From a virus, in the IMG/VR virus record IMGVR_UViG_3300038299_000353, positions 19,211 through 83,210 of that record: a stretch of DNA of 64,000 bases; one strand, written 5' to 3'. The notes beneath the pieces were generated by a model, which did not search any database, was not told the origin of the DNA, and saw nothing but the letters and a program-made list of their open reading frames with translations. The translations under genes were made by a program, and so were the position numbers. Positions 1-64,000 of this stretch are shown here, piece by piece; within the stretch, counting starts at the first letter, position 1, and the number at the start of each line of letters is the position of its first letter.

Positions 1-2
1 AA

Positions 3-140
3 AAGGAGAGAAAACAGATTCTAAAGATGCAAAAGAGAAAAGACGAAATTTTATCTAAAGACATAGATAGTTTAGATGATATGGATGAATATGTATCTAG
101 AGTATTGGGCATAACTAAATCTGAAATTATTAATCAATAA
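3..140 (+). CDS. C-terminal end of a gene cut by the window edge
   Basis: The frame is open from the window edge to a TAA at 138-140. The visible residues are rich in Lys, Glu and Asp and end with a short helical-looking segment. An in-frame ATG at 27 would give a 37-residue peptide, but the frame stays open upstream, so a truncated longer gene is likelier. It overlaps the next gene by TAATG, as translationally coupled genes do. Its place just before the nuclease and the large terminase is where many phages keep the small terminase subunit, but that is inference from position only. Confidence 0.5.
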   Translation, partial: KERKQILKMQKRKDEILSKDIDSLDDMDEYVSRVLGITKSEIINQ

Positions 141-1045
141 TGAGATACTCAGAGTTTAAAACGGAAGCAGAGTTTAAAAAGTACTTGCGCAGAGAGAAGA
201 TCTTGATGGCGGAATACTTTGAAAAATTTGAACCACGATATGATTTGTATTCTAATGAAGTTATAAAGTATAAAGATAGGGCTAGTTACTTGTCTACATA
301 TTTTAATGATAAGAGGAATATGAGCAAATGGCTCAAGATTCAAGATAAAGAAACTTCTTTAAATTTTATAAAAAATAGATTTAAATTTAGAAAAGAAAAG
401 GACGAGCTGCAGTTCGTACCGTCTCAAGTGGAGAGCAGAAGCTTAAAAGAAGTTCCATCAATAAATGCATATCCTTATATCAAGGAGGATATCGTATGGG
501 AAGGCTTAAACCTAAAACAAAGATTCATTTATGAGGAAGTAGATTATAAATTTGATAATCTGGACGAAGCTATCATAGGAATCGATACAAGAGAGAAGGA
601 TAGATTAGATTTCAAGGGAATTAAAACTATAAAGCATAAGTTTGATTTTGGAGATTATGGATTTATAAATGAACCCTACTTTTGTAATATATTCTTCGAA
701 AGGAAGTCTATTACAGATTTGTGGGGTACAATGTCTAAAGGCTATGATAGATTCTGTAGAGAAATTGAAAGAGCTAAAGATTCTGGAGCATATGTCATAG
801 TTATGATCGATTATGCTTATAGTAAAGCTACTGGTTACAACTTCAATAAGAGATACTCTAAATCAACATCTAAATTTATTTTTCATAGAATTAGAAAGAT
901 GCTGCAGACGTATGATAACGTACAGTTTGTTTTTTCTGGTGGCAGAGATCAAAGTGAATACTTAATCAAGAAGATAGGCTTAATAGGTGAAAAGGCAAAA
1001 ATGTATGACCTACAGTATCTTTTAGATACTAAAAAAATAAAATGA
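140..1045 (+). CDS. ERCC4-domain nuclease
   Basis: A 301-residue protein whose second half carries the ERCC4/XPF nuclease signature: IDTRE at 148-152, GDY at 171-173 and the catalytic ERKSITD at 187-193, which fits the ERKxxxD metal-binding motif. This family cuts branched or flapped DNA. The first 140 residues are charged, probably helical, and not recognised. The start overlaps the previous stop (TAATG) and the end overlaps the terminase start (ATGA), so it belongs to the packaging operon. A role trimming branched DNA before or during packaging would fit (T4 uses the unrelated gp49 for this), but that is inference. No helicase domain is attached. Confidence 0.85.
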   Translation: MRYSEFKTEAEFKKYLRREKILMAEYFEKFEPRYDLYSNEVIKYKDRASYLSTYFNDKRNMSKWLKIQDKETSLNFIKNRFKFRKEKDELQFVPSQVESRSLKEVPSINAYPYIKEDIVWEGLNLKQRFIYEEVDYKFDNLDEAIIGIDTREKDRLDFKGIKTIKHKFDFGDYGFINEPYFCNIFFERKSITDLWGTMSKGYDRFCREIERAKDSGAYVIVMIDYAYSKATGYNFNKRYSKSTSKFIFHRIRKMLQTYDNVQFVFSGGRDQSEYLIKKIGLIGEKAKMYDLQYLLDTKKIK

Positions 1046-2946
1046 TTGAAAAAGGAAACTTTGGGCTAGAAGCCCCCGACGTAATAGACGAGATGCTTAA
1101 GGTCGAAGGAGACCTAACTGAAGCTGAAGCTTCTGAGATGGTTGCAAGGCTATTAGCATCAAAACCAGGTCTACTTTACAATATGCTTACTGGTGGAGAG
1201 AATCTATTTAGCTTTCAAATAGCCAAAATGGCTGTCTTAGCCAAGAGAGACTTCACCTTAGATGTAAGTGCTAGAGGTGGAGCCAAAACCTTTACTACAG
1301 CAGTATTTGCCCTAATATATGCCATTACTCATCCTGGGATTAAGATTCTAGTACTGGGTCCTACCTTAAGGCAGGCTAAGACTCTATTAAATTACATAAT
1401 GGATATATCCAAAAAGCCTAATGCTTTCTTACTGCGACAATTTCTAACCGACAAGAGTTACAAGAGAGATCCAGATAGATATTCCATAAAAATTGGAACT
1501 GGTATATTTGGTCCAGAGTCAGAGATTTTTGCTATGGCATTGGGTGATGGTAAGAAAATTCGTGGAGCTAGAGCGCAAGTAATTATCCTCGATGAGGCTT
1601 TTGCTATTCCTCAAAACATTATTGACGAGGTTATTGGGCCAATGATGATCGTCAATGCAAATATTTCGGAGAGAGTCGAAACCAAAAAGATAGAGGACAA
1701 GTTGGTGGAAAGCGGGAAAATGAAGAATAGCGAGAGACGTAAATTCGCTAATAATAAGATGATAATGCTATCTTCTGCTTGTTATGAATTTGAGTCATTC
1801 TATAAAAGATTTGAAAGTTATAGGGATAAGATTCTAAACCCAAATATAGATAGAGAAGAAGGGGAGATTACATACGGTATTGTCAACTTGGGTTGGGAAG
1901 CGCATCCACCAGAATTATTGTCGAAGACATTTGTATTAAGGGAACAGGAGTCAATGTCTGAGGATTCATTTAGAAGAGAGTATGAAGCTCAGTTCTCTCC
2001 AGACTCAGCATCTTATTTCAAGATGTCTGTGATGGCGAAGAGAACTTTAGAGCCAGGAGAATATCCTCATGTCGAGATAAAGGGAGATGACCCTTCTAAG
2101 TATTTTTATATTCTTGGGATTGACCCTAATTTTAGCAATTCAGAAACTAGTGACAACTATGCAATGTCTTTGCTTAAAGTGGAAAGAGGTAAGCAGAACA
2201 AAGGGACTTTGGTACATAACTATGCGGTCGCAGGACTTGAGGCAGAAAATATTATTAATTATATAATTTATTTGATCACCCATTTTAATATCGAATATAT
2301 TTGCATGGATTTCGCTGGCGCTAGACAGTCTTTAGATACTTGGAATAATTCCTCTTTATTTAAAGAGAGGAATCTAAAACTGGAAGACTTCGAAGCTAAG
2401 TTTGATTCGGAAAAAGATGTCAGGAATAGCAAGTACTCTTATGATTTAGGTTCTAGAAAGATTGTGCATATCCAAAACTTTAATACTGGATGGATTAGAG
2501 AGGCTAATGAGTATATGCAAATGTGCTTTGACAGAGGAAAGCTATTCTTCGCATCTGCTCCTATTGACAGCGAATTTGAGAGTATGGTAAAGAAAAAGGA
2601 TATTCCTATGGATAAAATATACTATATATATGGACAGGAAAATGAGGACAACTTCAATGAAGAAGATTGGTTGAAGAAAAAGCAGTATGATTTCGTTGAA
2701 CATCAAGTCAGATTAATATCACAATCTAAAACAGAATGCGCAAATGTTAAAATGACTGCGTCTCCTCAAGGGCATCAAACTTTTGATTTGCCAGTAACAA
2801 TGAGAAAGATGAATACGCCAGATAAGCCAAGGAAGGATAGCTATTCGTCACTTTTACTTGCAAATTGGGGCAGAAAATGCTATCAGTTACTTAACGAAAC
2901 GGACGAAGAAGAGGTATCTACTTGGGTTCCTCCTATGATGTTCTAA
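1042..2946 (+). CDS. Terminase large subunit (TerL)
   Basis: The DNA-packaging motor, 634 residues, with an N-terminal ATPase and C-terminal nuclease. The ATPase shows a P-loop near 76-84 (SARGGAKT), a Walker B at 179-185 ending in the catalytic DE, and an SSA coupling segment near 244-246. The nuclease begins near 358 with LGIDPNF (D361) and continues with YICMDFAG (D423), the acidic residues of the RNase H-like fold. The P-loop has Ala where many ATPases have Gly (GAKT instead of GGKT), a variant seen in some TerL families. The protein sits on the virion between procapsid portal and DNA during packaging. It is coupled to the upstream nuclease gene by an ATGA overlap. Confidence 0.95.
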   Translation: MIEKGNFGLEAPDVIDEMLKVEGDLTEAEASEMVARLLASKPGLLYNMLTGGENLFSFQIAKMAVLAKRDFTLDVSARGGAKTFTTAVFALIYAITHPGIKILVLGPTLRQAKTLLNYIMDISKKPNAFLLRQFLTDKSYKRDPDRYSIKIGTGIFGPESEIFAMALGDGKKIRGARAQVIILDEAFAIPQNIIDEVIGPMMIVNANISERVETKKIEDKLVESGKMKNSERRKFANNKMIMLSSACYEFESFYKRFESYRDKILNPNIDREEGEITYGIVNLGWEAHPPELLSKTFVLREQESMSEDSFRREYEAQFSPDSASYFKMSVMAKRTLEPGEYPHVEIKGDDPSKYFYILGIDPNFSNSETSDNYAMSLLKVERGKQNKGTLVHNYAVAGLEAENIINYIIYLITHFNIEYICMDFAGARQSLDTWNNSSLFKERNLKLEDFEAKFDSEKDVRNSKYSYDLGSRKIVHIQNFNTGWIREANEYMQMCFDRGKLFFASAPIDSEFESMVKKKDIPMDKIYYIYGQENEDNFNEEDWLKKKQYDFVEHQVRLISQSKTECANVKMTASPQGHQTFDLPVTMRKMNTPDKPRKDSYSSLLLANWGRKCYQLLNETDEEEVSTWVPPMMF

Positions 2947-2970
2947 TCTTTCACATAAAGTCACATTAAA

Positions 2971-2977
2971 TGTAATA
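2971..2977 (+). promoter_or_regulatory. Late-promoter-like box (TGTAATA) before portal gene
   Basis: TGTAATA begins 15 bp before the portal ATG at 2986. It is one of nine or more such boxes at near-constant distance from plus-strand start codons. The promoter role is inferred from recurrence and spacing. Confidence 0.5.
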
Positions 2978-2985
2978 TCTACCAA

Positions 2986-4995
2986 ATGGCAAAAAAGAAG
3001 TACAACTCAAATTCTCTATATCATAAAGATAGAAAAGCATACTATGCTCAGAAAGAAGCGGAAGCTTCTACTCAACAGCCAGAATTAACTTATAACGACG
3101 TCTTCTCTAGCAGAGAAAATATCGAAAAGAGCATTGGGATGGTAGGAGGCAACAGCAGGGGCGGCTCTCTGGGAAGAACTTTCGATAGTGCTTTGGGCGT
3201 TGATAGTGAGTTAGCGGCAAGATTTCCAAACCTAATAGGTAGAGGGACTATTTATCGCAGACACTCAGATGGGTATATTGGCATTCAAGAAGTTGTATAC
3301 TTGTGCCAAAAGGCTTGGGAAGAATTTCAGCTGTTTAGAAATACTATAGAAACTATGGTAGAGTTTTCCGTTTCAGAAATTCAAATCAGCGATAAAAATA
3401 GCTCTGCAAAAGCATTTTGCAAAGGATGGTTAGAAGCCGTCAATATGCAAGGATTCTCTGAGCAATTCTATAGAGAGCTTTACAGGTCTTGTAATCTTTT
3501 TATTTATAAAATAGGTGGAAAGGTAGATAAGAAAGATATTACCAGTTTAAGAGATGTTAAAAGCGGCAGTGTCAATATACCAGTAAAGTATACAGTTCTT
3601 AACCCAGCTCAAGTAGCCCTTGAAGGTGGAGTAACATATGACTCTGCAGTATACAAGATCCTTAGCCCTTACGAAATACAGAGACTTAAAAATCCAAAGA
3701 CTCCAACTGAGAAGGCTATTTTCAACAACTTAGACAAAGACATACAAGTTCAAATACGAAATTATAGTGAAAACTATGGCAGCTCTCAAGAAACTTTGAG
3801 AGTAGCTCTAGAAGATGTTGATTCTATCTTCTACCAAAAACAGGATTACGAATACTTTGCTGTTCCTCTATTCTACGGGGTACTGGATGATATCGAACTA
3901 AAAATGGAAATGAAGAATGCTGATAGGCAGATTATTAGCTCTTTGGACAGTATGCTTCTTCTTCTTACTATGGGAGGGGCTAAGGGCAGAGACGGAACTG
4001 AACTTCCTCCAAATCCTGAGCATATGGCTTATATGAAAACTCTATTTGAGAACAAGAAAGCTCAACGAGTACTAGTGGCCGATTACACTACAAAAGCAGA
4101 ATATGTAATCCCAGATATTGATAAGATCATCGGGAAAGCTAAGTATGAGCAAGTCAACGAAGATATTAGAGAAGGCTTGCAAACTGTATTTGGAGGAAAC
4201 GAAACATTCTCTAATTCGGTTACTAAGGTAAAAATATTTTGCGAAAGACTTCAGAAAGGTCAAAACATATTTAAAAGATGGCTTGAAGACGAGCTTAGTA
4301 ACGTCTGCAAGAAGATGGGGTTTAATGCTAAGCCAACTGTAAAACTTTCTTCCGTAAGTCTAGAAGATGATGCTCAGATGTTTAGAGTTTATACTAGAAT
4401 GGCAGAGCTTGGATTCCTAACTCCAGAAGAGCTGTTCGAAGCAACTAAAAATGGAATGCTTCCGAACTCTCATGAAAGCATTCTTTCTCAGAGAAAGTTT
4501 AAAAAGCAAAAAGAGGAAGATATATATTTCCCTCAAATTTTCAACAATAGTCAATACAATCCTTTGGATGCTGACACGAAAAATACTAACGACAAGGAGC
4601 CTTCTGCTAATCAAGTTGGAAGGCCCCCAAGTAAAGATTCTGGCTTCAATGAAGTTAGACAAAGAAGAGTCGGCAGTATTGAACAGCTTTCAATCAAGAG
4701 TCTTAAAGATGTGTTGTCAGAGTACGACAGCCTTAAGGAAGATACTAATACCTCCTTTGCTAAAAAATACGGGATAGAAGAAGTTAGTGAGAAGCAAAAG
4801 GAAATTACAAAGTCTATAGCTTACAACATATCCAAGAATTATGAAATAAAGGACTGGAAGAAAGCTATTGAGGAAGTTATAGAAAAGAAAATCATATTGA
4901 GTAATACGGATGTTGAAAACAAGATTGAGAGCATTTGTAATGATTTTGAGCTTAGTGACGACTTTATGGGTATGTTGATTTATCACTCCAAATAA
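2986..4995 (+). CDS. Portal protein
   Basis: A 669-residue protein directly after TerL, with the length and order expected of a portal: the dodecameric ring at one capsid vertex through which DNA passes. Features that fit are an N-terminal region ending in YIGIQEV, mixed alpha/beta segments, a glycine-rich patch near 330, and a long helical segment around 400-450 (ERLQKGQNIFKRWLEDEL) resembling portal stem and wing helices. The last 130 residues are charged, helical and less typical; they follow a low-complexity linker with GRPPSKDSG. No single motif is decisive, so the call rests on gene order, size and general pattern. The next gene encodes the protease and scaffold. Confidence 0.8.
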   Translation: MAKKKYNSNSLYHKDRKAYYAQKEAEASTQQPELTYNDVFSSRENIEKSIGMVGGNSRGGSLGRTFDSALGVDSELAARFPNLIGRGTIYRRHSDGYIGIQEVVYLCQKAWEEFQLFRNTIETMVEFSVSEIQISDKNSSAKAFCKGWLEAVNMQGFSEQFYRELYRSCNLFIYKIGGKVDKKDITSLRDVKSGSVNIPVKYTVLNPAQVALEGGVTYDSAVYKILSPYEIQRLKNPKTPTEKAIFNNLDKDIQVQIRNYSENYGSSQETLRVALEDVDSIFYQKQDYEYFAVPLFYGVLDDIELKMEMKNADRQIISSLDSMLLLLTMGGAKGRDGTELPPNPEHMAYMKTLFENKKAQRVLVADYTTKAEYVIPDIDKIIGKAKYEQVNEDIREGLQTVFGGNETFSNSVTKVKIFCERLQKGQNIFKRWLEDELSNVCKKMGFNAKPTVKLSSVSLEDDAQMFRVYTRMAELGFLTPEELFEATKNGMLPNSHESILSQRKFKKQKEEDIYFPQIFNNSQYNPLDADTKNTNDKEPSANQVGRPPSKDSGFNEVRQRRVGSIEQLSIKSLKDVLSEYDSLKEDTNTSFAKKYGIEEVSEKQKEITKSIAYNISKNYEIKDWKKAIEEVIEKKIILSNTDVENKIESICNDFELSDDFMGMLIYHSK

Positions 4996-5017
4996 CTTCT
5001 CAAGATTGGCGTTACCA

Positions 5018-5026
5018 TGTATATAA
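5018..5026 (+). promoter_or_regulatory. Late-promoter-like box before protease-scaffold gene
   Basis: TGTATATAA begins 13 bp before the ATG at 5031. It is a variant of the TGTAATA box found before other head and tail genes. Confidence 0.45.
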
Positions 5027-5030
5027 CTAT

Positions 5031-6539
5031 ATGCGCTCTTCGTTAAGTGATAAATTCAAATATAAAAGTACTTTCCTTTCTAAGGCAAATGTAGTATCTC
5101 TAACTACCTCTAATCTATCAAAGGCTTCTTTACAAAATTTAAAGGATACTTTGAATGTATCAGAAGGTGACTTTGAGAAAAATCCAGACCTATTATTTCT
5201 TTCTGCGGACTTGTATGTTTCAGACAATGCAAATAAAAATGGAGATCTGGTCGATAGAGAAGGAGCGCTTGAGCTTGCTAAGCAAGTACCTAATAAATAT
5301 TTAAATTTAGAACACGAACAAGATATGATCGTAGGATCTCTGATTAGCCCTTTCTACAGAAAGTATTCTGAAGATAGGGAGATGATAGAGGAGGGTGGCC
5401 TAGAAGACTATGACGGTCCAGTCGTAGTTGGAGGCACTGGATATATCTGGAAAAGTGTTAACCCAGACCTAGCTGAATTTTTAGTTCAAGCTTCCGAAGA
5501 GGATAGCGAAGAATATGGAATGGCTTCTATGTCTTGGGAAGTATATTTCAATGACTTTGAAATCTTAAAGGGATCAAAGTATGTTGCCGAGGGTGACATA
5601 GTTTCTGATAAGAGAGAAATTGAAAAAATGAAACCCTTCTTAAGGTGCTATGGAGGAAATGGAGACTATGATGGTTCTCCTATCTATAGGCTGATAAAAG
5701 GAGAAAAATTATTTTTAGGTGCTGGAATAGTAAAGAACCCTGCGGCTGATGTCAAAGGTATAATTACTTCCGAGTCTAAAATTATTAAAAATAATAATAA
5801 AAAAAATTCACAAACAGTGAAAATAAATGTAAAACCAAATAAAGCAATGAAGATCTCAAATATTACAGATTATAAAAATGCACTAGCTTCTATTACCTCT
5901 GGTGATGAAGTTAATGTAACTACCCTTGCATCTTTGGAAGCGAATTTCGATTCCGTAGTTGATAAAGCTCAAGCTTCCGCTATCGCCGACGAAATTCGTG
6001 CGAAGAGTGAAGAGTTTGCAGCTTCTATCTCCGAAAAGGATGCACTTATCGTACAGGCCGAAGAAGCTCGTGCGACGTTGGAGACGAAAATAGCAGAACT
6101 TGAAGCAGCTAAGGCCGCTCAAGACTCCGAACTTTCTGAAATTAAAGAAAAAGTTGAAGCGCAAGAAAAACAAAGAGTATTCGACGAAAGAATGACTGCT
6201 CTAAGTTCTGAATTTAAGCTTGAAGGCGAAGTAGCGAAGGTTGTTGCTGAAGAAATCAAGGATATAGATGAAGAGCAGTATGACGCTTGGCTTAGCAGAT
6301 TTAAAATTTTAGCTGGAAGTCACTTGAAGGCAGAAGCTAGTGAAGAAGTCTCTCAAGATGAGTCCGATTCAGAAGAAACCGAAGAGTGTGTAGCAGAAGC
6401 TGCGGCGGAAGAAGAAGCAGAGGCGGTAATCACCGAAGCTTCTAATTCAGCAATAGAAGAAGTTACTAACTCTCAACATGAATACAAATCCCTTAAAGAT
6501 GAATTTGAAAACTTCGAATTCGAACTTGCGGGTAAATAA
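5031..6539 (+). CDS. Prohead protease fused to scaffold-like domain
   Basis: A 502-residue fusion. Residues 55-255 match the phage maturation protease pattern: NANKNGD near 67-72, LNLEHEQ with the likely catalytic His95, VGSLI near 101-105, and MASMSWEV with a candidate nucleophile Ser166 or Ser168. A Lys/Asn linker near 255-270 leads to residues 273-502, which are acidic, Ala/Glu-rich and strongly coiled-coil, like capsid scaffolds. The protease would assemble inside the procapsid and remove the scaffold as the shell matures. An in-frame ATG at 5847 opens the scaffold half and could give a separate scaffold protein, as lambda Nu3 is made from within gene C; no clear SD precedes it. Confidence 0.85.
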   Translation: MRSSLSDKFKYKSTFLSKANVVSLTTSNLSKASLQNLKDTLNVSEGDFEKNPDLLFLSADLYVSDNANKNGDLVDREGALELAKQVPNKYLNLEHEQDMIVGSLISPFYRKYSEDREMIEEGGLEDYDGPVVVGGTGYIWKSVNPDLAEFLVQASEEDSEEYGMASMSWEVYFNDFEILKGSKYVAEGDIVSDKREIEKMKPFLRCYGGNGDYDGSPIYRLIKGEKLFLGAGIVKNPAADVKGIITSESKIIKNNNKKNSQTVKINVKPNKAMKISNITDYKNALASITSGDEVNVTTLASLEANFDSVVDKAQASAIADEIRAKSEEFAASISEKDALIVQAEEARATLETKIAELEAAKAAQDSELSEIKEKVEAQEKQRVFDERMTALSSEFKLEGEVAKVVAEEIKDIDEEQYDAWLSRFKILAGSHLKAEASEEVSQDESDSEETEECVAEAAAEEEAEAVITEASNSAIEEVTNSQHEYKSLKDEFENFEFELAGK

Positions 6540-6563
6540 AAACAAACATAAAAAAAATAAATT

Positions 6564-7154
6564 ATGGCATATAAAGACCTAATCCTAAAACCAACTCGCA
6601 ACGTTCCTCCTCATAAGATCGTTTCTGAGTTCCGCACGGACTTCACTGGTCAGGCTGGTCATCTCGTTAAGGTTTCTTCGTACGATCCTGACAGTGACAC
6701 TTATTACAGCTCGTCCCCAGTAGGAGGTTCCTATGATGGTATCTACAGCAATCAGCAAGTAGCTCCATATTCAGTCGCTAAAACCGCAGCAGGAGATACT
6801 TCTGCTCAGGTTCTTGGCATCACCCTCGAAGGCACTGCTACTGTAGACGCTAACGGGAATAAAGTCGATGGCTTCAACAAACGTTGGGCTGACGAAAATG
6901 GTTACGTTGCTTCTGGCAAGCCAGTTCAAATTGCTACAGAAGGTCTATTCTGGATTGATGCAAATCAACTCAATGGCGGCATTCCTGCTCCTGGTTCTGG
7001 TCTTAAGGCTGGAGCTGCTGGCACATTTGCTCTTGTTGATACATCTGCTATTGTTGTTACAGGCGCTGTTTCTGCTGCTGCTCTGCAAATCGGCAAAGTT
7101 ATCTCAAGCACTGGCACACGTCAGTCTGATGTTCTAATCCAACTGTCACTCTAA
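6564..7154 (+). CDS. Putative capsid decoration (head-stabilising) protein
   Basis: A 196-residue protein rich in Gly, Ser, Thr and Ala with predicted beta strands and no membrane segment or Cys cluster. It lies between the scaffold gene and the major capsid gene, the usual place for a decoration protein that clamps the outside of the shell. Segments such as QVLGITLEG and PVQIATEGLFWID look like the small beta-barrel domains of such proteins. Codon use shifts here toward GCT, GGC, ATC and CGC, as in the neighbouring capsid gene, which suggests very high expression. The function is inferred from position, composition and codon use. Confidence 0.6.
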   Translation: MAYKDLILKPTRNVPPHKIVSEFRTDFTGQAGHLVKVSSYDPDSDTYYSSSPVGGSYDGIYSNQQVAPYSVAKTAAGDTSAQVLGITLEGTATVDANGNKVDGFNKRWADENGYVASGKPVQIATEGLFWIDANQLNGGIPAPGSGLKAGAAGTFALVDTSAIVVTGAVSAAALQIGKVISSTGTRQSDVLIQLSL

Positions 7155-7173
7155 AATACAAGTTACTACTAAA

Positions 7174-8313
7174 ATGAAAATTAAACTAAAAGAAAAACCA
7201 GAACAAATCGCCCTTATTAAGGCAATGGGTTCGAGTGACGAGGAAACTTCTGCAAAAGCAATGAAGGTTTTCGCAAACCTAGTTGGCCCTCTTGCAAGAA
7301 AGGTTCTTGACGAAACTAATATCATCGATTCTTTGTATGATACTATTTCCGTTGGAGAGTTTGAGCCTCGCACTATTCCTCTCGATGATTTTTATAACGT
7401 CGATAAGCCAGATTATGTTCGTGTAACATTCTCTAGCCAACCAGGCGATCTTGCATACAGCCAATTGACTGGTGCTGATGACATCCCCTTCACTACTTTC
7501 GTAGTTACAGCTGCTATCGCAATGTATCGCAAGTATCTTAAGGCTGGACGTATTCAACACGCTGAAAATGGTATTCGCAAGATGATCAACGAAGTTCGTT
7601 TCAAGATGAAGCGCCAAGGCATCCAGCCAATCCTTGATTCGGTTGCTAATGTTCAAACTAACGGTCAGTATCACGTTACTCGTTCGCACCAAGCTGGCAG
7701 ATTCGTTCTTGCCGACTTGAACCGACTCGAAACTCTTGCTTCTCGTATCGTTACTTCTGCTCTTGGCGGAACTCCTAACGCTTCGGGCGCTCGTGGCATT
7801 ACTGATATGCTAGTTTCTCCTGAAATCGTTGAAGACATTCGCGCTATCGCTTATAACCCAATGAATACTGTTGCTGCTGATGGTGGCGCTCCTGCTAACA
7901 CAGAGGACGGCATTGCTGCTCCTGAGTCGCTTCGTAACGAAGTGTATGGTGCTGCTGGTATCCCAACCCTGTATGGTTGCAACATCATCCAAATGGTTGA
8001 AATGGGCGTAGGTCAGGACTTCAACACTATCTTCGATGCGTTTGCAGGTAATAACGCTTATGTTGATAATGCTGGTACTGGTACTGCAGTCTTCAATGGT
8101 GCTACTGAGCAAATCGTTCTTGGTATCAACAGATCTGTTGATGTTAACGGTCTTGTTAAAGTTGAAATCAACGACAGTGAAAGTGGTTCAACATTCAATG
8201 CTCTTCCTGACAACCAGTTTGTTGCCAGAGAAGGTAAGGTTGGATTCTACGGAACAACTGAAGCAGGTTATCTTAGCGTTGAGCCAAGAAACCTCTTCGC
8301 TATCGCGATCTAG
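7174..8313 (+). CDS. Major capsid protein
   Basis: A 379-residue protein after the protease-scaffold and decoration genes and before a strong terminator, exactly where a major capsid protein belongs. It has a helical N-terminus (1-50), then a beta-rich stretch, a long central helix with basic residues (near 120-150), and a C-terminal half with PEIVEDI and LYGCNI segments like the A-domain core of HK97-fold shells. Its codon use is clearly more biased (CGT, AAC, GCT) than that of the surrounding genes, as expected for the most abundant virion protein. No SD was seen; the start is set by the conserved-looking MKIKLKEK N-terminus and the short gap from the previous gene. Confidence 0.85.
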   Translation: MKIKLKEKPEQIALIKAMGSSDEETSAKAMKVFANLVGPLARKVLDETNIIDSLYDTISVGEFEPRTIPLDDFYNVDKPDYVRVTFSSQPGDLAYSQLTGADDIPFTTFVVTAAIAMYRKYLKAGRIQHAENGIRKMINEVRFKMKRQGIQPILDSVANVQTNGQYHVTRSHQAGRFVLADLNRLETLASRIVTSALGGTPNASGARGITDMLVSPEIVEDIRAIAYNPMNTVAADGGAPANTEDGIAAPESLRNEVYGAAGIPTLYGCNIIQMVEMGVGQDFNTIFDAFAGNNAYVDNAGTGTAVFNGATEQIVLGINRSVDVNGLVKVEINDSESGSTFNALPDNQFVAREGKVGFYGTTEAGYLSVEPRNLFAIAI

Positions 8314-8332
8314 AACTAATAAAATCAAAACT

Positions 8333-8361
8333 AATCCCGCCAGAAATGGCGGGATTTTTTT
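8333..8361 (+). terminator. Intrinsic terminator after major capsid gene
   Basis: Stem AATCCCGCC (8333-8341) pairs with GGCGGGATT (8348-8356) around a six-base loop, followed by a T run to 8361. It closes the capsid transcription unit and is followed by a late box at 8401. Confidence 0.9.
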
Positions 8362-8400
8362 GTGTCTAAGTTTAGAATTTTCCCAAAAGTACGCTACACC

Positions 8401-8410
8401 TGTATATAAT
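8401..8410 (+). promoter_or_regulatory. Late-promoter-like box after the capsid terminator
   Basis: TGTATATAAT begins 13 bp before the ATG at 8414 and lies just downstream of the capsid terminator, so a new start of transcription is needed here. Confidence 0.55.
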
Positions 8411-8413
8411 AAT

Positions 8414-8737
8414 ATGGAAAAAATTAATGGAAAAATTAATGGCAGCGATACTTTGGTAAGCGCTTTGGGTAATAAAAAGTCAGTAGCAGGTGTTTCTCAG
8501 TTTTTGGATTATAAAATTCTTATTAGTAAGATGCCTATGGAAAAACTATATAGGCATGGTTTAGAAGAATTTGGTATTAAGCCAAACAGATCCTTGAAAG
8601 GTAGAGAAACTTTTGAAAAAAAATGCTTGGCTGCATTCAGAAAATCTACTGGTCAATTGATGAATCAAGATTTATCAAAAAAGCTGACTAAGACCAAACA
8701 AAAGAAGCTAGATGAAGTTCTGAAGAAGGGGATTTAA
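8414..8737 (+). CDS. Small basic protein, function unknown
   Basis: A 107-residue protein rich in Lys and predicted helices. The frame is open far upstream into the capsid gene, but the start at 8414 is chosen because it lies after the capsid stop and terminator and 13 bp behind a late box. Residues 60-107 (RSLKGRETFEKK onward) are strongly basic and could bind nucleic acid. It is transcribed between the capsid and neck genes, so a virion or assembly role is plausible. No family is recognised. Confidence 0.7.
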   Translation: MEKINGKINGSDTLVSALGNKKSVAGVSQFLDYKILISKMPMEKLYRHGLEEFGIKPNRSLKGRETFEKKCLAAFRKSTGQLMNQDLSKKLTKTKQKKLDEVLKKGI

Positions 8738-8759
8738 TTTCTTTGTAGGGTTTTTTAAC

Positions 8760-8766
8760 TGTAATA
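8760..8766 (+). promoter_or_regulatory. Late-promoter-like box before neck genes
   Basis: TGTAATA begins 13 bp before the ATG at 8773, the first gene of the neck cluster. Confidence 0.5.
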
Positions 8767-8772
8767 ATAGTT

Positions 8773-9228
8773 ATGTCTACGTACCAATTAACAGGAGTTG
8801 CTTATGAGCTTCATCAAGAGTTAAATTTCCCTAGCGAACCAAGTCAAAATAGAATAAACCTTTGGCTAGAATATAACGTCGGGAAATTAAACAATAAGAT
8901 TTCTACTAACTACAGTTTAAATTCTGGAGAATATGTACCTCTATTACATCAAGACGAAAAAGACATCTTAAAGTCTCTATACTATGTTGAGTATTATACA
9001 AATCTATCTAGGGATATCTTAATAAAAAGCTCTAGTGGCGGAAACATTATCTCTATAAAGGATGACGAAAGTTCAGTTACTTTTGAAAGGAGTAGGGACT
9101 CATCTGTGGAGATATATAAAATTGCTAGAGATATGGATAACAGGTCTACGGATTTAGTAAATCTATATAAACATAATAGGTCTGGACCAAGAGACCCTCA
9201 AGAGAATTTAACTGGCTTCAAGTATTAA
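8773..9228 (+). CDS. Putative head-tail connector (adaptor) protein
   Basis: A 151-residue, mostly helical protein, the first of four coupled genes between capsid and tail tube. Segments such as NRINLWLEYNVGKLNNKI and EKDILKSLYYVEYYTN give paired amphipathic helices like the small adaptor proteins (HK97 gp6 type) that sit under the portal. The gene ends with TAATG shared with the next start. The assignment is by position, size and helix pattern only. Confidence 0.5.
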   Translation: MSTYQLTGVAYELHQELNFPSEPSQNRINLWLEYNVGKLNNKISTNYSLNSGEYVPLLHQDEKDILKSLYYVEYYTNLSRDILIKSSSGGNIISIKDDESSVTFERSRDSSVEIYKIARDMDNRSTDLVNLYKHNRSGPRDPQENLTGFKY

Positions 9229-9671
9229 TGATAGTATTGACCGACAGTCAGCAAGATAGTGTTAATGATGGAATGATGAGTTTGCATAATTTTTTTGCTA
9301 GTAAAAACAAATTATTTGCTATCAAAAAAGGTACTACTACTGTTATTAGTGAGAGTAGCGCTCATAACTCTTATTATCAAAATAGCATTGAGAATAGTAA
9401 AACTGTTGAAACTCAAACCAGTGGAATGTTTTTGGCTAGGGCATATTATCTAGACAGGGGTACTGAATTTAAACCAATAGACGGCAATCAGGGTAGTGTT
9501 GCAGCAAGCCCTAGAATTAAGCTAGTAACTGATATAACGGGAAGAGATTTTTTAGAAGACTCAAAGGACGTTTATTGGGATGAAGAGTTTTATGATTTAA
9601 TTTCAGAACCAAGAAGACACGGCTTGCTGCAAAACAACTTCTACACTTACTTCCTAGAGAAAATCAACTAA
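9228..9671 (+). CDS. Putative neck protein, unassigned
   Basis: A 147-residue protein overlapping its neighbours on both sides by a TAATG junction. It has an N-terminal helical part (MIVLTDSQQDSVNDGMMSLHNFF) and a later beta-rich part (GSVAASPRIKLVTDI). In phages with this gene order the second neck gene often encodes a head-closure (stopper) protein, but nothing here proves that. No known motif is recognised. Confidence 0.5.
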   Translation: MIVLTDSQQDSVNDGMMSLHNFFASKNKLFAIKKGTTTVISESSAHNSYYQNSIENSKTVETQTSGMFLARAYYLDRGTEFKPIDGNQGSVAASPRIKLVTDITGRDFLEDSKDVYWDEEFYDLISEPRRHGLLQNNFYTYFLEKIN

Positions 9672-10237
9672 TGGCAATCTTCAAGGCACAGATAAATAAG
9701 AAAATTACGAAAGCACTAACTGGAAGAAAGGCTAGGTCTAGCGCAATAAAAAAAATGTCTGCCGATTTCAAAAGATCTAAGAGACAGTTCTTGTCGGAGG
9801 TTGGCTCTGATAGGTCGTCACAAATGGTTCAGTCTGATGATAAAACAAGAGGTTACTTCGGCTTAGAGCCATCACAAAATCCAGTACAAGATATAAAAGA
9901 ATCTTTCGAAGAAAAAATTCAACTGAATACTAGGCCTAGCACTACTAGAGATAAAAATAGAGCATTTTACAAGTTTCAAATACAATATCCATCAAGGCCA
10001 GAAATTTATAATGATGATCGATTGAGTCTACCGTGGACTGCAAAGACTTGGGTGCAAGCGTTGCAGGAGGGGTTAGGAAGTATTGAAAAATTCTTATTTA
10101 AGCCAGGTGCTGGTAGGTCTGAGCTTGGTTATCAGATTAAAAACTCAATAAACAGGCAGAGCGAGCCAAGAGATGGTTCGTATCTAGACAGATTAAGAAG
10201 TCTTTTTGAAACAAAACTCAGAGGGGGAAATAGATGA
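9671..10237 (+). CDS. Putative neck or tail-completion protein
   Basis: A 188-residue basic protein, Lys/Arg/Ser-rich over residues 1-50 and with a Trp-containing segment (LPWTAKTWVQALQEGLGSIE) that looks like the C-terminal helix of HK97 gp10-type tail-completion proteins. It starts at a TAATG junction and overlaps the next gene by ATGA. Its place in the neck operon supports a joining role between head and tail. The family assignment is tentative. Confidence 0.5.
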   Translation: MAIFKAQINKKITKALTGRKARSSAIKKMSADFKRSKRQFLSEVGSDRSSQMVQSDDKTRGYFGLEPSQNPVQDIKESFEEKIQLNTRPSTTRDKNRAFYKFQIQYPSRPEIYNDDRLSLPWTAKTWVQALQEGLGSIEKFLFKPGAGRSELGYQIKNSINRQSEPRDGSYLDRLRSLFETKLRGGNR

Positions 10238-11070
10238 TACCGCAATACGATCATAAGCTAGGGTCTTACTTTACTCTATATCTAGAAAACAGGCTCTTAG
10301 AGAAGGGGCAGGCTTTTACTAATACTACTGGAATCTTTTACCCAAACGATCAAAATAATATTAATGGACTAACCTTTTCAAATAGTCCTTATGGTCAGTG
10401 GGTTTATGATCACTCAATTACTGGTGCTATAATTCCAAGTGGAGTTTATGTAAATGGTGAAGAGGTGAATAGGGGTACTAGTGGATTGTCTATAGACTTT
10501 TTAAATGGTGGCGCTTATCATGAAGACTTTGGAGACTCACCAGTGTCGGGAGCATTCGCATACAAGGACTTTAACGTATACTTTAAACCAGAAAATGAAA
10601 CTCAGGTTTTATTGAGAGAAGCTTTTAGATCCAAGGACCCATTAAACTTTTTAACTGGATCGAATAATTTAAGAATAAATGCCCCATGCATTATAGTCAG
10701 TTCTAAGAATAGCTCTAGCGAGCCTCTCGCATTTGGTGGCCTAGATGAAGTAACTTATAACTTACAGACTTTAGTTTTAACTGATAATTACTATGATTTG
10801 GATGGAGCTTTATCTATATTTAGAGATTTGAGGGAAAATTACTTTTCGGTAGGAGGCTTTGAAAAAATACCTTGGGACTTTAAGGGTGACTTAAAAGATC
10901 CAGAATATAGCTACAATGATATCAACGCAGCATTTAGCGGTGGGTATGAAAAAGCTTATATTGATAAGGTGACTATAAACTCTACAAATAGTGTAGATAA
11001 TGAATTTTCAGAGTTTAATATAGGCTATGCAGAATTTTCGATTATAGCCTATAGGTTTCCAAGAAAATGA
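10234..11070 (+). CDS. Putative tail terminator or neck protein
   Basis: A 278-residue, beta-rich, acidic protein; its start overlaps the previous stop (ATGA) and a G-rich SD-like sequence (GAGGGGG) lies six bases upstream. It is the last gene before the tail tube gene, a common place for the tail terminator that caps the tube. It is longer than typical terminators (about 130-150 residues), so an extra domain or another role is possible. No motif is recognised. Confidence 0.45.
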   Translation: MIPQYDHKLGSYFTLYLENRLLEKGQAFTNTTGIFYPNDQNNINGLTFSNSPYGQWVYDHSITGAIIPSGVYVNGEEVNRGTSGLSIDFLNGGAYHEDFGDSPVSGAFAYKDFNVYFKPENETQVLLREAFRSKDPLNFLTGSNNLRINAPCIIVSSKNSSSEPLAFGGLDEVTYNLQTLVLTDNYYDLDGALSIFRDLRENYFSVGGFEKIPWDFKGDLKDPEYSYNDINAAFSGGYEKAYIDKVTINSTNSVDNEFSEFNIGYAEFSIIAYRFPRK

Positions 11071-11091
11071 TTCACAGTCTCGCAAATAAAA

Positions 11092-11098
11092 TGTATTA
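11092..11098 (+). promoter_or_regulatory. Weak late-box match before tail tube gene
   Basis: TGTATTA lies 36 bp before the ATG at 11128, further away than the other boxes (13-17 bp). It may be a distant variant or chance. Confidence 0.2.
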
Positions 11099-11127
11099 AC
11101 TATTATAACCCAACCTTTTTTAAAACT

Positions 11128-12357
11128 ATGGCAAAAAGAATTCAAACAAGATATGAAAGTGCTGGCCTCTTTGTAGGCCCTTCGCCAGCAACTGGCAGAC
11201 ACTTTGCAGATGGTCTTTACGGTTACACCACTCTATTAAGTGGATCAAGCGGTGATAACCAAATCAGACCACTATTCAGAGTACAGTCGTTCTCCGACTC
11301 TTTCGACAACCCTCTTCAGAACGTTAATCAATTTGGACAAGCTACTACTCTTGCCAAATTAGCTACTTCTGCACCGACCCCAACCTTCGATTTCACGTAT
11401 TTCACTAATAATGGATTGAACGAAGCTATTCTGGGCTTTCCAGTGTCCCTTGATGCTAGCACTGTTGCTGGAAATACAACTGGCTTGAGAAATTGCCTGT
11501 CTGGATTCTTTGATTCTACAAATGATTCCAAGAACTATTTCGCGCAATTCGTCCCAGAAGGTAAGTCCGTTTATGGAGATACCTCTGCAGATGACCTAGA
11601 CTTCGTAGTTTGCCTTTCAAATGGCTTCATTACTAATTATGAAGTTAGCGCAAGTGTTGGCGGGTTCATGGAATCTACAGTTTCTGTTGAAGGTTCTAAT
11701 TACGTAGTTAATTCTAATAGTACTGGCAACATTTCTCCAGCAATTTTCCCAGAAAATGGAGACAAGGTTACTGGGTGGCAATATGATATTCCTGCAATCT
11801 CACAAGACTCCACTGGAGCTTTTGCTGGTGCAGGTTCTACAATGCCAGCGGTCATCAAACAAGGTGGAATTAAGCTTAACATCAGCACTCTTTCGGGTAA
11901 CATGGGTGTTAACATTACAGAATCGAATATCAATTCGTTTTCCGTTAGCGTTCCAGTTGCTCGTGACAACCTTGAAAGACTAGGAAGTCAATTCGTTTTT
12001 GCTCGCCCATTGCAAACACCAATTGATGGAACAGTAAGCTTCGATTTTAATGTCACTGATATGACGACAGGTTCTCTTGTTGATCTATTCAACGGCACAT
12101 CGAACACTGAGTTTGACTTTAGTATTGTAACTGCTGGAAGTACTGGTAATTCGGTAGATACAGATCAATTCGCTATTGTTGTTAGAGGTGCTACCTTCGA
12201 ATCGGAAAATACATCTCTTGATATCGGATCTGCAAGAAACGGTTCTGTAACATTCCAAGTCCCACTTGGTACTGTTGATGAAACTGGAAAAGGCATATTC
12301 TTCAGCGGAGCCGCTACAGAAGCAGATCGTAACGCGAGATACGCAGGTCGTTCATAA
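11128..12357 (+). CDS. Major tail (tube) protein
   Basis: A 409-residue protein rich in Ser, Gly, Thr and Asn with many predicted beta strands, placed just before the tape measure gene and closed by a strong terminator. The repeated pattern of beta hairpins (for example GTVSFDFNVTD and RNGSVTFQVPLGT) suits a tube subunit with extra Ig-like or surface domains. Codon use is more biased than in the flanking genes, which suggests an abundant product. It would form the stacked rings of the tail tube through which DNA moves. A sheath protein was considered, but there is no second tube gene next to it. Confidence 0.7.
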   Translation: MAKRIQTRYESAGLFVGPSPATGRHFADGLYGYTTLLSGSSGDNQIRPLFRVQSFSDSFDNPLQNVNQFGQATTLAKLATSAPTPTFDFTYFTNNGLNEAILGFPVSLDASTVAGNTTGLRNCLSGFFDSTNDSKNYFAQFVPEGKSVYGDTSADDLDFVVCLSNGFITNYEVSASVGGFMESTVSVEGSNYVVNSNSTGNISPAIFPENGDKVTGWQYDIPAISQDSTGAFAGAGSTMPAVIKQGGIKLNISTLSGNMGVNITESNINSFSVSVPVARDNLERLGSQFVFARPLQTPIDGTVSFDFNVTDMTTGSLVDLFNGTSNTEFDFSIVTAGSTGNSVDTDQFAIVVRGATFESENTSLDIGSARNGSVTFQVPLGTVDETGKGIFFSGAATEADRNARYAGRS

Positions 12358-12382
12358 ATTTTAAATATTCATTTAAAAAACA

Positions 12383-12418
12383 AAGCCCATTGATTTTTTT
12401 ATCAGTGGGCTTTTTTTT
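12383..12418 (+). terminator. Intrinsic terminator after tail tube gene
   Basis: AAGCCCA then TGAT (12383-12394) pairs with ATCA then TGGGCTT (12401-12412), with one T-G wobble, around a T6 loop and followed by a T run to 12418. A late box follows at once at 12421. Confidence 0.9.
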
Positions 12419-12420
12419 AG

Positions 12421-12427
12421 TGTAATA
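12421..12427 (+). promoter_or_regulatory. Late-promoter-like box before tape measure gene
   Basis: TGTAATA begins 17 bp before the ATG at 12438 and directly follows the tube-gene terminator, so transcription must restart here. Confidence 0.55.
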
Positions 12428-12437
12428 GTATATAGGC

Positions 12438-15400
12438 ATGGCTAGATCTGATTTAGAAATATTAGCGGAAGTAAAACTCTCAAACACAAGAGAGTTTAAT
12501 GCTCAGTTGCGTGGTCTTGAAAAACGTAAAGTTATAATTGACACAAAGCGAAGTGAGCAGGCTTTAGGCAGAATTACAGGCAAGGCAAATGAGTTTACTA
12601 AATCACTTGAAGCTTCTAATGCCCGTGTCATCGCTTTCGGCGCTTCTGTGGCCGTCATTGAAGGGGTAAGAAGAGCCTTCCTAGAATTGGCTACCACCGT
12701 AGTACAGGTGGAAAGTAGCTTGAATGCTATTAACTCCATCTTCGGAAGAAGTAGCGATACGATATCGAAGTTTGGTGACGAGCTGTTTAAGGTTGCTAAG
12801 AATACTGGTCAGGGATTTCAGCAAGTAGCTGAAGCTGCACAGGAATTTGCCAGACAGGGCTTGAGCGTAGAGCAAACTCTAAAGAGAACAAATGACGCTC
12901 TGATATTAACTCGACTAACAACTTTAAACACAGAGAAAGCAATTTCTGGTTTAACTGCGGTTGTTAACGGTTTTGCATCCTCTGCTATAACGACTACTGA
13001 CGTCATAAATAAGTTGAGAGCAGTTGAAACTGCTTTTGCGGTTTCTTCTACAGATCTAATTGATGCGGTTTCTAGATCGGCATCCGTTGCTCAGGATGCT
13101 GGCATATCGTTTGAAGAATTGCTGGGTTTCATTACTGCGATAAAACAAAGAACTGGTTTGGGTGGCGCTACTATTGGTCAAGGTCTGAAGACTGCTTTAA
13201 CTAGACTTAATTTACCTACTAGAATCGCACAGTTGAAAGAACTTGGGGTCGCTGTTGATGAATCTGCCGCAACCTTTGATAACCTAGTAACAGCATCTGT
13301 AGCCATTGATAAAGCTCAAAAGGACGGGAACAGAAGTCTTGCCACTCAAATATCTACAGTTGTTGCTGGCCAGTTCCAGGTTTCAAAATTGTCGGCCCTA
13401 TTTAGAGATTTAGCATCCCAACAAAGTATTGCTGGAGGAGCGACAGACGCTGCGACCAAGGCAACTAATGAAGCTATTCTAGCCAACTTAGCTTACAATC
13501 AAACTATTGAGGGTGTTAGTAAGCAAATCTCTGCCAATATAAGTCAAATTTTTGCAGGCCTTGGCGAGGCTGGGCTTCAAGACTTCTTCAAGTCTATTGT
13601 AACGGATATAAATGTATTGCTAGAAGCTCTTCAAGGCAAAGATATTGGAGGTGGGTCCTTTTTGGCAAACCTTACCAAGGACGTGCTTTTACTAGCTAAT
13701 GATCTTAAGCTTTTAGCGCCACTTGCTGAAGGGTTTGTAAAAGTCTTGACTGGTCCTGCATTTGTAACTGGCTTGGCAATTATTGCCAATACTTTAAAAA
13801 ATGTATTCACTCAGGGTGGCGCAAGTTTACTTCAGCTCAGTGGTATAAACAAAGTTTCAGAAAAACGAATAGCAAATCAGAGAGTTATTCAAAGCTTGTT
13901 AGCTCAAGCTACCTCTTCCGAGTTAAAACAGCTAGAATTAGCAACTTCACAGGCACAAAAAGAACAAATTATATTAGGCTTGCTGACTAAACAACTTGCT
14001 GCGCAAAAAGCCTTAGAATCTAGTTCGATTAGAACTGCGCAAAGCTTGTCGAGGCAGGGTGTATCTCTTGGTGGATCTGTTTTTACTGGAGATGTAAGTA
14101 GGAAAGGAAGAGGAACAAAGGGTTTTGCTGGAGGAACTTTAGGGGGAGCAATAGAAAATGAAAAAAGGGCGATCAGCAATGGCGTTGGTGGAGCTAGTTC
14201 AAACGCGCAAGTAAAAGTAGTAAATTCATTCAATTATGGAAAGGGCAAGATTGGGCCAGCCGTATTGAATAGTGATGAGATTTTAATACCTAATAAGAGT
14301 GGCGACATTGTATTGAATAGAGATATGGCAGGATCTTCTGCTATTAGCTCTATGGGTGGAAACTTTGCCAAAGGCAAGATCCCTATGATCAAGGGATTGA
14401 CCTACAAGGCCTCTCAGGATGGCTTTAGCAAGCTTCTGATGGGTAACACCAAATTTCAGTCTGTAAGCTACTACAGTAAGAATTCTGACTCAGTTAGACA
14501 GCTTACAGGGGTTCAGCATTCATCTATGGTTGGTCAGTCATCTAAGGCTGGAAAGCCGCCTCCTAAGGGGTATTCTAGCTGGAAGCAATACCAAAGGGAG
14601 AATCAGATGGTTACTCTTAGAGGTATGCAGGGTGGCGAACAAGTAACCAAAAATGTAAAACTCTCTAATATAAGAAAGGTTAGAGCTGGGGGAGCTACCT
14701 ATATACCTAATTTTGCAGAAGGCAGGGTCAATATTGGAGATTCCGAAATAAAAAGGATGATGAAGAGGCTGAGATCTGGTCAATCTCTAACAAACAGAGA
14801 TTTGAGAAGGATCGAATCTGGTATTGCATCGGGTCAATCATTTAAAATTCCACCCCTTTTAAGGGATGCTGCGGCTAAGCAGGCTTCGTTTGCAAGTCAG
14901 AAAGCTGCTAGAGGTTCTGGTAGAGCTACACCAAAAACTCCACCAAGCGGTGCTGGTGAAAGGACTAGAATATTTCCGACACGAACATCTTCCGTTAGAG
15001 ATAGTCAAGGGAGATTTGTTGGAACAGGTGGAGCATCAGATGTAAGCTCTTCAGGTTCCAGAGCTTTTAGCACTAATGATTTTCAGCCGCCAGCAGTAAT
15101 ACAGCCAAGTTTAGCCGAGCAGGCAAAAAATGCTCCACCTAAAGCAACTGACTTTAGTAAATCTTTGGAAGAGAGGCAGTACAAGCAATTTAAAAACGAT
15201 TTTACTGCTGGCAAAATACCTAGCGGAGGTGGCGATGACACGTTCAAGAAATTTAAAACAAGGCTGCAGTTTGATCTTATAGAAGCCGAATTAAAAAAAG
15301 AGTCTAAAGCTCAGGGAAGACCTGTATCATTTGCTGAGCTTGGTAGGTCAAAAGAAGGTAGGAAGCTTAGGCAAAATATTGTAAAAGCTGGACTAGTTAA

Positions 15401-18092
15401 TTTTAAGCAAGTTGAAGCCACAACAGCAAGAGCCGTTCAAGATGCTCTTTTGGCTGATGCACAAACACAATTAGAGAAGTCTGGGAAGGGTAGATTTGGT
15501 CTTGATAGTGGCCTAGACAAAAAAGCAAAAGGCATTTTGCAATCACCTTCTGGAAGAAGACTTTCATCAGAATCTAGAGCTAAATTTAACGAATCGGTTG
15601 AATCTAGAAAAATAGCTAGAGGACAAAGACTACAGGGGGCTGGATTTGGACTTAGCTTTGCTGGGGCTTTGGCAGCGCCAGTAGTTGGTCAGGGGATTGC
15701 AAAGGCAACTGGAAATGAAAGGGCTGGGTCAATTGCATCTGGTGCTTTAGGTGGGGCTGCGACTGGAGCAAGTGTGGGTGCATTTTCTGGGAATCCGATT
15801 GGTATTGCAATAGGTGCTGGAGTTGGGGGTATACTGGGTGGAGTTAGTGCTGCGCTTGCTACAGCCAATGATGATGCCAGCAAGTATTCCAAGACTCTGG
15901 GCGAGCAGCAAGATTTTTATAAAAAGAATATAGCTTCTGCACAGGCATATGTAAATGCGCAGTTTAGACTAAATGATGCATTTGAAAGTGGAACTGCATC
16001 AGGAAAACAGATAGCGGCCCTGTTCTCTGATATACAAAGAACGTTTAATGATTTTCAGAACGATCCAAATCTTGGCAAATCAGAAAGAGGGAGAAAGCTT
16101 CAGCAAGACTTTGTTACTGCAACTCCAGAGGCAAGAAGAGAGATATTGGCTGACCTCCAAAGGGAGGGGCAGTCAAAAATAAGGACAGCGTCAACACAGG
16201 CGGCTTTCGACGATTTCGCTACAAAATCTAAAGATAGGAGAGCTACTATAGCGGCGGAGAGAACTACTATTAAGGGTGTCGGTCAATATGCCTTTGGATC
16301 GCCAGTATCAAGAGTAACAAACCAGGCGGAACTTAATCTTAGTAAGATTACAAAAGAAGAGGTATCTCTTTTTGTTGGAGGCCTTCTAGCGGATATAGAT
16401 CTTGACAATGTTGACTTTTCCACTTTAGAGGCGTCTGGAACTAATCTCCAGAAGCTACTTGCGCTGGGTCTTGAAGAGGAAACTGCAAAAGCTTTTGCTC
16501 TTCAGTTCGACGAAAATAGGCTTCTATCAAACCTATTCCAGCAAGAGATTGGAAAAGGCTCCATTAAGACCAATATAATTCAACAGCAAAATACCGCTGC
16601 GATAACAGATGCGAACTTTAAAGTTGCAGGAGCTAACAGAGACTCTGATGATGCTTCATCTAATTTGTTCCAAGCTCAGGCTGGCCAGTCTGCTGCTGCT
16701 AGAATAACGCAAAGGGGTCAAGTTAGTAGAGCGTCCAACCTCAAGCAAAATCAATTGGAGTTTCTTTCTGGTCAGGGCTTTGACCAGACACGTAATAAGC
16801 AGAACCTTCAGATAAGTGATCTGCAAACAGCTCTTAAAAATGGGTTGAAGGATCTTAACTTAGGTGCTTCAGGGGGTGTCCAATCTGCTTTTAAAGATAG
16901 ATTGTCCACATTCACACCAGAGCAAAGAGCTGAGGTTTCCCCTATCTTGGAAAAGGTTGCGAATGAAGGAGCTTCAATTAGCGATATAAACTCTCTAATA
17001 GGAACGACAAAAGATAAGGATTTGAAACAAGAGCTTACAAAGTTGGCAATTAGCCTGGCAGCAAATAGAGATGCTCTTGTCGCAAATACAAATCAGTCAC
17101 TTGCGGATACAGTAGCTATCAATCAACAGCGCGAAAATCAGAGAGTGTCTCAAGCAGCATTAAACGATTTAGGGTCAAAGACGGGAGGTCAGAACCTTTC
17201 ACAATTATTTGGTGAAGATAAGGCGGGTAGTAGTCTTACTGAAGAAATTAGAAAGGGAATGAGAGAAACTTTCTTAGGCTTAGATAGAACGGGTTTGCCT
17301 GGAAGAGATCCAATTAGAGAAGTGCTGGCTGATAAAGATTCTCCAGAGGCTCAAGCATTAAAGGGGGCTTCTGATGTACTTAGAGAGCAGTTCAATCTTG
17401 TTACTAGATCAAAAGGCGAAGGGGGTCAACTAACCGATTTACAGAGTAAAAGAGCTAGGAGCATTTTTGAACGAGAGTTGAGTATAGGGGATCAAACTCC
17501 TGAAGGGCTTGCGGATTTACCTGCAAGATTAGAAAGTGTATTTGACCGTTTATCTGATCAGGGCGTTAAACTGGACTTAGACGAACTAGTTAAGGTTAAA
17601 ACTAATACAGGTGAAGAGATTGGTGGCTTTGAAGTAATCAACCAAGGTTTAGCTGCTGTTGTCGAATCCCTCAAGGTGGTCAGCCCAACATTAGCATCAC
17701 TATTGAGTGATGTTACTCCAACCGAAGGTAGGCTTCCTGGAGCGCCACCAGTTGTAGAAGGAGGTAATCAATCTTCCACCGCAGCAGACTCTGCAGCAAA
17801 TGTATTAGCTGCACTCAAGGTGCAGGAGGCCGCAGCGTTGGTAAATAGAGATGCTATAGCCACTCTAGTAGAACAATTAAATGCAAATACTCTTACTCAA
17901 GAGCAATTTATTAAAGCATCTAGTGAGCTAAGTGAAAGGCTTGCAGAGGGAGTAATTAAAACCACTGATGTTGTTACTAATATAGATATAAAGCTTCCAG
18001 ACGGCAGCATAGCTAGGTTGGGTTCAGTAGAAGAAGCGGTTGAAGAGTTTAGGAGAAATTTAGAATCAATTGTAGACACGATCAGTGATTAA
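12438..18092 (+). CDS. Tail tape measure protein
   Basis: At 1884 residues this is the longest gene in the window. Residues 1-400 match the TP901-type tape measure core: a coiled start, then helices such as QVESSLNAINSIFGRSSD, a QEFARQGLS segment and ISFEELLGFITAIKQRTGLGG. Residues 1069-1144 form a glycine-zipper hydrophobic stretch (GALGGAATGASVGAFSG and GAGVGGILGG) that could insert in a membrane during DNA entry. The rest is Gln/Ala/Ser-rich helix. The family role is to set tail length and chaperone tube assembly; at about 0.15 nm per residue the tail would be near 280 nm, an estimate only. The next genes encode the tail tip. Confidence 0.9.
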   Translation: MARSDLEILAEVKLSNTREFNAQLRGLEKRKVIIDTKRSEQALGRITGKANEFTKSLEASNARVIAFGASVAVIEGVRRAFLELATTVVQVESSLNAINSIFGRSSDTISKFGDELFKVAKNTGQGFQQVAEAAQEFARQGLSVEQTLKRTNDALILTRLTTLNTEKAISGLTAVVNGFASSAITTTDVINKLRAVETAFAVSSTDLIDAVSRSASVAQDAGISFEELLGFITAIKQRTGLGGATIGQGLKTALTRLNLPTRIAQLKELGVAVDESAATFDNLVTASVAIDKAQKDGNRSLATQISTVVAGQFQVSKLSALFRDLASQQSIAGGATDAATKATNEAILANLAYNQTIEGVSKQISANISQIFAGLGEAGLQDFFKSIVTDINVLLEALQGKDIGGGSFLANLTKDVLLLANDLKLLAPLAEGFVKVLTGPAFVTGLAIIANTLKNVFTQGGASLLQLSGINKVSEKRIANQRVIQSLLAQATSSELKQLELATSQAQKEQIILGLLTKQLAAQKALESSSIRTAQSLSRQGVSLGGSVFTGDVSRKGRGTKGFAGGTLGGAIENEKRAISNGVGGASSNAQVKVVNSFNYGKGKIGPAVLNSDEILIPNKSGDIVLNRDMAGSSAISSMGGNFAKGKIPMIKGLTYKASQDGFSKLLMGNTKFQSVSYYSKNSDSVRQLTGVQHSSMVGQSSKAGKPPPKGYSSWKQYQRENQMVTLRGMQGGEQVTKNVKLSNIRKVRAGGATYIPNFAEGRVNIGDSEIKRMMKRLRSGQSLTNRDLRRIESGIASGQSFKIPPLLRDAAAKQASFASQKAARGSGRATPKTPPSGAGERTRIFPTRTSSVRDSQGRFVGTGGASDVSSSGSRAFSTNDFQPPAVIQPSLAEQAKNAPPKATDFSKSLEERQYKQFKNDFTAGKIPSGGGDDTFKKFKTRLQFDLIEAELKKESKAQGRPVSFAELGRSKEGRKLRQNIVKAGLVNFKQVEATTARAVQDALLADAQTQLEKSGKGRFGLDSGLDKKAKGILQSPSGRRLSSESRAKFNESVESRKIARGQRLQGAGFGLSFAGALAAPVVGQGIAKATGNERAGSIASGALGGAATGASVGAFSGNPIGIAIGAGVGGILGGVSAALATANDDASKYSKTLGEQQDFYKKNIASAQAYVNAQFRLNDAFESGTASGKQIAALFSDIQRTFNDFQNDPNLGKSERGRKLQQDFVTATPEARREILADLQREGQSKIRTASTQAAFDDFATKSKDRRATIAAERTTIKGVGQYAFGSPVSRVTNQAELNLSKITKEEVSLFVGGLLADIDLDNVDFSTLEASGTNLQKLLALGLEEETAKAFALQFDENRLLSNLFQQEIGKGSIKTNIIQQQNTAAITDANFKVAGANRDSDDASSNLFQAQAGQSAAARITQRGQVSRASNLKQNQLEFLSGQGFDQTRNKQNLQISDLQTALKNGLKDLNLGASGGVQSAFKDRLSTFTPEQRAEVSPILEKVANEGASISDINSLIGTTKDKDLKQELTKLAISLAANRDALVANTNQSLADTVAINQQRENQRVSQAALNDLGSKTGGQNLSQLFGEDKAGSSLTEEIRKGMRETFLGLDRTGLPGRDPIREVLADKDSPEAQALKGASDVLREQFNLVTRSKGEGGQLTDLQSKRARSIFERELSIGDQTPEGLADLPARLESVFDRLSDQGVKLDLDELVKVKTNTGEEIGGFEVINQGLAAVVESLKVVSPTLASLLSDVTPTEGRLPGAPPVVEGGNQSSTAADSAANVLAALKVQEAAALVNRDAIATLVEQLNANTLTQEQFIKASSELSERLAEGVIKTTDVVTNIDIKLPDGSIARLGSVEEAVEEFRRNLESIVDTISD

Positions 18093-18100
18093 TTATAAAA

Positions 18101-19711
18101 GTGAATTTTAATAATGCTAGTTTATTAGGTTTTAAAAAAACAAATCAATTCTTAAATTCCAATTTTAGATTCGGTTCAAGAGTTGAGTATGAGATAGAAG
18201 GGTATTTCATAGATCTTCAAAATGATATTGGTGTAAGCGGATTACTTAGCGCTTCTGAGTTTTTTAGAACTGGTCTTCAAGATTATCAGCCAATAATACT
18301 AAATGGAAATGACTTTGGAAAAGGCAGGGTATTAAGTTTTAGTAATAACGATGCAAACTCTTTACAGTACTCTACTTACAATCTATCAATCGAAGGCTTT
18401 CAATCTGGAAATTTAAGCAATCTTTCTGGCAAATATTATAGCGGATTAGCTCCCTTAGTAACTGGCAACACCATTTTAGAATCGCCATACCTGCTTGAGG
18501 ATTTTTCTGAAGATTTTAATATTAACAGGGACGGTGATCAATTTTCTTATACGCATAGTATAAATATTAAATATGCTAGTGGCGATGGAGTGATAATCAC
18601 CCCTATTCAAAGAGCAAAAGGTTTAGCTGCGGAAATTTTTCAAACAGTAGAAGCGCCCTTTGAGCTTTTAGATAGTTTTCCTGGACACAATTTTTTTACT
18701 GGGGCAATAGACGAGAAATTTAATGAATCCTACGATTTAGTAAACAACTCGGTTAGTATTTCTAGAAAATTTTCTACATATACTTCTGAATTTGAAAAAT
18801 ATTCAGTAAAGCACTCTCAGAATTTCACAAAGCAAACAGACGGGATAATCTCTGTTTCTGAAAATGGCTCAATAAAGGCAAAATCCTTTTCTATAGAAGT
18901 TGATCTATCAGAAGCTATAAAAAGTGAAATAAGCGGATCTTATGGTAGATGTAGTGAAATTTATCTAGCATATGGTAATTCCTCAGCTCTACCTTCTGGA
19001 GCCATTTCTACTTCTCAAAGTATTGATAATTTTGCTGGCGAGGCTAACTACACAATATCCTTTAACGATGCTGATTCTAATTATGGAGAAAATTATATTT
19101 TGAATTCAACACTCTCCATGCAAAGACTAGGAGACATTATGCAGATTTCTGAGGAAGCAAGTATATTGGGAAGAGGCGACTCTGAGGCAGAAAAAATGCA
19201 AAACTCTGTGAATGGCTACAATATAGAAAAAGAAAATATCTTTGGAAGATGTTATAGTTTTTATCAGGAGCAAGGTGGGATTAAAGATTTGAGCCTAGAG
19301 GATTGTTCTTATAATAAAAAAACGAATGGAAGTTCTATAGACTACGACTATACCTTTTCCGATGACTCTTCTCTGGTAAGCGGAAGAAGAGTTTCTATTT
19401 CGGTTAACGATGACGATTCAATTAATGCATTTGCTAATTTCTCCGCCTTGGGTGAGAAGCAATTTGTACAAAAAATAGATACTACAAGCCAGGGATCTAG
19501 AGACTTAAAAATATCTATAAACGGGCAAGAGGAAGATACGCTTTATGATCTTCTTGACCAGGCAAAGGGTGTAGCTAATGAGCATGTAAAGACCTATAAT
19601 GATACTTATATTGATGGCGCAACTTACCAATACAATTTAGAGAAAAATGCATTAGAAGTATCTGTAAAATATAAATTCAACAAACTGGTTAGGAATAGAG
19701 CTACATTATGA
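18101..19711 (+). CDS. Tail tip structural protein A
   Basis: A 536-residue protein read from a GTG at 18101, eight bases after the tape measure stop. It is acidic, Ser/Asn-rich and made almost wholly of predicted beta strands, with repeated blocks such as NYTISFNDADSNYG and DYDYTFSDDSSL. No helix-rich or catalytic region is seen. It has a similar size and style to the next gene, with which it is coupled by ATGA, suggesting an old duplication. Its position right after the tape measure suits a distal tail or tail-tip component, but the exact role is unknown. Confidence 0.6.
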   Translation: MNFNNASLLGFKKTNQFLNSNFRFGSRVEYEIEGYFIDLQNDIGVSGLLSASEFFRTGLQDYQPIILNGNDFGKGRVLSFSNNDANSLQYSTYNLSIEGFQSGNLSNLSGKYYSGLAPLVTGNTILESPYLLEDFSEDFNINRDGDQFSYTHSINIKYASGDGVIITPIQRAKGLAAEIFQTVEAPFELLDSFPGHNFFTGAIDEKFNESYDLVNNSVSISRKFSTYTSEFEKYSVKHSQNFTKQTDGIISVSENGSIKAKSFSIEVDLSEAIKSEISGSYGRCSEIYLAYGNSSALPSGAISTSQSIDNFAGEANYTISFNDADSNYGENYILNSTLSMQRLGDIMQISEEASILGRGDSEAEKMQNSVNGYNIEKENIFGRCYSFYQEQGGIKDLSLEDCSYNKKTNGSSIDYDYTFSDDSSLVSGRRVSISVNDDDSINAFANFSALGEKQFVQKIDTTSQGSRDLKISINGQEEDTLYDLLDQAKGVANEHVKTYNDTYIDGATYQYNLEKNALEVSVKYKFNKLVRNRATL

Positions 19712-21357
19712 CTCCAACTAAAATAATTTACGATAGCTTTGACTTTGGTGATCAACCAACACCATTCTTGAGTAGTCAGGAGAATTTTTTAAAGTATGGG
19801 GAAAACTTTGGGAGTGAGGAATCGTACTCTCTAAATGGTCAGCTTACTGGAAGGGACTTCAATGATCTTAGGTCAGAACAATTGAAGCTGATTAGCGGAT
19901 TTTCAAAAGACTTTGGAACTTTTATAGTTAAGGATTTTAAGCCTTATGAAGCAGAGGTAATGGTAAGGAGTGGAGTAAAGATTGATTCTATCGACTTCGG
20001 GCAAAGCAAATATAATAAAATTATTGATTATAATATTAGTTTTACTGCTTACCCAGTAGATTATTTTGGTGATAATTATGGAGTTATAGATCCAGCGGAG
20101 AGTTGGTCGTTTGAAGAAAGTGATGATGGGATAGTTTCAATTTCTCACCTCATAAGTGCAAGGGGCATAGAAACTCCTCAAGCCGATTCATATGACAAAT
20201 CATCTTCATTACAGAATGCAATAGACTACGTCAAACAAAGGACTGGATCTACTCAAACTTTCATTTCTCCTCATTTTATATGCAAGGATTCGGACTACTC
20301 TTTAAATTTAAATTCTTTGCAAGAAAGTATAGATAGAGTTCAAGGAACTTATAGTGTAACTGAAAGTTACTCTTCTGATTTGTATGGAAACTCTGGTATA
20401 TTAAGATATTCGGCAGATATAGACTCATCTATTGACGCTCCAAATTCTATCTCAATAAAAGGTAGATTAGAGGGAAGCATAGGTGATCCAATATCTATAA
20501 TTAGGGATAGATTTTTAACTTATGATTGGTTCTCTACGGCTAGTGAATTTCTGATAAACCAATTTGGTTCAGCATCTATTGGACAAAAGCCACTGCAGAA
20601 GAATATTACTGAAGACCTATTTAATAACTCTATAAACTTCTCATACTCATTTGGTGATGATGAATCTATACAGGATCAGGTTAGAGTTGATACAGACATC
20701 TCGATCAATAGTGGAACCTCTTTAGTATCCGTTTCTGTAGGAGGATCTGTAACATCATCTGCCGATAAGTCTGTAAGGTCTGGACTTATACAAAGCGCTT
20801 TTGAGGAGATAGATATATTCGATATAGCTAATGGAGAGTTTAATGCTTTTTTCGGAGGAAATGCACCAAAGTCTTTAAGCAATAGAGTTACTGCTGACTC
20901 ATTTTCAAGGGACTCTGATACATACGCTATAAATTTCGATCAGTCATTTGATAATAAAGACGCTCCAGAGGAAGTTTTTTTTAAGGAAGTGAATACATCT
21001 CTATCGTTTACTCCGTCTAAGATTTCTATAGCGTCAAGCCCACTTCCAGGCAAGGGTGGAGAATATGATACAATTGACTTGGAGGTTAAAAACAGAGCAT
21101 ATTTAGACATATCCTTAGATGCTATACTTGAAACTGGAAGTTCTCAGTCTATGGATCAATTGGTATCCTCATTGAAAGATAAGTCGAATGATATACTTAG
21201 CGAATATGGGCAGCTTCAATCTTTAAATTTAGAAGGAGTATCGATTGGTACTGGGGACCCACTATCGATAACTCTAAATTCAAGATACTCTTTTGAAAGT
21301 AATAATAATCTTTTTACGGCTCCCAACTATTCAGTTGTAAATGATTTTAAGGTTTAA
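19708..21357 (+). CDS. Tail tip structural protein B
   Basis: A 549-residue, beta-rich, acidic protein coupled to the previous gene by ATGA. The first 120 residues (FGDQPTPFLSSQENFLKYG onward) resemble the N-terminal domain of distal tail proteins in being a compact beta unit, and the rest repeats segments like NSINFSYSFGDDES and DTYAINFDQSFDNKDA that echo protein A. No enzymatic motif is seen. It is followed by a late box and the chaperone-like genes, so the tip unit appears to be these two genes plus the tape measure. Function is inferred from position. Confidence 0.55.
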   Translation: MTPTKIIYDSFDFGDQPTPFLSSQENFLKYGENFGSEESYSLNGQLTGRDFNDLRSEQLKLISGFSKDFGTFIVKDFKPYEAEVMVRSGVKIDSIDFGQSKYNKIIDYNISFTAYPVDYFGDNYGVIDPAESWSFEESDDGIVSISHLISARGIETPQADSYDKSSSLQNAIDYVKQRTGSTQTFISPHFICKDSDYSLNLNSLQESIDRVQGTYSVTESYSSDLYGNSGILRYSADIDSSIDAPNSISIKGRLEGSIGDPISIIRDRFLTYDWFSTASEFLINQFGSASIGQKPLQKNITEDLFNNSINFSYSFGDDESIQDQVRVDTDISINSGTSLVSVSVGGSVTSSADKSVRSGLIQSAFEEIDIFDIANGEFNAFFGGNAPKSLSNRVTADSFSRDSDTYAINFDQSFDNKDAPEEVFFKEVNTSLSFTPSKISIASSPLPGKGGEYDTIDLEVKNRAYLDISLDAILETGSSQSMDQLVSSLKDKSNDILSEYGQLQSLNLEGVSIGTGDPLSITLNSRYSFESNNNLFTAPNYSVVNDFKV

Positions 21358-21382
21358 CTATTTCACATACTAGTTAAATGTC

Positions 21383-21390
21383 TGTATATA
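21383..21390 (+). promoter_or_regulatory. Late-promoter-like box before 21400 gene
   Basis: TGTATATA begins 17 bp before the ATG at 21400. The stretch just upstream (TTTCACATA, then TTAAATGT) also occurs before the portal box near 2949-2973. Confidence 0.45.
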
Positions 21391-21399
21391 GATATAGGC

Positions 21400-21624
21400 A
21401 TGGAAGAAAAGGATTTTTATTATTTTGAGTTTTTGGGCGAAAGGTGTATCAAGCATTTGTTCAAGGACTTCCTTTATCAATTAGAGGATATACAGGAAAA
21501 GTACTCTATAGAGGACGACGATTTCGAAAAAATAAGAAATCGAGTTTTAGATAAGGGTAATGATACTATTCGTTTCTTTAGGGATCAGGGAGAGAATTAT
21601 ACGAAATTAAACTCAGGAGAATAA
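21400..21624 (+). CDS. Small acidic protein of the tail module
   Basis: A 74-residue, acidic, helical protein with aromatic residues at the start (DFYYFEFLGERC). It begins a three-gene run with tight spacing: the next ATG follows its stop directly. An SD-like CAGGAGA at its 3' end serves the next gene. No family is recognised. The pairing with the following genes suggests a tail assembly role. Confidence 0.6.
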   Translation: MEEKDFYYFEFLGERCIKHLFKDFLYQLEDIQEKYSIEDDDFEKIRNRVLDKGNDTIRFFRDQGENYTKLNSGE

Positions 21625-22365
21625 ATGAAAAAATTATTTAGTTTTAAGGAAAAGAATAAGGATAAGGATTACGAGTTCACGCTCAAGCAACCTAATAGAA
21701 CCGAGAGAGAGGAAATGGAGATTTACTACGCAGCCATGCTCTCAAAGTTAATGAACATGGGAGTTCAGACGAAAGCTTCCGTAGATAAGTATTATGCTGA
21801 TAATAGCGATACCGCTCTACCAAAGAAAGATCAGACTTATTATTTCAACCTGCAAAAGGAATTGGCAGAAAGTCAAGAAAAGCTGATTAGAGAAAAATCA
21901 AACTCTGAAAAGAAGTTTGAGCTTTACGCTAAAATTGTGCAGATACAAGAAGATATGCGTAAATTCACATCTTATTATTCTGCAATATATGATAATACGG
22001 CAGAGATTAAAGCCAGAGATAAGACTGTTGACTTCTGTATGTTAAATTACTCTTGTTTGGATGGAGATCCAATTTTTGATGTCGATGAAGAAGATTTTCA
22101 AAAAAGAGCTATATTACAATATGAGAAAGTTGACGATCTAAGGGCTGGAGATGAATCGGAATTTTGGAGTTCAGTTATCGATAGGTTTGTATTTTTGTTT
22201 ACAATATGGTATCTAGATCTCGCTCAGACGGAGGAGGAGTTTCAATCCTATTATGACTCCTACTTTAAAGAAGAGCAAGAGCCTTTGGAGGAAGCTAAAG
22301 AGGAACCTGCAGAAGAAGCTCAAGAGGAACCTTTAGAAGAAGTTTCGAAAAAAAAGGAGGGCTAA
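21625..22365 (+). CDS. Putative tail assembly chaperone
   Basis: A 246-residue acidic protein preceded by a good SD (CAGGAGA). Residues 15-60 (FTLKQPNRTEREEMEIYYAA onward) resemble a pattern I associate with tail-module accessory proteins of large phages. The middle is coiled coil, and the C-terminus is a Glu/Pro-rich tail with EEP repeats. It lies after the tape measure rather than before it, and no frameshifted extension is evident, unlike the classic gpG/gpT pair. The chaperone role is a guess from acidity, length and context. Confidence 0.4.
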   Translation: MKKLFSFKEKNKDKDYEFTLKQPNRTEREEMEIYYAAMLSKLMNMGVQTKASVDKYYADNSDTALPKKDQTYYFNLQKELAESQEKLIREKSNSEKKFELYAKIVQIQEDMRKFTSYYSAIYDNTAEIKARDKTVDFCMLNYSCLDGDPIFDVDEEDFQKRAILQYEKVDDLRAGDESEFWSSVIDRFVFLFTIWYLDLAQTEEEFQSYYDSYFKEEQEPLEEAKEEPAEEAQEEPLEEVSKKKEG

Positions 22366-23268
22366 TTGAAAGAAGAGTCGAAGCTTCGTTCAGCTCTTTC
22401 TGACATATTAAAAGGCTTCTCTTATTATAAAGATGAAAATTTTTATATTAAGCATTTGACTCTAGACGACTATGTAGATTTTGAATGTGAGTATGATTCT
22501 TTCTACGAAAATCTCAGGAAAAAGAAGCTACTAAATAATGAAGAGCTTTTAGCTCAAGCAAAGTCCAAGGATTTGTGGTCTAAGCAAGAGGATTATGAAA
22601 TTGAAGATTTAGAGCAACTAATAGATCATACTAGGCAAAGCTCTCAGAAGCTTCTTCTTCACTCTCAGAAGAAGATTCAACTAGATTATATTGACGAACT
22701 TGAGCAAAAATTGTTTATTTTAATTAATAAAAAAAATTCTTTTCTAACCCATTCTTGTGAAAGTATCGCCGACAGGAGATTGAATGAATATTATTTATTA
22801 AATAGTCTTTTTAAAGATAAACAATTTGAAGAACCTTTGCTTGGCGAAGACGAGAAGCAGGACCCGTCTTTAGATGTGCAAAAATACTTTAGAATACAGT
22901 CGGAATGTCTTAAAAATATTTCTACGGAAAGTATAAAAATGGTATCTACTAAAGAGTTTTTTACTTCTAGTTGGAGAATATGTAATAATGCTTTTGAGTA
23001 TTTCGGAAAACCGATTTGCAAGCTATCCTTCCATCAAACTAATTTAGCTAATTACGCGAAAACATTTACAACAATCTTTGAGAGGTATCCAAATATAAAA
23101 AGCGAAGATCCTGACGAAATTATTAGATTAGCAAATTCCAGGTCCAAGCTAGAAGAAGTGTCTGGCGGAAAAGATGTAGATGTGGTTGGCATGACGCATG
23201 AAGAAGCCGACAAGATGGGTATAAAGATTAAAGACAGATCTAGGCAATTTTCGCAGGATGCAGAATAA
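22366..23268 (+). CDS. Tail module protein, TTG start
   Basis: A 300-residue, helical, charged protein. The start is TTG at 22366, directly after the previous stop, with a textbook SD (AGGAGG) six bases upstream; no nearby ATG competes. It holds long amphipathic helices (for example EDLEQLIDHTRQSSQKLLL) and a few Cys, but no catalytic motif. Tight coupling to the acidic gene upstream suggests the two proteins act together in tail assembly. No family is recognised. Confidence 0.6.
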   Translation: MKEESKLRSALSDILKGFSYYKDENFYIKHLTLDDYVDFECEYDSFYENLRKKKLLNNEELLAQAKSKDLWSKQEDYEIEDLEQLIDHTRQSSQKLLLHSQKKIQLDYIDELEQKLFILINKKNSFLTHSCESIADRRLNEYYLLNSLFKDKQFEEPLLGEDEKQDPSLDVQKYFRIQSECLKNISTESIKMVSTKEFFTSSWRICNNAFEYFGKPICKLSFHQTNLANYAKTFTTIFERYPNIKSEDPDEIIRLANSRSKLEEVSGGKDVDVVGMTHEEADKMGIKIKDRSRQFSQDAE

Positions 23269-23272
23269 AAGG

Positions 23273-23279
23273 TGTAATA
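23273..23279 (+). promoter_or_regulatory. Late-promoter-like box before LamG-fibre gene
   Basis: TGTAATA begins 14 bp before the ATG at 23287. Confidence 0.5.
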
Positions 23280-23286
23280 TAAACAT

Positions 23287-25383
23287 ATGGGCTTAAGGGG
23301 CATAAACTACATTTATTCTGGAATATTAAAACTAGATACAGGCAACATGCCAGTATACTATGACTTTAATAATTTTAGTGATGAATTTTATACTCAGCTA
23401 GTCACACAGTCAGGAAGCCCCTTAATTACGCAAGATTCTTCTTTTATAGTATTAGAGGACGTCGATGTTTCAGGATACAATTCTGTAAACTTTGCTTCTT
23501 TTTTTATTGGGCAAGATATAAATATTTTAAGCTCAAACTCTGCTTCTATAATAGGAAACGTTGATAGCTTTACTGGAAATGGAAATTCTGGAAATTTTAA
23601 TTACGGATATTTAGAAATAAATAATCAACAAGATTTATTCTCTAGAGACTTTACCGTACTCTTGTCTCAGGATAAGCGTTATACTGGAGATGGAGTTTTA
23701 TTTTCTTGTTTTGACGACAACGTTATAAAAAGTGGATATTCTTTTGGGATAAATTCTGCAAATAAAATGTATTTTGAATATTTTGATAATCAAAATCAAA
23801 GATACGATATACAAACTAGCTTGTTGCAGCTATCAGATAAAAACTTAATAGGACTAAGAAAGTTCGATGACTCAATTTACTTTTTAGCTTATAATAATAG
23901 TACGAAATCTTTTGAGAGTGAAATCAAAAGTGTTATATCTGACGAGATTCTTCCTTGTAACAAATTTTTAATTGGTAGTGGGCAAAATCAAAAAAGCTAT
24001 TCTGGCTTTATGGACGATTTTGTATACTTAAATCAAAACATTTCAACTGTAGATGCAAACATACTTGCTTCTGGCTTTTGGTCGGACACTAAGAGTGGGA
24101 TTCCTTTCTTGATAGAGTCTGGAATTACTGGAGGAGTTAGTGGCTATGAATATAATTTAACTGGAGTAACTGGCATACTTTCTACAAGCAGTATTTTGAC
24201 TGGCACTGGATATACTACTGGTTACTCTGACATTTATCAATATGTTATTGAAACGGGAGTTATAGCATCTGGAGAAGAAAAGATAGAGTTCTTACAAAAC
24301 TTACCGCAGTATTGCGTAGGAAACGAAGAAGTTCCAATATATAGAAAGGTTGTTACATTAGATTCAACTGGCGTAATTGGGTTGATTCGTCAATTCTCTG
24401 GAACCGATGAAGTTATCAATGGAACGGATATATATCAAAACGTTAACATCACTGGGTTCTTGTCTAGTGGGTTAAGAGCTACTACTATTTTCAATACTGG
24501 AAACAATGACATTTCTGGACTTAAGAATGTTATGAGTGGCGACAGAAGAAGGCTTTCTGAGTATGGAATGAGCGAAATTACTTATCTTGGCGAGTATTTT
24601 GATCAATCGTTTGGTCAAGAACAGACTGGCATAAATAGCTTCAACTCTTTAGCTTTATATGAAAAAGAAGACGATTATTCTAATGAATTTAGAAATTTTA
24701 ATTTCTTAAATAAGACATCTCTTGCAAGCTTAGATGGGACTGGATTTTCAATTAATCAAGAGTATGATGGGTCCGAATTTAGAGTCTCTTCTAATGGTCT
24801 TTTGAGATTTTCAAACTCTACCATAACATCAGCTGGTCTAGAAAATTTTTATAAATCTGGTTCAATAGAACTAGGTAAGGTAATATTAAGCGGTAATAAT
24901 ACTGGCTCAAAAGTATTTTACGATGCTAATGACTTTGCAGTAAAAAGTGTCTTTAGTGGTAGCAATAATATAAGCGTACACGATAACTTGTTTTTCAAAA
25001 AAGGGTATAAGCTAGCGTCTGGATTGGATTATACTGGAGACGCAATTAACAACTCGTTCACCGCAATAAAAGCATCTGACTCAACTAAAGAAATTTTAGC
25101 TATTGGCTTTAGAGTTCAGAGTGGTCAACACCAGTCTAATGTTATACCATCTTCGGGGAAATTCTTTAGAGACTCCTCTACCAATTATTTTGGTAGGCTG
25201 AGACTGCGCCGTGATCTATATTTAGAGACTAGTGAATCTTCAGACCTAACATCTAATAAAAAGCAGCTTATTCCAAGCGGAGTAAAGTCTCTATTTGTTA
25301 ATAGAAATTATCAGAGCGAGCTATCAACTGGATCAGTATATAGATCTTATCTAACTGGAGCCAGTGGATTTTTCGATCTTTAG
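23287..25383 (+). CDS. Tail fibre or tip protein with LamG-like lectin domain
   Basis: A 698-residue protein. Residues about 30-265 look like a concanavalin/LamG sandwich: FTVLLSQDKRYTGDGVLFSC, then SGYSFGINSANKMYFEYFD, and the closing SYSGFMDDFVYLNQ, the common end of such domains. This fold binds sugars, so surface glycan recognition is plausible. The middle has a run of short TG and SG turns (SGITGGVSGYEYNLTGVTG), a style shared with the 1750-residue protein downstream, suggesting a fibrous beta repeat. It lies in the tip and fibre region after the tape measure. Receptor binding is inferred. Confidence 0.6.
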   Translation: MGLRGINYIYSGILKLDTGNMPVYYDFNNFSDEFYTQLVTQSGSPLITQDSSFIVLEDVDVSGYNSVNFASFFIGQDINILSSNSASIIGNVDSFTGNGNSGNFNYGYLEINNQQDLFSRDFTVLLSQDKRYTGDGVLFSCFDDNVIKSGYSFGINSANKMYFEYFDNQNQRYDIQTSLLQLSDKNLIGLRKFDDSIYFLAYNNSTKSFESEIKSVISDEILPCNKFLIGSGQNQKSYSGFMDDFVYLNQNISTVDANILASGFWSDTKSGIPFLIESGITGGVSGYEYNLTGVTGILSTSSILTGTGYTTGYSDIYQYVIETGVIASGEEKIEFLQNLPQYCVGNEEVPIYRKVVTLDSTGVIGLIRQFSGTDEVINGTDIYQNVNITGFLSSGLRATTIFNTGNNDISGLKNVMSGDRRRLSEYGMSEITYLGEYFDQSFGQEQTGINSFNSLALYEKEDDYSNEFRNFNFLNKTSLASLDGTGFSINQEYDGSEFRVSSNGLLRFSNSTITSAGLENFYKSGSIELGKVILSGNNTGSKVFYDANDFAVKSVFSGSNNISVHDNLFFKKGYKLASGLDYTGDAINNSFTAIKASDSTKEILAIGFRVQSGQHQSNVIPSSGKFFRDSSTNYFGRLRLRRDLYLETSESSDLTSNKKQLIPSGVKSLFVNRNYQSELSTGSVYRSYLTGASGFFDL

Positions 25384-25415
25384 TTTGATTAAGTTTAAAA
25401 TGGATTACAATTAAG

Positions 25416-25422
25416 TGTAATA
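25416..25422 (+). promoter_or_regulatory. Late-promoter-like box before hub gene
   Basis: TGTAATA begins 17 bp before the ATG at 25433. Confidence 0.5.
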
Positions 25423-25432
25423 AGATAAAGGA

Positions 25433-27559
25433 ATGGCGATAAGAAAAACAGACAAGGTTACTTTGAATGGGAGTACTTCAGCGTACGGTGGACTAATAAT
25501 TAGTGCATCTTATTCTATTGGCTTTGGGACGCAAGTCACGCAGTTAACATTAACTGTTTCGAGCGATGATGGCACTTATACTATAAGCGAAGATAGTTTG
25601 AATGTTTTTGATAGTGATAAGATAAGTCTAGGATCAAGAGAACTCAATATGGTTGCGATAGAGTACTCCATAGATAATAGTCTTAGTGGAAGAATTTTGA
25701 CCGTCACTTATAACGACAAGTCAATTCTACTTTTAGATAAAAAATTCGTTGCTTTATTGGGGAGAAATTTTGACGAAACGGCAACGGACGAGTCTTTAAT
25801 ACTAGTTGGCCAAGGATACTTTGCAGTAGAAGAATCGCAAGGCGAAGGAGATACACAATCGATTCCAGTAACTAGATCAACCTCCTCTCAGGATGCCAGG
25901 CAGCTCCCAGATTATTTATATAACCTTAAGGAGCTATTGGAAAAAATTCCAGGGAAAATTGCAAATATAAATACAGCTTTAGTCAGACATGATGATGACA
26001 TATTGAAGGACACTACTGGTACTTTAAGAAGCGTATTAAGTTCTTGGGGTTCCCTATATGGATTTACATTTTTTTTTAATGAGTCTGGTAAGATACAGTT
26101 TATAGATCTTACTGAAAGTATTTCTCCAGTTTTCCCTAACGGAGTTAACTTCATATCTGAAAAAAGCTCATTCTCATTGAGAGATACGATATCAAAAGGT
26201 CACTCCGTTTATTTCGGCAAGGCTGGTAAAGATATAAATGCTGGTGGCGGAAATCAAACAACTATTGGTGGAGGAGGCGGAACTACGTATGGGGAATTTG
26301 AAGAGACATCAGATACACAGATAACACTTTATAGGCCTACTGACAGGCCAGATCAGTATTGGGATAATCCAGGATTTGCTATAAATCTAGGCAAAGCTGC
26401 TGCGATAGGAGAGACTTTTTTTGCTTTCGCTGCTTTGTATTTGTGCAAGGAGTATACATCGGAATATTCAAGTGTATTTGGATATAGTGACGTCAATGTT
26501 TTGAGCGCTAACCAAAAAAAGGCTTTTGATCCAAAGGATGATTTATATCAGGATTATAACATAATCTCATATATTGAGTCAGATAGTTCCGATACGGTCA
26601 CAGTGGAAACTGTAAAGCAAAAATTTGCGCAATTCATGACCTACGAGAATAATCTAGCTAAAGCCCAATATCTTAGATACAATTGGGCTATTGGTGCGGA
26701 TTTAAAGTATGACATAGAGGATACGACTGAATATGTCAATGAGGATCGGAGTAGCAACGCTGAAGGTAATCATAGAATATATGCAACCGTTCCGTGGGAT
26801 TTGGCTTTCGACGTTTATGATAGTGTTAGCTCATTAAATTTAAATAAGTCTGTAATATTTTTAGAAGTAAGTAGTGCCGCTAGATACAGGGCTAGAAATA
26901 ACGGATATAATCCAAATTTGAAGTTTGCAGCAGTTCTTAAGAATATCAACTTCTCTAATATATTCTCAAGAATAAACTTTAAATACGAGAACAAACAGAC
27001 TCTGAGAGTGGAGGGTCAAAGAATCGATAAAAATGGCAACGTTGGTGGTGGGGGAGGAAACAACGAGAATTTTACATCTGCTGTAGAGGCACTAGCTTTT
27101 ACTCAGCCAAGTTATAGTTCTAATACAATTAGGACTGACGTCGATTTGGACACATCACCAAATCAAGTAGCGGGCTTATCAGACATACTTCGAGTAGAGG
27201 GCGACAATGTAAGGCTTGGTGATACTCCTAGAATAGGCGGATCATTAAATAATTATCCAAACTTGGGATATACTATAACGCAGAAAAAGATCGAAAAAAC
27301 TTTTACAATTAACAATATAGATGTACCAGGTTATACCTCTTCTATAGAAAAGGGACTACAAAGCGTAGATATAAGTATTAGTAGCAACGGCGTAAAAACT
27401 ACTTATACGATTGGCAATAGAAACTTTACTTTACCTAGTAAAGAATTACTAACTCAGCCAAGGGGTGCAGTTCTTGTCGGCAATCCAAATTCATCACCTC
27501 CAAAGAAGAATGTGTATTCAATAAAAAGTTCTTTAAATACCCCAAATAAATTCATCTAA
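25433..27559 (+). CDS. Putative tail hub protein
   Basis: A 708-residue protein with a beta-rich first third, a middle with glycine runs (INAGGGNQTT and GGGGGTTYG), and a C-terminal segment ending in VDISISSNGVKTTYTIGNR, a pattern I associate with hub or baseplate proteins of marine phages. Residues 1-330 could form the gp27-like ring that joins tube to fibre, with a tail-tip loop region. An SD-like AAAGGA lies close to the ATG. It is the second of three large tip and fibre genes. Hub function is inferred from context and the C-terminal pattern. Confidence 0.5.
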   Translation: MAIRKTDKVTLNGSTSAYGGLIISASYSIGFGTQVTQLTLTVSSDDGTYTISEDSLNVFDSDKISLGSRELNMVAIEYSIDNSLSGRILTVTYNDKSILLLDKKFVALLGRNFDETATDESLILVGQGYFAVEESQGEGDTQSIPVTRSTSSQDARQLPDYLYNLKELLEKIPGKIANINTALVRHDDDILKDTTGTLRSVLSSWGSLYGFTFFFNESGKIQFIDLTESISPVFPNGVNFISEKSSFSLRDTISKGHSVYFGKAGKDINAGGGNQTTIGGGGGTTYGEFEETSDTQITLYRPTDRPDQYWDNPGFAINLGKAAAIGETFFAFAALYLCKEYTSEYSSVFGYSDVNVLSANQKKAFDPKDDLYQDYNIISYIESDSSDTVTVETVKQKFAQFMTYENNLAKAQYLRYNWAIGADLKYDIEDTTEYVNEDRSSNAEGNHRIYATVPWDLAFDVYDSVSSLNLNKSVIFLEVSSAARYRARNNGYNPNLKFAAVLKNINFSNIFSRINFKYENKQTLRVEGQRIDKNGNVGGGGGNNENFTSAVEALAFTQPSYSSNTIRTDVDLDTSPNQVAGLSDILRVEGDNVRLGDTPRIGGSLNNYPNLGYTITQKKIEKTFTINNIDVPGYTSSIEKGLQSVDISISSNGVKTTYTIGNRNFTLPSKELLTQPRGAVLVGNPNSSPPKKNVYSIKSSLNTPNKFI

Positions 27560-27571
27560 AAATAAAAAGAT

Positions 27572-30500
27572 ATGTCATTCTCAATTGGAACCCAGTCAGG
27601 AAACTTTTCTTATCAAGCCTTTGTACGGCCTCAAAGGGACGATCATATTTCATTTGGGTTTTCATTTATAAATACTGGAGATGGCTCTATTGAAGATAGG
27701 ATTGTTTTTAGTGGCGAAAGCGGAAAGCTTTATGATTCTGATAATAACTTTTTCTACTCTTACAAGAATCAAGATACTTTCTCCGTTTCTGGGAATAAAA
27801 TTGGGAATTATAATAATTATTTCGTTAATAATGTACTTATAAATTCTTACCATGAAAATGGCACTGGCTACATAAATAACTTTACTGAAAATGGAGTAGT
27901 TTCGGAACTTAGTTTAATGGGAGTAGAGCCAGTAATTAGTATTAGTGGAATATTCGAAAATAGTAATTTAACTGGAAGTTTAAAGGTTAGCAATAATTCT
28001 AGTGAGGGAATATCATTTAATATATTTTCTGGAAGATTTGAAGAATTATCTAACTTTTTCAATTTCAATACTGGACAAAATACTGGAATAATAGAGGGTC
28101 AATCTAGTAGAGACTTTTTAATTAATCAAATTTCAAATGTTACTACTGGAACTGGAGTACTGATACCAATATCTTTTGTTTCAGACTTTGGAACTTTTAC
28201 AAAAAGCGGCTTAATTAGTTTTACGAGGGAATACGAATACTTATTGAGTTTATTGGGACCAGACTTTTTGGATTCTACTGGAATATTTAATTATAATGTT
28301 TTATTTTCTGAAAGATACGGTCCAAATCTTACAGATGATCCATTCGGACTTCATTTTACATTTGGTAATATTAGTGGCTATAGTGGTTATGCTGACTATG
28401 ATATTAAAACTGGTAAAATAGCTGGGTCAATTCCAGGATTTGATATTTCTAGAAATATAATAGGCACTGGTAATTTAACTGGAATGATTGAGTCCAGCTT
28501 GGGCGGCGGGTATTTAACACTCTCTGGCTATAGCACTGGTCTTGAAATTAATTATACTGGCAATATACCATCTCAGATTTATACTGGAGAAACAGTATTT
28601 GCTACTGGAGAAATGTCGTATCCCTTTTTAACGTCCTCTAGTGGGATTGTAACTGGATTAGATATTGGATTCATAAGGAATGTTAGTGGAGGATATAACT
28701 TCACTGAAACTGGCGCTATTGCATTCACTGGTCAACAATCTCTATTTCCAAGTTTTACGACTGGAATCATACTTAGTGGAAATAATACTGACGGAGATCC
28801 GATAGTAACATCGAAAAATGACTCTCTTTGCTTTTCCTTCGACATTCAGTCGTTTACCGCTACATCAAATCAAACAAGAAATAAGGAATATGCCAGTAGA
28901 TTTAGCGGATTTGCAACTGGCGCATTTGATGGGATTGCGTATTACCCAGGAGATCAGGCTGGCTTAGATATAACCACTACTATTAGTGGATTTAAGGTTT
29001 CTGGAACTCCAGGGGCATTCATAGCGACTGGAACTGGGGTTTTTGACCTCATTGGAACCTTTCCGATGGACACTAAAGATTCCCAAGGAAATTTTGTTAA
29101 TAATGGCTGGACGATAGATCTATCTGACCGAATTTTAACTGGACTAGCAACTGGCTTATTACCAGAAGATCCAAATCTTACTGGATTGGTCGCACTTGGT
29201 ACTGGAGTAACTGGCGCTGGATCTAATCAAACTTCTAATGTTTATTATTCTAATATATTTAGCGGGTTTTCGAGTGGACTTTTTGATGGACAAATGAGAA
29301 TTCCTGCTGACCAAATTGGTTTAATTGGAACAAATATTATTAGCGGATTTAAGTTTTCTGGAACTCCAGGGGCATTCATAGCGACTGGAACTGGGGCTTT
29401 TGATATTACTGGAATCAATAGAATTGATATGAAGTATCCAATACCCGATTACAGTTTGTATGTTAGTACAGAGCTTACTGGACTTGCAACTGGAATTTTG
29501 ACGGAAGATCCAAATTTAACTGGAGCTATATTTAGTGGAATTGGAATAACTGGAATCGAATCTGTATTTACTACTGGAGTTTTGACGGGTAGCGGAATAA
29601 TTACTGGGCAAGCTTCTACATTAGCAAGTGGATTTACTGGAATAGATTTTACTTATAATTACATTGCAAAAGGTAATCTTGTGAGTGGAATGACTAATGA
29701 AATTACTAATGAAGTTACGGGCAAAAGATATGTTGCTACTGATTTGCCAATGCTAGGAAATTATGATTATTTGTTCCGATCTATTCGATTAGGCTTAGCT
29801 TTCAGCGAGAACTTTACTGTTCAAGCACAAGACATTTCTTCTGGATATGTTGATTTTACTGGTCAGTTTCAGTATTCAGGAACTGGCGCATATGTGCATC
29901 CTCAAGAAATTACTGGTATAGGATATACTGGACTTGGCCTCATAGGCTCAATTTCTGAACCAGTAAAAGATATAATTTTCAATGGGGAAAGTGGGGTAAC
30001 TGGTCGATCTCTAACAAACACTGGAGCGCTTATTGACGATAGCATTTCTTTGAATGGAAATTCCTACGGAATCCCCGTTTCCAGCGTTTATACAAGATAT
30101 AATCCCTTTGTTTTTAGTGGGAACAGTGGAATACTTCTATATTCTGATCACACCAACGAAAAAGCCCCTATATTAACATTTTCTGATAACGATGCAAGCA
30201 GGGGTTCATATATTCATAACCCAGTATGGCTCAATAGAAGATTGCTGAGTGGTACTTTCAATCTTGATCCGTCACCCATGAGAGTTGGCATAAGTCCCAA
30301 GTACTTTTTATCTGGAACTGGAGTTTACAAAAGCCAAAAAAGTAGAAGCTACAGAATTACTATTTATACTGGGAATAACTTTGTGGATATGGTCTATAAA
30401 GAAAGTGAAGTCTTAAGCCTTAATTCAAGTACTAATTTCAATCAGTATTTTAGATCTGAGTTTATATCCGAATACGATCCTTTTAATGTCTACTTTCTAA

Positions 30501-32824
30501 TAACTTCAAACACCGAAGATTTGGAACCTAGTGGGTTTAATTATTTCTCTTTTGAGGACACCGACAACAGCAAGAATCCACCTCAGTTCGGCCCTCGTCA
30601 GTTTAATACGTTCTTCGATAGCTCTGGGCAGGGATTTCGCAGCTTTTTAACAAATTACTCTTCACCGACTGATGCTAGCGGATATCTACTATCTGACGAT
30701 CAAATATATCCAACTGGGTCTACATCTAATAGGATCGCCATCGCTCTTCCAAACACCATTAGCGTTACAAGTGGCTTGAATGTATTTCAAACTGGGTTTA
30801 ATATGACTGGATATGCTGAAAATGTCAGCGTTGAGGGTACTGGAATGTCTGGAGTTGGCGGTACTATTGAAGCAACTGGTGAAAATGCTGGATTTTTATA
30901 TGCCCTTCAAGATAAAAATCTTTTTCCTAATACTTCATACCCCAATGAAATATTCACTCAAACGACTGGAAATTTTAATGGCGAGAAAAGTATAAATAAT
31001 TTTGAGATTCCTACTGGAATTTTTGTAGCTAATGAGGTTGGCTTTTTAAGAAAAAGAGTAGACTCTACCAACGTAAAAATCGACGGTTATACATTTGATT
31101 TTTATGAGCGAATACAGCGACTAAGAATAGGCTCTTATCAAAGTAGTATTGAAGAGATTAGCGGTATCATGAAAGCATATTGTGATAGAATTGGGTATAA
31201 TGTATATTTTGGAACTGGCAAAATAGGATTTACTTCTTATCCCGAATTAACTTACCCAGTCGGAGGTGCATTAGGTCTTGGTCTTGGCAGTAGCTCAAGT
31301 ACTGCTTATGCTCCTTGGAGTAAAGATAAGAAATATGCAGTCAGGCAAAGTGGAGGACTTTATACTTTAGTCGAAGGAGGGCGTGTAGACGGTATGCCAA
31401 CAGGGGGGTATCCTACCCAAGGATCAAATCTTCCATATTCAGGTATAATGTCTGGAAAAGTAGCTGCTGAAATTCCAATTACCTTTGCTACTGGATATTC
31501 GTTTTTCAATTCTGGAGTTAGTGGAAATATTTATAGTACAGCTTTTACTGGCATGGAAAATACTACTTCCAAATACTTTATAAGTTCATTAAGTCAAGGA
31601 GATATTTATATAAATCCCTTTACTTCTAGCGGAATAATACCCTCTACTGGATTTGGAACTGGAATAGACCAAATTACGGTACTTGCTGGACAGAAGTCTG
31701 GCGACTTTGTCCCGACCCTTTTAAATATGTTTCCTTTTTCTGGAACTGGAGTAAGGGCATTATCCAATAGCCCACCATTGGGTGGGGATAATGACCTTTA
31801 TGCGGATAACTATATATTTTCGGGCGTTCGTACTGGAATATCATTTGCTACTGGCGATGACAGTACTGGTTCTTTATATAGTATAGCTTATACGGGAATC
31901 CAAACTGGGCCTGCTAGATGGTATATAGATAATTTAGACTTCAATGGCGATATTGTAGACCTAGATGCTACAGTCACTGGCTATGTGCCAACCATAGCAA
32001 GTGGAACTGGAATAGACCCTATTACGATCCTTGCTGGACAGCAGTCTGGCGAATTCGACCAAGCCATTCTCAATATGCTTCCATTTAGTGGAGTGAATTT
32101 GCAGACATTAACCTATGACCAACCAGTAGGAGGGTTTGAGGATTCTTATGCAGATAATTTTATATATTCGGGAGTTAGAAAGGGAGTCAACTTTGCAACT
32201 GGGATATTAACTGGATCGTTCGATTATACTGGGATATTAAACTTCACTCAAAGAAACTTACAAAAAACGGGAGTCAAGATTGGAATTGGAGTAATATCTG
32301 GAAACATTACTGGAATAGTATATCCAGGAAGCGGAGAGTTTAATTTCTCTGGAATTCAAACTGGACTGCCGCAGTTTATAAATTCAGTAGTACCAACAGG
32401 ACAGGAGGTATTTTTACTATCTTCTGGAAATGTTCCTATAACTCCATTCACTGGAAACTTAAATAGCTCTTTTATTGGAACTGGATTTTATACTGATTTT
32501 GTTAATCCTGCTGACTTAGAATCTTTGAGTTACGGCTTCCCTATTCCAAATTATATAAAGACTTTTACTGGAGAGTATGAAATTCTTACTGGTATTAACA
32601 ATACTGGATTTGCTAAATGCACTGGTTTCTTTAATGTGCCTTCTATTAATCTAACTGGCTATTCAGGTTATGTTACTCTCACTGGAGATGATGACTTAAA
32701 TATCCAGATGGTAAAGAAGAAATACTTTGCTGATTCTGTAGATTTAAATATAATTAAATATAGTGGTATCGGTACTTTAGATACATCATACGATAACACA
32801 GGATCTTTAACTTTTATAGGATAA
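27572..32824 (+). CDS. Giant TG-repeat tail fibre-like protein
   Basis: A 1750-residue protein built from beta-prone strands separated by very frequent TG and SG turns, with almost no Cys. It contains near-identical internal repeats, such as SGTPGAFIATGTG at two places 119 residues apart and TGLATG, EDPNLTG blocks nearby, plus a second pair (GTGIDQITVLAGQKSGDF and GTGIDPITILAGQQSGEF) about 116 residues apart. This suits a long fibre or central tip protein. It follows the hub-like gene with 12 bp between, and a small gene follows at 32827. No enzymatic motif is visible. Confidence 0.6.
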   Translation: MSFSIGTQSGNFSYQAFVRPQRDDHISFGFSFINTGDGSIEDRIVFSGESGKLYDSDNNFFYSYKNQDTFSVSGNKIGNYNNYFVNNVLINSYHENGTGYINNFTENGVVSELSLMGVEPVISISGIFENSNLTGSLKVSNNSSEGISFNIFSGRFEELSNFFNFNTGQNTGIIEGQSSRDFLINQISNVTTGTGVLIPISFVSDFGTFTKSGLISFTREYEYLLSLLGPDFLDSTGIFNYNVLFSERYGPNLTDDPFGLHFTFGNISGYSGYADYDIKTGKIAGSIPGFDISRNIIGTGNLTGMIESSLGGGYLTLSGYSTGLEINYTGNIPSQIYTGETVFATGEMSYPFLTSSSGIVTGLDIGFIRNVSGGYNFTETGAIAFTGQQSLFPSFTTGIILSGNNTDGDPIVTSKNDSLCFSFDIQSFTATSNQTRNKEYASRFSGFATGAFDGIAYYPGDQAGLDITTTISGFKVSGTPGAFIATGTGVFDLIGTFPMDTKDSQGNFVNNGWTIDLSDRILTGLATGLLPEDPNLTGLVALGTGVTGAGSNQTSNVYYSNIFSGFSSGLFDGQMRIPADQIGLIGTNIISGFKFSGTPGAFIATGTGAFDITGINRIDMKYPIPDYSLYVSTELTGLATGILTEDPNLTGAIFSGIGITGIESVFTTGVLTGSGIITGQASTLASGFTGIDFTYNYIAKGNLVSGMTNEITNEVTGKRYVATDLPMLGNYDYLFRSIRLGLAFSENFTVQAQDISSGYVDFTGQFQYSGTGAYVHPQEITGIGYTGLGLIGSISEPVKDIIFNGESGVTGRSLTNTGALIDDSISLNGNSYGIPVSSVYTRYNPFVFSGNSGILLYSDHTNEKAPILTFSDNDASRGSYIHNPVWLNRRLLSGTFNLDPSPMRVGISPKYFLSGTGVYKSQKSRSYRITIYTGNNFVDMVYKESEVLSLNSSTNFNQYFRSEFISEYDPFNVYFLITSNTEDLEPSGFNYFSFEDTDNSKNPPQFGPRQFNTFFDSSGQGFRSFLTNYSSPTDASGYLLSDDQIYPTGSTSNRIAIALPNTISVTSGLNVFQTGFNMTGYAENVSVEGTGMSGVGGTIEATGENAGFLYALQDKNLFPNTSYPNEIFTQTTGNFNGEKSINNFEIPTGIFVANEVGFLRKRVDSTNVKIDGYTFDFYERIQRLRIGSYQSSIEEISGIMKAYCDRIGYNVYFGTGKIGFTSYPELTYPVGGALGLGLGSSSSTAYAPWSKDKKYAVRQSGGLYTLVEGGRVDGMPTGGYPTQGSNLPYSGIMSGKVAAEIPITFATGYSFFNSGVSGNIYSTAFTGMENTTSKYFISSLSQGDIYINPFTSSGIIPSTGFGTGIDQITVLAGQKSGDFVPTLLNMFPFSGTGVRALSNSPPLGGDNDLYADNYIFSGVRTGISFATGDDSTGSLYSIAYTGIQTGPARWYIDNLDFNGDIVDLDATVTGYVPTIASGTGIDPITILAGQQSGEFDQAILNMLPFSGVNLQTLTYDQPVGGFEDSYADNFIYSGVRKGVNFATGILTGSFDYTGILNFTQRNLQKTGVKIGIGVISGNITGIVYPGSGEFNFSGIQTGLPQFINSVVPTGQEVFLLSSGNVPITPFTGNLNSSFIGTGFYTDFVNPADLESLSYGFPIPNYIKTFTGEYEILTGINNTGFAKCTGFFNVPSINLTGYSGYVTLTGDDDLNIQMVKKKYFADSVDLNIIKYSGIGTLDTSYDNTGSLTFIG
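28983..29046 (+). repeat. Direct repeat in giant fibre gene, copy 1
   Basis: A 64 bp stretch encoding the SGTPGAFIATGTG motif. It differs from copy 2 at only about three positions. Confidence 0.85.
29340..29403 (+). repeat. Direct repeat in giant fibre gene, copy 2
   Basis: The second copy lies 357 bp after copy 1 (119 codons), in frame. High DNA identity in an otherwise diverged protein points to recent duplication or gene conversion. Confidence 0.85.
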
Positions 32825-32826
32825 TT

Positions 32827-33174
32827 ATGGCAATAAATAATACAAGTTTAGCAGCATCGTTTATAGAATACGACGTAGATGGAGAAAACCAAGATGGACA
32901 TTTAAACTACTCGATTTCCCCATTAACATCTAGCGAAAAACCAACTCTTAGTATGGACGACGAGAAGAAGTTTAATACGTTTAGAATTCAAGCAGGTTCG
33001 GACAATGGATCAAAGATGTTTAATATAGACATGAATCTAGAAGATTTAAAAGCTGTTGCAGATGCGGCGGATAAGGATATAGAGATGAAATTTAGAACAT
33101 TGAAAGTATGCAATAATGGGTCAGAGGCTAACATAGTGGTCCTTTGCAGCCAAGCTTTTAGAGTAGACCCCTAG
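32827..33174 (+). CDS. Small tail-module protein
   Basis: A 115-residue acidic protein two bases after the giant fibre gene, with a short helix (LEDLKAVADAADKDIEMKF) and beta-prone flanks. It contains two Cys near the end (VCNNG and VLCSQ). It may be a chaperone or a cap for the fibre, but no family is recognised. It is in the same tight operon as the Cys-rich gene that follows. Confidence 0.6.
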   Translation: MAINNTSLAASFIEYDVDGENQDGHLNYSISPLTSSEKPTLSMDDEKKFNTFRIQAGSDNGSKMFNIDMNLEDLKAVADAADKDIEMKFRTLKVCNNGSEANIVVLCSQAFRVDP

Positions 33175-33182
33175 TATACAAT

Positions 33183-35432
33183 ATGGCTGACGAAGACGTA
33201 TACTTTAGAATTCGTGGAAACCCAATAGTCCTTGGGCAGTCCACTAACTCAGGTGGTGACAAATCTGAGAAAGAGGAAAAGTCTAGAACCGTTCGAGTAA
33301 ATGTTCTTATTGGAGACACTATGTCTTTTACTTTCGATACGCTTGATAGCGTTGCCAATAATGGACTTCAGGGAAATTTTCAATTAGATGCTGGTAGAAG
33401 TGGAATTGAATTTTACGACCAAGAGGAAGATCAAGTAATAAGCAGCTTTAAGCTTCCAAAGGAGCCTACTGAACAAGATGCAGAAGGTAATAGTACTAGG
33501 TATTTTGAAAATAAAACTCTCTTGGTAAGAGCAGTAGAAGGTTTAGATCTTGATGGCGCAGTAACGGTAACGGTTCAATTTAACGGAACTGTAGAAACTC
33601 TTAACTCTGGGTTTGATTTTTATACTCTTGATGAGTGTTGCGATTGCGCTCTTCTTCCGAGTATAGATTCTAGAGGTTGCACCGTTTATTGCGAATGTCC
33701 GAAACCTGCTGAATGTGACGACGACGTAGAATGCGATTGCAATAGTATTTGTGATTCATCTGCCCCTATATGGCAAAATGACGCTTATACAAATGGAGAA
33801 GGGGAGTGTACCCAAGGCTGTGAAGATAATAGCGATTGCTGTACGGATGACGAAAATGATTTTAGGTGTGTAGAAGGAAAATGCGAAATAGCTACCGAAT
33901 GCCCATGCCCACCAGGGCAAAAATGTGTAGATCGAAAGTGTGAGGATGATCCTGATAATCCTAACCCTGACCCTGACCCTGACCCTGACCCTGACCCTGA
34001 TCCTCCTGGTATTGGACAAGTATACATGATGGTTCAAAAGGTAAGGGTAGAGCTTAACAAGGTTAAATATGGTTGGGATCAAATCGGACAGGTTGCAGGT
34101 GAAGTTTTTTATAAGAACTTTACAGATCAGACTATCATGTTTAGGCGATACAGAACCATTGACGTTGATGAGGGTTGTGCAAATTTTGAGGGATATTGGT
34201 ATAGTGAGTACGGAAGGGAGGATGGTGATAGAGGACCCTGTGGAATTAATAATAGTGATCCCGATGGAAACCCAGTAAATGGAGATGGATCATTTGCCAG
34301 GGCATTTGTACAGCTTGAGGGTACTAATTATAGACCTCCAGATGAATTAATATACGACCAGGGTATTTTCGATACTCCTTATAGGAGCGCCCGTTTAAAG
34401 ACTATTATAAGAGGCGCGACTCTCCAGTCTTCATTTGACACTTATAAGGGCTTTCCAAAAAATGGAGTTTTAAAAACAGTAACTTTTAATGAAGATGGGT
34501 CTAGATCGACTGACGTTAAAAGAGGGGAAAATGTAAATTCTGACGCAGGCTCTAGCTTTGCGACAAATGGTTTTGAGGAGAAGATTCAATACTATTTTGT
34601 AAAGGCTATAGAAACTAGTACTTCTAGTTCATCGAGTTTTGTGACAGCAGACGAAAGGGGTGACGATCTTAGTATTAGTCAAACCACTTCCACTGACCAA
34701 ATCACTATATCTGAAAAAGATACTTATGTAGATGGAAGAACTTCAAATGAAAATTTTGTTGGTACTACGCCCTCTCAGACAACTATACCTTGGTCTAGCG
34801 TACCCTATGATACTAGAATTGTAAATGTAGACGGAGTGAGTCCTAATGGAACTATATATCCTATTCAACTTCAACAGAAGATAGTCGTGACTGATGTGTA
34901 TACAACTAGTTTGTATGATGAAGCAACCGACGTATACATAAGTGGTCCTGGCAGCATAGCAACATTCGAGACGCCTGATGCTATATTTGACCAGAACCCA
35001 GATGATGTAGCAGGTTACTGTGAGACTTGGGAAGACTGCAATACAGGTCAGGACTGTAGAAATAATAAGTGCGTTACAACTTTAACGCAACCATGTAATA
35101 ACAATTCCGATTGCCCAGAAGGGCAGAGTTGCGATAGCGGAAAATGTAGGGGATCGCTTGACGTAGACTGTGACGATCCTTCGGACTGCCCTACAGGGAG
35201 CCAATGCATAGATGGAAAATGCAATACGAATAATCCAGATGGTCCAGATGGTCCAGATGGTCCAGACGGTCCACCACCAGTCGAACCTCCTGTTGATCCT
35301 AATGATCCTGACGATCCTCGTAACTGTGACGGACCGTGTCCAAATGGACAGATATGTGTAGATGGTTCCTGTGTGGATGATTGCCCAGAAGCACAGCCAC
35401 CATTACCAAATTCAGTAATAGTAATACAATGA
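33183..35432 (+). CDS. Cysteine-rich virion-module protein
   Basis: A 749-residue protein with an N-terminal beta-prone part (1-150), a dense Cys block at 152-253 (20 Cys), a (DP)n spacer at 259-274, a middle of Tyr/Ser-rich beta structure, and a second Cys block from about 612 to 735 (17 Cys). The second block shows repeated four-Cys modules spaced C-x5-C-x5-C-x4-C, for example CNNNSDCPEGQSCDSGKC, with PDG repeats between them. Such modules usually fold by disulfides in secreted or surface proteins. A phage protein of this kind would need an oxidising place to fold, such as the released virion. The gene is in the tail and fibre operon; its stop overlaps the next start (ATGA). It is a fibre, stalk or adhesin candidate. 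Confidence 0.6.
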   Translation: MADEDVYFRIRGNPIVLGQSTNSGGDKSEKEEKSRTVRVNVLIGDTMSFTFDTLDSVANNGLQGNFQLDAGRSGIEFYDQEEDQVISSFKLPKEPTEQDAEGNSTRYFENKTLLVRAVEGLDLDGAVTVTVQFNGTVETLNSGFDFYTLDECCDCALLPSIDSRGCTVYCECPKPAECDDDVECDCNSICDSSAPIWQNDAYTNGEGECTQGCEDNSDCCTDDENDFRCVEGKCEIATECPCPPGQKCVDRKCEDDPDNPNPDPDPDPDPDPDPPGIGQVYMMVQKVRVELNKVKYGWDQIGQVAGEVFYKNFTDQTIMFRRYRTIDVDEGCANFEGYWYSEYGREDGDRGPCGINNSDPDGNPVNGDGSFARAFVQLEGTNYRPPDELIYDQGIFDTPYRSARLKTIIRGATLQSSFDTYKGFPKNGVLKTVTFNEDGSRSTDVKRGENVNSDAGSSFATNGFEEKIQYYFVKAIETSTSSSSSFVTADERGDDLSISQTTSTDQITISEKDTYVDGRTSNENFVGTTPSQTTIPWSSVPYDTRIVNVDGVSPNGTIYPIQLQQKIVVTDVYTTSLYDEATDVYISGPGSIATFETPDAIFDQNPDDVAGYCETWEDCNTGQDCRNNKCVTTLTQPCNNNSDCPEGQSCDSGKCRGSLDVDCDDPSDCPTGSQCIDGKCNTNNPDGPDGPDGPDGPPPVEPPVDPNDPDDPRNCDGPCPNGQICVDGSCVDDCPEAQPPLPNSVIVIQ
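33965..34000 (+). repeat. Six tandem hexamers (CCCTGA) encoding Asp-Pro
   Basis: Six perfect copies of a 6 bp unit, two codons each. Copy number change would alter spacer length but not reading frame, so it is a tunable linker rather than an on/off switch. Confidence 0.95.
35238..35273 (+). repeat. Four tandem 9-mers encoding Pro-Asp-Gly
   Basis: GATGGTCCA occurs four times (the last with one base change), coding a short collagen-like PDG run between Cys modules. Confidence 0.95.
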
Positions 35433-35791
35433 TTTGCGAAGAAAAAGAAACTATTTGTAATACCTGCCCGTTGAAAGCCAATAAAGTCTGCATCAAGTGG
35501 ACTAAGGTTTGTGTGGGTATGAGGTGTCCAATAAATGCATTTGAGGATAAAAGTGCCATAGGAAGGCTAGTGAACTGGTCGATAAAACCCGTGCAGAAGA
35601 TTGAAGTTGAGAAAGCTCCAGCGAATTTAGAAGATATATTCTTTGGAATAAAAAAAGGAAAACTTCCTGATAAGTACAAAGATTTGAAAATATCATATCT
35701 TAACGATAAAAACAATTTGGGCAAAGGCTGCTCACAGTGCAAGCTTAACGGATTGATAAGCCAATACAAAAAAAAGATAGCAAGTATTTAG
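35429..35791 (+). CDS. Small Cys-rich protein, last gene of late block
   Basis: A 120-residue basic protein. The ATG at 35429 overlaps the previous stop (ATGA) and is preferred over an earlier ATG inside the upstream gene. Cys residues are paired (ICNTCPLKANKVCIKW and GKGCSQCKLN), suggesting zinc binding. A long Lys-rich middle and C-terminus follow. It is the last gene before a two-way terminator. The function is unknown; it may help assemble or modify the Cys-rich protein upstream, but that is only neighbourhood reasoning. Confidence 0.65.
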   Translation: MICEEKETICNTCPLKANKVCIKWTKVCVGMRCPINAFEDKSAIGRLVNWSIKPVQKIEVEKAPANLEDIFFGIKKGKLPDKYKDLKISYLNDKNNLGKGCSQCKLNGLISQYKKKIASI

Positions 35792-35802
35792 CTTGCTATC
35801 TT
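35774..35802. terminator. Bidirectional terminator between the two gene arms
   Basis: AAGATAGCAAG (35774-35784) pairs with CTTGCTATCTT (35792-35802) around a 7-base loop. T-rich DNA follows on the plus side and an A run precedes on the minus side, so it can stop both converging transcripts. Confidence 0.9.
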
Positions 35803-35829
35803 TTGGTTATTTTTATATTTTTTTTAAAA

Positions 35830-36171
35830 TTATTGCATCAACTTTTTAAGTGTTGCAAATAACAATATTTGCAAGAAGTATATATAGGGCAAGTACATTG
35901 CACTGCCTCCTATAAGGGTGAGTACTACTGATATCCAAAAGCCTATGCAGATGGGACACATTAGTAATGAGGCAATACTGAAATCCGTCTTAAGAATCTT
36001 AAAATCAAACTTCATTGCTATAAACTCATTGATATTTGAGCTATCCAGATCTGTTTTAAATAAAGTATTAATAAAATGGATTTTAAAGTCGCTTAAAAAC
36101 CAAATAGTAAGAACTAAGCATCCTGATATGGATAAGTAGACAATTAGGGGGAAATTACAAATAGTATTCAT
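35830..36171 (-). CDS. Small membrane protein with CPxCxGFW motif
   Basis: A 113-residue protein with an N-terminal hydrophobic helix (about 7-27) and a C-terminal hydrophobic half (about 68-105). The second begins with a CPICIGFW motif, a short Cys motif seen in some small phage and bacterial membrane proteins (DUF1360-like), though the match is not certain. It is the last gene of the minus-strand block. Its function is unknown. Confidence 0.6.
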   Translation of the reverse strand: MNTICNFPLIVYLSISGCLVLTIWFLSDFKIHFINTLFKTDLDSSNINEFIAMKFDFKILKTDFSIASLLMCPICIGFWISVVLTLIGGSAMYLPYIYFLQILLFATLKKLMQ

Positions 36172-36174
36172 ATT

Positions 36175-36876
36175 TTATTGATTTAGTCTTTTAATTTTAG
36201 AAATAAGCTCAGTTGCTTTTACCTTCTTTACGCTTTCCCAATCTCCATACTCAGCCCATTCGTCATATTCGCTTGGCTTAATCCAGGCTTCTTTTGGATG
36301 AGACTTAACTCTGTCCCTAAGAAACTGCTTGAATTCATCGAAGGATGTAATGGACAGCTTCTCCTTGGAGGCCTTTCTCAAGGTGAAGATTGGGCCAGTA
36401 GGAGCGCCAATAGAAAGAGTCGATGTATCATTCTCTTTTGGAATCTCCCCAATTTCATCAGCTCCAAGCATCGAGATGTTGAAATATGCTTTTACGGCTC
36501 TGACAAAAGAACGATTTTCTGCAATAGGACCTAAGTAATATTTTGCAAAAGAATTTGTATTGCAATAGTGAGCATCACCAATTCCGCTAGTAACTTTTCC
36601 ACTTGACCACTTGATCTTACAGCATAGTCCAGTGTAGGATTCATGAGATTGACCAATGGGTTCATAGTCAATTGACTCAAAGCCCTCTTCGTGCAAAATA
36701 TCTTTGAAGAATTGCAGGAGAATGATTTTAAACTTTTCGTCAACAGACTCTAAAACTTCCTTTTCCTTTTTCTTGGAAATTTTTTCGCTGTCTATTTTAC
36801 CATAGCTCTTGGCCATTTGTTTATTCAGAACCAAAAACTCTGGATTATCTTCTAAGTGTTTTTTCCAATCAATCAT
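36175..36876 (-). CDS. Possible Rad52-like single-strand annealing protein
   Basis: A 233-residue protein. Its middle (GDAHYCNTNSFAKYYLGPIA, then ENRSFVRAVKAYFNISMLGADEIGE) resembles the ENR..VRA region of Rad52/Redbeta-like annealing proteins, which pair ssDNA during phage recombination. The N-terminus is helical and charged; the C-terminus is Lys-rich with Trp. It lies on the strand that carries recombinase and SSB genes. Without a structure search this remains a suggestion; a transcription or replication factor is possible. Confidence 0.4.
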   Translation of the reverse strand: MIDWKKHLEDNPEFLVLNKQMAKSYGKIDSEKISKKKEKEVLESVDEKFKIILLQFFKDILHEEGFESIDYEPIGQSHESYTGLCCKIKWSSGKVTSGIGDAHYCNTNSFAKYYLGPIAENRSFVRAVKAYFNISMLGADEIGEIPKENDTSTLSIGAPTGPIFTLRKASKEKLSITSFDEFKQFLRDRVKSHPKEAWIKPSEYDEWAEYGDWESVKKVKATELISKIKRLNQ

Positions 36877-36877
36877 A

Positions 36878-37225
36878 TTAACTTTCTAATAGTTTCTGCA
36901 CTTCTTTTTTGCTAAGGAACCAAAAGTCATAAAAAATGCCAAAAGCCTCTTGGGTTATATCATCATCTTCAATAGATGAATCGAAATTTGATGAGAAAGC
37001 AACAGTTGAGTTGAAAACATCTTCTGGCTCATCCTCGTCTTCATCAAAATCAAATTGAACGCCAACGTCCTCCATTTCAATAATTTTAACTAAACATGGA
37101 AAATCTTCTGGGACATCCTCAGAAAAGAATACTTCTTTGTTATTTATTTGGCAATCTTCTGCCATCATAAGCTTCATATCTTCGAACTCCTCTTTACTTT
37201 TAACTACTGTGCTATTTTTAATCAT
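36878..37225 (-). CDS. Acidic protein, unknown function
   Basis: A 115-residue protein with a very acidic middle (QFDFDEDEDEPED and SSIEDDDITQEA) and a helical end. It starts one or two bases from where a sigma70-type promoter (37231-37259) would begin transcription, so its mRNA may be leaderless. Acidic small phage proteins often mimic DNA or inhibit host enzymes, but no evidence fixes this here. Confidence 0.6.
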   Translation of the reverse strand: MIKNSTVVKSKEEFEDMKLMMAEDCQINNKEVFFSEDVPEDFPCLVKIIEMEDVGVQFDFDEDEDEPEDVFNSTVAFSSNFDSSIEDDDITQEAFGIFYDFWFLSKKEVQKLLES

Positions 37226-37230
37226 ATTTA

Positions 37231-37259
37231 TATATTGTTTAGGATTGTTATTTTGTCAA
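37231..37259 (-). promoter_or_regulatory. Sigma70-like promoter for acidic protein gene
   Basis: On the minus strand, TTGACA (37259-37254) is followed after 17 bp by AATATA (37236-37231). The predicted transcript start falls at or next to the ATG at 37225. The -35 box overlaps the end of the upstream gene. Confidence 0.55.
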
Positions 37260-38414
37260 GTTTTTTTTGATGATTCTAAAAAATTGTACTTCTTCCATGA
37301 AATCTTCATCCATCTCTTTAAATTTAACACAATTATCTTCTAGAGATTCAATGCTTTCATCGGCAATCATAGATTGTTTAGATGTAAAGACCTTGCCGTT
37401 ACTTAAAATGAACTTATTCGAAATGTAAAAGCAATCAGAATTAAGACCATCGATGCTAACTGAATCAATCTTCTTTAGGTGGACCTGGCCTATGTCTAAA
37501 AACATGAATCTTATTTTGTCTATATTTTCTACATCATCCGACCATAACTTACAATCTATACCAATATTCAAAAGACTTTTGACGTAATCTTTATTAGCAT
37601 CAAGCGATACTTTGAAGTTGATATTTGAGACATTGTCTCTACAAATTTTGTACAACCTTATTTCGCTTTCTTTAGAAGTGATGATAGAACATTTGACCTT
37701 TTTCAATAAACTAAATAAAACATTATCATTGCATTCATAGTCGCATCTAATTGTTGGCTCAACGTTATTAAGGATATTTGCGTCTACGTCTAAATTCGGG
37801 ACAATTTCTATTATTTGTTGCGGATAAAATTTACCAGTAAAGATAGTTTCTTCGTCGCTACTCTTTTTAATTCTAAGAGCTTCGTAGACTTTATTTACAA
37901 TGTCCTCTACCTTTATCATGTTAATCGTCTTATCAGGCTCATTAGAAGCGAAGGAGGGGTTGTTCCCATTTCTATGCGAAGAGATCAAATGCGTATTTTC
38001 AGATTTAAAATAAGGTCCATGATTCTCTGGAGTAGTTGGGCCATATACGGAGACTACGGGAGTTTCGTGAAGTCCAGACAAATGTACAGCAAAGGAATCA
38101 TTACCCAAATGAAGGCTGCTGTTTCTTAGTATGTAATTGGTTTGATGCAAGCTAGTTTTGCCAATAAGGGATTTCACGAAAGGGATATTTAACCCCTCTG
38201 TTCCTATGTGCAATATTTCATATCCAGCATCATGCAGATCCTTTTTAATGTATTTTAATACATCAATCCAGTAATCATAATTCTTACTACTCATCCCAGA
38301 TGAGGTCTGTATAGTAATATACTTTTTAGGTGTTGGATAGAAGAATTCTAGCGGCTTGCATTTTCTGATTTTAAAGCCAGAATTTAAAGAGTAGGTTTTT
38401 AACAATGAGGGCAT
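37248..38414 (-). CDS. GT9-type heptosyltransferase, C-terminal half (split gene)
   Basis: A 388-residue protein whose residues 30-180 match the C-terminal lobe of glycosyltransferase family 9: TIQTSSGMSSKNYDYW near the start, then SLHLGNDSFAVHLSGL and PVVSVYGPTTPENHGPYF, the nucleotide-sugar binding end. The rest is unassigned beta and helix. The N-terminal GT9 lobe is missing here but is found at the end of the upstream gene; the two overlap by TAATG at 38414-38416, so the two chains are probably made together and join. GT9 enzymes move heptose from ADP-heptose to LPS core. The acceptor here is unknown. Confidence 0.7.
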   Translation of the reverse strand: MPSLLKTYSLNSGFKIRKCKPLEFFYPTPKKYITIQTSSGMSSKNYDYWIDVLKYIKKDLHDAGYEILHIGTEGLNIPFVKSLIGKTSLHQTNYILRNSSLHLGNDSFAVHLSGLHETPVVSVYGPTTPENHGPYFKSENTHLISSHRNGNNPSFASNEPDKTINMIKVEDIVNKVYEALRIKKSSDEETIFTGKFYPQQIIEIVPNLDVDANILNNVEPTIRCDYECNDNVLFSLLKKVKCSIITSKESEIRLYKICRDNVSNINFKVSLDANKDYVKSLLNIGIDCKLWSDDVENIDKIRFMFLDIGQVHLKKIDSVSIDGLNSDCFYISNKFILSNGKVFTSKQSMIADESIESLEDNCVKFKEMDEDFMEEVQFFRIIKKNLTK

Positions 38415-40339
38415 TATAGTTCTGGGTTGTTGTTTGAAAGGTAATTTAAGTGCTTTTGAGTTGATACTGTTGGCATGATGAATACGTCAGCTATATTCTT
38501 TTCGCTACCTGCTCCAATTACAAAAAGCTCTTGCTCTAATTGTGGATAAAATGGTATCATTTTATCTACAAAGTCGCAGCCAACAAACACTTCAAAGTAT
38601 TTTGGGTCAGTGCAAACAATAATGTTATGCTCTGGATATTGCTTTCTAACTCCCTCTAGAAGACTGAGAGAGATAATAGTATCGCCCAAGCTCTCCTTGA
38701 TTACGAACAACACGTTCTTTTTGCCATTTTTAGGCAAGAGATCTTCTATGTCGCGACCCTTGGAAGCTTCTTGTTTTTCAATATTTTGTTGAGAAATATT
38801 ACGAAATAGGGAAGCGATGCTACTATGGTCCTCTCCCTGCTCAATTCTTTGCATCCAGTGCCTCATTCCAGCCTCATCTGGATACTCTGCTCCAAGATAT
38901 CCCAAGTAGAGACTGCGTATGAAATCCTCTCCAGTTAAATTAAGATTCACTTCAAAGTTTGGATTTGACCCGTCTTCGTCATCAAAAGAAAAGTCAGTAT
39001 AATCTACTTCAGGCAAAGAGTCGAAGATTTCCATCCATTTGGCGGCAATAACTTTGCTATCATATCTTTCCTTAGCCCATTTGATGGATTTGACTTTTAT
39101 TTCATTCTTATCTTTTTCTGACATTGTTTCGATCTTTTTAATAAATTTAACAATGTCATTGATATTTGGCTCTGCTTTCACGAATCCAGTTTGACACTCT
39201 CCACTTTCAATATGTCTTATTTCGAAAACTGAATCACAGGCAGTATACTCTGACCCACAAGAATAAGAAACAGTAGCAAGCGGAAGCCCACACATCATAG
39301 ACTCTGCGTTACAAAATTCAAACCCACCACTAGTAAAAACTGAAATACACGCATCTGCGACTCCATAAATCTTACACATGTCCTCATCTGTGACTCCATT
39401 CCCAACAGAAGAAGAGTCTACACATTTCTTATTCCCGCAACATCCGCAGTCTTTCTGCTCTCCAACGTACCTACTAATTTTAAACTCCTTACATTTATTG
39501 CAAACATAAGTGGTTAGAATATCTTCTGGATCAATTTCCAGAGACTCGATGATACGAGTTAGCGGCCAGCCTTCTGTCCAGCTACAATGGAACAGTAGCT
39601 TAGATTTGCTTTTTGGGTTCTGCAACTTATGACTTTTAAAAGCCTTTAGGATAGAGTCGTACTTTTTTCTAAGTTGATTACGTCCAAGGTAAAAGAATAA
39701 AGTACAGTCTTTTTCGATCCCAAATTTCTTTCTTAACTCTGACTTTTGTAACTTAGAAATTGGCTTGTAGCACTCTCCATCTACAGCTCCATTAACAGTA
39801 CCTAGATTATATCTAGAGGAAAAATCCTCTTTATCAAAAACCTTTTTAATTTCTTTTTCACCAAAGCTTGCCCAAGAATAAAAGTTAGAGTTCTTTGCTT
39901 GCTGTATAGCTTCGGGCAAGATTGGAACTGAATCTATAGTAACGTGACTAATTAGATTAAGATGTTTTGCCCACTTAGTATCGCAAAACTTATCTGGGGG
40001 AAAAGCCCAAATATCATCAGAACACCATAAAATATCAGGCTTTTCATCCTTAACTATCTGCTCGACTCTATATCCTCCATATGTAGCCATGCGAGAAAGA
40101 TGTGGGTCAGACTGTATTTTTTGAATATCTGCTGGATTACTGGGAATAGAACCAAGAGTTTTCCAGGGATACTTATCTAAGTTATGATCATTCTCGCTAA
40201 CTCCAGAGCAGTAATGTACTATCTCGTACTTGTCTAAAGGATAAATCTCCTTTAGAATAGCTTTCAAGTTTCGAGATAAACCAGTTTTAATAAAAAGAGC
40301 GTTGGTGAGGAATATGATTTTCTTTTTCTTCATTTTCAA
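38414..40339 (-). CDS. GT4 glycosyltransferase + DUF4214 + GT9 N-lobe fusion
   Basis: A 641-residue, three-part protein. Residues 1-440 form a GT4-type (GT-B) enzyme, with FFYLGRNQLRKKYDSIL near 215-231 and GGFEFCNAESMMCGLPLA near 338-355. A probable zinc knob interrupts it at 280-306 (Cys280, 283, 298, 300/301 and 306). Residues 469-520 match DUF4214, a repeat module seen with glycosyltransferases and surface proteins. Residues 540-641 (NVLFVIKESLGDTIISLSLL and so on) match the N-terminal lobe of GT9, whose C-lobe is the next gene. The TAATG junction suggests coupled translation rather than a random break. It lies in a separate sugar block near the HldE-like genes. Confidence 0.7.
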   Translation of the reverse strand: MKMKKKKIIFLTNALFIKTGLSRNLKAILKEIYPLDKYEIVHYCSGVSENDHNLDKYPWKTLGSIPSNPADIQKIQSDPHLSRMATYGGYRVEQIVKDEKPDILWCSDDIWAFPPDKFCDTKWAKHLNLISHVTIDSVPILPEAIQQAKNSNFYSWASFGEKEIKKVFDKEDFSSRYNLGTVNGAVDGECYKPISKLQKSELRKKFGIEKDCTLFFYLGRNQLRKKYDSILKAFKSHKLQNPKSKSKLLFHCSWTEGWPLTRIIESLEIDPEDILTTYVCNKCKEFKISRYVGEQKDCGCCGNKKCVDSSSVGNGVTDEDMCKIYGVADACISVFTSGGFEFCNAESMMCGLPLATVSYSCGSEYTACDSVFEIRHIESGECQTGFVKAEPNINDIVKFIKKIETMSEKDKNEIKVKSIKWAKERYDSKVIAAKWMEIFDSLPEVDYTDFSFDDEDGSNPNFEVNLNLTGEDFIRSLYLGYLGAEYPDEAGMRHWMQRIEQGEDHSSIASLFRNISQQNIEKQEASKGRDIEDLLPKNGKKNVLFVIKESLGDTIISLSLLEGVRKQYPEHNIIVCTDPKYFEVFVGCDFVDKMIPFYPQLEQELFVIGAGSEKNIADVFIMPTVSTQKHLNYLSNNNPEL

Positions 40340-40373
40340 ATTATAGATTTAAACTTTAATTTAACAATAAAAA

Positions 40374-40399
40374 AGCCAGCCATCTTTCGATAGCTGGCT
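40374..40399. terminator. Terminator after SSB-like gene
   Basis: AGCCAGC with ATC pairs with GAT and GCTGGCT around a TTTC loop, with one internal mismatch. A/T runs flank both sides, so it likely ends minus-strand transcription after the SSB-like gene and may act both ways. Confidence 0.75.
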
Positions 40400-40428
40400 A
40401 GTTTTTATATTAACCCACCTTGACCTTA

Positions 40429-41073
40429 TTAAAACGGCAGATCGTCGTCGGAACTAAGCGGATCGCTTGATTCAGCGAATTGATCTGGAGCTTCCTTCTC
40501 TTCCTCTTGAAAAGCTGGTTTGCTATTCCCTTCGAACTGCTCAAAGAATGAAGAGGCTACGTCCCATAGGAAAGTCTCTGGTTCGGACCAATCCCACTCT
40601 TCCTTGCCACGAACAACCTTTTTGTTCGGAGCGGGAAGGCCATTTGGATTATCTTTCGTATATGCAAACTTCACAAAACCTCCATTTTGTTTGATTAGCA
40701 TTACAGGACTCTTATCTTGCTTATCTGGAAAGCATACTAATTCTATTTCCTGAGAGACTTCAATATTTGGAATTCGTTTTACGAAAGCATCTCGGAGTTT
40801 GGAATTCCAAGGAAGCTTGACGATATACGATTCTTTCCCATCTTCAAGATTAATAGAGATTTGATCACCATAGTCTCCGCTTTCGACAGAACCTCCAGAG
40901 ATCTTACCAGTAACGCTACCGTACTGAAGCTCATATACATCAGAGCCTTCGTTAGGTCCATTTTTAAGGGTGCGAGATACTGCTCCTTCTGTGCCTTCTG
41001 GGACACGTTGTGAAATCTTCCCACCGACTACTGTCAAGTAGGTAGATGATTTAGTTTGTTTGTTTAGTGCCAT
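40429..41073 (-). CDS. Single-stranded DNA-binding protein-like
   Basis: A 214-residue protein with a beta-rich first half (about 1-125) that could form an OB fold, a charged linker, and a last stretch ending in DDDLPF, the acidic tip that SSBs use to recruit partners. The tip is the strongest evidence; the N-terminal fold is not one I recognise from bacterial SSB, so it may be a T4 gp32-like or novel OB protein. It is near primase, helicase and recombinase genes. It has its own promoter upstream (41135-41162) and terminator downstream, so it is regulated separately and is probably abundant. Confidence 0.65.
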   Translation of the reverse strand: MALNKQTKSSTYLTVVGGKISQRVPEGTEGAVSRTLKNGPNEGSDVYELQYGSVTGKISGGSVESGDYGDQISINLEDGKESYIVKLPWNSKLRDAFVKRIPNIEVSQEIELVCFPDKQDKSPVMLIKQNGGFVKFAYTKDNPNGLPAPNKKVVRGKEEWDWSEPETFLWDVASSFFEQFEGNSKPAFQEEEKEAPDQFAESSDPLSSDDDLPF

Positions 41074-41134
41074 AATTTTGTATTATTTTTTTGTATTATT
41101 ATTTGTTATTTATTGTTTGTTGTTTAGATGCCCT

Positions 41135-41162
41135 ATGTTAGGACAAAGTTATATAATGTCAA
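41135..41162 (-). promoter_or_regulatory. Sigma70-like promoter for SSB-like gene
   Basis: On the minus strand, TTGACA (41162-41157) and TAACAT (41140-41135) are 16 bp apart. A leader of about 55 AT-rich bases precedes the ATG at 41073. Confidence 0.6.
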
Positions 41163-41563
41163 GTATTTTTTTGTCTTATATTTGTGCTAGAAAATCCTGG
41201 AATTCGTTTTATGATTCTTACTTCTCCTCCCCAGTATTTACACTCTTTGTGACCAACTACTTTTTCTAGCGGATAGTCATCGCCAACAAATATTATTTTG
41301 GGTTTAATTTTATTAATCAGGTCTATGGGGCTGTCTTCTATGAACGAATGAATTTCATTTACTCCAAAATTTCTAATCTTCTTTTTTCTTTCATCAATGC
41401 AAGAGAGCAAAAGTCTTTTGTTTTTTATAATATATCTATCTGAGTTAAGAGCAACATGGAGAATATCGCATTGCTCCATAGCTGTCTTTAAAATATATTG
41501 ATGACCTTCATGGAATCCATCAAAGCATCCAGCTATAAAACCTGCGATGGGGTTATGAGTCAT
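41159..41563 (-). CDS. HldE-like nucleotidyltransferase (adenylyltransferase half)
   Basis: A 134-residue protein with the HxGH nucleotidyltransferase motif within GCFDGFHEGHQYIL near the N-terminus. It aligns in type with the C-terminal half of HldE, which makes ADP-heptose from heptose 1-phosphate and ATP. The ATG at 41563 is preferred to an upstream TTG. It overlaps the kinase gene by 11 bp, and the two together equal a whole HldE. GCT or FAD-synthase type enzymes share the HxGH fold, so substrate identity rests on the partner gene. It would act in the host cytoplasm during infection. Confidence 0.7.
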   Translation of the reverse strand: MTHNPIAGFIAGCFDGFHEGHQYILKTAMEQCDILHVALNSDRYIIKNKRLLLSCIDERKKKIRNFGVNEIHSFIEDSPIDLINKIKPKIIFVGDDYPLEKVVGHKECKYWGGEVRIIKRIPGFSSTNIRQKNT

Positions 41564-42353
41564 TAAGCTCTGTTTCTGAAACAGAAACAACTCCTCTCTT
41601 TGATACAGCTATTGATGCGACTTGATTTGCGAATGAAAGGCTTTTATTAATATTGGCACAGCGCAAGTATTCTGCTACAAAGCCAGCTAAATAGCTGTCA
41701 CCAGCTCCAGACACGCAGTTAGCTTCGACTTCTTTTGTTTTAATGGTAGAGTCAGTATTGAAGTGATAAACCCCCTTCTCGCCCAACGTGACGAATAAGT
41801 TAGTTTTCTTGAGCAGGGTACTAACTTGTTTCCCAAGGTCATAAGGAAGAAAATTTTCATCAAATTCTTTTTTATTAATTTTTATAAAATCTACATACTT
41901 GATCCAGTTTCCAGCTTTCTTTTTTGTATCTATAATAATTTTGCATGAGAATTTTTTACGAATATCATGTATAAGGCTTTCAGTAATAAATCCCTTGCAG
42001 TAGTCTGAAATTACAACCATATCTATAGGTTCACTGCATTTGCTCGAAGATATTGATTGAATCAAGCTCTCAAGACTAAGGGGCTTGCAGGGGCTTTCTT
42101 TGTCTAATCTTGCAATATGTTGCCCAGAACTTTTATGCACGTATCTGGTTTTAATGATTTCGTTGTCTTGATGGACGAATAAAATTTTATCACACCCCAA
42201 TGACTTTAAGTTGCTTACTACGTTAGCTGCTCCTCCATCATTCTTTTCTCTGAAAATTTCTTTTATTACTGGGCAGCAAGCTTCTGGAGAAAGCCTGTCG
42301 GAAGAACAGTAAATAAATTCGTCCTTTATAAATTCTCCAATAACTAAAATCAT
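41553..42353 (-). CDS. HldE-like PfkB kinase (heptose 7-phosphate kinase half)
   Basis: A 266-residue PfkB-family kinase. RLSPEACCP at 20-28 followed by NDGGAANVVSNLKSLG resembles the HldE kinase start (R-SPEAPVP and PGGAANVA), and GAGDS at 216-220 holds the catalytic Asp219. HldE makes heptose bisphosphate as the first activating step before adenylyl transfer; here the two halves are two overlapping genes. It is 266 residues against about 310 for the kinase half of bacterial HldE, so loops may be trimmed. The ATG overlaps the upstream stop (ATGA). GmhA, GmhB and HldD were not seen in this window, so the host may supply them. Confidence 0.75.
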   Translation of the reverse strand: MILVIGEFIKDEFIYCSSDRLSPEACCPVIKEIFREKNDGGAANVVSNLKSLGCDKILFVHQDNEIIKTRYVHKSSGQHIARLDKESPCKPLSLESLIQSISSSKCSEPIDMVVISDYCKGFITESLIHDIRKKFSCKIIIDTKKKAGNWIKYVDFIKINKKEFDENFLPYDLGKQVSTLLKKTNLFVTLGEKGVYHFNTDSTIKTKEVEANCVSGAGDSYLAGFVAEYLRCANINKSLSFANQVASIAVSKRGVVSVSETELNDS

Positions 42354-43405
42354 TTAGAGCCTTTCCATTCCAAGAATTCAACAGAGTTTGTGAATTTTGG
42401 ACATCCTTGCCATGACTTCTTTTCTACAAGGCTTTGATCCTTATCTTTAAAATCTTCCTCGTCCCTTGTACTTTTTATAATATTGCCATCTTCATCTTTA
42501 AGAGTCCAGTAATCGTATGGCCATTTTTCAGAACATACGTAATATGGCTTGCCTCTCTTTTCTACATTCTTATGAGTGTCTGAATAGGAGTGTCCAGGAT
42601 ATTTTCCATAACCGCATACGATAGAACCAGAGAATGTACCATCCTTTGGATAGCCTTTGTCTGCTGCCATATTGTCATACATGTTTAGCTCGTCAAAGTT
42701 TCTTAGGTATACGTAAAGATCAGAGAGCCAAGATTCAAACCCCTCTAAAACTTCATCGGTGACTTCTACTCTTTGGTCTGGCTTATCTGGAAATCTAAGA
42801 AAAACAAACTCAACAAAGGCAGTCATATCTTTAGCTTTCTTAGCCCAGAGAATATAGGACAGAGCCTGAACACTGAACTCCAACTCTACATCTTGTTTTT
42901 TCTGAGCAGAAGATTTATAATCAACAATTCTATATTTTTTGCCACGGCTAGAAGGCTTATCAATCTTGCCTCTCAACTCATAAGGCTGATCTTCAGTACC
43001 CTTTAAGTAAAACATGGTTTCTAGATTTTCATAGTCAACCTTATAGCCTTTGCAGTAAAAGTCATAATTCAAACCTACGAAAATCATTTCGCAAATCATC
43101 TCAAAATTATTCTGACCCTTATCATCTAGCTCCTCCATGTTGAAGCCAGACATCATAGAATTGATTAAATCAATAAGCTTCTTATCTTTTAGGATAGACC
43201 CTTCTTCTAGAATTTGGTCAACTCTGTCCTTATGCTTTTCTTCGATAAGCATTTCGAAAATGTCATGACATATCGTGCCTCTTAAAGCTCCATAATTTTC
43301 TTTATCTGGAGTCTTGTTCAAATACTTTGCATAATAAACTAAACTGCACTTCTGATATGTTTCAATCTTGGAGGCGCTTAATACATGTTTTGTTGGCTTA
43401 TCCAT
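42350..43405 (-). CDS. PD-(D/E)XK exonuclease, Cas4/RecB-like
   Basis: A 351-residue nuclease with the PD-(D/E)XK core: His47 in GTICHDIFE, Asp149 in ELRGKID, Asp162 and Lys164 in RIVDYKSS, and QALSY near 180-184. An N-terminal Cys (YQKCSL) and Cys toward the C-terminus (VCGYG, YVCSE, GCPKF) could bind an iron-sulfur cluster as in AddB/Cas4 types, but spacing would need a model. It works on DNA ends and lies between primase and a sugar kinase in an overlapping gene run. A role in recombination or host DNA breakdown is likely. Confidence 0.8.
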   Translation of the reverse strand: MDKPTKHVLSASKIETYQKCSLVYYAKYLNKTPDKENYGALRGTICHDIFEMLIEEKHKDRVDQILEEGSILKDKKLIDLINSMMSGFNMEELDDKGQNNFEMICEMIFVGLNYDFYCKGYKVDYENLETMFYLKGTEDQPYELRGKIDKPSSRGKKYRIVDYKSSAQKKQDVELEFSVQALSYILWAKKAKDMTAFVEFVFLRFPDKPDQRVEVTDEVLEGFESWLSDLYVYLRNFDELNMYDNMAADKGYPKDGTFSGSIVCGYGKYPGHSYSDTHKNVEKRGKPYYVCSEKWPYDYWTLKDEDGNIIKSTRDEEDFKDKDQSLVEKKSWQGCPKFTNSVEFLEWKGSK

Positions 43406-44405
43406 TAGATAAAACCCTTCCTACGTTTATCTCTTTTTGACTCATCCTTTGTTTAGTATCTGATTTTGCTCTAATATATTTTTCTCTGAATAAAGTTATT
43501 ATATCATCTGGATCTGATTTGAAAAAGTTTTTTATATTACTTTTATCATCTGAAAGATCATTGCATGAAGGAGTTTTTATCTCTAAGTTGTGAGGTTCGA
43601 AATACTCAAACAGTTTTGTATAATTTTTTACTGCTGCATTTTGACCATTAAACTTACTATCCTTATTATAGCAGATAGTTATTAGGCTAGGATTGACTCC
43701 CAATATAAAAGACATCATAGGCTTGCTAATATTTAGACCCATAGTTGGAAGTACGTTAGTGATGCCCTCGTCATAGCAAGCAACACTATCGCTTGGTCCT
43801 TCTACAAGAATCAAATGAGAGTTCTTTAAAATAGATTTTAAAATGGGAAACTCATCATTCTTTTTATTGTAAAGTCCAAATAAGAAATTTGTAGACTTCC
43901 CTTCGTGCTTATACTTTACACCGTGCTTTTCAGTAAGATCTCTTCCTGTAAAACCTACAATTCTTTGATGCCTGTCGAAGACTGGCCATACGTATCTCTG
44001 GTAAAGCTTTCCGCTATGAGAAGCACCGCCTTGAAAGAAGTCTAGCGTTTCTTTAGACACTCCCCTATTCATCCAGTAAGAGTGTTCTGGCAAGAGATGT
44101 AGTAAGGAGTCTTTTGACCAAAACTTTACTTCATTCTCGTCATTGATGATATCCAGATCTAAAGAAGCGATTTTATTTATAACCGCCTTGTCTGGCTTTT
44201 TGCCAGTCATCTTTTCAATCAAAATCTCAATAGGAAAATTCTCGTTTATTGACCAATCTGTAGTCCAGCCATTCTTCAGATTTATAGAGGCTCCAGAAGG
44301 GTTGTCGCTATTTCTATAAGTTGGGCAGAATTGAGCAAAGCCAGAGTCATTAACGCTGATGACTTTTACCCCTATTTCGTCTAAAATGTCTTTTACTGAG
44401 TTCAA
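43398..44405 (-). CDS. DNA primase (TOPRIM)
   Basis: A 335-residue protein with a TOPRIM core near 197-225 (LILVEGPSDSVACYDEG, with Glu202) and a later Asp-rich region. The N-terminus (CPTYRNSDNPSGASINLKNG) resembles the zinc-binding start of DnaG primases, but it lacks the usual set of Cys/His and probably does not bind zinc. The start is TTG at 44405, overlapping the helicase stop (TTGA). It makes RNA primers at the fork with the DnaB-type helicase encoded next to it. It is short for DnaG and comparable to T4 gp61-type primases. Confidence 0.85.
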   Translation of the reverse strand: MNSVKDILDEIGVKVISVNDSGFAQFCPTYRNSDNPSGASINLKNGWTTDWSINENFPIEILIEKMTGKKPDKAVINKIASLDLDIINDENEVKFWSKDSLLHLLPEHSYWMNRGVSKETLDFFQGGASHSGKLYQRYVWPVFDRHQRIVGFTGRDLTEKHGVKYKHEGKSTNFLFGLYNKKNDEFPILKSILKNSHLILVEGPSDSVACYDEGITNVLPTMGLNISKPMMSFILGVNPSLITICYNKDSKFNGQNAAVKNYTKLFEYFEPHNLEIKTPSCNDLSDDKSNIKNFFKSDPDDIITLFREKYIRAKSDTKQRMSQKEINVGRVLSNG

Positions 44406-45889
44406 AGTATTGCCTCTCTAGTTGAATTGTTGTTTCCTGAATTGCCATTAGCAAGCAGTTCGAGATACTCTTGAACAGCTCTGCCATCTCCTCCATCTTC
44501 GAATCTAAAGTTGTGGAAATTTAGATTTATCCAATTGGAGCAATATTTATTATTGATCTTAACTGGATTCTCGAACTTCCATCCATCTTTACCTAGCTTT
44601 CTGAATTTAACTGGTATTAAAGCATGAGTTCCAAATCGATCTACTGGTTGCTCAGCTTTTTCATCCATAGTCTTTTTCTTGATTAGACCGACGAAGGTTG
44701 ATAGTTGTTGAATGTAGTCACTTTCTGCTAAAGATGAGTCGTCATCTTCTCCATGTCGGTTTCGTTGAGCGCCGAAAAGAAATGTTGCATTGGAGTTTTG
44801 CTTGATCTCATCTTTTAAAATATCTAGAGTTCTAGCTATATCAAATCGAGCATGCTTAGGGTTAGCTAAGCCATCTCCAGTAATCTTAAGATAATCAAAG
44901 ACAACGATGGCTGGATTCTCTTTGCCAACATGCTTACGTATCCATCTTCGAAAGATAGATCGAATTTCAATCGCATTCATTCCTGGAATATAAACGTGGT
45001 GGAAGTTATCAGTAGAGGAGCTACTTTTAAGAACCGTTCTAATTTTATTAACGGCATCTTTATTCTTAGCCCATTCACCACTTTCAATGAGATAAGGGTC
45101 TACATCTGCAACCAAAGCGGCCCACCGCAATGCTTGCTCTTTATGCTCCATTTCTGTATCAAGATATAAAACTGGAAGCTTTTTACCGTCAATAAAATTC
45201 TCTTTAATTTGATTTGCACATTGTTGCGCTAAACTAAGTAAAGCGCCAGATTTGCCATGAGAAGGCCTACCAGCAAAGCAATAGCTGTCCTTTGGGCGAA
45301 ACCCACTAAAAGCCTCATTGAAGGTTGGCCAAGGAGTTTTAATTATATAGTTAGCCTTATCGTCATGAAGTGTTGCCTCAACAAGGTCGTATGCAACTGA
45401 AGCAATATTTATTGGTTCATTCCTACTTATGATATTTTCGCCATTTTCAGAGAACTTGCTCTCAATGGATGCCATGAAGTCAGATAGATTGCTGCCACTA
45501 TATTGAGAAGCAATCTCTGCAATCTCATTAGAGTTTACAATTACATTTCTCTTTATCCGTAAAATTACTAGCTCTTTTGCAGCATCCACAGTCGCCTTTT
45601 CAGACAGGGGAGTTAGCAACATATTGTCGATAAAGTCCTCTACGTTACCCGACATTAAACTTATGCCACTACTTTTGCATCTAGCAGAAATTATGGCTGC
45701 ATCAAGAGAGAGACCTTCTTCTAATAGACTTTTGCAAATACGGAATAGCGACCTTGAGTCAGTGTCTTTAAAGTCTTCCTCACTAATAAATTCAGAAAAC
45801 TCATCCCATACTTTATCTGAGTTATATATCAATCCAGATATAAACTTGCGTTCTAGTGCTTTGTTCTTGGGAAGTTCTACGTTTGTCAT
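44402..45889 (-). CDS. Replicative DNA helicase (DnaB-type)
   Basis: A 495-residue RecA-fold helicase with the N-terminal DnaB-like domain (1-130) and a Walker A at 207-214 (GRPSHGKS). A Walker B-like VVFDYLK follows near 320, and a GAQRNR segment lies after it, as in DnaB arginine-finger regions. It forms the hexamer that unwinds DNA ahead of the fork. It is coupled to the primase gene by TTGA overlap. A hairpin at 45933-45963 lies between it and the upstream gene. Confidence 0.9.
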   Translation of the reverse strand: MTNVELPKNKALERKFISGLIYNSDKVWDEFSEFISEEDFKDTDSRSLFRICKSLLEEGLSLDAAIISARCKSSGISLMSGNVEDFIDNMLLTPLSEKATVDAAKELVILRIKRNVIVNSNEIAEIASQYSGSNLSDFMASIESKFSENGENIISRNEPINIASVAYDLVEATLHDDKANYIIKTPWPTFNEAFSGFRPKDSYCFAGRPSHGKSGALLSLAQQCANQIKENFIDGKKLPVLYLDTEMEHKEQALRWAALVADVDPYLIESGEWAKNKDAVNKIRTVLKSSSSTDNFHHVYIPGMNAIEIRSIFRRWIRKHVGKENPAIVVFDYLKITGDGLANPKHARFDIARTLDILKDEIKQNSNATFLFGAQRNRHGEDDDSSLAESDYIQQLSTFVGLIKKKTMDEKAEQPVDRFGTHALIPVKFRKLGKDGWKFENPVKINNKYCSNWINLNFHNFRFEDGGDGRAVQEYLELLANGNSGNNNSTREAIL

Positions 45890-45932
45890 TGGAGTTGAAT
45901 ATGGGCAATTTCTTTAGCATGTCAAACAAAAA

Positions 45933-45963
45933 CTCCCGAAAACTGAAAGTCAGTAATCGGGAG
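45933..45963 (-). terminator. Hairpin between phosphoesterase and helicase genes
   Basis: CTCCCGA pairs with TCGGGAG, and an inner ACTGA/TCAGT stem extends it. An A run before it on the plus strand gives a short U run on the minus transcript. It may partly stop transcription reaching the helicase gene. Confidence 0.5.
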
Positions 45964-45982
45964 CAAAGTTGATCAATATGTT

Positions 45983-47263
45983 CTAGACGTTATAGTAAAA
46001 GTTAGCTACTTCTCCAAGCGACTCTTCATAGAGAAAAGCTGTAGCTGAGCGAACATTCCCCACATACCCTTTATTGGAGTGCCAAGCATCTGGGGCGCAT
46101 AGAGATGGAAGTATCCTGACTTTAACTCCATTATATTCTTTCATTTCTGTGCCATGAAAGTGACCAAGGTGAGCAGTTCTAAACTTACACTTAGAGAAGT
46201 TTGCGTTCTCTGTAGCCATGAGAAGAGGTAGGTTAGCTGCCTTTTCTTCGTTGCCATGAGTAAATAGAATTAGATTTTTTCCAAAGGTAACATACTTTCT
46301 AGAAGTAGGCGAGTTGTCAATTTTGACAGCATCATTGTTTCGATACCAAGCGCTTAAGAATTCTCCAAGATAAAAACATCTCTCGAAATCATGATTTCCT
46401 GGAACAATAATTATATCTACATTTACCTTTTTCGATAGCTCATCAACCACTTCTGCAATCAAATTGCAACCAACTTGAAAAGACTTCGGCCATCTTGAGT
46501 CATCATCCTGCCTAGTACCCTTTGTAGTCATCCCAGATAGACCCTCTGAATTAAAGAAGTCATTTCCAACGGGAAGCACGATTCTATCAACAGATTTTAA
46601 ATCGACCTTAGAAACCAGATAATGCATGGCTTCTTTGAAGAGGTTGCTGGCAATCTTAATATCATAATCTTCATAGCCAGTTTCTTTGCCCCAACACAAT
46701 TTGCTTAAATGCAGATCTGGAATAGATATTTCATAGATGTGTTGACCAGCAGAATTTCTTTTTTGTACTGGTCTAGAGATGTTATTAAGCTCCTCCTTGA
46801 AGAGTTTGATTACTTCTTTGGCATTTACTGTTTCCTTCTTCTTTAGCCATGCCTTTACTTGATAGAGCGGAGAGTGTCTCATCTCTCCGTCATTGCCTTT
46901 AGCTGCGACCTCCCATTTATTTACTACATATCTCTCAATCTCCCAAATATCTAGGTCAATCTTGCATACTTCGATAAGATCCTCAAGAGTTCTAATGTTA
47001 GAAGATTTAGACTCTGCCGTGGCCGAATCTTTCTTTTCGTCAAAAGTAGCCTTTTCAGGATTAATAGGCTCTTCGCTTTTACTTTGTTGCGGAGAGTAAT
47101 CCGCGTCAAAATTTTCATCCCATATATTTTTAGCTCTAACCTTTGAAGCAGTTTCTTTTAATCCTGTTTCAGACATGATATGTCTAGCCACTTCCATTCT
47201 ACTGCAACCATCCTTGTAAAGATCGATACAATCCTTTGTCAACTTTTTGTCTTCCATACTCAT
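45983..47263 (-). CDS. Metallophosphoesterase (calcineurin-like)
   Basis: A 426-residue protein. The N-terminus (1-100) has a helical part with a KLTKDCIDLYKDG segment, then a linker, and the phosphoesterase core begins near 180: PDLHLSK, GNDFFN, VPGNHDFERC, FTHGNEE and LGHFHG, all five metal-ligand blocks. This suits a DNA end-processing or phosphatase enzyme of the SbcD/Mre11-like superfamily. The ATG at 47263 directly after the upstream stop is preferred to the GTG at 47272. It lies among recombination genes. Confidence 0.85.
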   Translation of the reverse strand: MSMEDKKLTKDCIDLYKDGCSRMEVARHIMSETGLKETASKVRAKNIWDENFDADYSPQQSKSEEPINPEKATFDEKKDSATAESKSSNIRTLEDLIEVCKIDLDIWEIERYVVNKWEVAAKGNDGEMRHSPLYQVKAWLKKKETVNAKEVIKLFKEELNNISRPVQKRNSAGQHIYEISIPDLHLSKLCWGKETGYEDYDIKIASNLFKEAMHYLVSKVDLKSVDRIVLPVGNDFFNSEGLSGMTTKGTRQDDDSRWPKSFQVGCNLIAEVVDELSKKVNVDIIIVPGNHDFERCFYLGEFLSAWYRNNDAVKIDNSPTSRKYVTFGKNLILFTHGNEEKAANLPLLMATENANFSKCKFRTAHLGHFHGTEMKEYNGVKVRILPSLCAPDAWHSNKGYVGNVRSATAFLYEESLGEVANFYYNV

Positions 47264-47264
47264 A

Positions 47265-47681
47265 TTATACACTTTCTATTGAATCCTTAATAAAATTAAA
47301 GATCTGTTCATTTGTTAGTTTTAGTGTTTTCTCATCGATTTCGATATATTGAAAACCATTCATTTCGCACCATTCAATCTTTTTAAAGTCCCTTTCTAGG
47401 GATCGTAAAAATTTTTGCCTATCCTTGTGGAAAAACTCATTGTATGTATCATGCTGTTTTGGGGAAACTTCAATTACTGTTGAAGTTGTAAAGTTAATTA
47501 GATCGACCCTAAGCTTACTACTTGGTATATAAAGTTCTTCGTGAACATCTTGGAAGCACCAAAGAGGTTTAACGATGTCCTTTATTCGTTTTTGAGGTTT
47601 TGATACGGACCTATCCCAATCAATTTTACTCTTTGCAAAAGACTTGTTTACATCTTTGCCGAATATATCCTTTATCTTCAA
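47265..47681 (-). CDS. Small nuclease-like protein (PD-(D/E)XK type)
   Basis: A 138-residue protein with a pattern of restriction-endonuclease fold cores: LRVDLINF, then STVIEVSPKQHDTYNEF, and a helix with RDFKKIEWCEMNGF. An acid in each of the first two segments and the Lys in SPK could form the catalytic triad. It overlaps the recombinase gene upstream by ATGA and is followed by the phosphoesterase gene, which fits a Holliday-junction, Vsr-like or nicking role. It is only a fold-level suggestion. Confidence 0.55.
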   Translation of the reverse strand: MKIKDIFGKDVNKSFAKSKIDWDRSVSKPQKRIKDIVKPLWCFQDVHEELYIPSSKLRVDLINFTTSTVIEVSPKQHDTYNEFFHKDRQKFLRSLERDFKKIEWCEMNGFQYIEIDEKTLKLTNEQIFNFIKDSIESV

Positions 47682-48781
47682 GAGAGCAGGGATTGAAATT
47701 TTTCAAATAAATACTTTTTAGCAATCTCATTCTCTTCTAGCCAGTCTCTAAGCTTCTGTTCGCCTTGAAGCTTAAAATCTTCAGAGTTTTCTGGGATTAG
47801 AGAATTTAATTTTGCCTCTTCAAGGAATTCGCTGCTAAAAGATAGCCAAGCCCCAGCCTTCTTAACAAATCCCCATTCCATCATAAGGCTGGCAATTTCA
47901 TACTCAAGCCAAACACTTCCAGATGTCCCAGTAGAATTGTATTTAATAGGATATTTAACGGATAAGGTTCTCTCTTTATCAGTTTTAATAACGTTCACTT
48001 TACACCAGTGACCAGAAGGATCGTTTGGATCTCCAATCAAGTCTGATTTATACTTTGGCTGAAACTCAAGGAAGATTGTTGGATAGTGATCTTGCGCTGC
48101 ACCACCAGATGCGCTGGAAAGTTGCGGAGAACCCTTTTCATACGGGTTAATTCTAATAGTTGAACGAACTTGACCTATAAGGCCACATACATGGCCGAAT
48201 TTGGACATAGCGAGTGATACACGACTAAGGAAGTCAGAAGTTATCAGGGCGGCTCCTGCGACCTTCTCAACGGCTCCAGAGGCCTTCTCTAGGTCTTCTC
48301 TTCGCTTTAGACCATTGGTGGAGTCAATGACGAAAAAGTATCTCTTGTTTTCTGGGTTGTTGCGAATCAAACTTCTTACTAGATCGAATACAGCTTCGTA
48401 TACTTGACACTCAAAAACAAAAACTCCTCCATCTTCCCATGCCTCTGGGTCATGAGTAAATTTCAATCCAGAACGCCTCTTAGTTTCTTTGCCTAACCTA
48501 CCCTCTGCTAATACCCAAATGCATCTTGCGTTTTCTACTCCGTGTAGGAAGTTCTTAACATCTTCTAACATTTGAGAAGTCTTGCCACCTCTACTGACTC
48601 CAGTGTGACGTATGATTCCTGGGGTAATCTTTCCAACGTGTAAGTCAAGCAATAGACTTCCCTGAGTAACACTAAAGTCAACAGACTCGTCAAAATTAAA
48701 GTGATCATCCTTGTTCTGTTTTAAGAACGAGGTTAATTGAGATGTGGGGTCCATACCCTCTTTTGTTTTTTGCTTGGCCAT
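47678..48781 (-). CDS. RecA/UvsX-like recombinase
   Basis: A 367-residue RecA-fold ATPase with Walker A GVSRGGKT at 61-68 and Walker B YFFVID at 148-153. A glycine-rich region with QVRSTIRINPYEKGSPQLSSASGG at about 205-230 suits the L2 DNA-binding loop. It would drive strand exchange in phage replication and repair with the SSB-like and possible Rad52-like proteins. The start overlaps the previous stop (TAATG). It is longer than E. coli RecA by only a few residues; the C-terminal domain is helical. Confidence 0.85.
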   Translation of the reverse strand: MAKQKTKEGMDPTSQLTSFLKQNKDDHFNFDESVDFSVTQGSLLLDLHVGKITPGIIRHTGVSRGGKTSQMLEDVKNFLHGVENARCIWVLAEGRLGKETKRRSGLKFTHDPEAWEDGGVFVFECQVYEAVFDLVRSLIRNNPENKRYFFVIDSTNGLKRREDLEKASGAVEKVAGAALITSDFLSRVSLAMSKFGHVCGLIGQVRSTIRINPYEKGSPQLSSASGGAAQDHYPTIFLEFQPKYKSDLIGDPNDPSGHWCKVNVIKTDKERTLSVKYPIKYNSTGTSGSVWLEYEIASLMMEWGFVKKAGAWLSFSSEFLEEAKLNSLIPENSEDFKLQGEQKLRDWLEENEIAKKYLFEKFQSLLS

Positions 48782-49386
48782 TATTTTAAAAAATTCATAA
48801 TTGTTTTAGGTTCTGTAAGCTCGATCTTTTCTGCGACGAACTCATCTTCAAGAATATAGTTAGGCTTTATTTCTGGAATGTCAACATTATTATAATAATA
48901 CTTTTTTAGGTTTTCTCTAACAAATTTTTCCCCCTTGTCAGTTAAAAACCAGTGCAGTGAATTCAACTCGAAGCCAAGTGTTAGAAATTTCCAAAAGTTA
49001 AAATCATCTCCATAGTTATTATACATCCTTATGAATGCAATTTTCTCTGACTTCATTTCTTCACGAGACAAGGCCTTCTTTTTCTTGATAAATTTACTTG
49101 AACAGTATTCAAAAGAATCTTTCAAGAAGGACAGGTCAATCTTTTTTACATTTTTGGGTCTCTTTATCTTTAATCCGTCTTCCGTTTCTACAGTAGCATC
49201 AAACTCAATAAGATTACTTGGCTTAATGCTTAAACTTTTAAAAGATTTTAATAAAGAAAATTCGTAAGAGCTACATAAGAACTGATCGTCTGCATAAAGA
49301 TCTATGAAAAGCATTTTTGGCGCTATTCCATATTCTCCCTTTTTACATATATTCCCTTTGTATATTCCCCTGATTCTTTTACTCAT
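48781..49386 (-). CDS. Conserved-looking protein of unknown function
   Basis: A 201-residue protein rich in Lys, Phe and Ile. The first 110 residues look beta-rich (FIDLYADDQFLCSSYEF), the rest helical with several aromatic residues. It overlaps the recombinase gene by TAATG and so may act with it, for example as a UvsY-type mediator or OB-fold partner, but no such motif was recognised. Confidence 0.55.
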   Translation of the reverse strand: MSKRIRGIYKGNICKKGEYGIAPKMLFIDLYADDQFLCSSYEFSLLKSFKSLSIKPSNLIEFDATVETEDGLKIKRPKNVKKIDLSFLKDSFEYCSSKFIKKKKALSREEMKSEKIAFIRMYNNYGDDFNFWKFLTLGFELNSLHWFLTDKGEKFVRENLKKYYYNNVDIPEIKPNYILEDEFVAEKIELTEPKTIMNFLK

Positions 49387-49414
49387 AAAAGATGACTATG
49401 CTAATAGTAATGCA

Positions 49415-50443
49415 TTAGTCAATGATTAAATCATTATCAACCATTCTTTTGACTAGAGTCTCAAAATCTACTCTCTTGATCCAACCCAATTCATTTACAG
49501 CTTCGGATGGATCACCTAGCAACAAGTCAACCTCTGCTGGCCGATAAAACTCAGGATTAACCCTAACAACAGCTTTATCATTACAATATAAAATTTCGCT
49601 TTCTTCTGAGCCAACCCATTCAAAACAGCTGTTATTAATATTCGCATTTTTAAATGCTAAATCAACAAACTCTCTTACTGTGTGAGTTTCGCCAGAAGCA
49701 AGAAGATAGTCTTTGGGATTCTCCTGATTCATCATTAGCCAAACTGCTTCAACAAAATCTTCTGCATGACTCCAGTCTCTCTTGGAGTTCATATTCCCAA
49801 GCTCTAACGGCTTAAAATCTTCTTCACTTTCAATAGACTTCTTGATTCTAGCTACAGCCTTAGTGATCTTTCTCGTTACGAACTCTTCGCCACGACGCTC
49901 CGACTCATGATTAAACAAATAGCCCTGAACCGCATACAGGTCGTATGAGTCTCTCCATACCTTTACTATTTGTCTAGCTGCAACTTTAGCCGCACCATAC
50001 GGACTTCTTGGTCTGGATGGATGCTTGAGGTCTTGTGGGCTATACGCAACATCGCCAAATTCTTCCGAAGATCCAGCATTATAATATCTACAGTTAGGGC
50101 AAAACTTTCTTATCGCCTCAAGTTGACGCATAACGCCTACGGCATTAACATCAAAATGATTTATTGGCATTTTCCAGCTATTTCCTACGAAAGAGTTCGC
50201 AGCAAAATTAATAAAATAATCTGGGTTAATTTCATGGATACATGATGAGATGCTTGGTTCATCCGTCAGATCCATTTCGACCAATTCAAAGCGTGGGTTG
50301 TCGATATGGCTAATATTCCGATGATTTGGTACGCTCAATCTTCTGATTGCTCCAAAAATCTTGTAGTCTGTATTTTTCAACAGAAAATCTACCATATAAG
50401 ATCCAACTTGCCCCGTAACACCAGTAATAATTACTTTCTTCAT
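49415..50443 (-). CDS. gmd: GDP-mannose 4,6-dehydratase
   Basis: A 342-residue short-chain dehydrogenase. GxxGxxG at 8-14 binds NADP, SSEEFG near 125-130 gives the active Ser/Glu, and YxxxK (Tyr149, Lys153) follows. VRVNPEFYRPAEVDLLLGDP near the end is typical of Gmd. It turns GDP-mannose into GDP-4-keto-6-deoxy-mannose, the precursor of fucose, rhamnose and perosamine sugars. The ATG at 50443 is preferred to a TTG at 50479. No second enzyme (GDP-fucose synthase or reductase) is seen in this window. It lies between recombination and ribonucleotide reductase genes, away from the glycosyltransferase cluster. Confidence 0.9.
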   Translation of the reverse strand: MKKVIITGVTGQVGSYMVDFLLKNTDYKIFGAIRRLSVPNHRNISHIDNPRFELVEMDLTDEPSISSCIHEINPDYFINFAANSFVGNSWKMPINHFDVNAVGVMRQLEAIRKFCPNCRYYNAGSSEEFGDVAYSPQDLKHPSRPRSPYGAAKVAARQIVKVWRDSYDLYAVQGYLFNHESERRGEEFVTRKITKAVARIKKSIESEEDFKPLELGNMNSKRDWSHAEDFVEAVWLMMNQENPKDYLLASGETHTVREFVDLAFKNANINNSCFEWVGSEESEILYCNDKAVVRVNPEFYRPAEVDLLLGDPSEAVNELGWIKRVDFETLVKRMVDNDLIID

Positions 50444-50479
50444 ACGGAAGATGATATTGAGATTAGAGCAATGGAACAA

Positions 50480-50809
50480 CTATTCTTTGTATTCTTTTAG
50501 CATTCTTTCTATAATTCTTGTGCATACTAAGTAAGAAGATGTAAAATTTTCCTTATTGTTTATCATGGATTCAAGTTTTTGACTTCTAGCAAACTTATTC
50601 TTATATTTAACCATACCTTCGTAGGAAATACATAGAGCGGAGTATAAGTCCAGAACTCTATCGTCTGTTCTGCGATCTACGCTCCACTTATGCGTATCCA
50701 TAACGGTGTCTCGCGATTTAATGATAACATCGAGACACCGATTTATGGAAGGTAGGGAATCTTCCTTGAGTAGATCCATCTCCTCCTTATTTAGTATATC
50801 ATCCTTCAC
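50480..50809 (-). CDS. Small helical protein next to NrdA
   Basis: A 109-residue helical protein read from GTG at 50809, overlapping the end of the nrdA gene by 11 bp; an ATG at 50779 with an AAGGAGG just upstream is an alternative start (about 99 residues). It has Lys/Arg and Asp-rich helices (LDVIIKSRDTVMDTHKWSV). No family is recognised. Its overlap with nrdA suggests coupled translation and perhaps a related role. Confidence 0.5.
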   Translation of the reverse strand: MKDDILNKEEMDLLKEDSLPSINRCLDVIIKSRDTVMDTHKWSVDRRTDDRVLDLYSALCISYEGMVKYKNKFARSQKLESMINNKENFTSSYLVCTRIIERMLKEYKE

Positions 50810-52445
50810 AGGAAGTACAGTTATTAATCTTCCGACTTAATTCTTGAGAGGGATTAGCACTTCTTTGATAATAGAACGTTTTAATTCCAGACTTCCAGCC
50901 AAAAATCAACAAGTCGCTAACATCTTTGGGTTTTACCTCTGGTCCAATCATTAAATTGAGGGACTGGGATTGGTCTATAAACTTTTGCCTAGAAGATGCT
51001 TGAATAACAATGTCTTTTTGAGATATCTCCCCAAATGTTTTAAATACATTCTTCTCCTCTTGACTTAAGAAGTCTAGGTGTTGCACTGATCCACCATGCA
51101 GTAAGATTGATCTCCAAGATTCTGGACTATTCTCACCTTTAGATTCTAAAAGTGACTTCAAGAAAGGGTTTTTATAAGTAAAATTTCCTTTAGCCAGTTT
51201 TTTTACAAAGTAGTTACTATTCAACGGCTCAATAGACGGAGATACTTGACCCAGAATGAAAGAGGATGATGTTGTTGGGGCTATTGCTAGTCTAGTAACA
51301 TTTCTTATTCCTTTACCCTTTAGCATTTCTGGTTCACCAAACTTATCAGCCATCTCTTTTGATGCTTTTAGTGATCTACTTTCTATTTCACTCCAAATTG
51401 AACTGTTAAGTATATTTGCCTCTAGACCTTCAAAGGAAATGCCTTTAGATTGAAGTAGAGAATGCCAGCCCAAAGCTCCCATACCCAAAGCTCTTTGAGA
51501 TTTAGCGAACTTGTGCGAAGATTCCATGTGCTTGATATTCTCAGTCTTATCAACAAACTCCTGATTAACTGCATCAAGAAAATATGTTAGAGTTTCTACT
51601 GCATCAGTTTCTTTAATTTCGTCCCAGTGTAGTAAATTTAAAGAAGATAATACACAGACAAAAGACTCGTTTTCATTAGAGCTAAGGCAAATTTCAGAAC
51701 AAAGGTTAGAACTGTTTATCTTTCTGTCAAGATCTTGATATATCTTGGGCGAGTTATTGTTGACCGTGTCAGAGAAAAAGATATAAGGGTAACCGCTCTC
51801 GAAGCGCTTCTTTATAATCTTACCCCAAACCTTTCTTTTGTCTTTATCTCCTGCAATCATTGACTCCATCCAGTCATCGGTGATCGTAACCCCAATGCTC
51901 ATTTTTTGAATAGGATGTCCATCGTCTCTAATCTGCAAAAACTCTTCAATGTCAGGATGCTCAACGGGAAGATAAGCAGCAAAAGATCCTCGCCTTGCAG
52001 AACCTTGACTAACGACTTCAGCGATTTTGTCAAAAATTTCCATGAAATGGATTGGTCCCGACGACTCGCCACCAACAGAAATATTTTTACCTCTAGCTCT
52101 AAGCTCTCCGAAAAATCCAGAAGTACCACCTCCCATTTTAGACATAATGCCCACCTCGGAAGCTTTATCTAAGATCGACTCCATAGTATCCGATACGTGA
52201 GAATTAAAGCATGACACTGGAAGACCTCTCTTGTTACCAAAGTTGACCCATACAGGGGTAGATAGGGAGTAAAAACCTTTAGACATATAGTCTAAGAATT
52301 TTTCTGCAAACCCATCTACACCAAGAATCTTCTCAGCATTTTCGGCAATCTCAGAAATTCTACCTTCTGGGCTTTGACCCTTTTTTAAATAACCTCTAGA
52401 AAGAAATGTTCTAGAGTCTTCGTTTAACCAATAATATTTTTCCAT
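50799..52445 (-). CDS. nrdA: Ribonucleotide reductase alpha subunit (class I)
   Basis: A 548-residue NrdA. Cys79 in RGLPVSCF and Cys264 in FVCVLSS form the redox pair; NLCSE at 247-251 holds the active-site Asn, thiyl Cys249 and Glu; CTSC near the C-terminal end accepts electrons. PTTSSSFILGQVSPSIEP is the conserved ATP-free loop region. It is far shorter than the typical 750-residue NrdA and lacks the N-terminal ATP cone, so it is probably not inhibited by dATP through that route. With NrdB next to it, it makes dNTPs for phage DNA. Confidence 0.9.
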   Translation of the reverse strand: MEKYYWLNEDSRTFLSRGYLKKGQSPEGRISEIAENAEKILGVDGFAEKFLDYMSKGFYSLSTPVWVNFGNKRGLPVSCFNSHVSDTMESILDKASEVGIMSKMGGGTSGFFGELRARGKNISVGGESSGPIHFMEIFDKIAEVVSQGSARRGSFAAYLPVEHPDIEEFLQIRDDGHPIQKMSIGVTITDDWMESMIAGDKDKRKVWGKIIKKRFESGYPYIFFSDTVNNNSPKIYQDLDRKINSSNLCSEICLSSNENESFVCVLSSLNLLHWDEIKETDAVETLTYFLDAVNQEFVDKTENIKHMESSHKFAKSQRALGMGALGWHSLLQSKGISFEGLEANILNSSIWSEIESRSLKASKEMADKFGEPEMLKGKGIRNVTRLAIAPTTSSSFILGQVSPSIEPLNSNYFVKKLAKGNFTYKNPFLKSLLESKGENSPESWRSILLHGGSVQHLDFLSQEEKNVFKTFGEISQKDIVIQASSRQKFIDQSQSLNLMIGPEVKPKDVSDLLIFGWKSGIKTFYYQRSANPSQELSRKINNCTSCEG

Positions 52446-52450
52446 TAATT

Positions 52451-53419
52451 TTAAAATAAATCGTCTTCATCAAAAGACTTGTTTCCTTTGCTGTATTCCA
52501 CTGGACGAGAGTTAAAGAAATCCGTAGCTGAATTACCTAATACCTCTTCATCGAACCAAAGTGTACTCTCCAATTGTTCACTGTCAACTTCAAAAATCTT
52601 TTTGTAGCCAATTTGTTCAAGAGAATCATTTAACCTACTTTTTACGAACTCTTTGAGCAGATCTGAAGACAGCCCCTCTTCTTTAATCCCATTGATCATC
52701 CATTCAATAATTTGAGACTCTGCCTTAAAAGCCTCTTCTGCTTCATGTAGGATTTTGTCTTCTAGATCTTTATCAAAAAGTTCTGGATGCTCTTTACGAA
52801 TAACATTGACTAACTTAATGCCTATCTTTGCGTGGATATCTTCTTCTCTAGCAGTATATGCTGTTTGCTGATTAGTATCCTTGAGTAAGTTCTTTTTGCC
52901 AAACCAGTTTATGATATAAAATTGAGAGAATAGGCTCACATTTTCTACAAAAAGAGTAAATAGTATCAAAGCATAAACGAACTGTTTTTTAGAGTCCTTA
53001 TAATATCTATGAGTATACTTCTTTAGGTACTTAACTCGACCATCGATCCAATCTAGTTTAAGATTTTGCTCGAATACGTCATCCAAACCAAGCACTTCAA
53101 TCAGGCGCTCATATGCGTTGTTGTGAATTACTTCGATATTGCCCATGACGTAACCCATATCTCTAATAGATGGATGAGGAAGATTGTCTCCAATCTTAGC
53201 CCAGAACGTCTTAACGGCTATCTCTATCTGCCCTATGGCTGATAAGGCTCTAATAATAATCTCCCTTTCTTGGTCAGTCATGTTGATCTTGTAGTCTTGA
53301 ACATCGGACGTAAAGCTAAATTCTTTATCTGTCCAATGTCCTTCCCACATTGCTCTCATAAATTCCTCTGTCCAAGGATAGTGATCTGGTTTTCTTGCGA
53401 TTTGTTCTTCGAATATCAT
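52451..53419 (-). CDS. nrdB: Ribonucleotide reductase beta subunit (class I)
   Basis: A 322-residue NrdB. Iron ligands are visible: Glu66 in IGQIEI, Glu96 and His99 in NIEVIHNN, Glu159 in FVENVSL, and Glu193 and His196 in REEDIH. Tyr103, four after His99, is at the usual radical position. It forms the complex with NrdA from the next gene. Its acidic C-terminal end (SFDEDDLF) is the tail that docks on NrdA. Upstream is an AT-rich leader with a weak TTGAAA/TAACAT pair, and further up the 57-residue gene and its operator-like repeats. Confidence 0.92.
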   Translation of the reverse strand: MIFEEQIARKPDHYPWTEEFMRAMWEGHWTDKEFSFTSDVQDYKINMTDQEREIIIRALSAIGQIEIAVKTFWAKIGDNLPHPSIRDMGYVMGNIEVIHNNAYERLIEVLGLDDVFEQNLKLDWIDGRVKYLKKYTHRYYKDSKKQFVYALILFTLFVENVSLFSQFYIINWFGKKNLLKDTNQQTAYTAREEDIHAKIGIKLVNVIRKEHPELFDKDLEDKILHEAEEAFKAESQIIEWMINGIKEEGLSSDLLKEFVKSRLNDSLEQIGYKKIFEVDSEQLESTLWFDEEVLGNSATDFFNSRPVEYSKGNKSFDEDDLF

Positions 53420-53528
53420 TTGTTTTTTTATTTTGTATGTTAGGGCAATAGGTAATTACATCTTTCAAAAAACTTTTGCAAGAAGTTTAAAAGAAATAAA
53501 ATTATAGCTCTAAATTGTGTAACGGAAT

Positions 53529-53702
53529 TTACTTTACCGTACTAGTAAAAACAAATATTCTTTTTTCATTTTCGTAAATATGTTCGAAGTCATTAATCTT
53601 TGGATATCTAAAAGGGGAACCATCTCTATGGACAATAAAGTCCACTTCTCTGGTCTCAAATTTCCCATCGACCTCTACTTGCATTTCTTTTTTTTCTTTC
53701 AT
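53529..53702 (-). CDS. 57-residue protein upstream of nrdB
   Basis: A short gene from ATG at 53702 to TAA at 53529. It is charged and aromatic (VHRDGSPFRYPKINDFEHIY) with a Lys/Glu-rich start. A TTGACA promoter and two 17-base inverted repeats precede it, so real expression is likely. It lies in a gap of about 400 bp that would otherwise be empty. No family is recognised; it may regulate the nrd genes or act on the host. Confidence 0.55.
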   Translation of the reverse strand: MKEKKEMQVEVDGKFETREVDFIVHRDGSPFRYPKINDFEHIYENEKRIFVFTSTVK

Positions 53703-53726
53703 TTTTATTTGGTGGTGTTTTTTATT

Positions 53727-53762
53727 TTGGATATTTTATCCAACTGCTGCAATTGTTGCAGC
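53727..53762. repeat. Two adjacent operator-like inverted repeats
   Basis: TTGGATA-TTT-TATCCAA (53727-53743) and GCTGCAA-TTG-TTGCAGC (53746-53762) each have 7 bp arms and a 3-base spacer, separated by 2 bases. The second lies at the predicted transcript start and the first shortly downstream. They could be repressor sites or leader hairpins. Confidence 0.8.
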
Positions 53763-53765
53763 CCT

Positions 53766-53795
53766 TATGTATGATGAAAATATTGGAGTTGTCAA
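53766..53795 (-). promoter_or_regulatory. Sigma70-like promoter before 57-residue gene
   Basis: On the minus strand, TTGACA (53795-53790) and TACATA (53771-53766) are 18 bp apart; ATACAT with 17 bp is an alternative. Transcription would begin near 53759, within the second inverted repeat. Confidence 0.55.
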
Positions 53796-53823
53796 AGATA
53801 ATTTTAACTTAAACTTTAAATAT

Positions 53824-54579
53824 CTAATCTTCATAGACTATATTCGGTTTGATAAGATTGTTTCGATGATAAAAATCATCATTCAACTTAACCTCTCCAT
53901 CTTCCCATTTGTATGAGCAGCCATGATTATGAATGTTTTGATATTCTATTTTGAGCTTATTTCTTTCTGTATTAGTCCAAGTAAAATGTGGAACCCATGC
54001 GATGGACTGTGGAATAACTTTATTGGACAGGGATTTGTAATTCAACTCACTTCCATCTTTAGAGATGTAAAGTAAGTCGTTATCAAAATAAAAATGAGAG
54101 GCTTTTAAACCCCTTGCGTTTACTTTGAATATTCTTGGTGGAGTAAAAGGCTCTATCAAGTAACCATTACCAACGAAATTTTTGTAGCTTATAGCCCACC
54201 AATCAATAAATTCAGAATTCTCTACATAATTAATAATGTTTTCTAAATCCAATTTGCTGAATTTTTCATCAGAATCAATCAAGAATATTAAGTCGCAGTC
54301 ATTTTCGAGAAGAGGCTTCAGGGCGAAGTTTCTCGCTTCAGCATCTGTTATGTATTTGGGATCACTAATCAAATAATCAATATCACCATTTTTTAACTTA
54401 CCTTTTAAAATACTAGTAGTGCCATCGTACTTTATACCTTTATCTTTATATTCGAGAAAAGGTACTGAAACAGCACTAATAATATGACCATACTCCTTAC
54501 AAAAAGGAACAAGGTCCTGTAAGCAGCCATCAAGAAACTCTTCTTGATTGAAAGCACAAAGCATAAAACCTATTTTCAT
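53824..54579 (-). CDS. Glycosyltransferase (GT2/GT-A type)
   Basis: A 251-residue GT-A enzyme. The ATG at 54579 makes an ATGA overlap with the upstream gene, better than a TTG at 54588. It opens with KIGFMLCAFNQEEFL, then EARNFALKPLL and LIFLIDSDEKFS (Asp102, Asp104, Glu105), the DxD-like metal site. It is the last gene of the sugar run and ends near the operator-like repeats. The donor sugar and acceptor are unknown. Confidence 0.75.
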   Translation of the reverse strand: MKIGFMLCAFNQEEFLDGCLQDLVPFCKEYGHIISAVSVPFLEYKDKGIKYDGTTSILKGKLKNGDIDYLISDPKYITDAEARNFALKPLLENDCDLIFLIDSDEKFSKLDLENIINYVENSEFIDWWAISYKNFVGNGYLIEPFTPPRIFKVNARGLKASHFYFDNDLLYISKDGSELNYKSLSNKVIPQSIAWVPHFTWTNTERNKLKIEYQNIHNHGCSYKWEDGEVKLNDDFYHRNNLIKPNIVYED

Positions 54580-55355
54580 AGCCACCAATCTAAAATATAA
54601 TCTGATCTGCCATCGTAGTTAGGGGAGTCTAATCCTTCTATTGGCATGGAATAATTGCATGGGATAAACCCACAGTCTTGAATTTCCTTTTTATTGACAT
54701 ACAGCATTTCTAATGTTTCTGGAAAGTCCATGTATCTTGGACAATGGTTATTCCCATGAGCATGGAATAGTACAAAGTGCTTATTGAGCCAGTTTAAGAA
54801 CTTTTCTTTTTTAGGCATATCCTTTTTTATGTCTAAAATTTTCTGCAACACATTCCATTCTGGCGGATGCTCTTCAATGAGGCCATGACACTCAAAGGAT
54901 ATTTGAGATATGTGTTTTGAAATTATATCTAAATTATCTTCCATGAAAATGTCATATTCACATCCATCTATATCCATCTTAATAGTATACTTACTTTCGT
55001 TGGATTTGAATATCTTATCGAAGTGGGATTTAAAATTATCTTTAGTAACAAACTCCTTATAGAAGGATGCGTTATCAGGAAGATTTTTTCTAGCTGGGTA
55101 GCCGTCTATGGAGCCGTCATACATATGAATTTCTTCACAGATTTCAAAAACATCCTCTTCAAAAGAGCATCCATTTGGATCGCTATTTATGCCATAAGAT
55201 AAAACTCTTGATCCTTCAAAAATCTCCTTAGCCATAACATAGCTGCCATCTTTTTGCCCATATCGAACTCTAGTTAATCCAGATATGTCATTAGGCGTAA
55301 TTAATTTCTTAAGGCTAGAATACTTATTAGGACTTTTTTCATCAAAGTAAATCAT
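54576..55355 (-). CDS. FkbM-like SAM methyltransferase
   Basis: A 259-residue protein with a methyltransferase core: VLSYGINSD at 51-59 for SAM binding, HMYDGS near 77-82, and TIKMDIDGCEYDIFM near 124-138, matching the FkbM KxDxxGxE block. FkbM enzymes methylate sugars or small molecules. It lies between glycosyltransferase genes in an overlapping run, so it likely caps or modifies the growing glycan. A later Cys/His segment (HAHGNNHCPRYMDF) is unexplained. Confidence 0.7.
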   Translation of the reverse strand: MIYFDEKSPNKYSSLKKLITPNDISGLTRVRYGQKDGSYVMAKEIFEGSRVLSYGINSDPNGCSFEEDVFEICEEIHMYDGSIDGYPARKNLPDNASFYKEFVTKDNFKSHFDKIFKSNESKYTIKMDIDGCEYDIFMEDNLDIISKHISQISFECHGLIEEHPPEWNVLQKILDIKKDMPKKEKFLNWLNKHFVLFHAHGNNHCPRYMDFPETLEMLYVNKKEIQDCGFIPCNYSMPIEGLDSPNYDGRSDYILDWWL

Positions 55356-56107
55356 TTAGTATTCTCCTTTGCAAACTCTTCTGAGCCAATGTGGGTAGCA
55401 TTAATCGTATTAGGATCAAAGAAAGCAAATGGGGTATTCACTGTTGCAAAAAGCCCCTTCATGAACATGCCGCTAAGTAATTCGCAATGGGATTTGAATC
55501 TCAAATCATTTCTGTTGATCTGTCTAACTGCCGCATACCAGTCTCTAGTCCTCATTAGAGTTGGCTGAAATGTTATTGTTGGACCATATTGAGTATAATC
55601 TTCATTTTGAATATATATATCTTTTGTTATTTTAGATGCTTTGGATAGGTCTGTGTTTGTATCAGCATTGATTCTAACACAAAGGATATCCTTGTTGCCC
55701 TTCATCAATCTTATGCCTTCCTGAAGGAGGTACATAAGGGGCTTTTGGGTATTTATAATCCAATCATCTTCATGGAAAAGAATAAACTCATTATCGTGGA
55801 CAGAGTCTTGGTTCATTAGGGTCTCCATATCTTTGAAATACTCAACTGCATGATTATTGTTTTTTCTATTCCAGTTGCCTTTTGTTGTAGATACGTCAAT
55901 TTGCTTTGATTCGAAAAAAGATTTTAAATCCTCGCACTTGTCTTCACCTTCTTGGCTATCACATACCTTTATGTGGGCAGATTTGTTAGAAAAACAACCT
56001 TCGTCAATCTTAGAAAGATGATCAACTGTATCTTTAGCACAATCTTTGTAGCCAAAATGACCTTTGGTTGTTGTATACAATGTTAATGATATGGGTAAGC
56101 TATTCAT
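55352..56107 (-). CDS. Glycosyltransferase-like protein (GT-A)
   Basis: A 251-residue protein starting with ISLTLYTTTKGHFGY and containing EFILFHEDDWII with Glu113, Asp114 and Asp115 in DxD position. A later LCVRINADTNTDLS and PTITFQPTLMRTRDW continue the GT-A pattern of nucleotide and acceptor sites. It overlaps the methyltransferase gene by four bases. Substrate is unknown. Confidence 0.65.
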   Translation of the reverse strand: MNSLPISLTLYTTTKGHFGYKDCAKDTVDHLSKIDEGCFSNKSAHIKVCDSQEGEDKCEDLKSFFESKQIDVSTTKGNWNRKNNNHAVEYFKDMETLMNQDSVHDNEFILFHEDDWIINTQKPLMYLLQEGIRLMKGNKDILCVRINADTNTDLSKASKITKDIYIQNEDYTQYGPTITFQPTLMRTRDWYAAVRQINRNDLRFKSHCELLSGMFMKGLFATVNTPFAFFDPNTINATHIGSEEFAKENTK

Positions 56108-56112
56108 GATAA

Positions 56113-56895
56113 TTATAAAAAATCTATTTCAATGTTATGTTTAAAAGTTTCTCTTGATTCTAAATCTTTTTTAGATATTTCAACCTCTTGAATACTTTCT
56201 CCTTTACGGTTTTCCCAATGGGGTTTCCACCAAGAATTAATTTTCGACCTTCTATCTATATCTATATAACCTAAGTGCCAAATGAAAGGATTATGCAGCT
56301 GGCAATATCTGAGAGGATCTATTTGATAATGATGGCATATGTCAATATATGGAACTAAATTATCATCTTCATCGAGAAGTTCGCAGGTATCTGATTTCTC
56401 TATATCAATTTTACCATCTTGCTTTCTAGCAAAAGAGACTACTCCCCTCTTAGTACCCTCTTTCTTACATATATACCATTTTTTATTGATAGAGGAATAT
56501 TCATAATAAGATCCATAAAGATCAATAACTGGAATGAATAAGGATTTTACACTCTCATTTGACAAAAGAGTTTCTGCAAAGCTTTCCCAGGCTTCTGGCT
56601 TTCCGCCCATTCTCTCGTCTAAATCACACTGAACGACAATTTCGTTAGAAGAGTTTTGATGCGAGCTATTTTTAAGCTTACCATCAAACTCAGGATCTTC
56701 CAGTGAAAAATCTTCCTCAATTATCTTTATAGGTTTAGAACTTTCGAGTTCCTTTAGGATTTGTAGAGAGTTGTCTCTAGAGGGTATAGTACTTATGACA
56801 ATTTCATCTACGTACAATTCCCAGTTTTTAATTGCAGAATGAATGTCAAAGTCATTAGACTCTATGTTAAATGCGCTAGTTGCTAGAGATATCAT
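56113..56895 (-). CDS. Glycosyltransferase (GT2 type)
   Basis: A 260-residue protein with ISLATSAFNIES, DEIVISTIPSRDNSLQIL and the metal-binding QCDLDERMGG (Asp91, Asp93, Glu94) found in GT2 enzymes. The second half has Trp-rich segments (INSWWKPHWENRKG). It overlaps the upstream gene by four bases and is separated from the next by a few bases. It is one of five glycosyltransferase-like genes in this run. Confidence 0.75.
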   Translation of the reverse strand: MISLATSAFNIESNDFDIHSAIKNWELYVDEIVISTIPSRDNSLQILKELESSKPIKIIEEDFSLEDPEFDGKLKNSSHQNSSNEIVVQCDLDERMGGKPEAWESFAETLLSNESVKSLFIPVIDLYGSYYEYSSINKKWYICKKEGTKRGVVSFARKQDGKIDIEKSDTCELLDEDDNLVPYIDICHHYQIDPLRYCQLHNPFIWHLGYIDIDRRSKINSWWKPHWENRKGESIQEVEISKKDLESRETFKHNIEIDFL

Positions 56896-57761
56896 ATAGG
56901 CTTTATGTTTTCGTAATCGTGATTGTCTAAAATATCTACTTCACCTAGTATTTTATTTCTATAGAAGTCATTAAGAATTTTCTCTTTATTGATAAGATCT
57001 TTAGTATCTTGATGCATGTCCTGCTCAAAGAACTCAAGGACTGAGTCGTAATTGAATTCAACCCCTTTGCTTAACAGGTGATTTCTAAAATCATGTCTAT
57101 TCTCTAACCTAATTCTAGTAAGTCCTTCATCTTTCTCAGTGCCTAAATAGCACTGCATAGTGTTATCGATTAGATAATATCTAAAAAAATGTTCTACAAA
57201 ATGAAGCTTATCTCTCTCGTTTGGTCTGGTGTTTGTGAAGTATTTTGAACTGTCTTCATAGCCCGCAATCTGCGTAAGCTCAGCAGCTCTATTCATAGGT
57301 CTGATGCATTCATGAGTTCCGTTTTCATATTTCATCCATTCGTTTTTTCTAAAAATAAAACCCTTGCCATGAAGAAAGACTCCCTCAAGGTCATTGTCTA
57401 ACATTGATTTTCTAATCTTCGGAAGATCTATTGTGCAGAAATTTTCTGTCATATTTTCCAATGAGTCTAAAACTACAAAGAAGTCTCCAGAATTCATCAA
57501 TGGGTCAAACAAATATCTATTCCTAGAAAAATCATATCTTCTAATCCAATCAAAAATATGAATTTTACCTTGTCCCCTATTTTCATTTAGCATGCTAAAT
57601 AACTGGCTTTCCTCTTCAGTTAGGAATGGTCCACTCTTATGGAGAACAATATTCAATCCATCGAAATACTTAGCAATAGGGATAATGTTATTTTTTACGG
57701 CTTCAATAGCTGGGCCATAAGTAAGTCCGCATAGCCAAATTTTATTTTTAATCGGTGTCAT
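56892..57761 (-). CDS. Glycosyltransferase-like protein, degenerate DxD
   Basis: A 289-residue protein with GT-A-like order: KIWLCGLTYGPAIEAV, DGLNIVLHKSGP, then RNRYLFDPLM and DFFVVLDSLENM, where the DxD is DSLE (Asp99, Glu102). The loss of a clean DxD means either a divergent enzyme or a non-catalytic partner. It overlaps the flanking genes by 4 and 14 bp. Function is inferred from neighbours. Confidence 0.5.
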   Translation of the reverse strand: MTPIKNKIWLCGLTYGPAIEAVKNNIIPIAKYFDGLNIVLHKSGPFLTEEESQLFSMLNENRGQGKIHIFDWIRRYDFSRNRYLFDPLMNSGDFFVVLDSLENMTENFCTIDLPKIRKSMLDNDLEGVFLHGKGFIFRKNEWMKYENGTHECIRPMNRAAELTQIAGYEDSSKYFTNTRPNERDKLHFVEHFFRYYLIDNTMQCYLGTEKDEGLTRIRLENRHDFRNHLLSKGVEFNYDSVLEFFEQDMHQDTKDLINKEKILNDFYRNKILGEVDILDNHDYENIKPI

Positions 57762-58590
57762 TTTTTATGTCTTCTCTAATTTTTGATTCCACGATTTCAT
57801 TGGTAATAATGTTGTCTCTCCAAGCCTCTGGTACATAGCCCCTTTCGTTGTTTTTCCACCTAGGAAAATCTCCTTTTATCAATCTATCCCACTCCTCTTC
57901 GTTAAGAGGTGGATAAACCTCATGCCTATTCTTCGGGGGGTCAGTAAGAATCCACATCTCCTTGGTCCAGCAAGAATGTTTTAAAATGCAAGGGTCTTCT
58001 TGTGACAATTCTCTTACTGAGTAATAACCTTCGTCAGAAAATACTGTTGGCCTAACATGAGCTATAATGCAATTATTATCTGCAAAAAAATCTTGAACCC
58101 ATTCTTCTACATACTTTTGATCATTCGTGATTCCTGGTCCACCTAAAGTAGGTTTTGGAATTCTTTTATAGAATTCCGTTTTCATCATATTAGCTCTTTC
58201 TGAGAATTTTCCATTCCCTTGATTTCCAGCCAAGTCAATGCAGTGGTATTCGTCCAAAGCTCTAATCATCCCATTCATTGAATCTGCGTCAATCTTTTGA
58301 TTTAGCCTTTGATCGCTTTGGACGTATATCAAATATGGAGTTTTGCAATAATCATACATTTGAACGGTAGCTGGGCCACAGCCAAGATTACTATCGTTTA
58401 TAATTAACTCATCAATTAGCCCATCGTTCAAGAATTGTTTACTATAACTTTTTGGAGTTCCGTTGTCGATAAATAAAATATTAACATCTATTAAAAGATT
58501 TTCAGCTAGGGACATTAGTAGCTCCCTTGACTCGCTCTCTTGAAAAAAGTCAAGAATCCCAATCGTTACCTTATCTGTAAAATCTTCCAT
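57748..58590 (-). CDS. Glycosyltransferase-like protein, first of the run
   Basis: A 280-residue protein with VTIGILDFFQ, ILFIDNGTPKSYS and YLIYVQSDQRLNQ, where the GT2 DxD is reduced to SDQ. The rest is acidic with Trp (EEWVQDFF, ERGYVPEAWRDN). It is the first gene downstream of the palindrome cluster at 58634-58736, so its expression is likely controlled there. Substrate unknown. Confidence 0.6.
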   Translation of the reverse strand: MEDFTDKVTIGILDFFQESESRELLMSLAENLLIDVNILFIDNGTPKSYSKQFLNDGLIDELIINDSNLGCGPATVQMYDYCKTPYLIYVQSDQRLNQKIDADSMNGMIRALDEYHCIDLAGNQGNGKFSERANMMKTEFYKRIPKPTLGGPGITNDQKYVEEWVQDFFADNNCIIAHVRPTVFSDEGYYSVRELSQEDPCILKHSCWTKEMWILTDPPKNRHEVYPPLNEEEWDRLIKGDFPRWKNNERGYVPEAWRDNIITNEIVESKIREDIKNDTD

Positions 58591-58633
58591 AAACTTTTAT
58601 AGTCATATTATGTTTTAAAAACAATTCTTTTTT

Positions 58634-58736
58634 AGAAAACTTGTTTTCTTATTTATTTCTTTAGAAATAAATCTTTATTCTACTCTGTATTCTATGGTAA
58701 ACCATAGGGTTTGGTCAGGGTAAACCTATAGGTTTA
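58634..58736. repeat. Cluster of four perfect palindromes
   Basis: In order: AGAAAAC-TT-GTTTTCT (58634-58649), ATTTATTTCT-TT-AGAAATAAAT (58651-58672, 10 bp arms), CTATGGT-AA-ACCATAG (58692-58707) and TAAACCTATAGGTTTA (58721-58736). The last overlaps the stop of the winged-helix gene. They fill the gap before the sugar operon. They may be protein-binding sites, leader hairpins, or an origin. Confidence 0.9.
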
Positions 58737-59027
58737 GTCTAAATAGGTAGATTTTAATACTCTGGTTCTGCCATCAAAGCACACTTGTTTGATTAAATTG
58801 AGTTTCTTGAGCTTGCAAATTGTATTGGTTATTGTTTGAGGGCTTGTGTTGAATTTTTTGGCTAAAAATGCGTTTGATGCCCAGCATCCTCCCTTGTCGT
58901 CATCGTCTAAGTTAAATATTTCTGCCCATATGCATTTTTCCATCCAAGTTAAGTTCTCATTTTCCCAAATGCTTTTTGGTATCCAAGTGCCTTTCCAAGC
59001 ACGTTTAGGTTGTTTTTTATCTTCCAT
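58734..59027 (-). CDS. Winged-helix DNA-binding protein (HTH_36 type)
   Basis: A 97-residue protein starting at 59027 (an upstream ATG at 59063 lies within the promoter). WIPKSIWENENLTWMEKCIW then the helix-turn-helix SNAFLAKKFNTSPQTITNTI match the HTH_36 family, which includes phage replication organisers and regulators. It starts two bases after the predicted transcript start. It lies opposite the sigma factor gene and next to the palindrome cluster, so it may be a regulator of both or a replication initiator. Confidence 0.8.
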   Translation of the reverse strand: MEDKKQPKRAWKGTWIPKSIWENENLTWMEKCIWAEIFNLDDDDKGGCWASNAFLAKKFNTSPQTITNTICKLKKLNLIKQVCFDGRTRVLKSTYLD

Positions 59028-59035
59028 TTGTGAAT

Positions 59036-59063
59036 GATATAAAATACTTTTAAAAAAAGTCAA
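59036..59063 (-). promoter_or_regulatory. Sigma70-like promoter for winged-helix gene
   Basis: On the minus strand, TTGACT (59063-59058) and TATATC (59041-59036) are 16 bp apart. Transcription would begin near 59029, two bases before the ATG. Confidence 0.6.
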
Positions 59064-59070
59064 CTTTTTA

Positions 59071-59098
59071 TTGACATTTGTAAGTTTTAATGTACCTT
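59071..59098 (+). promoter_or_regulatory. Sigma70-like promoter for phage sigma gene
   Basis: TTGACA (59071-59076) and TACCTT (59093-59098) are 16 bp apart. The -35 box is seven bases from the -35 box of the opposite promoter. Transcription would begin next to the ATG at 59106. Confidence 0.55.
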
Positions 59099-59105
59099 AC
59101 GAAGA

Positions 59106-59630
59106 ATGATTGATGATCTATCTGATTTAGAGCTTACTGAAAATATAAAAAAGGGTATTGACGTAAACAACTGTTTGAAAAAATTACAAGAGAGGCACAG
59201 TGGAATCTTTTATAAAAAGGCCAATGCTTACTCTGGAATAATGGAGATTGAAGATTTAAAGGAAAATCCTTTAAGTTTTTTTTATGATGCTGCAAAAGAG
59301 TTTGATGTTAGTAGGAGCAAATTCTCAACCTGGATAGGCAATAAAGCATTTTGGACTTGTCAGAGCCTTTGCAGCTCAAAGAAATATTTCGTAGAAATAG
59401 AGGACAACCACTTAGTACACATGCCCAATTACGGCAAAAGGGAGTTATTGAGTTATGTTGAAAATGATATTCAAAATGAAGAAAATAGAGAAATTTTAGA
59501 AAAAAGGTTGTCAGGAATGACATTTTCAGAGATAGCTAAAGACATGAATGACAAATATTCTGGCGAATGGATTCGTCAAAAGTACAATAGAATTTTAGAT
59601 AGATATAAACAGATTTTAAATAATGAGTAA
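59106..59630 (+). CDS. Phage RNA polymerase sigma factor
   Basis: A 174-residue sigma-like protein. Residues 1-85 resemble region 2 (ELTENIKKG, FYDAAKEFDVSRSKFSTWIG), which binds core polymerase and reads the -10 box, and residues 130-174 resemble region 4 (SGMTFSEIAKDM and GEWIRQKYNRILDRYK). The size is similar to T4 gp55, the late sigma factor. It would redirect host polymerase to late genes. It has a host-type promoter, so it is made early, and it overlaps the next gene by eight bases. The TGTAATA boxes are its likely targets, by inference. Confidence 0.75.
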   Translation: MIDDLSDLELTENIKKGIDVNNCLKKLQERHSGIFYKKANAYSGIMEIEDLKENPLSFFYDAAKEFDVSRSKFSTWIGNKAFWTCQSLCSSKKYFVEIEDNHLVHMPNYGKRELLSYVENDIQNEENREILEKRLSGMTFSEIAKDMNDKYSGEWIRQKYNRILDRYKQILNNE

Positions 59631-60735
59631 TTTTAGTTTACAGGTCCCCATTAATGGCACTAGCTTAGGTCAAGTATCTACCAATCTTCTATATGAGCTA
59701 TTCTCTAGAAAGCTGGAGCCTAATATTTTTCCAATAGCTGGAATAGATCTATCTTCTTATGAAGATATCATTCCTGAACAGTTCATGGCTTGGTTGCAAT
59801 TGTGTACTCAAAAATCATTGAAAGACTTCAAGAGAACTGAACCGTCCTTGAGAATTTGGCACATCAATGGCTCTCAAGATTCAATCAGTAAAAACCCCTT
59901 CCTTTATTTTTTCCATGAGCTAGATCAACTTACTGCGACTGAAAAAAATATTTTAAACTCCTATGACAAAGTTGCATCACCTTGCTCTTTCACCGAAGAG
60001 GTCTGCAAAGAATATGGAGTTGATAACCACAAAACAATTAACTTAGGTTACAACTCCCTTGCTTTTAAAGAGACTGAAGTTAAAAAGTATGAAAATAATG
60101 AAATTGTAATTGCTTTGGCTGGTAAATTTGAAAAAAGAAAGCATACTGCTAGTATCATTAATTTGTTAAAAAATAAATTTGGGAATGATAAGAGATTTAA
60201 GATACATCTTCATATATTCAATCCCTTTTTCCATCAAGATCCGAATAAATCTATGGAGATAAACAAAATGAAAGTAGTCGAGGCTTGTGATGGAGATGTT
60301 CCCCATAACATGATCTTTATGCCCTACTTTAGAAAGTTAACGGAGTTGAATCAAGCATATAATATTGCAGACATTGTTGTTGATGGAAGCGGTGGAGAAT
60401 CTTGGTCTCTACCTTCTTTCCATATGGCTGGACTCGGCAAGCAATGTGTAGTTAATTTTAATTCTGGAATTAAAGAGTGGGCAACTGATAGTAATTCTAT
60501 TAAAGTGGCTCCTAATGGTAAAATTTCAGCAATCGATAATCTTTTCTTTCAACAGGGGTCTCCATTTAATTGCGGAAATATTTATGATTTAGATATAGAA
60601 AATATGTCTACTTCATTAGATTCTGCCGTTAAAAATGTCCTTGATGGGAAAATTAATGAAGGCGGCAAAAAGCTGCCATCTCAATTCACAGATGCAAAAT
60701 TCTGTGACGAAATACTAGAACTAATAAAAATATAA
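59623..60735 (+). CDS. GT-B glycosyltransferase (GT4-like)
   Basis: A 370-residue enzyme. SPCSFTEEVCKEYG near 119-132 is the typical linker of GT4 proteins, VIALAGKFEKRKH near 162-174 begins the second lobe, and DGSGGESWSLPSFHMAG near 254-270 holds the E-x7-E region with Glu259. It would move a sugar from a nucleotide donor. It is the only glycosyltransferase on the plus strand, overlapping the sigma gene at its start and the small gene at its end. Its acceptor is unknown; virion decoration is plausible because it is expressed with late genes. Confidence 0.75.
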   Translation: MSNFSLQVPINGTSLGQVSTNLLYELFSRKLEPNIFPIAGIDLSSYEDIIPEQFMAWLQLCTQKSLKDFKRTEPSLRIWHINGSQDSISKNPFLYFFHELDQLTATEKNILNSYDKVASPCSFTEEVCKEYGVDNHKTINLGYNSLAFKETEVKKYENNEIVIALAGKFEKRKHTASIINLLKNKFGNDKRFKIHLHIFNPFFHQDPNKSMEINKMKVVEACDGDVPHNMIFMPYFRKLTELNQAYNIADIVVDGSGGESWSLPSFHMAGLGKQCVVNFNSGIKEWATDSNSIKVAPNGKISAIDNLFFQQGSPFNCGNIYDLDIENMSTSLDSAVKNVLDGKINEGGKKLPSQFTDAKFCDEILELIKI

Positions 60736-60941
60736 TGAATACAAGTACTATTAAATCAAAAGTAACAAAGTCTCACGGTAAATTTATGAGAGTAAGTCTA
60801 CAAAATTCTAAAGTTTCCGAATGCTTCATGGGTAAAGTTAAATCTATTGGAGAAACGTTCGTAACCTTTGATCGCTTCTCTGGAAAGCGTGGAGAAATTA
60901 AAGTCCATCGAAACTCAATCAAGAGTCTTGCTGTAGTGTAA
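60735..60941 (+). CDS. Small beta-rich protein
   Basis: A 68-residue basic protein coupled to the upstream gene by TAATG and followed by a terminator. Its strands (FMRVSLQNSKVSECFMGKVKSI and TFVTFDRFSGKRGEIKV) look like an Sm or SH3-type small barrel, which can bind nucleic acid, but no family is recognised. Confidence 0.55.
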   Translation: MNTSTIKSKVTKSHGKFMRVSLQNSKVSECFMGKVKSIGETFVTFDRFSGKRGEIKVHRNSIKSLAVV

Positions 60942-60947
60942 TCGATG

Positions 60948-60976
60948 GCCTTCCTTCGGGAAGGCCTTTCTTTTTT
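60948..60976 (+). terminator. Strong intrinsic terminator
   Basis: GGCCTTC pairs with GAAGGCC around a CTTCG loop, followed by a T run with one C. It ends the sigma operon, and a late box follows. Confidence 0.92.
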
Positions 60977-60988
60977 GCAATATTATTG

Positions 60989-60997
60989 TGTAAAATA
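60989..60997 (+). promoter_or_regulatory. Late-promoter-like box after terminator
   Basis: TGTAAAATA begins 15 bp before the ATG at 61004. Confidence 0.45.
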
Positions 60998-61003
60998 CCT
61001 ATT

Positions 61004-62041
61004 ATGGACACTCGTAATTTTTTAAAAAACGGAAAACAAGTATTGGAAGTATCTTTCTCAGAAGATGAGCTATGTTTTATAGAGATGAGTGAAGCGTCTC
61101 TTGCAGAATCCTTGAAAAAGAAGGTAAAAGAACATAACGAAAAAGTCGGAGACGACAAAAGAAAGAGAGTTACCCTCTCTAAACTAGAAGCGGTATATAA
61201 AAGAGGAGTGGGAGCCTATCGAACAAACCCTCAGAGTGTTAGACCAAGCGTAAAAAGCTCGCAGCAATGGGCTATGGCGCGAGTCAATTCCTTCTTGCAT
61301 GCATTAAGAAATTTAAAATACAAAAGTGGAAAACACGACACTGACTTATTGCCAAAGAGCCACCCAATGTCTGGTCCCTCTGGAAAAGATGGTAGACCTA
61401 AAAAAGCCTCTAAAGAAGCTCCTGAAGGTTATCACTATATGCCTGATGGAAAATTAATGAAAGACTCTGATCATAATGGTGCGGCAAAGTGTAAAGCTGG
61501 AATGGAAGATTATATTTTTTCTACTCCAGAAGGCGCAAGAAAAAAATCAATTCAAATTGGTTTTAAGGGAGAAATTCACACAGACAAAATGGCTGACGGA
61601 ACTCCTATGTATTTTCCAGGACCAAACGAAGACGTTTTCCAAAAATGGTTTAACGAAAATGATTCCCATGATTCTTCTTATAACAAACCAAAGAGTATAA
61701 TGTCTAGTGATTGTGACGATGATTTGGATATAGATGGAAAAGAAGTTGATTCCTTTACCTTTGCGGCTGAATTGAAAAAGGGTGTCAAATTGAATAAACC
61801 ATTTAGAACACCAAAGGGTCCAAAGAAGTTTTCGGTGTATGTTAAAAACGAAAAGGGAAATGTAGTAAAGGTGAATTTCGGAGATCCTAATATGGAAATA
61901 AAGAGAGATGATCCAGCTCGCAGAAAGTCATTTAGAGCTAGGCACAAGTGCGACACAAATCCAGGTCCCAAATACAAAGCCCGCTACTGGTCCTGCAGAA
62001 TGTGGGAATCTGGAGAAAGCGTTAAGGATATTATATCTTAA
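61004..62041 (+). CDS. Structural-type protein with DUF5824-like and Cys C-terminal modules
   Basis: A 345-residue protein from ATG 61004; a TTG 18 bases upstream would include the promoter box and is rejected. Residues about 50-105 (KLEAVYKRGVGAYRTN, then SSQQWAMARVNSFLHALR) match DUF5824, a module of phage proteins. The C-terminus (GDPNMEIKRDDPARRKSFRA, then CDTNPGPKYKARYWSCRMW) is a module often seen at the end of marine phage proteins. The middle is acidic and disordered. It may act on DNA or head assembly; the exact role is unknown. Confidence 0.6.
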   Translation: MDTRNFLKNGKQVLEVSFSEDELCFIEMSEASLAESLKKKVKEHNEKVGDDKRKRVTLSKLEAVYKRGVGAYRTNPQSVRPSVKSSQQWAMARVNSFLHALRNLKYKSGKHDTDLLPKSHPMSGPSGKDGRPKKASKEAPEGYHYMPDGKLMKDSDHNGAAKCKAGMEDYIFSTPEGARKKSIQIGFKGEIHTDKMADGTPMYFPGPNEDVFQKWFNENDSHDSSYNKPKSIMSSDCDDDLDIDGKEVDSFTFAAELKKGVKLNKPFRTPKGPKKFSVYVKNEKGNVVKVNFGDPNMEIKRDDPARRKSFRARHKCDTNPGPKYKARYWSCRMWESGESVKDIIS

Positions 62042-62079
62042 ATAATTGGAATAAGGTTGAAATTATAACATAATGATTT

Positions 62080-62460
62080 ATGCCAGAATACATTTACAAA
62101 CATCCAGAAAGAGAAGAGTATATTGAGTTAATTCAATCGGTGAACGATGAACATGTTTTTCATGATGAGGATGGCTTAAAATGGGATAGATCCTATACTC
62201 CAATAAACTTCAGTACTCATAGTAAAATCGACGCCTTCGACAAAGTAGCCTTTACTGATAAGACTGGAAAAATGAAAGGCACATATGGAGATATGTTGGA
62301 CTACTCTAAAGAGCTTAGCATAGAAAGAGAAGAGAGGCTTGGATATGATCCAGTCAAAAAATCATATTTTGAAAAATATGAAAAAGAAGTAGGTAATAAG
62401 CACGTTGAAGATAAGCCAAAGACTAACTTAGAAAATGATTTTGCTAGTATTATAGACTAA
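62080..62460 (+). CDS. Small acidic protein, unknown
   Basis: A 126-residue protein beginning MPEYIYKHPEREEYIELIQS, similar in style to FmdB-type small proteins but without their Cys pairs. A helical, Lys/Glu-rich C-terminus follows (KSYFEKYEKEVGNKH). It follows the DUF5824-type gene by 38 bp. Such proteins occur in many marine phages, with no known function. Confidence 0.6.
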   Translation: MPEYIYKHPEREEYIELIQSVNDEHVFHDEDGLKWDRSYTPINFSTHSKIDAFDKVAFTDKTGKMKGTYGDMLDYSKELSIEREERLGYDPVKKSYFEKYEKEVGNKHVEDKPKTNLENDFASIID

Positions 62461-62473
62461 CCTATAAATTATG

Positions 62474-62568
62474 GTGTAATAAATATATGGTTATATTTAT
62501 TAAAATATTTAATAAGGCTCTATTTTATTTTTAATTTTTATAAAAATTAATTTAAATATTTATTACAC
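62474..62568. repeat. Inverted repeat with late-box core before LRR genes
   Basis: GTGTAATAAATAT (62474-62486) faces its reverse complement ATATTTATTACAC (62556-62568) across 69 bases. A perfect 20 bp palindrome, 62531-62550, lies between them. The right arm is one base before the ATG at 62570. The left arm contains a TGTAATA late box; the right arm carries the same box on the minus strand. Confidence 0.85.
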
Positions 62569-62569
62569 T

Positions 62570-63193
62570 ATGGCAGACAAAAAAATATCACAACTAACAG
62601 AATTAACTTCAGCTGACGCAGTAACTGACTTCTTGCCAGTTGTAGACTCTAGCGCAGATGAGACTAAAAAGATTAGATTTAGTAATTTGCCACTAAGCGA
62701 TTCGGCTGCAAGATCTACGTATCCATTCACTACAGACTTTCACGGTGCTGTGGAGCAAACTCGGAATATCACTGCTCCGTTGGTTTATATTACTGGTTAC
62801 GGCGACGACGACACTTTGACTAGTATCTATATTGGGAGCAATGTTCCCAGCATCGGGACATCCGCATTTATTCGTTGTGATCTCTTGAGTGATGTAACCA
62901 TTCCCAACAGCGTCACCAGCATCGGTCTAAACGCATTTCGAAGCTGCACTGTCCTGAATAACTTAACCATTCCCAACAGCGTCACCAGCATCGGGGATAG
63001 CGCATTCAAAAACTGCGTTAACTTACAGACAATTAACTGCAACGTAGATTTTTCTATTATAAATGTTCTAGCTAATGTTTTCAATAACACACCTTCTCCT
63101 CTTACTATAAACGCGCCATCTGGACTGGGTTGGACAGCTGGATCTGGTCAAACAATTGGCGGGAACACAAACGTTACCGTTAACATAATATAA
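62570..63193 (+). CDS. BspA-type LRR protein, short copy
   Basis: A 207-residue protein. Residues 1-45 (MADKKISQLTELTSADAVTD and so on) are a virion-anchor type N-terminus seen on phage structural proteins. Residues about 85-160 hold three leucine-rich repeats of the BspA/LRR_5 type, with the consensus TIPNSVTSIG..AF..C..L. Such repeats bind proteins or surfaces. The gene is followed at once by a longer paralog. The repeat DNA is more GC-rich than the flanks. A receptor-binding or decoration role is likely. Confidence 0.75.
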   Translation: MADKKISQLTELTSADAVTDFLPVVDSSADETKKIRFSNLPLSDSAARSTYPFTTDFHGAVEQTRNITAPLVYITGYGDDDTLTSIYIGSNVPSIGTSAFIRCDLLSDVTIPNSVTSIGLNAFRSCTVLNNLTIPNSVTSIGDSAFKNCVNLQTINCNVDFSIINVLANVFNNTPSPLTINAPSGLGWTAGSGQTIGGNTNVTVNII

Positions 63194-63211
63194 AGTCAAT
63201 TCAGAACCACA

Positions 63212-64000
63212 ATGGCAAACAAAAAGATATCAGAACTCACAGAACTAACCTCAGCTGAATCAGCAACTGATTTTTCACCAGTTGTAGACTCTAGTGAAAG
63301 TAAAACTAAAAAAATTAAATTAGCCAACTTTCCTCTGAGTGATGCCTCCAAAAATAACGCATACCCATACACGATAGATGTACAGAATGGCGTAGAGCAA
63401 ACTAGAAATCTTACGACGATTACTTCTTCAGATGGGTATAGTTATACAGGCCAACCAAGCAGTATTTACATTGGAAGTAACGTAACCACCATTGGGAGTT
63501 TCGCATTTCCGTTTGCTCCATTTACGAGCGTCACCATCCCCGACAGCGTCACCAGCATCGGGAGTTACGCATTCGTCGGAACTAATCTGACTAGCGTCAC
63601 CATTCCCGACAGCGTCACCAGCATCGGGTCTAACGCATTCTCTTACTGCAGCAGCCTGACGAGCATCACACTTCCAAATAATGTTGATTTCACCAGCATC
63701 CAGGATGGAACTTTGGGAGGCTGCAGCGACCTGTCGAGCGTCACCATTCCCGACAGCGTGACCAGCATCGGGAATGCCGCATTCAGTGGCTGCACTGACC
63801 TGCCGAGCGTCACCATTCCCGACAGCGTCACCAGCATCGGGTCTAACGCATTCTATTACTGCAGCAGCCTGAAGAGCATCACACTTCCAAATAATGTTGA
63901 TTTCACCAGCATCGGTGATAGCGTATTCCGATCAAGCGGCCTGACGAGCATCATCATTCCCGACAGCGTCACCACCATTTTCTTTGGCGCATTCTTTGAC
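63212..64000 (+). CDS. BspA-type LRR protein, long copy (cut by window edge)
   Basis: The frame is open for 263 codons to the window edge. It starts MANKKISELTELTSAESATD, a close copy of the previous N-terminus, followed by at least seven LRR_5 repeats of 22-24 residues with TIPDSVTSIG cores. Repeats are nearly identical at DNA level, with a 108 bp direct repeat inside. The gene is a tandem paralog of the previous one. It is likely a virion surface protein whose repeats can expand or shrink by recombination. Confidence 0.8.
   Translation, partial: MANKKISELTELTSAESATDFSPVVDSSESKTKKIKLANFPLSDASKNNAYPYTIDVQNGVEQTRNLTTITSSDGYSYTGQPSSIYIGSNVTTIGSFAFPFAPFTSVTIPDSVTSIGSYAFVGTNLTSVTIPDSVTSIGSNAFSYCSSLTSITLPNNVDFTSIQDGTLGGCSDLSSVTIPDSVTSIGNAAFSGCTDLPSVTIPDSVTSIGSNAFYYCSSLKSITLPNNVDFTSIGDSVFRSSGLTSIIIPDSVTTIFFGAFFD
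63593..63700 (+). repeat. Direct repeat in LRR gene, copy 1
   Basis: A 108 bp block, matching copy 2 with about two mismatches, 213 bp apart (71 codons). Confidence 0.9.
63806..63913 (+). repeat. Direct repeat in LRR gene, copy 2
   Basis: The second copy of the 108 bp block. Near identity at synonymous sites shows recent duplication or gene conversion. Confidence 0.9.

Follow-up and report, generated by a model that had tools for sequence, protein, structure and literature searches.

Which signal starts transcription of the packaging and structural genes of this phage, and how close to their start codons does it do so? The DNA analysed here (the window) is a stretch of 64,000 nucleotides, positions 19,211-83,210 of the 83,210-base IMG/VR record IMGVR_UViG_3300038299_000353. 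The initial annotation had noticed a TGTAATA-like box before nine plus-strand start codons and had read it as a late promoter giving leaderless mRNAs.

The window carries a tailed-phage gene set that includes a terminase, a tape measure, and a minus-strand replication and sugar block; the portal, protease, and capsid genes are putative, having been assigned from gene order and relatives without family matches. The major capsid protein had no match among 50,697 phage records deposited in GenBank, and the terminase matched GenBank phages only distantly (<28% identity). Capsid relatives were encoded on 417 IMG/VR stretches, at identities from 98% down to about 35%; since many of these are near-duplicates, the independent lineages are far fewer than 417. 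A host search through MAG contigs led to Rhodospirillales, Flavobacteriaceae, and Verrucomicrobiales bins, which were mutually discordant. A gene for ribosomal protein S21 was not found in 7 records.

Position and gene class of the late box

The nine boxes were all confirmed, 13-17 nt upstream of an ATG (Table 1); at the last of them the conserved start is ATG 61004, rather than the TTG at 60986 of the ORF list. The bare word TGTAATA occurred near chance frequency in the window (17 copies, 12.2 expected) and TGTATATA at chance level. Because the heptamer alone is frequent in AT-rich DNA, position is what matters. A box stood 12-19 nt before 9 of the 91 starts of the 83,210-bp record; 1000 shuffles gave 0.21 on average and never more than 3. 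In the relative G001, 16 of 184 starts were so preceded (0.64 in shuffles), most sites having the box at exactly 13 nt.

The gene classes, whose late or early timing is presumptive, differed sharply. In the plus-strand packaging and structural block 8 of 28 starts had a box, as did 1 of 7 at the right end, whereas the 34 minus-strand starts and the 22 of the left block had none; the start at 8414 lay outside the ORF selection used for these counts and adds one further box-preceded start. By shuffles and class counts alike, the box is enriched before late-type starts and absent before early-type ones, so that the equal frequency named beforehand as counter-evidence was not found.

Three of these starts had been described as directly following terminators. 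Terminators do lie at 8333-8356, before 8414, and at 12382-12413, before 12438; before 61004, a hairpin (CCTTCGGGAAGG) and then a T-rich stretch were seen by eye only. In a whole-genome scan, a weight matrix trained on G001 did not separate the sites from Markov noise, and we therefore claim no genome-wide promoter counts. De novo EM over all G001 genes recovered the early TTGAC class described below and missed the late box.

A -35 element and a second promoter class

The absence of a -35 element, as first reported, holds for TTGACA but not overall: when sites were aligned by the box, TTC(T/A/C)C was found at -21 to -17, 16 bp upstream of the box. Of the gene-proximal boxes, 6 of 10 in this genome and 12 of 18 in G001 had TTC exactly at -21 (binomial P ~2e-8 and ~3e-16, respectively), whereas among the other boxes of the two genomes the counts were 0 of 29 and 7 of 80; several of the 7 exceptions in G001 precede genes farther off or starts missed by the ORF caller. 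The standard-position TTC was absent from 4 of the 10 sites of this genome. The late promoter is bipartite, TTC(T/A/C)(C/T)-N16-TGTAATA/TGTATATA, with the box as its -10 part.

Table 1. Promoter features and the sigma factor gene, in window coordinates
Feature	Coordinates	Strand	-35 element	-10 box	Start codon (distance)	Remarks
Putative portal gene promoter	2950-2986	+	TTCAC 2950-2954, N16	TGTAATA 2971-2977	ATG 2986 (15 nt)	
Putative protease/scaffold gene promoter	4997-5031	+	TTCTC 4997-5001, N16	TGTATATA 5018-5025	ATG 5031 (13 nt)	
Candidate internal late promoter	5807-5847	+	TTCAC 5807-5811, N16	TGTAAAA 5828-5834	ATG 5847, in frame	weaker
Promoter after capsid-gene terminator	8380-8414	+	TTCCC 8380-8384, N16	TGTATATA 8401-8408	ATG 8414 (13 nt)	
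Late promoter	8739-8773	+	TTCTT 8739-8743, N16	TGTAATA 8760-8766	ATG 8773 (13 nt)	
Candidate leadered late promoter	11071-11128	+	TTCAC 11071-11075, N16	TGTATTA 11092-11098	ATG 11128 (36 nt)	
Tape-measure gene promoter	12421-12438	+	weak	TGTAATA 12421-12427	ATG 12438 (17 nt)	TTCAC in L025
Late promoter	21362-21400	+	TTCAC 21362-21366, N16	TGTATATA 21383-21390	ATG 21400 (17 nt)	
Late promoter	23273-23287	+	no TTC at standard spacing	TGTAATA 23273-23279	ATG 23287 (14 nt)	
Late promoter	25416-25433	+	weak (TTAAA)	TGTAATA 25416-25422	ATG 25433 (17 nt)	
Late promoter	60968-61004	+	TTCTT 60968-60972, N16	TGTAAAATA 60989-60997	ATG 61004 (15 nt)	
Early-type promoter of sigma gene	59071-59106	+	TTGACA		ATG 59106 (35 nt from TTGACA)	
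Phage sigma factor, 174 aa, regions 2 and 4 (ECF-like layout)	59106-59630	+				proposed late-promoter reader
Early-type promoter, example	37226-37259	-	TTGACA		ATG 37225 (34 nt from TTGACA)	
Further early-type promoters		-			before 45889, 49386, and 59027 or 59063	

Two entries are candidates of a different kind. The signal at 5807-5834 lies inside ORF 5031-6539, 19 nt before its in-frame ATG. Relatives as distant as 43% identity retain it, pointing to a nested scaffold gene that has a promoter of its own, although part of this conservation may come from coding constraint. At the leadered candidate (11071-11128), relatives also keep box and leader.

An early-type class, TTGACw-N16-cATAAT, is sequence-distinct from the late one. 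TTGAC stood 34-36 nt before 9 starts here (null 0.6) and 33-38 nt before 24 starts in G001 (null 1.3), and the genes with both promoter classes numbered 0 and 1 in the two genomes. Counts of leaderless-type TTGAC promoters in the three MAG bin groups were uninformative. The distance from the early -10 hexamer to the ATG is about that of the late box, so that two classes of different sequence appear to converge on a +1 at the AUG. No Shine-Dalgarno-like site was found before any box-preceded start. Judging from promoter geometry, late transcripts would begin at or a few bases from the ATG, the sites at 15-17 nt giving leaders of 2-4 nt. A recurrent late-gene promoter placed for a start at or near the ATG, as first proposed, is therefore supported by the position of the box and its absence before early-type genes, but such placement is not late-specific, being shared by the TTGAC-type promoters of this genome.

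Conservation and the sigma factor at 59106

Across four promoters and their counterparts in close relatives, identity was 100% in the box and 95% in the -35 element, against 70% in the spacer and 71% in the flank. Orthologous promoters retained box, spacing, and ATG at about 50% protein identity (L025, L028, L031), and the promoter of the putative portal gene was conserved at 90, 84, 52, and 30% protein identity, the last in L032 and L038. Among relatives at about 40% capsid identity, the top motif of a de novo search was a T-rich run and the second was GTGTAA; TGTAA/T boxes in these relatives were most frequent at a distance of exactly 13 nt from the ATG (13 of 60), a second, leadered group lay at 25-30 nt, and the TTC -35 element was not evident. 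The analysis demonstrates a late-gene promoter motif with a -35 element at fixed spacing, confined to late-type genes and conserved; as read from these alignments and searches, the same promoter layout recurs through a large family of uncultured phages.

A sigma factor had been noticed at 59106 and likened in size to gp55 of phage T4. A phage sigma is present, but it is not of the gp55 type. No meaningful alignment with gp55 was obtained (E 0.046 and probability 1% by hhalign, which paired non-corresponding regions; HMM score 2.9 bits), and the family has sigma region 4, which gp55 of T4 lacks. By itself, the 59106 protein gave weak region-4 matches, passed no Pfam cut-off, and had low sequence identity to ECF sigmas. 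A homologue at 49% identity occurs in G001 and others in 9 of 13 distant records, the four misses being records <57 kb. A profile of the family alignment matched many RpoD/SigA chains in region 4, and SigA and FliA in region 2. With four sequences the predicted fold was poor (pLDDT 55), and eleven were needed to obtain an AlphaFold model in which a disordered linker joins a confident N-terminal helical domain to a C-terminal helical one. The N-terminal domain fitted the complex of sigmaE region 2 with -10 DNA (4lup) at TM 0.75 and 3.0 A over 94 columns; the two-domain sigmas AlgU and sigmaE were among the top fold matches, with no Foldseek match reaching E 0.001.

ECF (group 4) sigmas, such as E. 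coli sigmaE and AlgU, consist of regions 2 and 4 alone. The 59106 family likewise has regions 2 and 4 without regions 1.1 and 3, and is accompanied by a bipartite promoter of fixed spacing, TTCnC-N16-TGTAATA. On sequence and model, the family is two-domain and of sigma-70 type, and the two-domain model together with the sigmaE and AlgU fold matches argues that it is ECF-like; the region-2 fit adds to the likeness, whereas promoter sequence and low identity set it apart. Given its co-occurrence with the boxes, the 59106 sigma probably reads TTCnC-N16-TGTAATA. The TTGACA promoter of its own gene is consistent with an early-to-late cascade.

Proposed mechanism, alternatives, and known systems

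Taken as a whole, a phage ECF-like sigma, bipartite late promoters, and leaderless first genes seem to us the likely explanation. The cascade would run as follows: host RNA polymerase would read the early genes, the one for the 59106 sigma among them, from TTGACw-N16-cATAAT; the phage would then make its small two-domain, ECF-like sigma (regions 2 and 4); this sigma would displace that of the host, region 4 reading TTCnC and region 2 reading TGTAATA; and, because the -10 element begins 13-17 nt before the ATG, +1 would fall on the A of the AUG or no more than ~4 nt from it, and the first gene of each late transcript would be translated leaderless. Downstream genes would depend on coupling or on occasional Shine-Dalgarno sites, and a few late promoters 25-36 nt upstream would produce short leaders.

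The best-surviving alternative, though we consider it unlikely, is that the boxes serve the host sigma as extended -10 promoters (TGt-AATAAT), possibly aided by a phage -35 blocker as in P23-45, while the phage sigma is otherwise employed; transcripts would still be leaderless. The similarity of TGTAATAAT to TGnTATAAT invites this reading, as does the precedent of P23-45, in which middle and late promoters, also with a TG-containing -10 region, are of the extended -10 class and read by the host sigma (PMC7403470). This phage differs from P23-45 in having a -35 element and a sigma of its own. That -35 element is not TTGAC and sits at fixed spacing, the early promoters combine a different -10 with a TTGAC -35 and overlap almost nowhere with the late class, position 2 of the late -10 hexamer (TGTAAT) is G throughout, and a region-4-bearing sigma gene co-occurs with the boxes, all of which argue against the host sigma as reader.

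More doubtful is the view that the promoters are real but that true starts lie farther upstream or transcripts are processed, so that leaders are normal and the distance from box to ATG only reflects how compact the intergenic regions are. Some late promoters of relatives are indeed leadered, but the 13-nt peak found in most G001 sites returns in distant relatives, three boxes come directly after terminators, the second promoter class has the same geometry, and the box-preceded starts have no Shine-Dalgarno-like site.

The model first put forward, a gp55-type sigma acting at a single -10 box with sliding-clamp activation, is now very improbable. T4 late promoters (TATAAATA) employ gp55, gp33, and gp45. 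As in that system, the phage here has a sigma of its own and an AT-rich -10 box before late genes, and the lone box close to the start and a protein similar in size to gp55 had made the comparison natural. It is countered by the TTCnC-N16 -35 element and by sigma region 4; the box too is different (TGTAATA/TGTATATA), and similarity to gp55 is not meaningful. A search for a gp45-type clamp in 7 records, which are possibly fragments, yielded nothing above the PF02916 cut-off. A weak clamp match in G001 was rejected, the ORF being glycosyltransferase-like. Chance gathering of functionless TGTAATA-like words before ATGs in AT-rich DNA agrees with the near-chance bare box count, but can be set aside in view of the positional enrichment, fixed -35 spacing, conservation footprint, and class restriction.

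The favoured cascade, with its own sigma at late promoters, has relatives in function. Phages phiEco32 and 7-11 have their own sigma factor (gp36 in phiEco32) and a 9-bp single-element consensus, tAATGTAtA (PMC4331800); in phiEco32, as proposed here, a phage sigma redirects host RNA polymerase to phage late promoters. The phiEco32 box is TAATGTATA, and a TGTATA core is common to its consensus and the TGTATATA sites of this phage, most sites here being TGTAATA. The published phiEco32 consensus is a single element, to which this phage adds the TTCnC -35; gp36 and the 59106 sigma have no detectable similarity. In phiEco32, genes 26 and 58 carry AGGAG-type Shine-Dalgarno sites in their leaders, unlike the box-preceded genes of this phage.

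The combination of a new box with leaderless late mRNAs had been called unusual. Leaderless late mRNAs as such are already known from Thermus phage phiYS40, where most middle and late mRNAs are reported to be leaderless and this is linked to altered IF2/IF3 levels in a thermophilic host; the passage on these mRNAs describes no dedicated sigma-promoter pair of this kind (PMC3594737). The paper on phage AR9 notes more generally that leaderless transcripts are frequent in phages (PMC5312081). What distinguishes this phage from phiYS40 is that its early class, too, is placed for leaderless starts. Each component thus has precedent; within the open-access literature, it is the combination and its spread in an uncultured family that appear new. 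We are evenly divided on the broadest form of the claim: that both temporal classes are leaderless, with early promoters read by the host sigma and late ones by the ECF-like sigma and +1 on the AUG, in a non-thermophilic host, for almost all transcript-proximal genes, many virion genes among them, and across a widespread uncultured aquatic family.

For a large phage family whose major capsid protein matched none of the 50,697 deposited records, the analysis provides a concrete, testable promoter-sigma pair, and for annotation a -10/-35 pair at fixed distance that shows which start codons are true and to which temporal class a gene belongs. This sigma and promoter may also offer a compact orthogonal pair for leaderless expression. 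The family itself would be a natural system for asking how much of a lytic programme leaderless mRNAs can support outside thermophiles.

Candidate late promoters with leaders and within a gene

In the clade of the related phage record G001 (L025), late boxes lie approximately 27-40 nt 5' of the counterparts of window genes 6564 and 11128, and these genes are therefore predicted to have short A/T-rich leaders without a Shine-Dalgarno sequence, not leaderless starts. Within the putative protease/scaffold gene of the window (ORF 5031-6539), an in-frame internal ATG was located 19 nt 3' of a conserved late-promoter-like signal. The C-terminal portion that begins at this ATG, 230 aa long and coiled-coil-like, may be synthesized separately as a putative scaffold protein, an arrangement resembling the nested protease/scaffold genes of other phages.

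Features discussed in this section
Feature	Window position	Strand	Remarks
Late-promoter-like signal and internal ATG	5807-5847	+	within ORF 5031-6539
Sugar gene region	37248-42353	-
Family 9 (heptosyltransferase) protein	37248-38414	-
Cytidylyltransferase-like protein	41159-41563	-	adjoins PfkB-family kinase
PfkB-family kinase	41553-42353	-
Imperfect inverted repeat, 42 nt, 71%	62471-62571		upstream of leucine-rich-repeat gene at 62570

The leucine-rich-repeat locus

An ordinary TGTAATA box with its ATG is present at the locus matching gene 62570 in relatives such as phage record L041; in the window, an additional segment 5' of this gene holds a second box copy in the opposite orientation. The promoter may have been duplicated locally in inverted orientation, producing the inverted repeat. 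In L041, the orthologue of gene 62570 is directly followed by another gene whose product has a similar N-terminal sequence (MANKKISDLTEITSAD); the two genes are a tandem duplication coding for LRR_5 (BspA-type) proteins, which may be variable proteins of the tail or for adhesion.

Sugar genes

The PfkB-family kinase and its cytidylyltransferase-like neighbor look like a split version of HldE, and the phage possibly carries a sugar-nucleotide pathway in this region.
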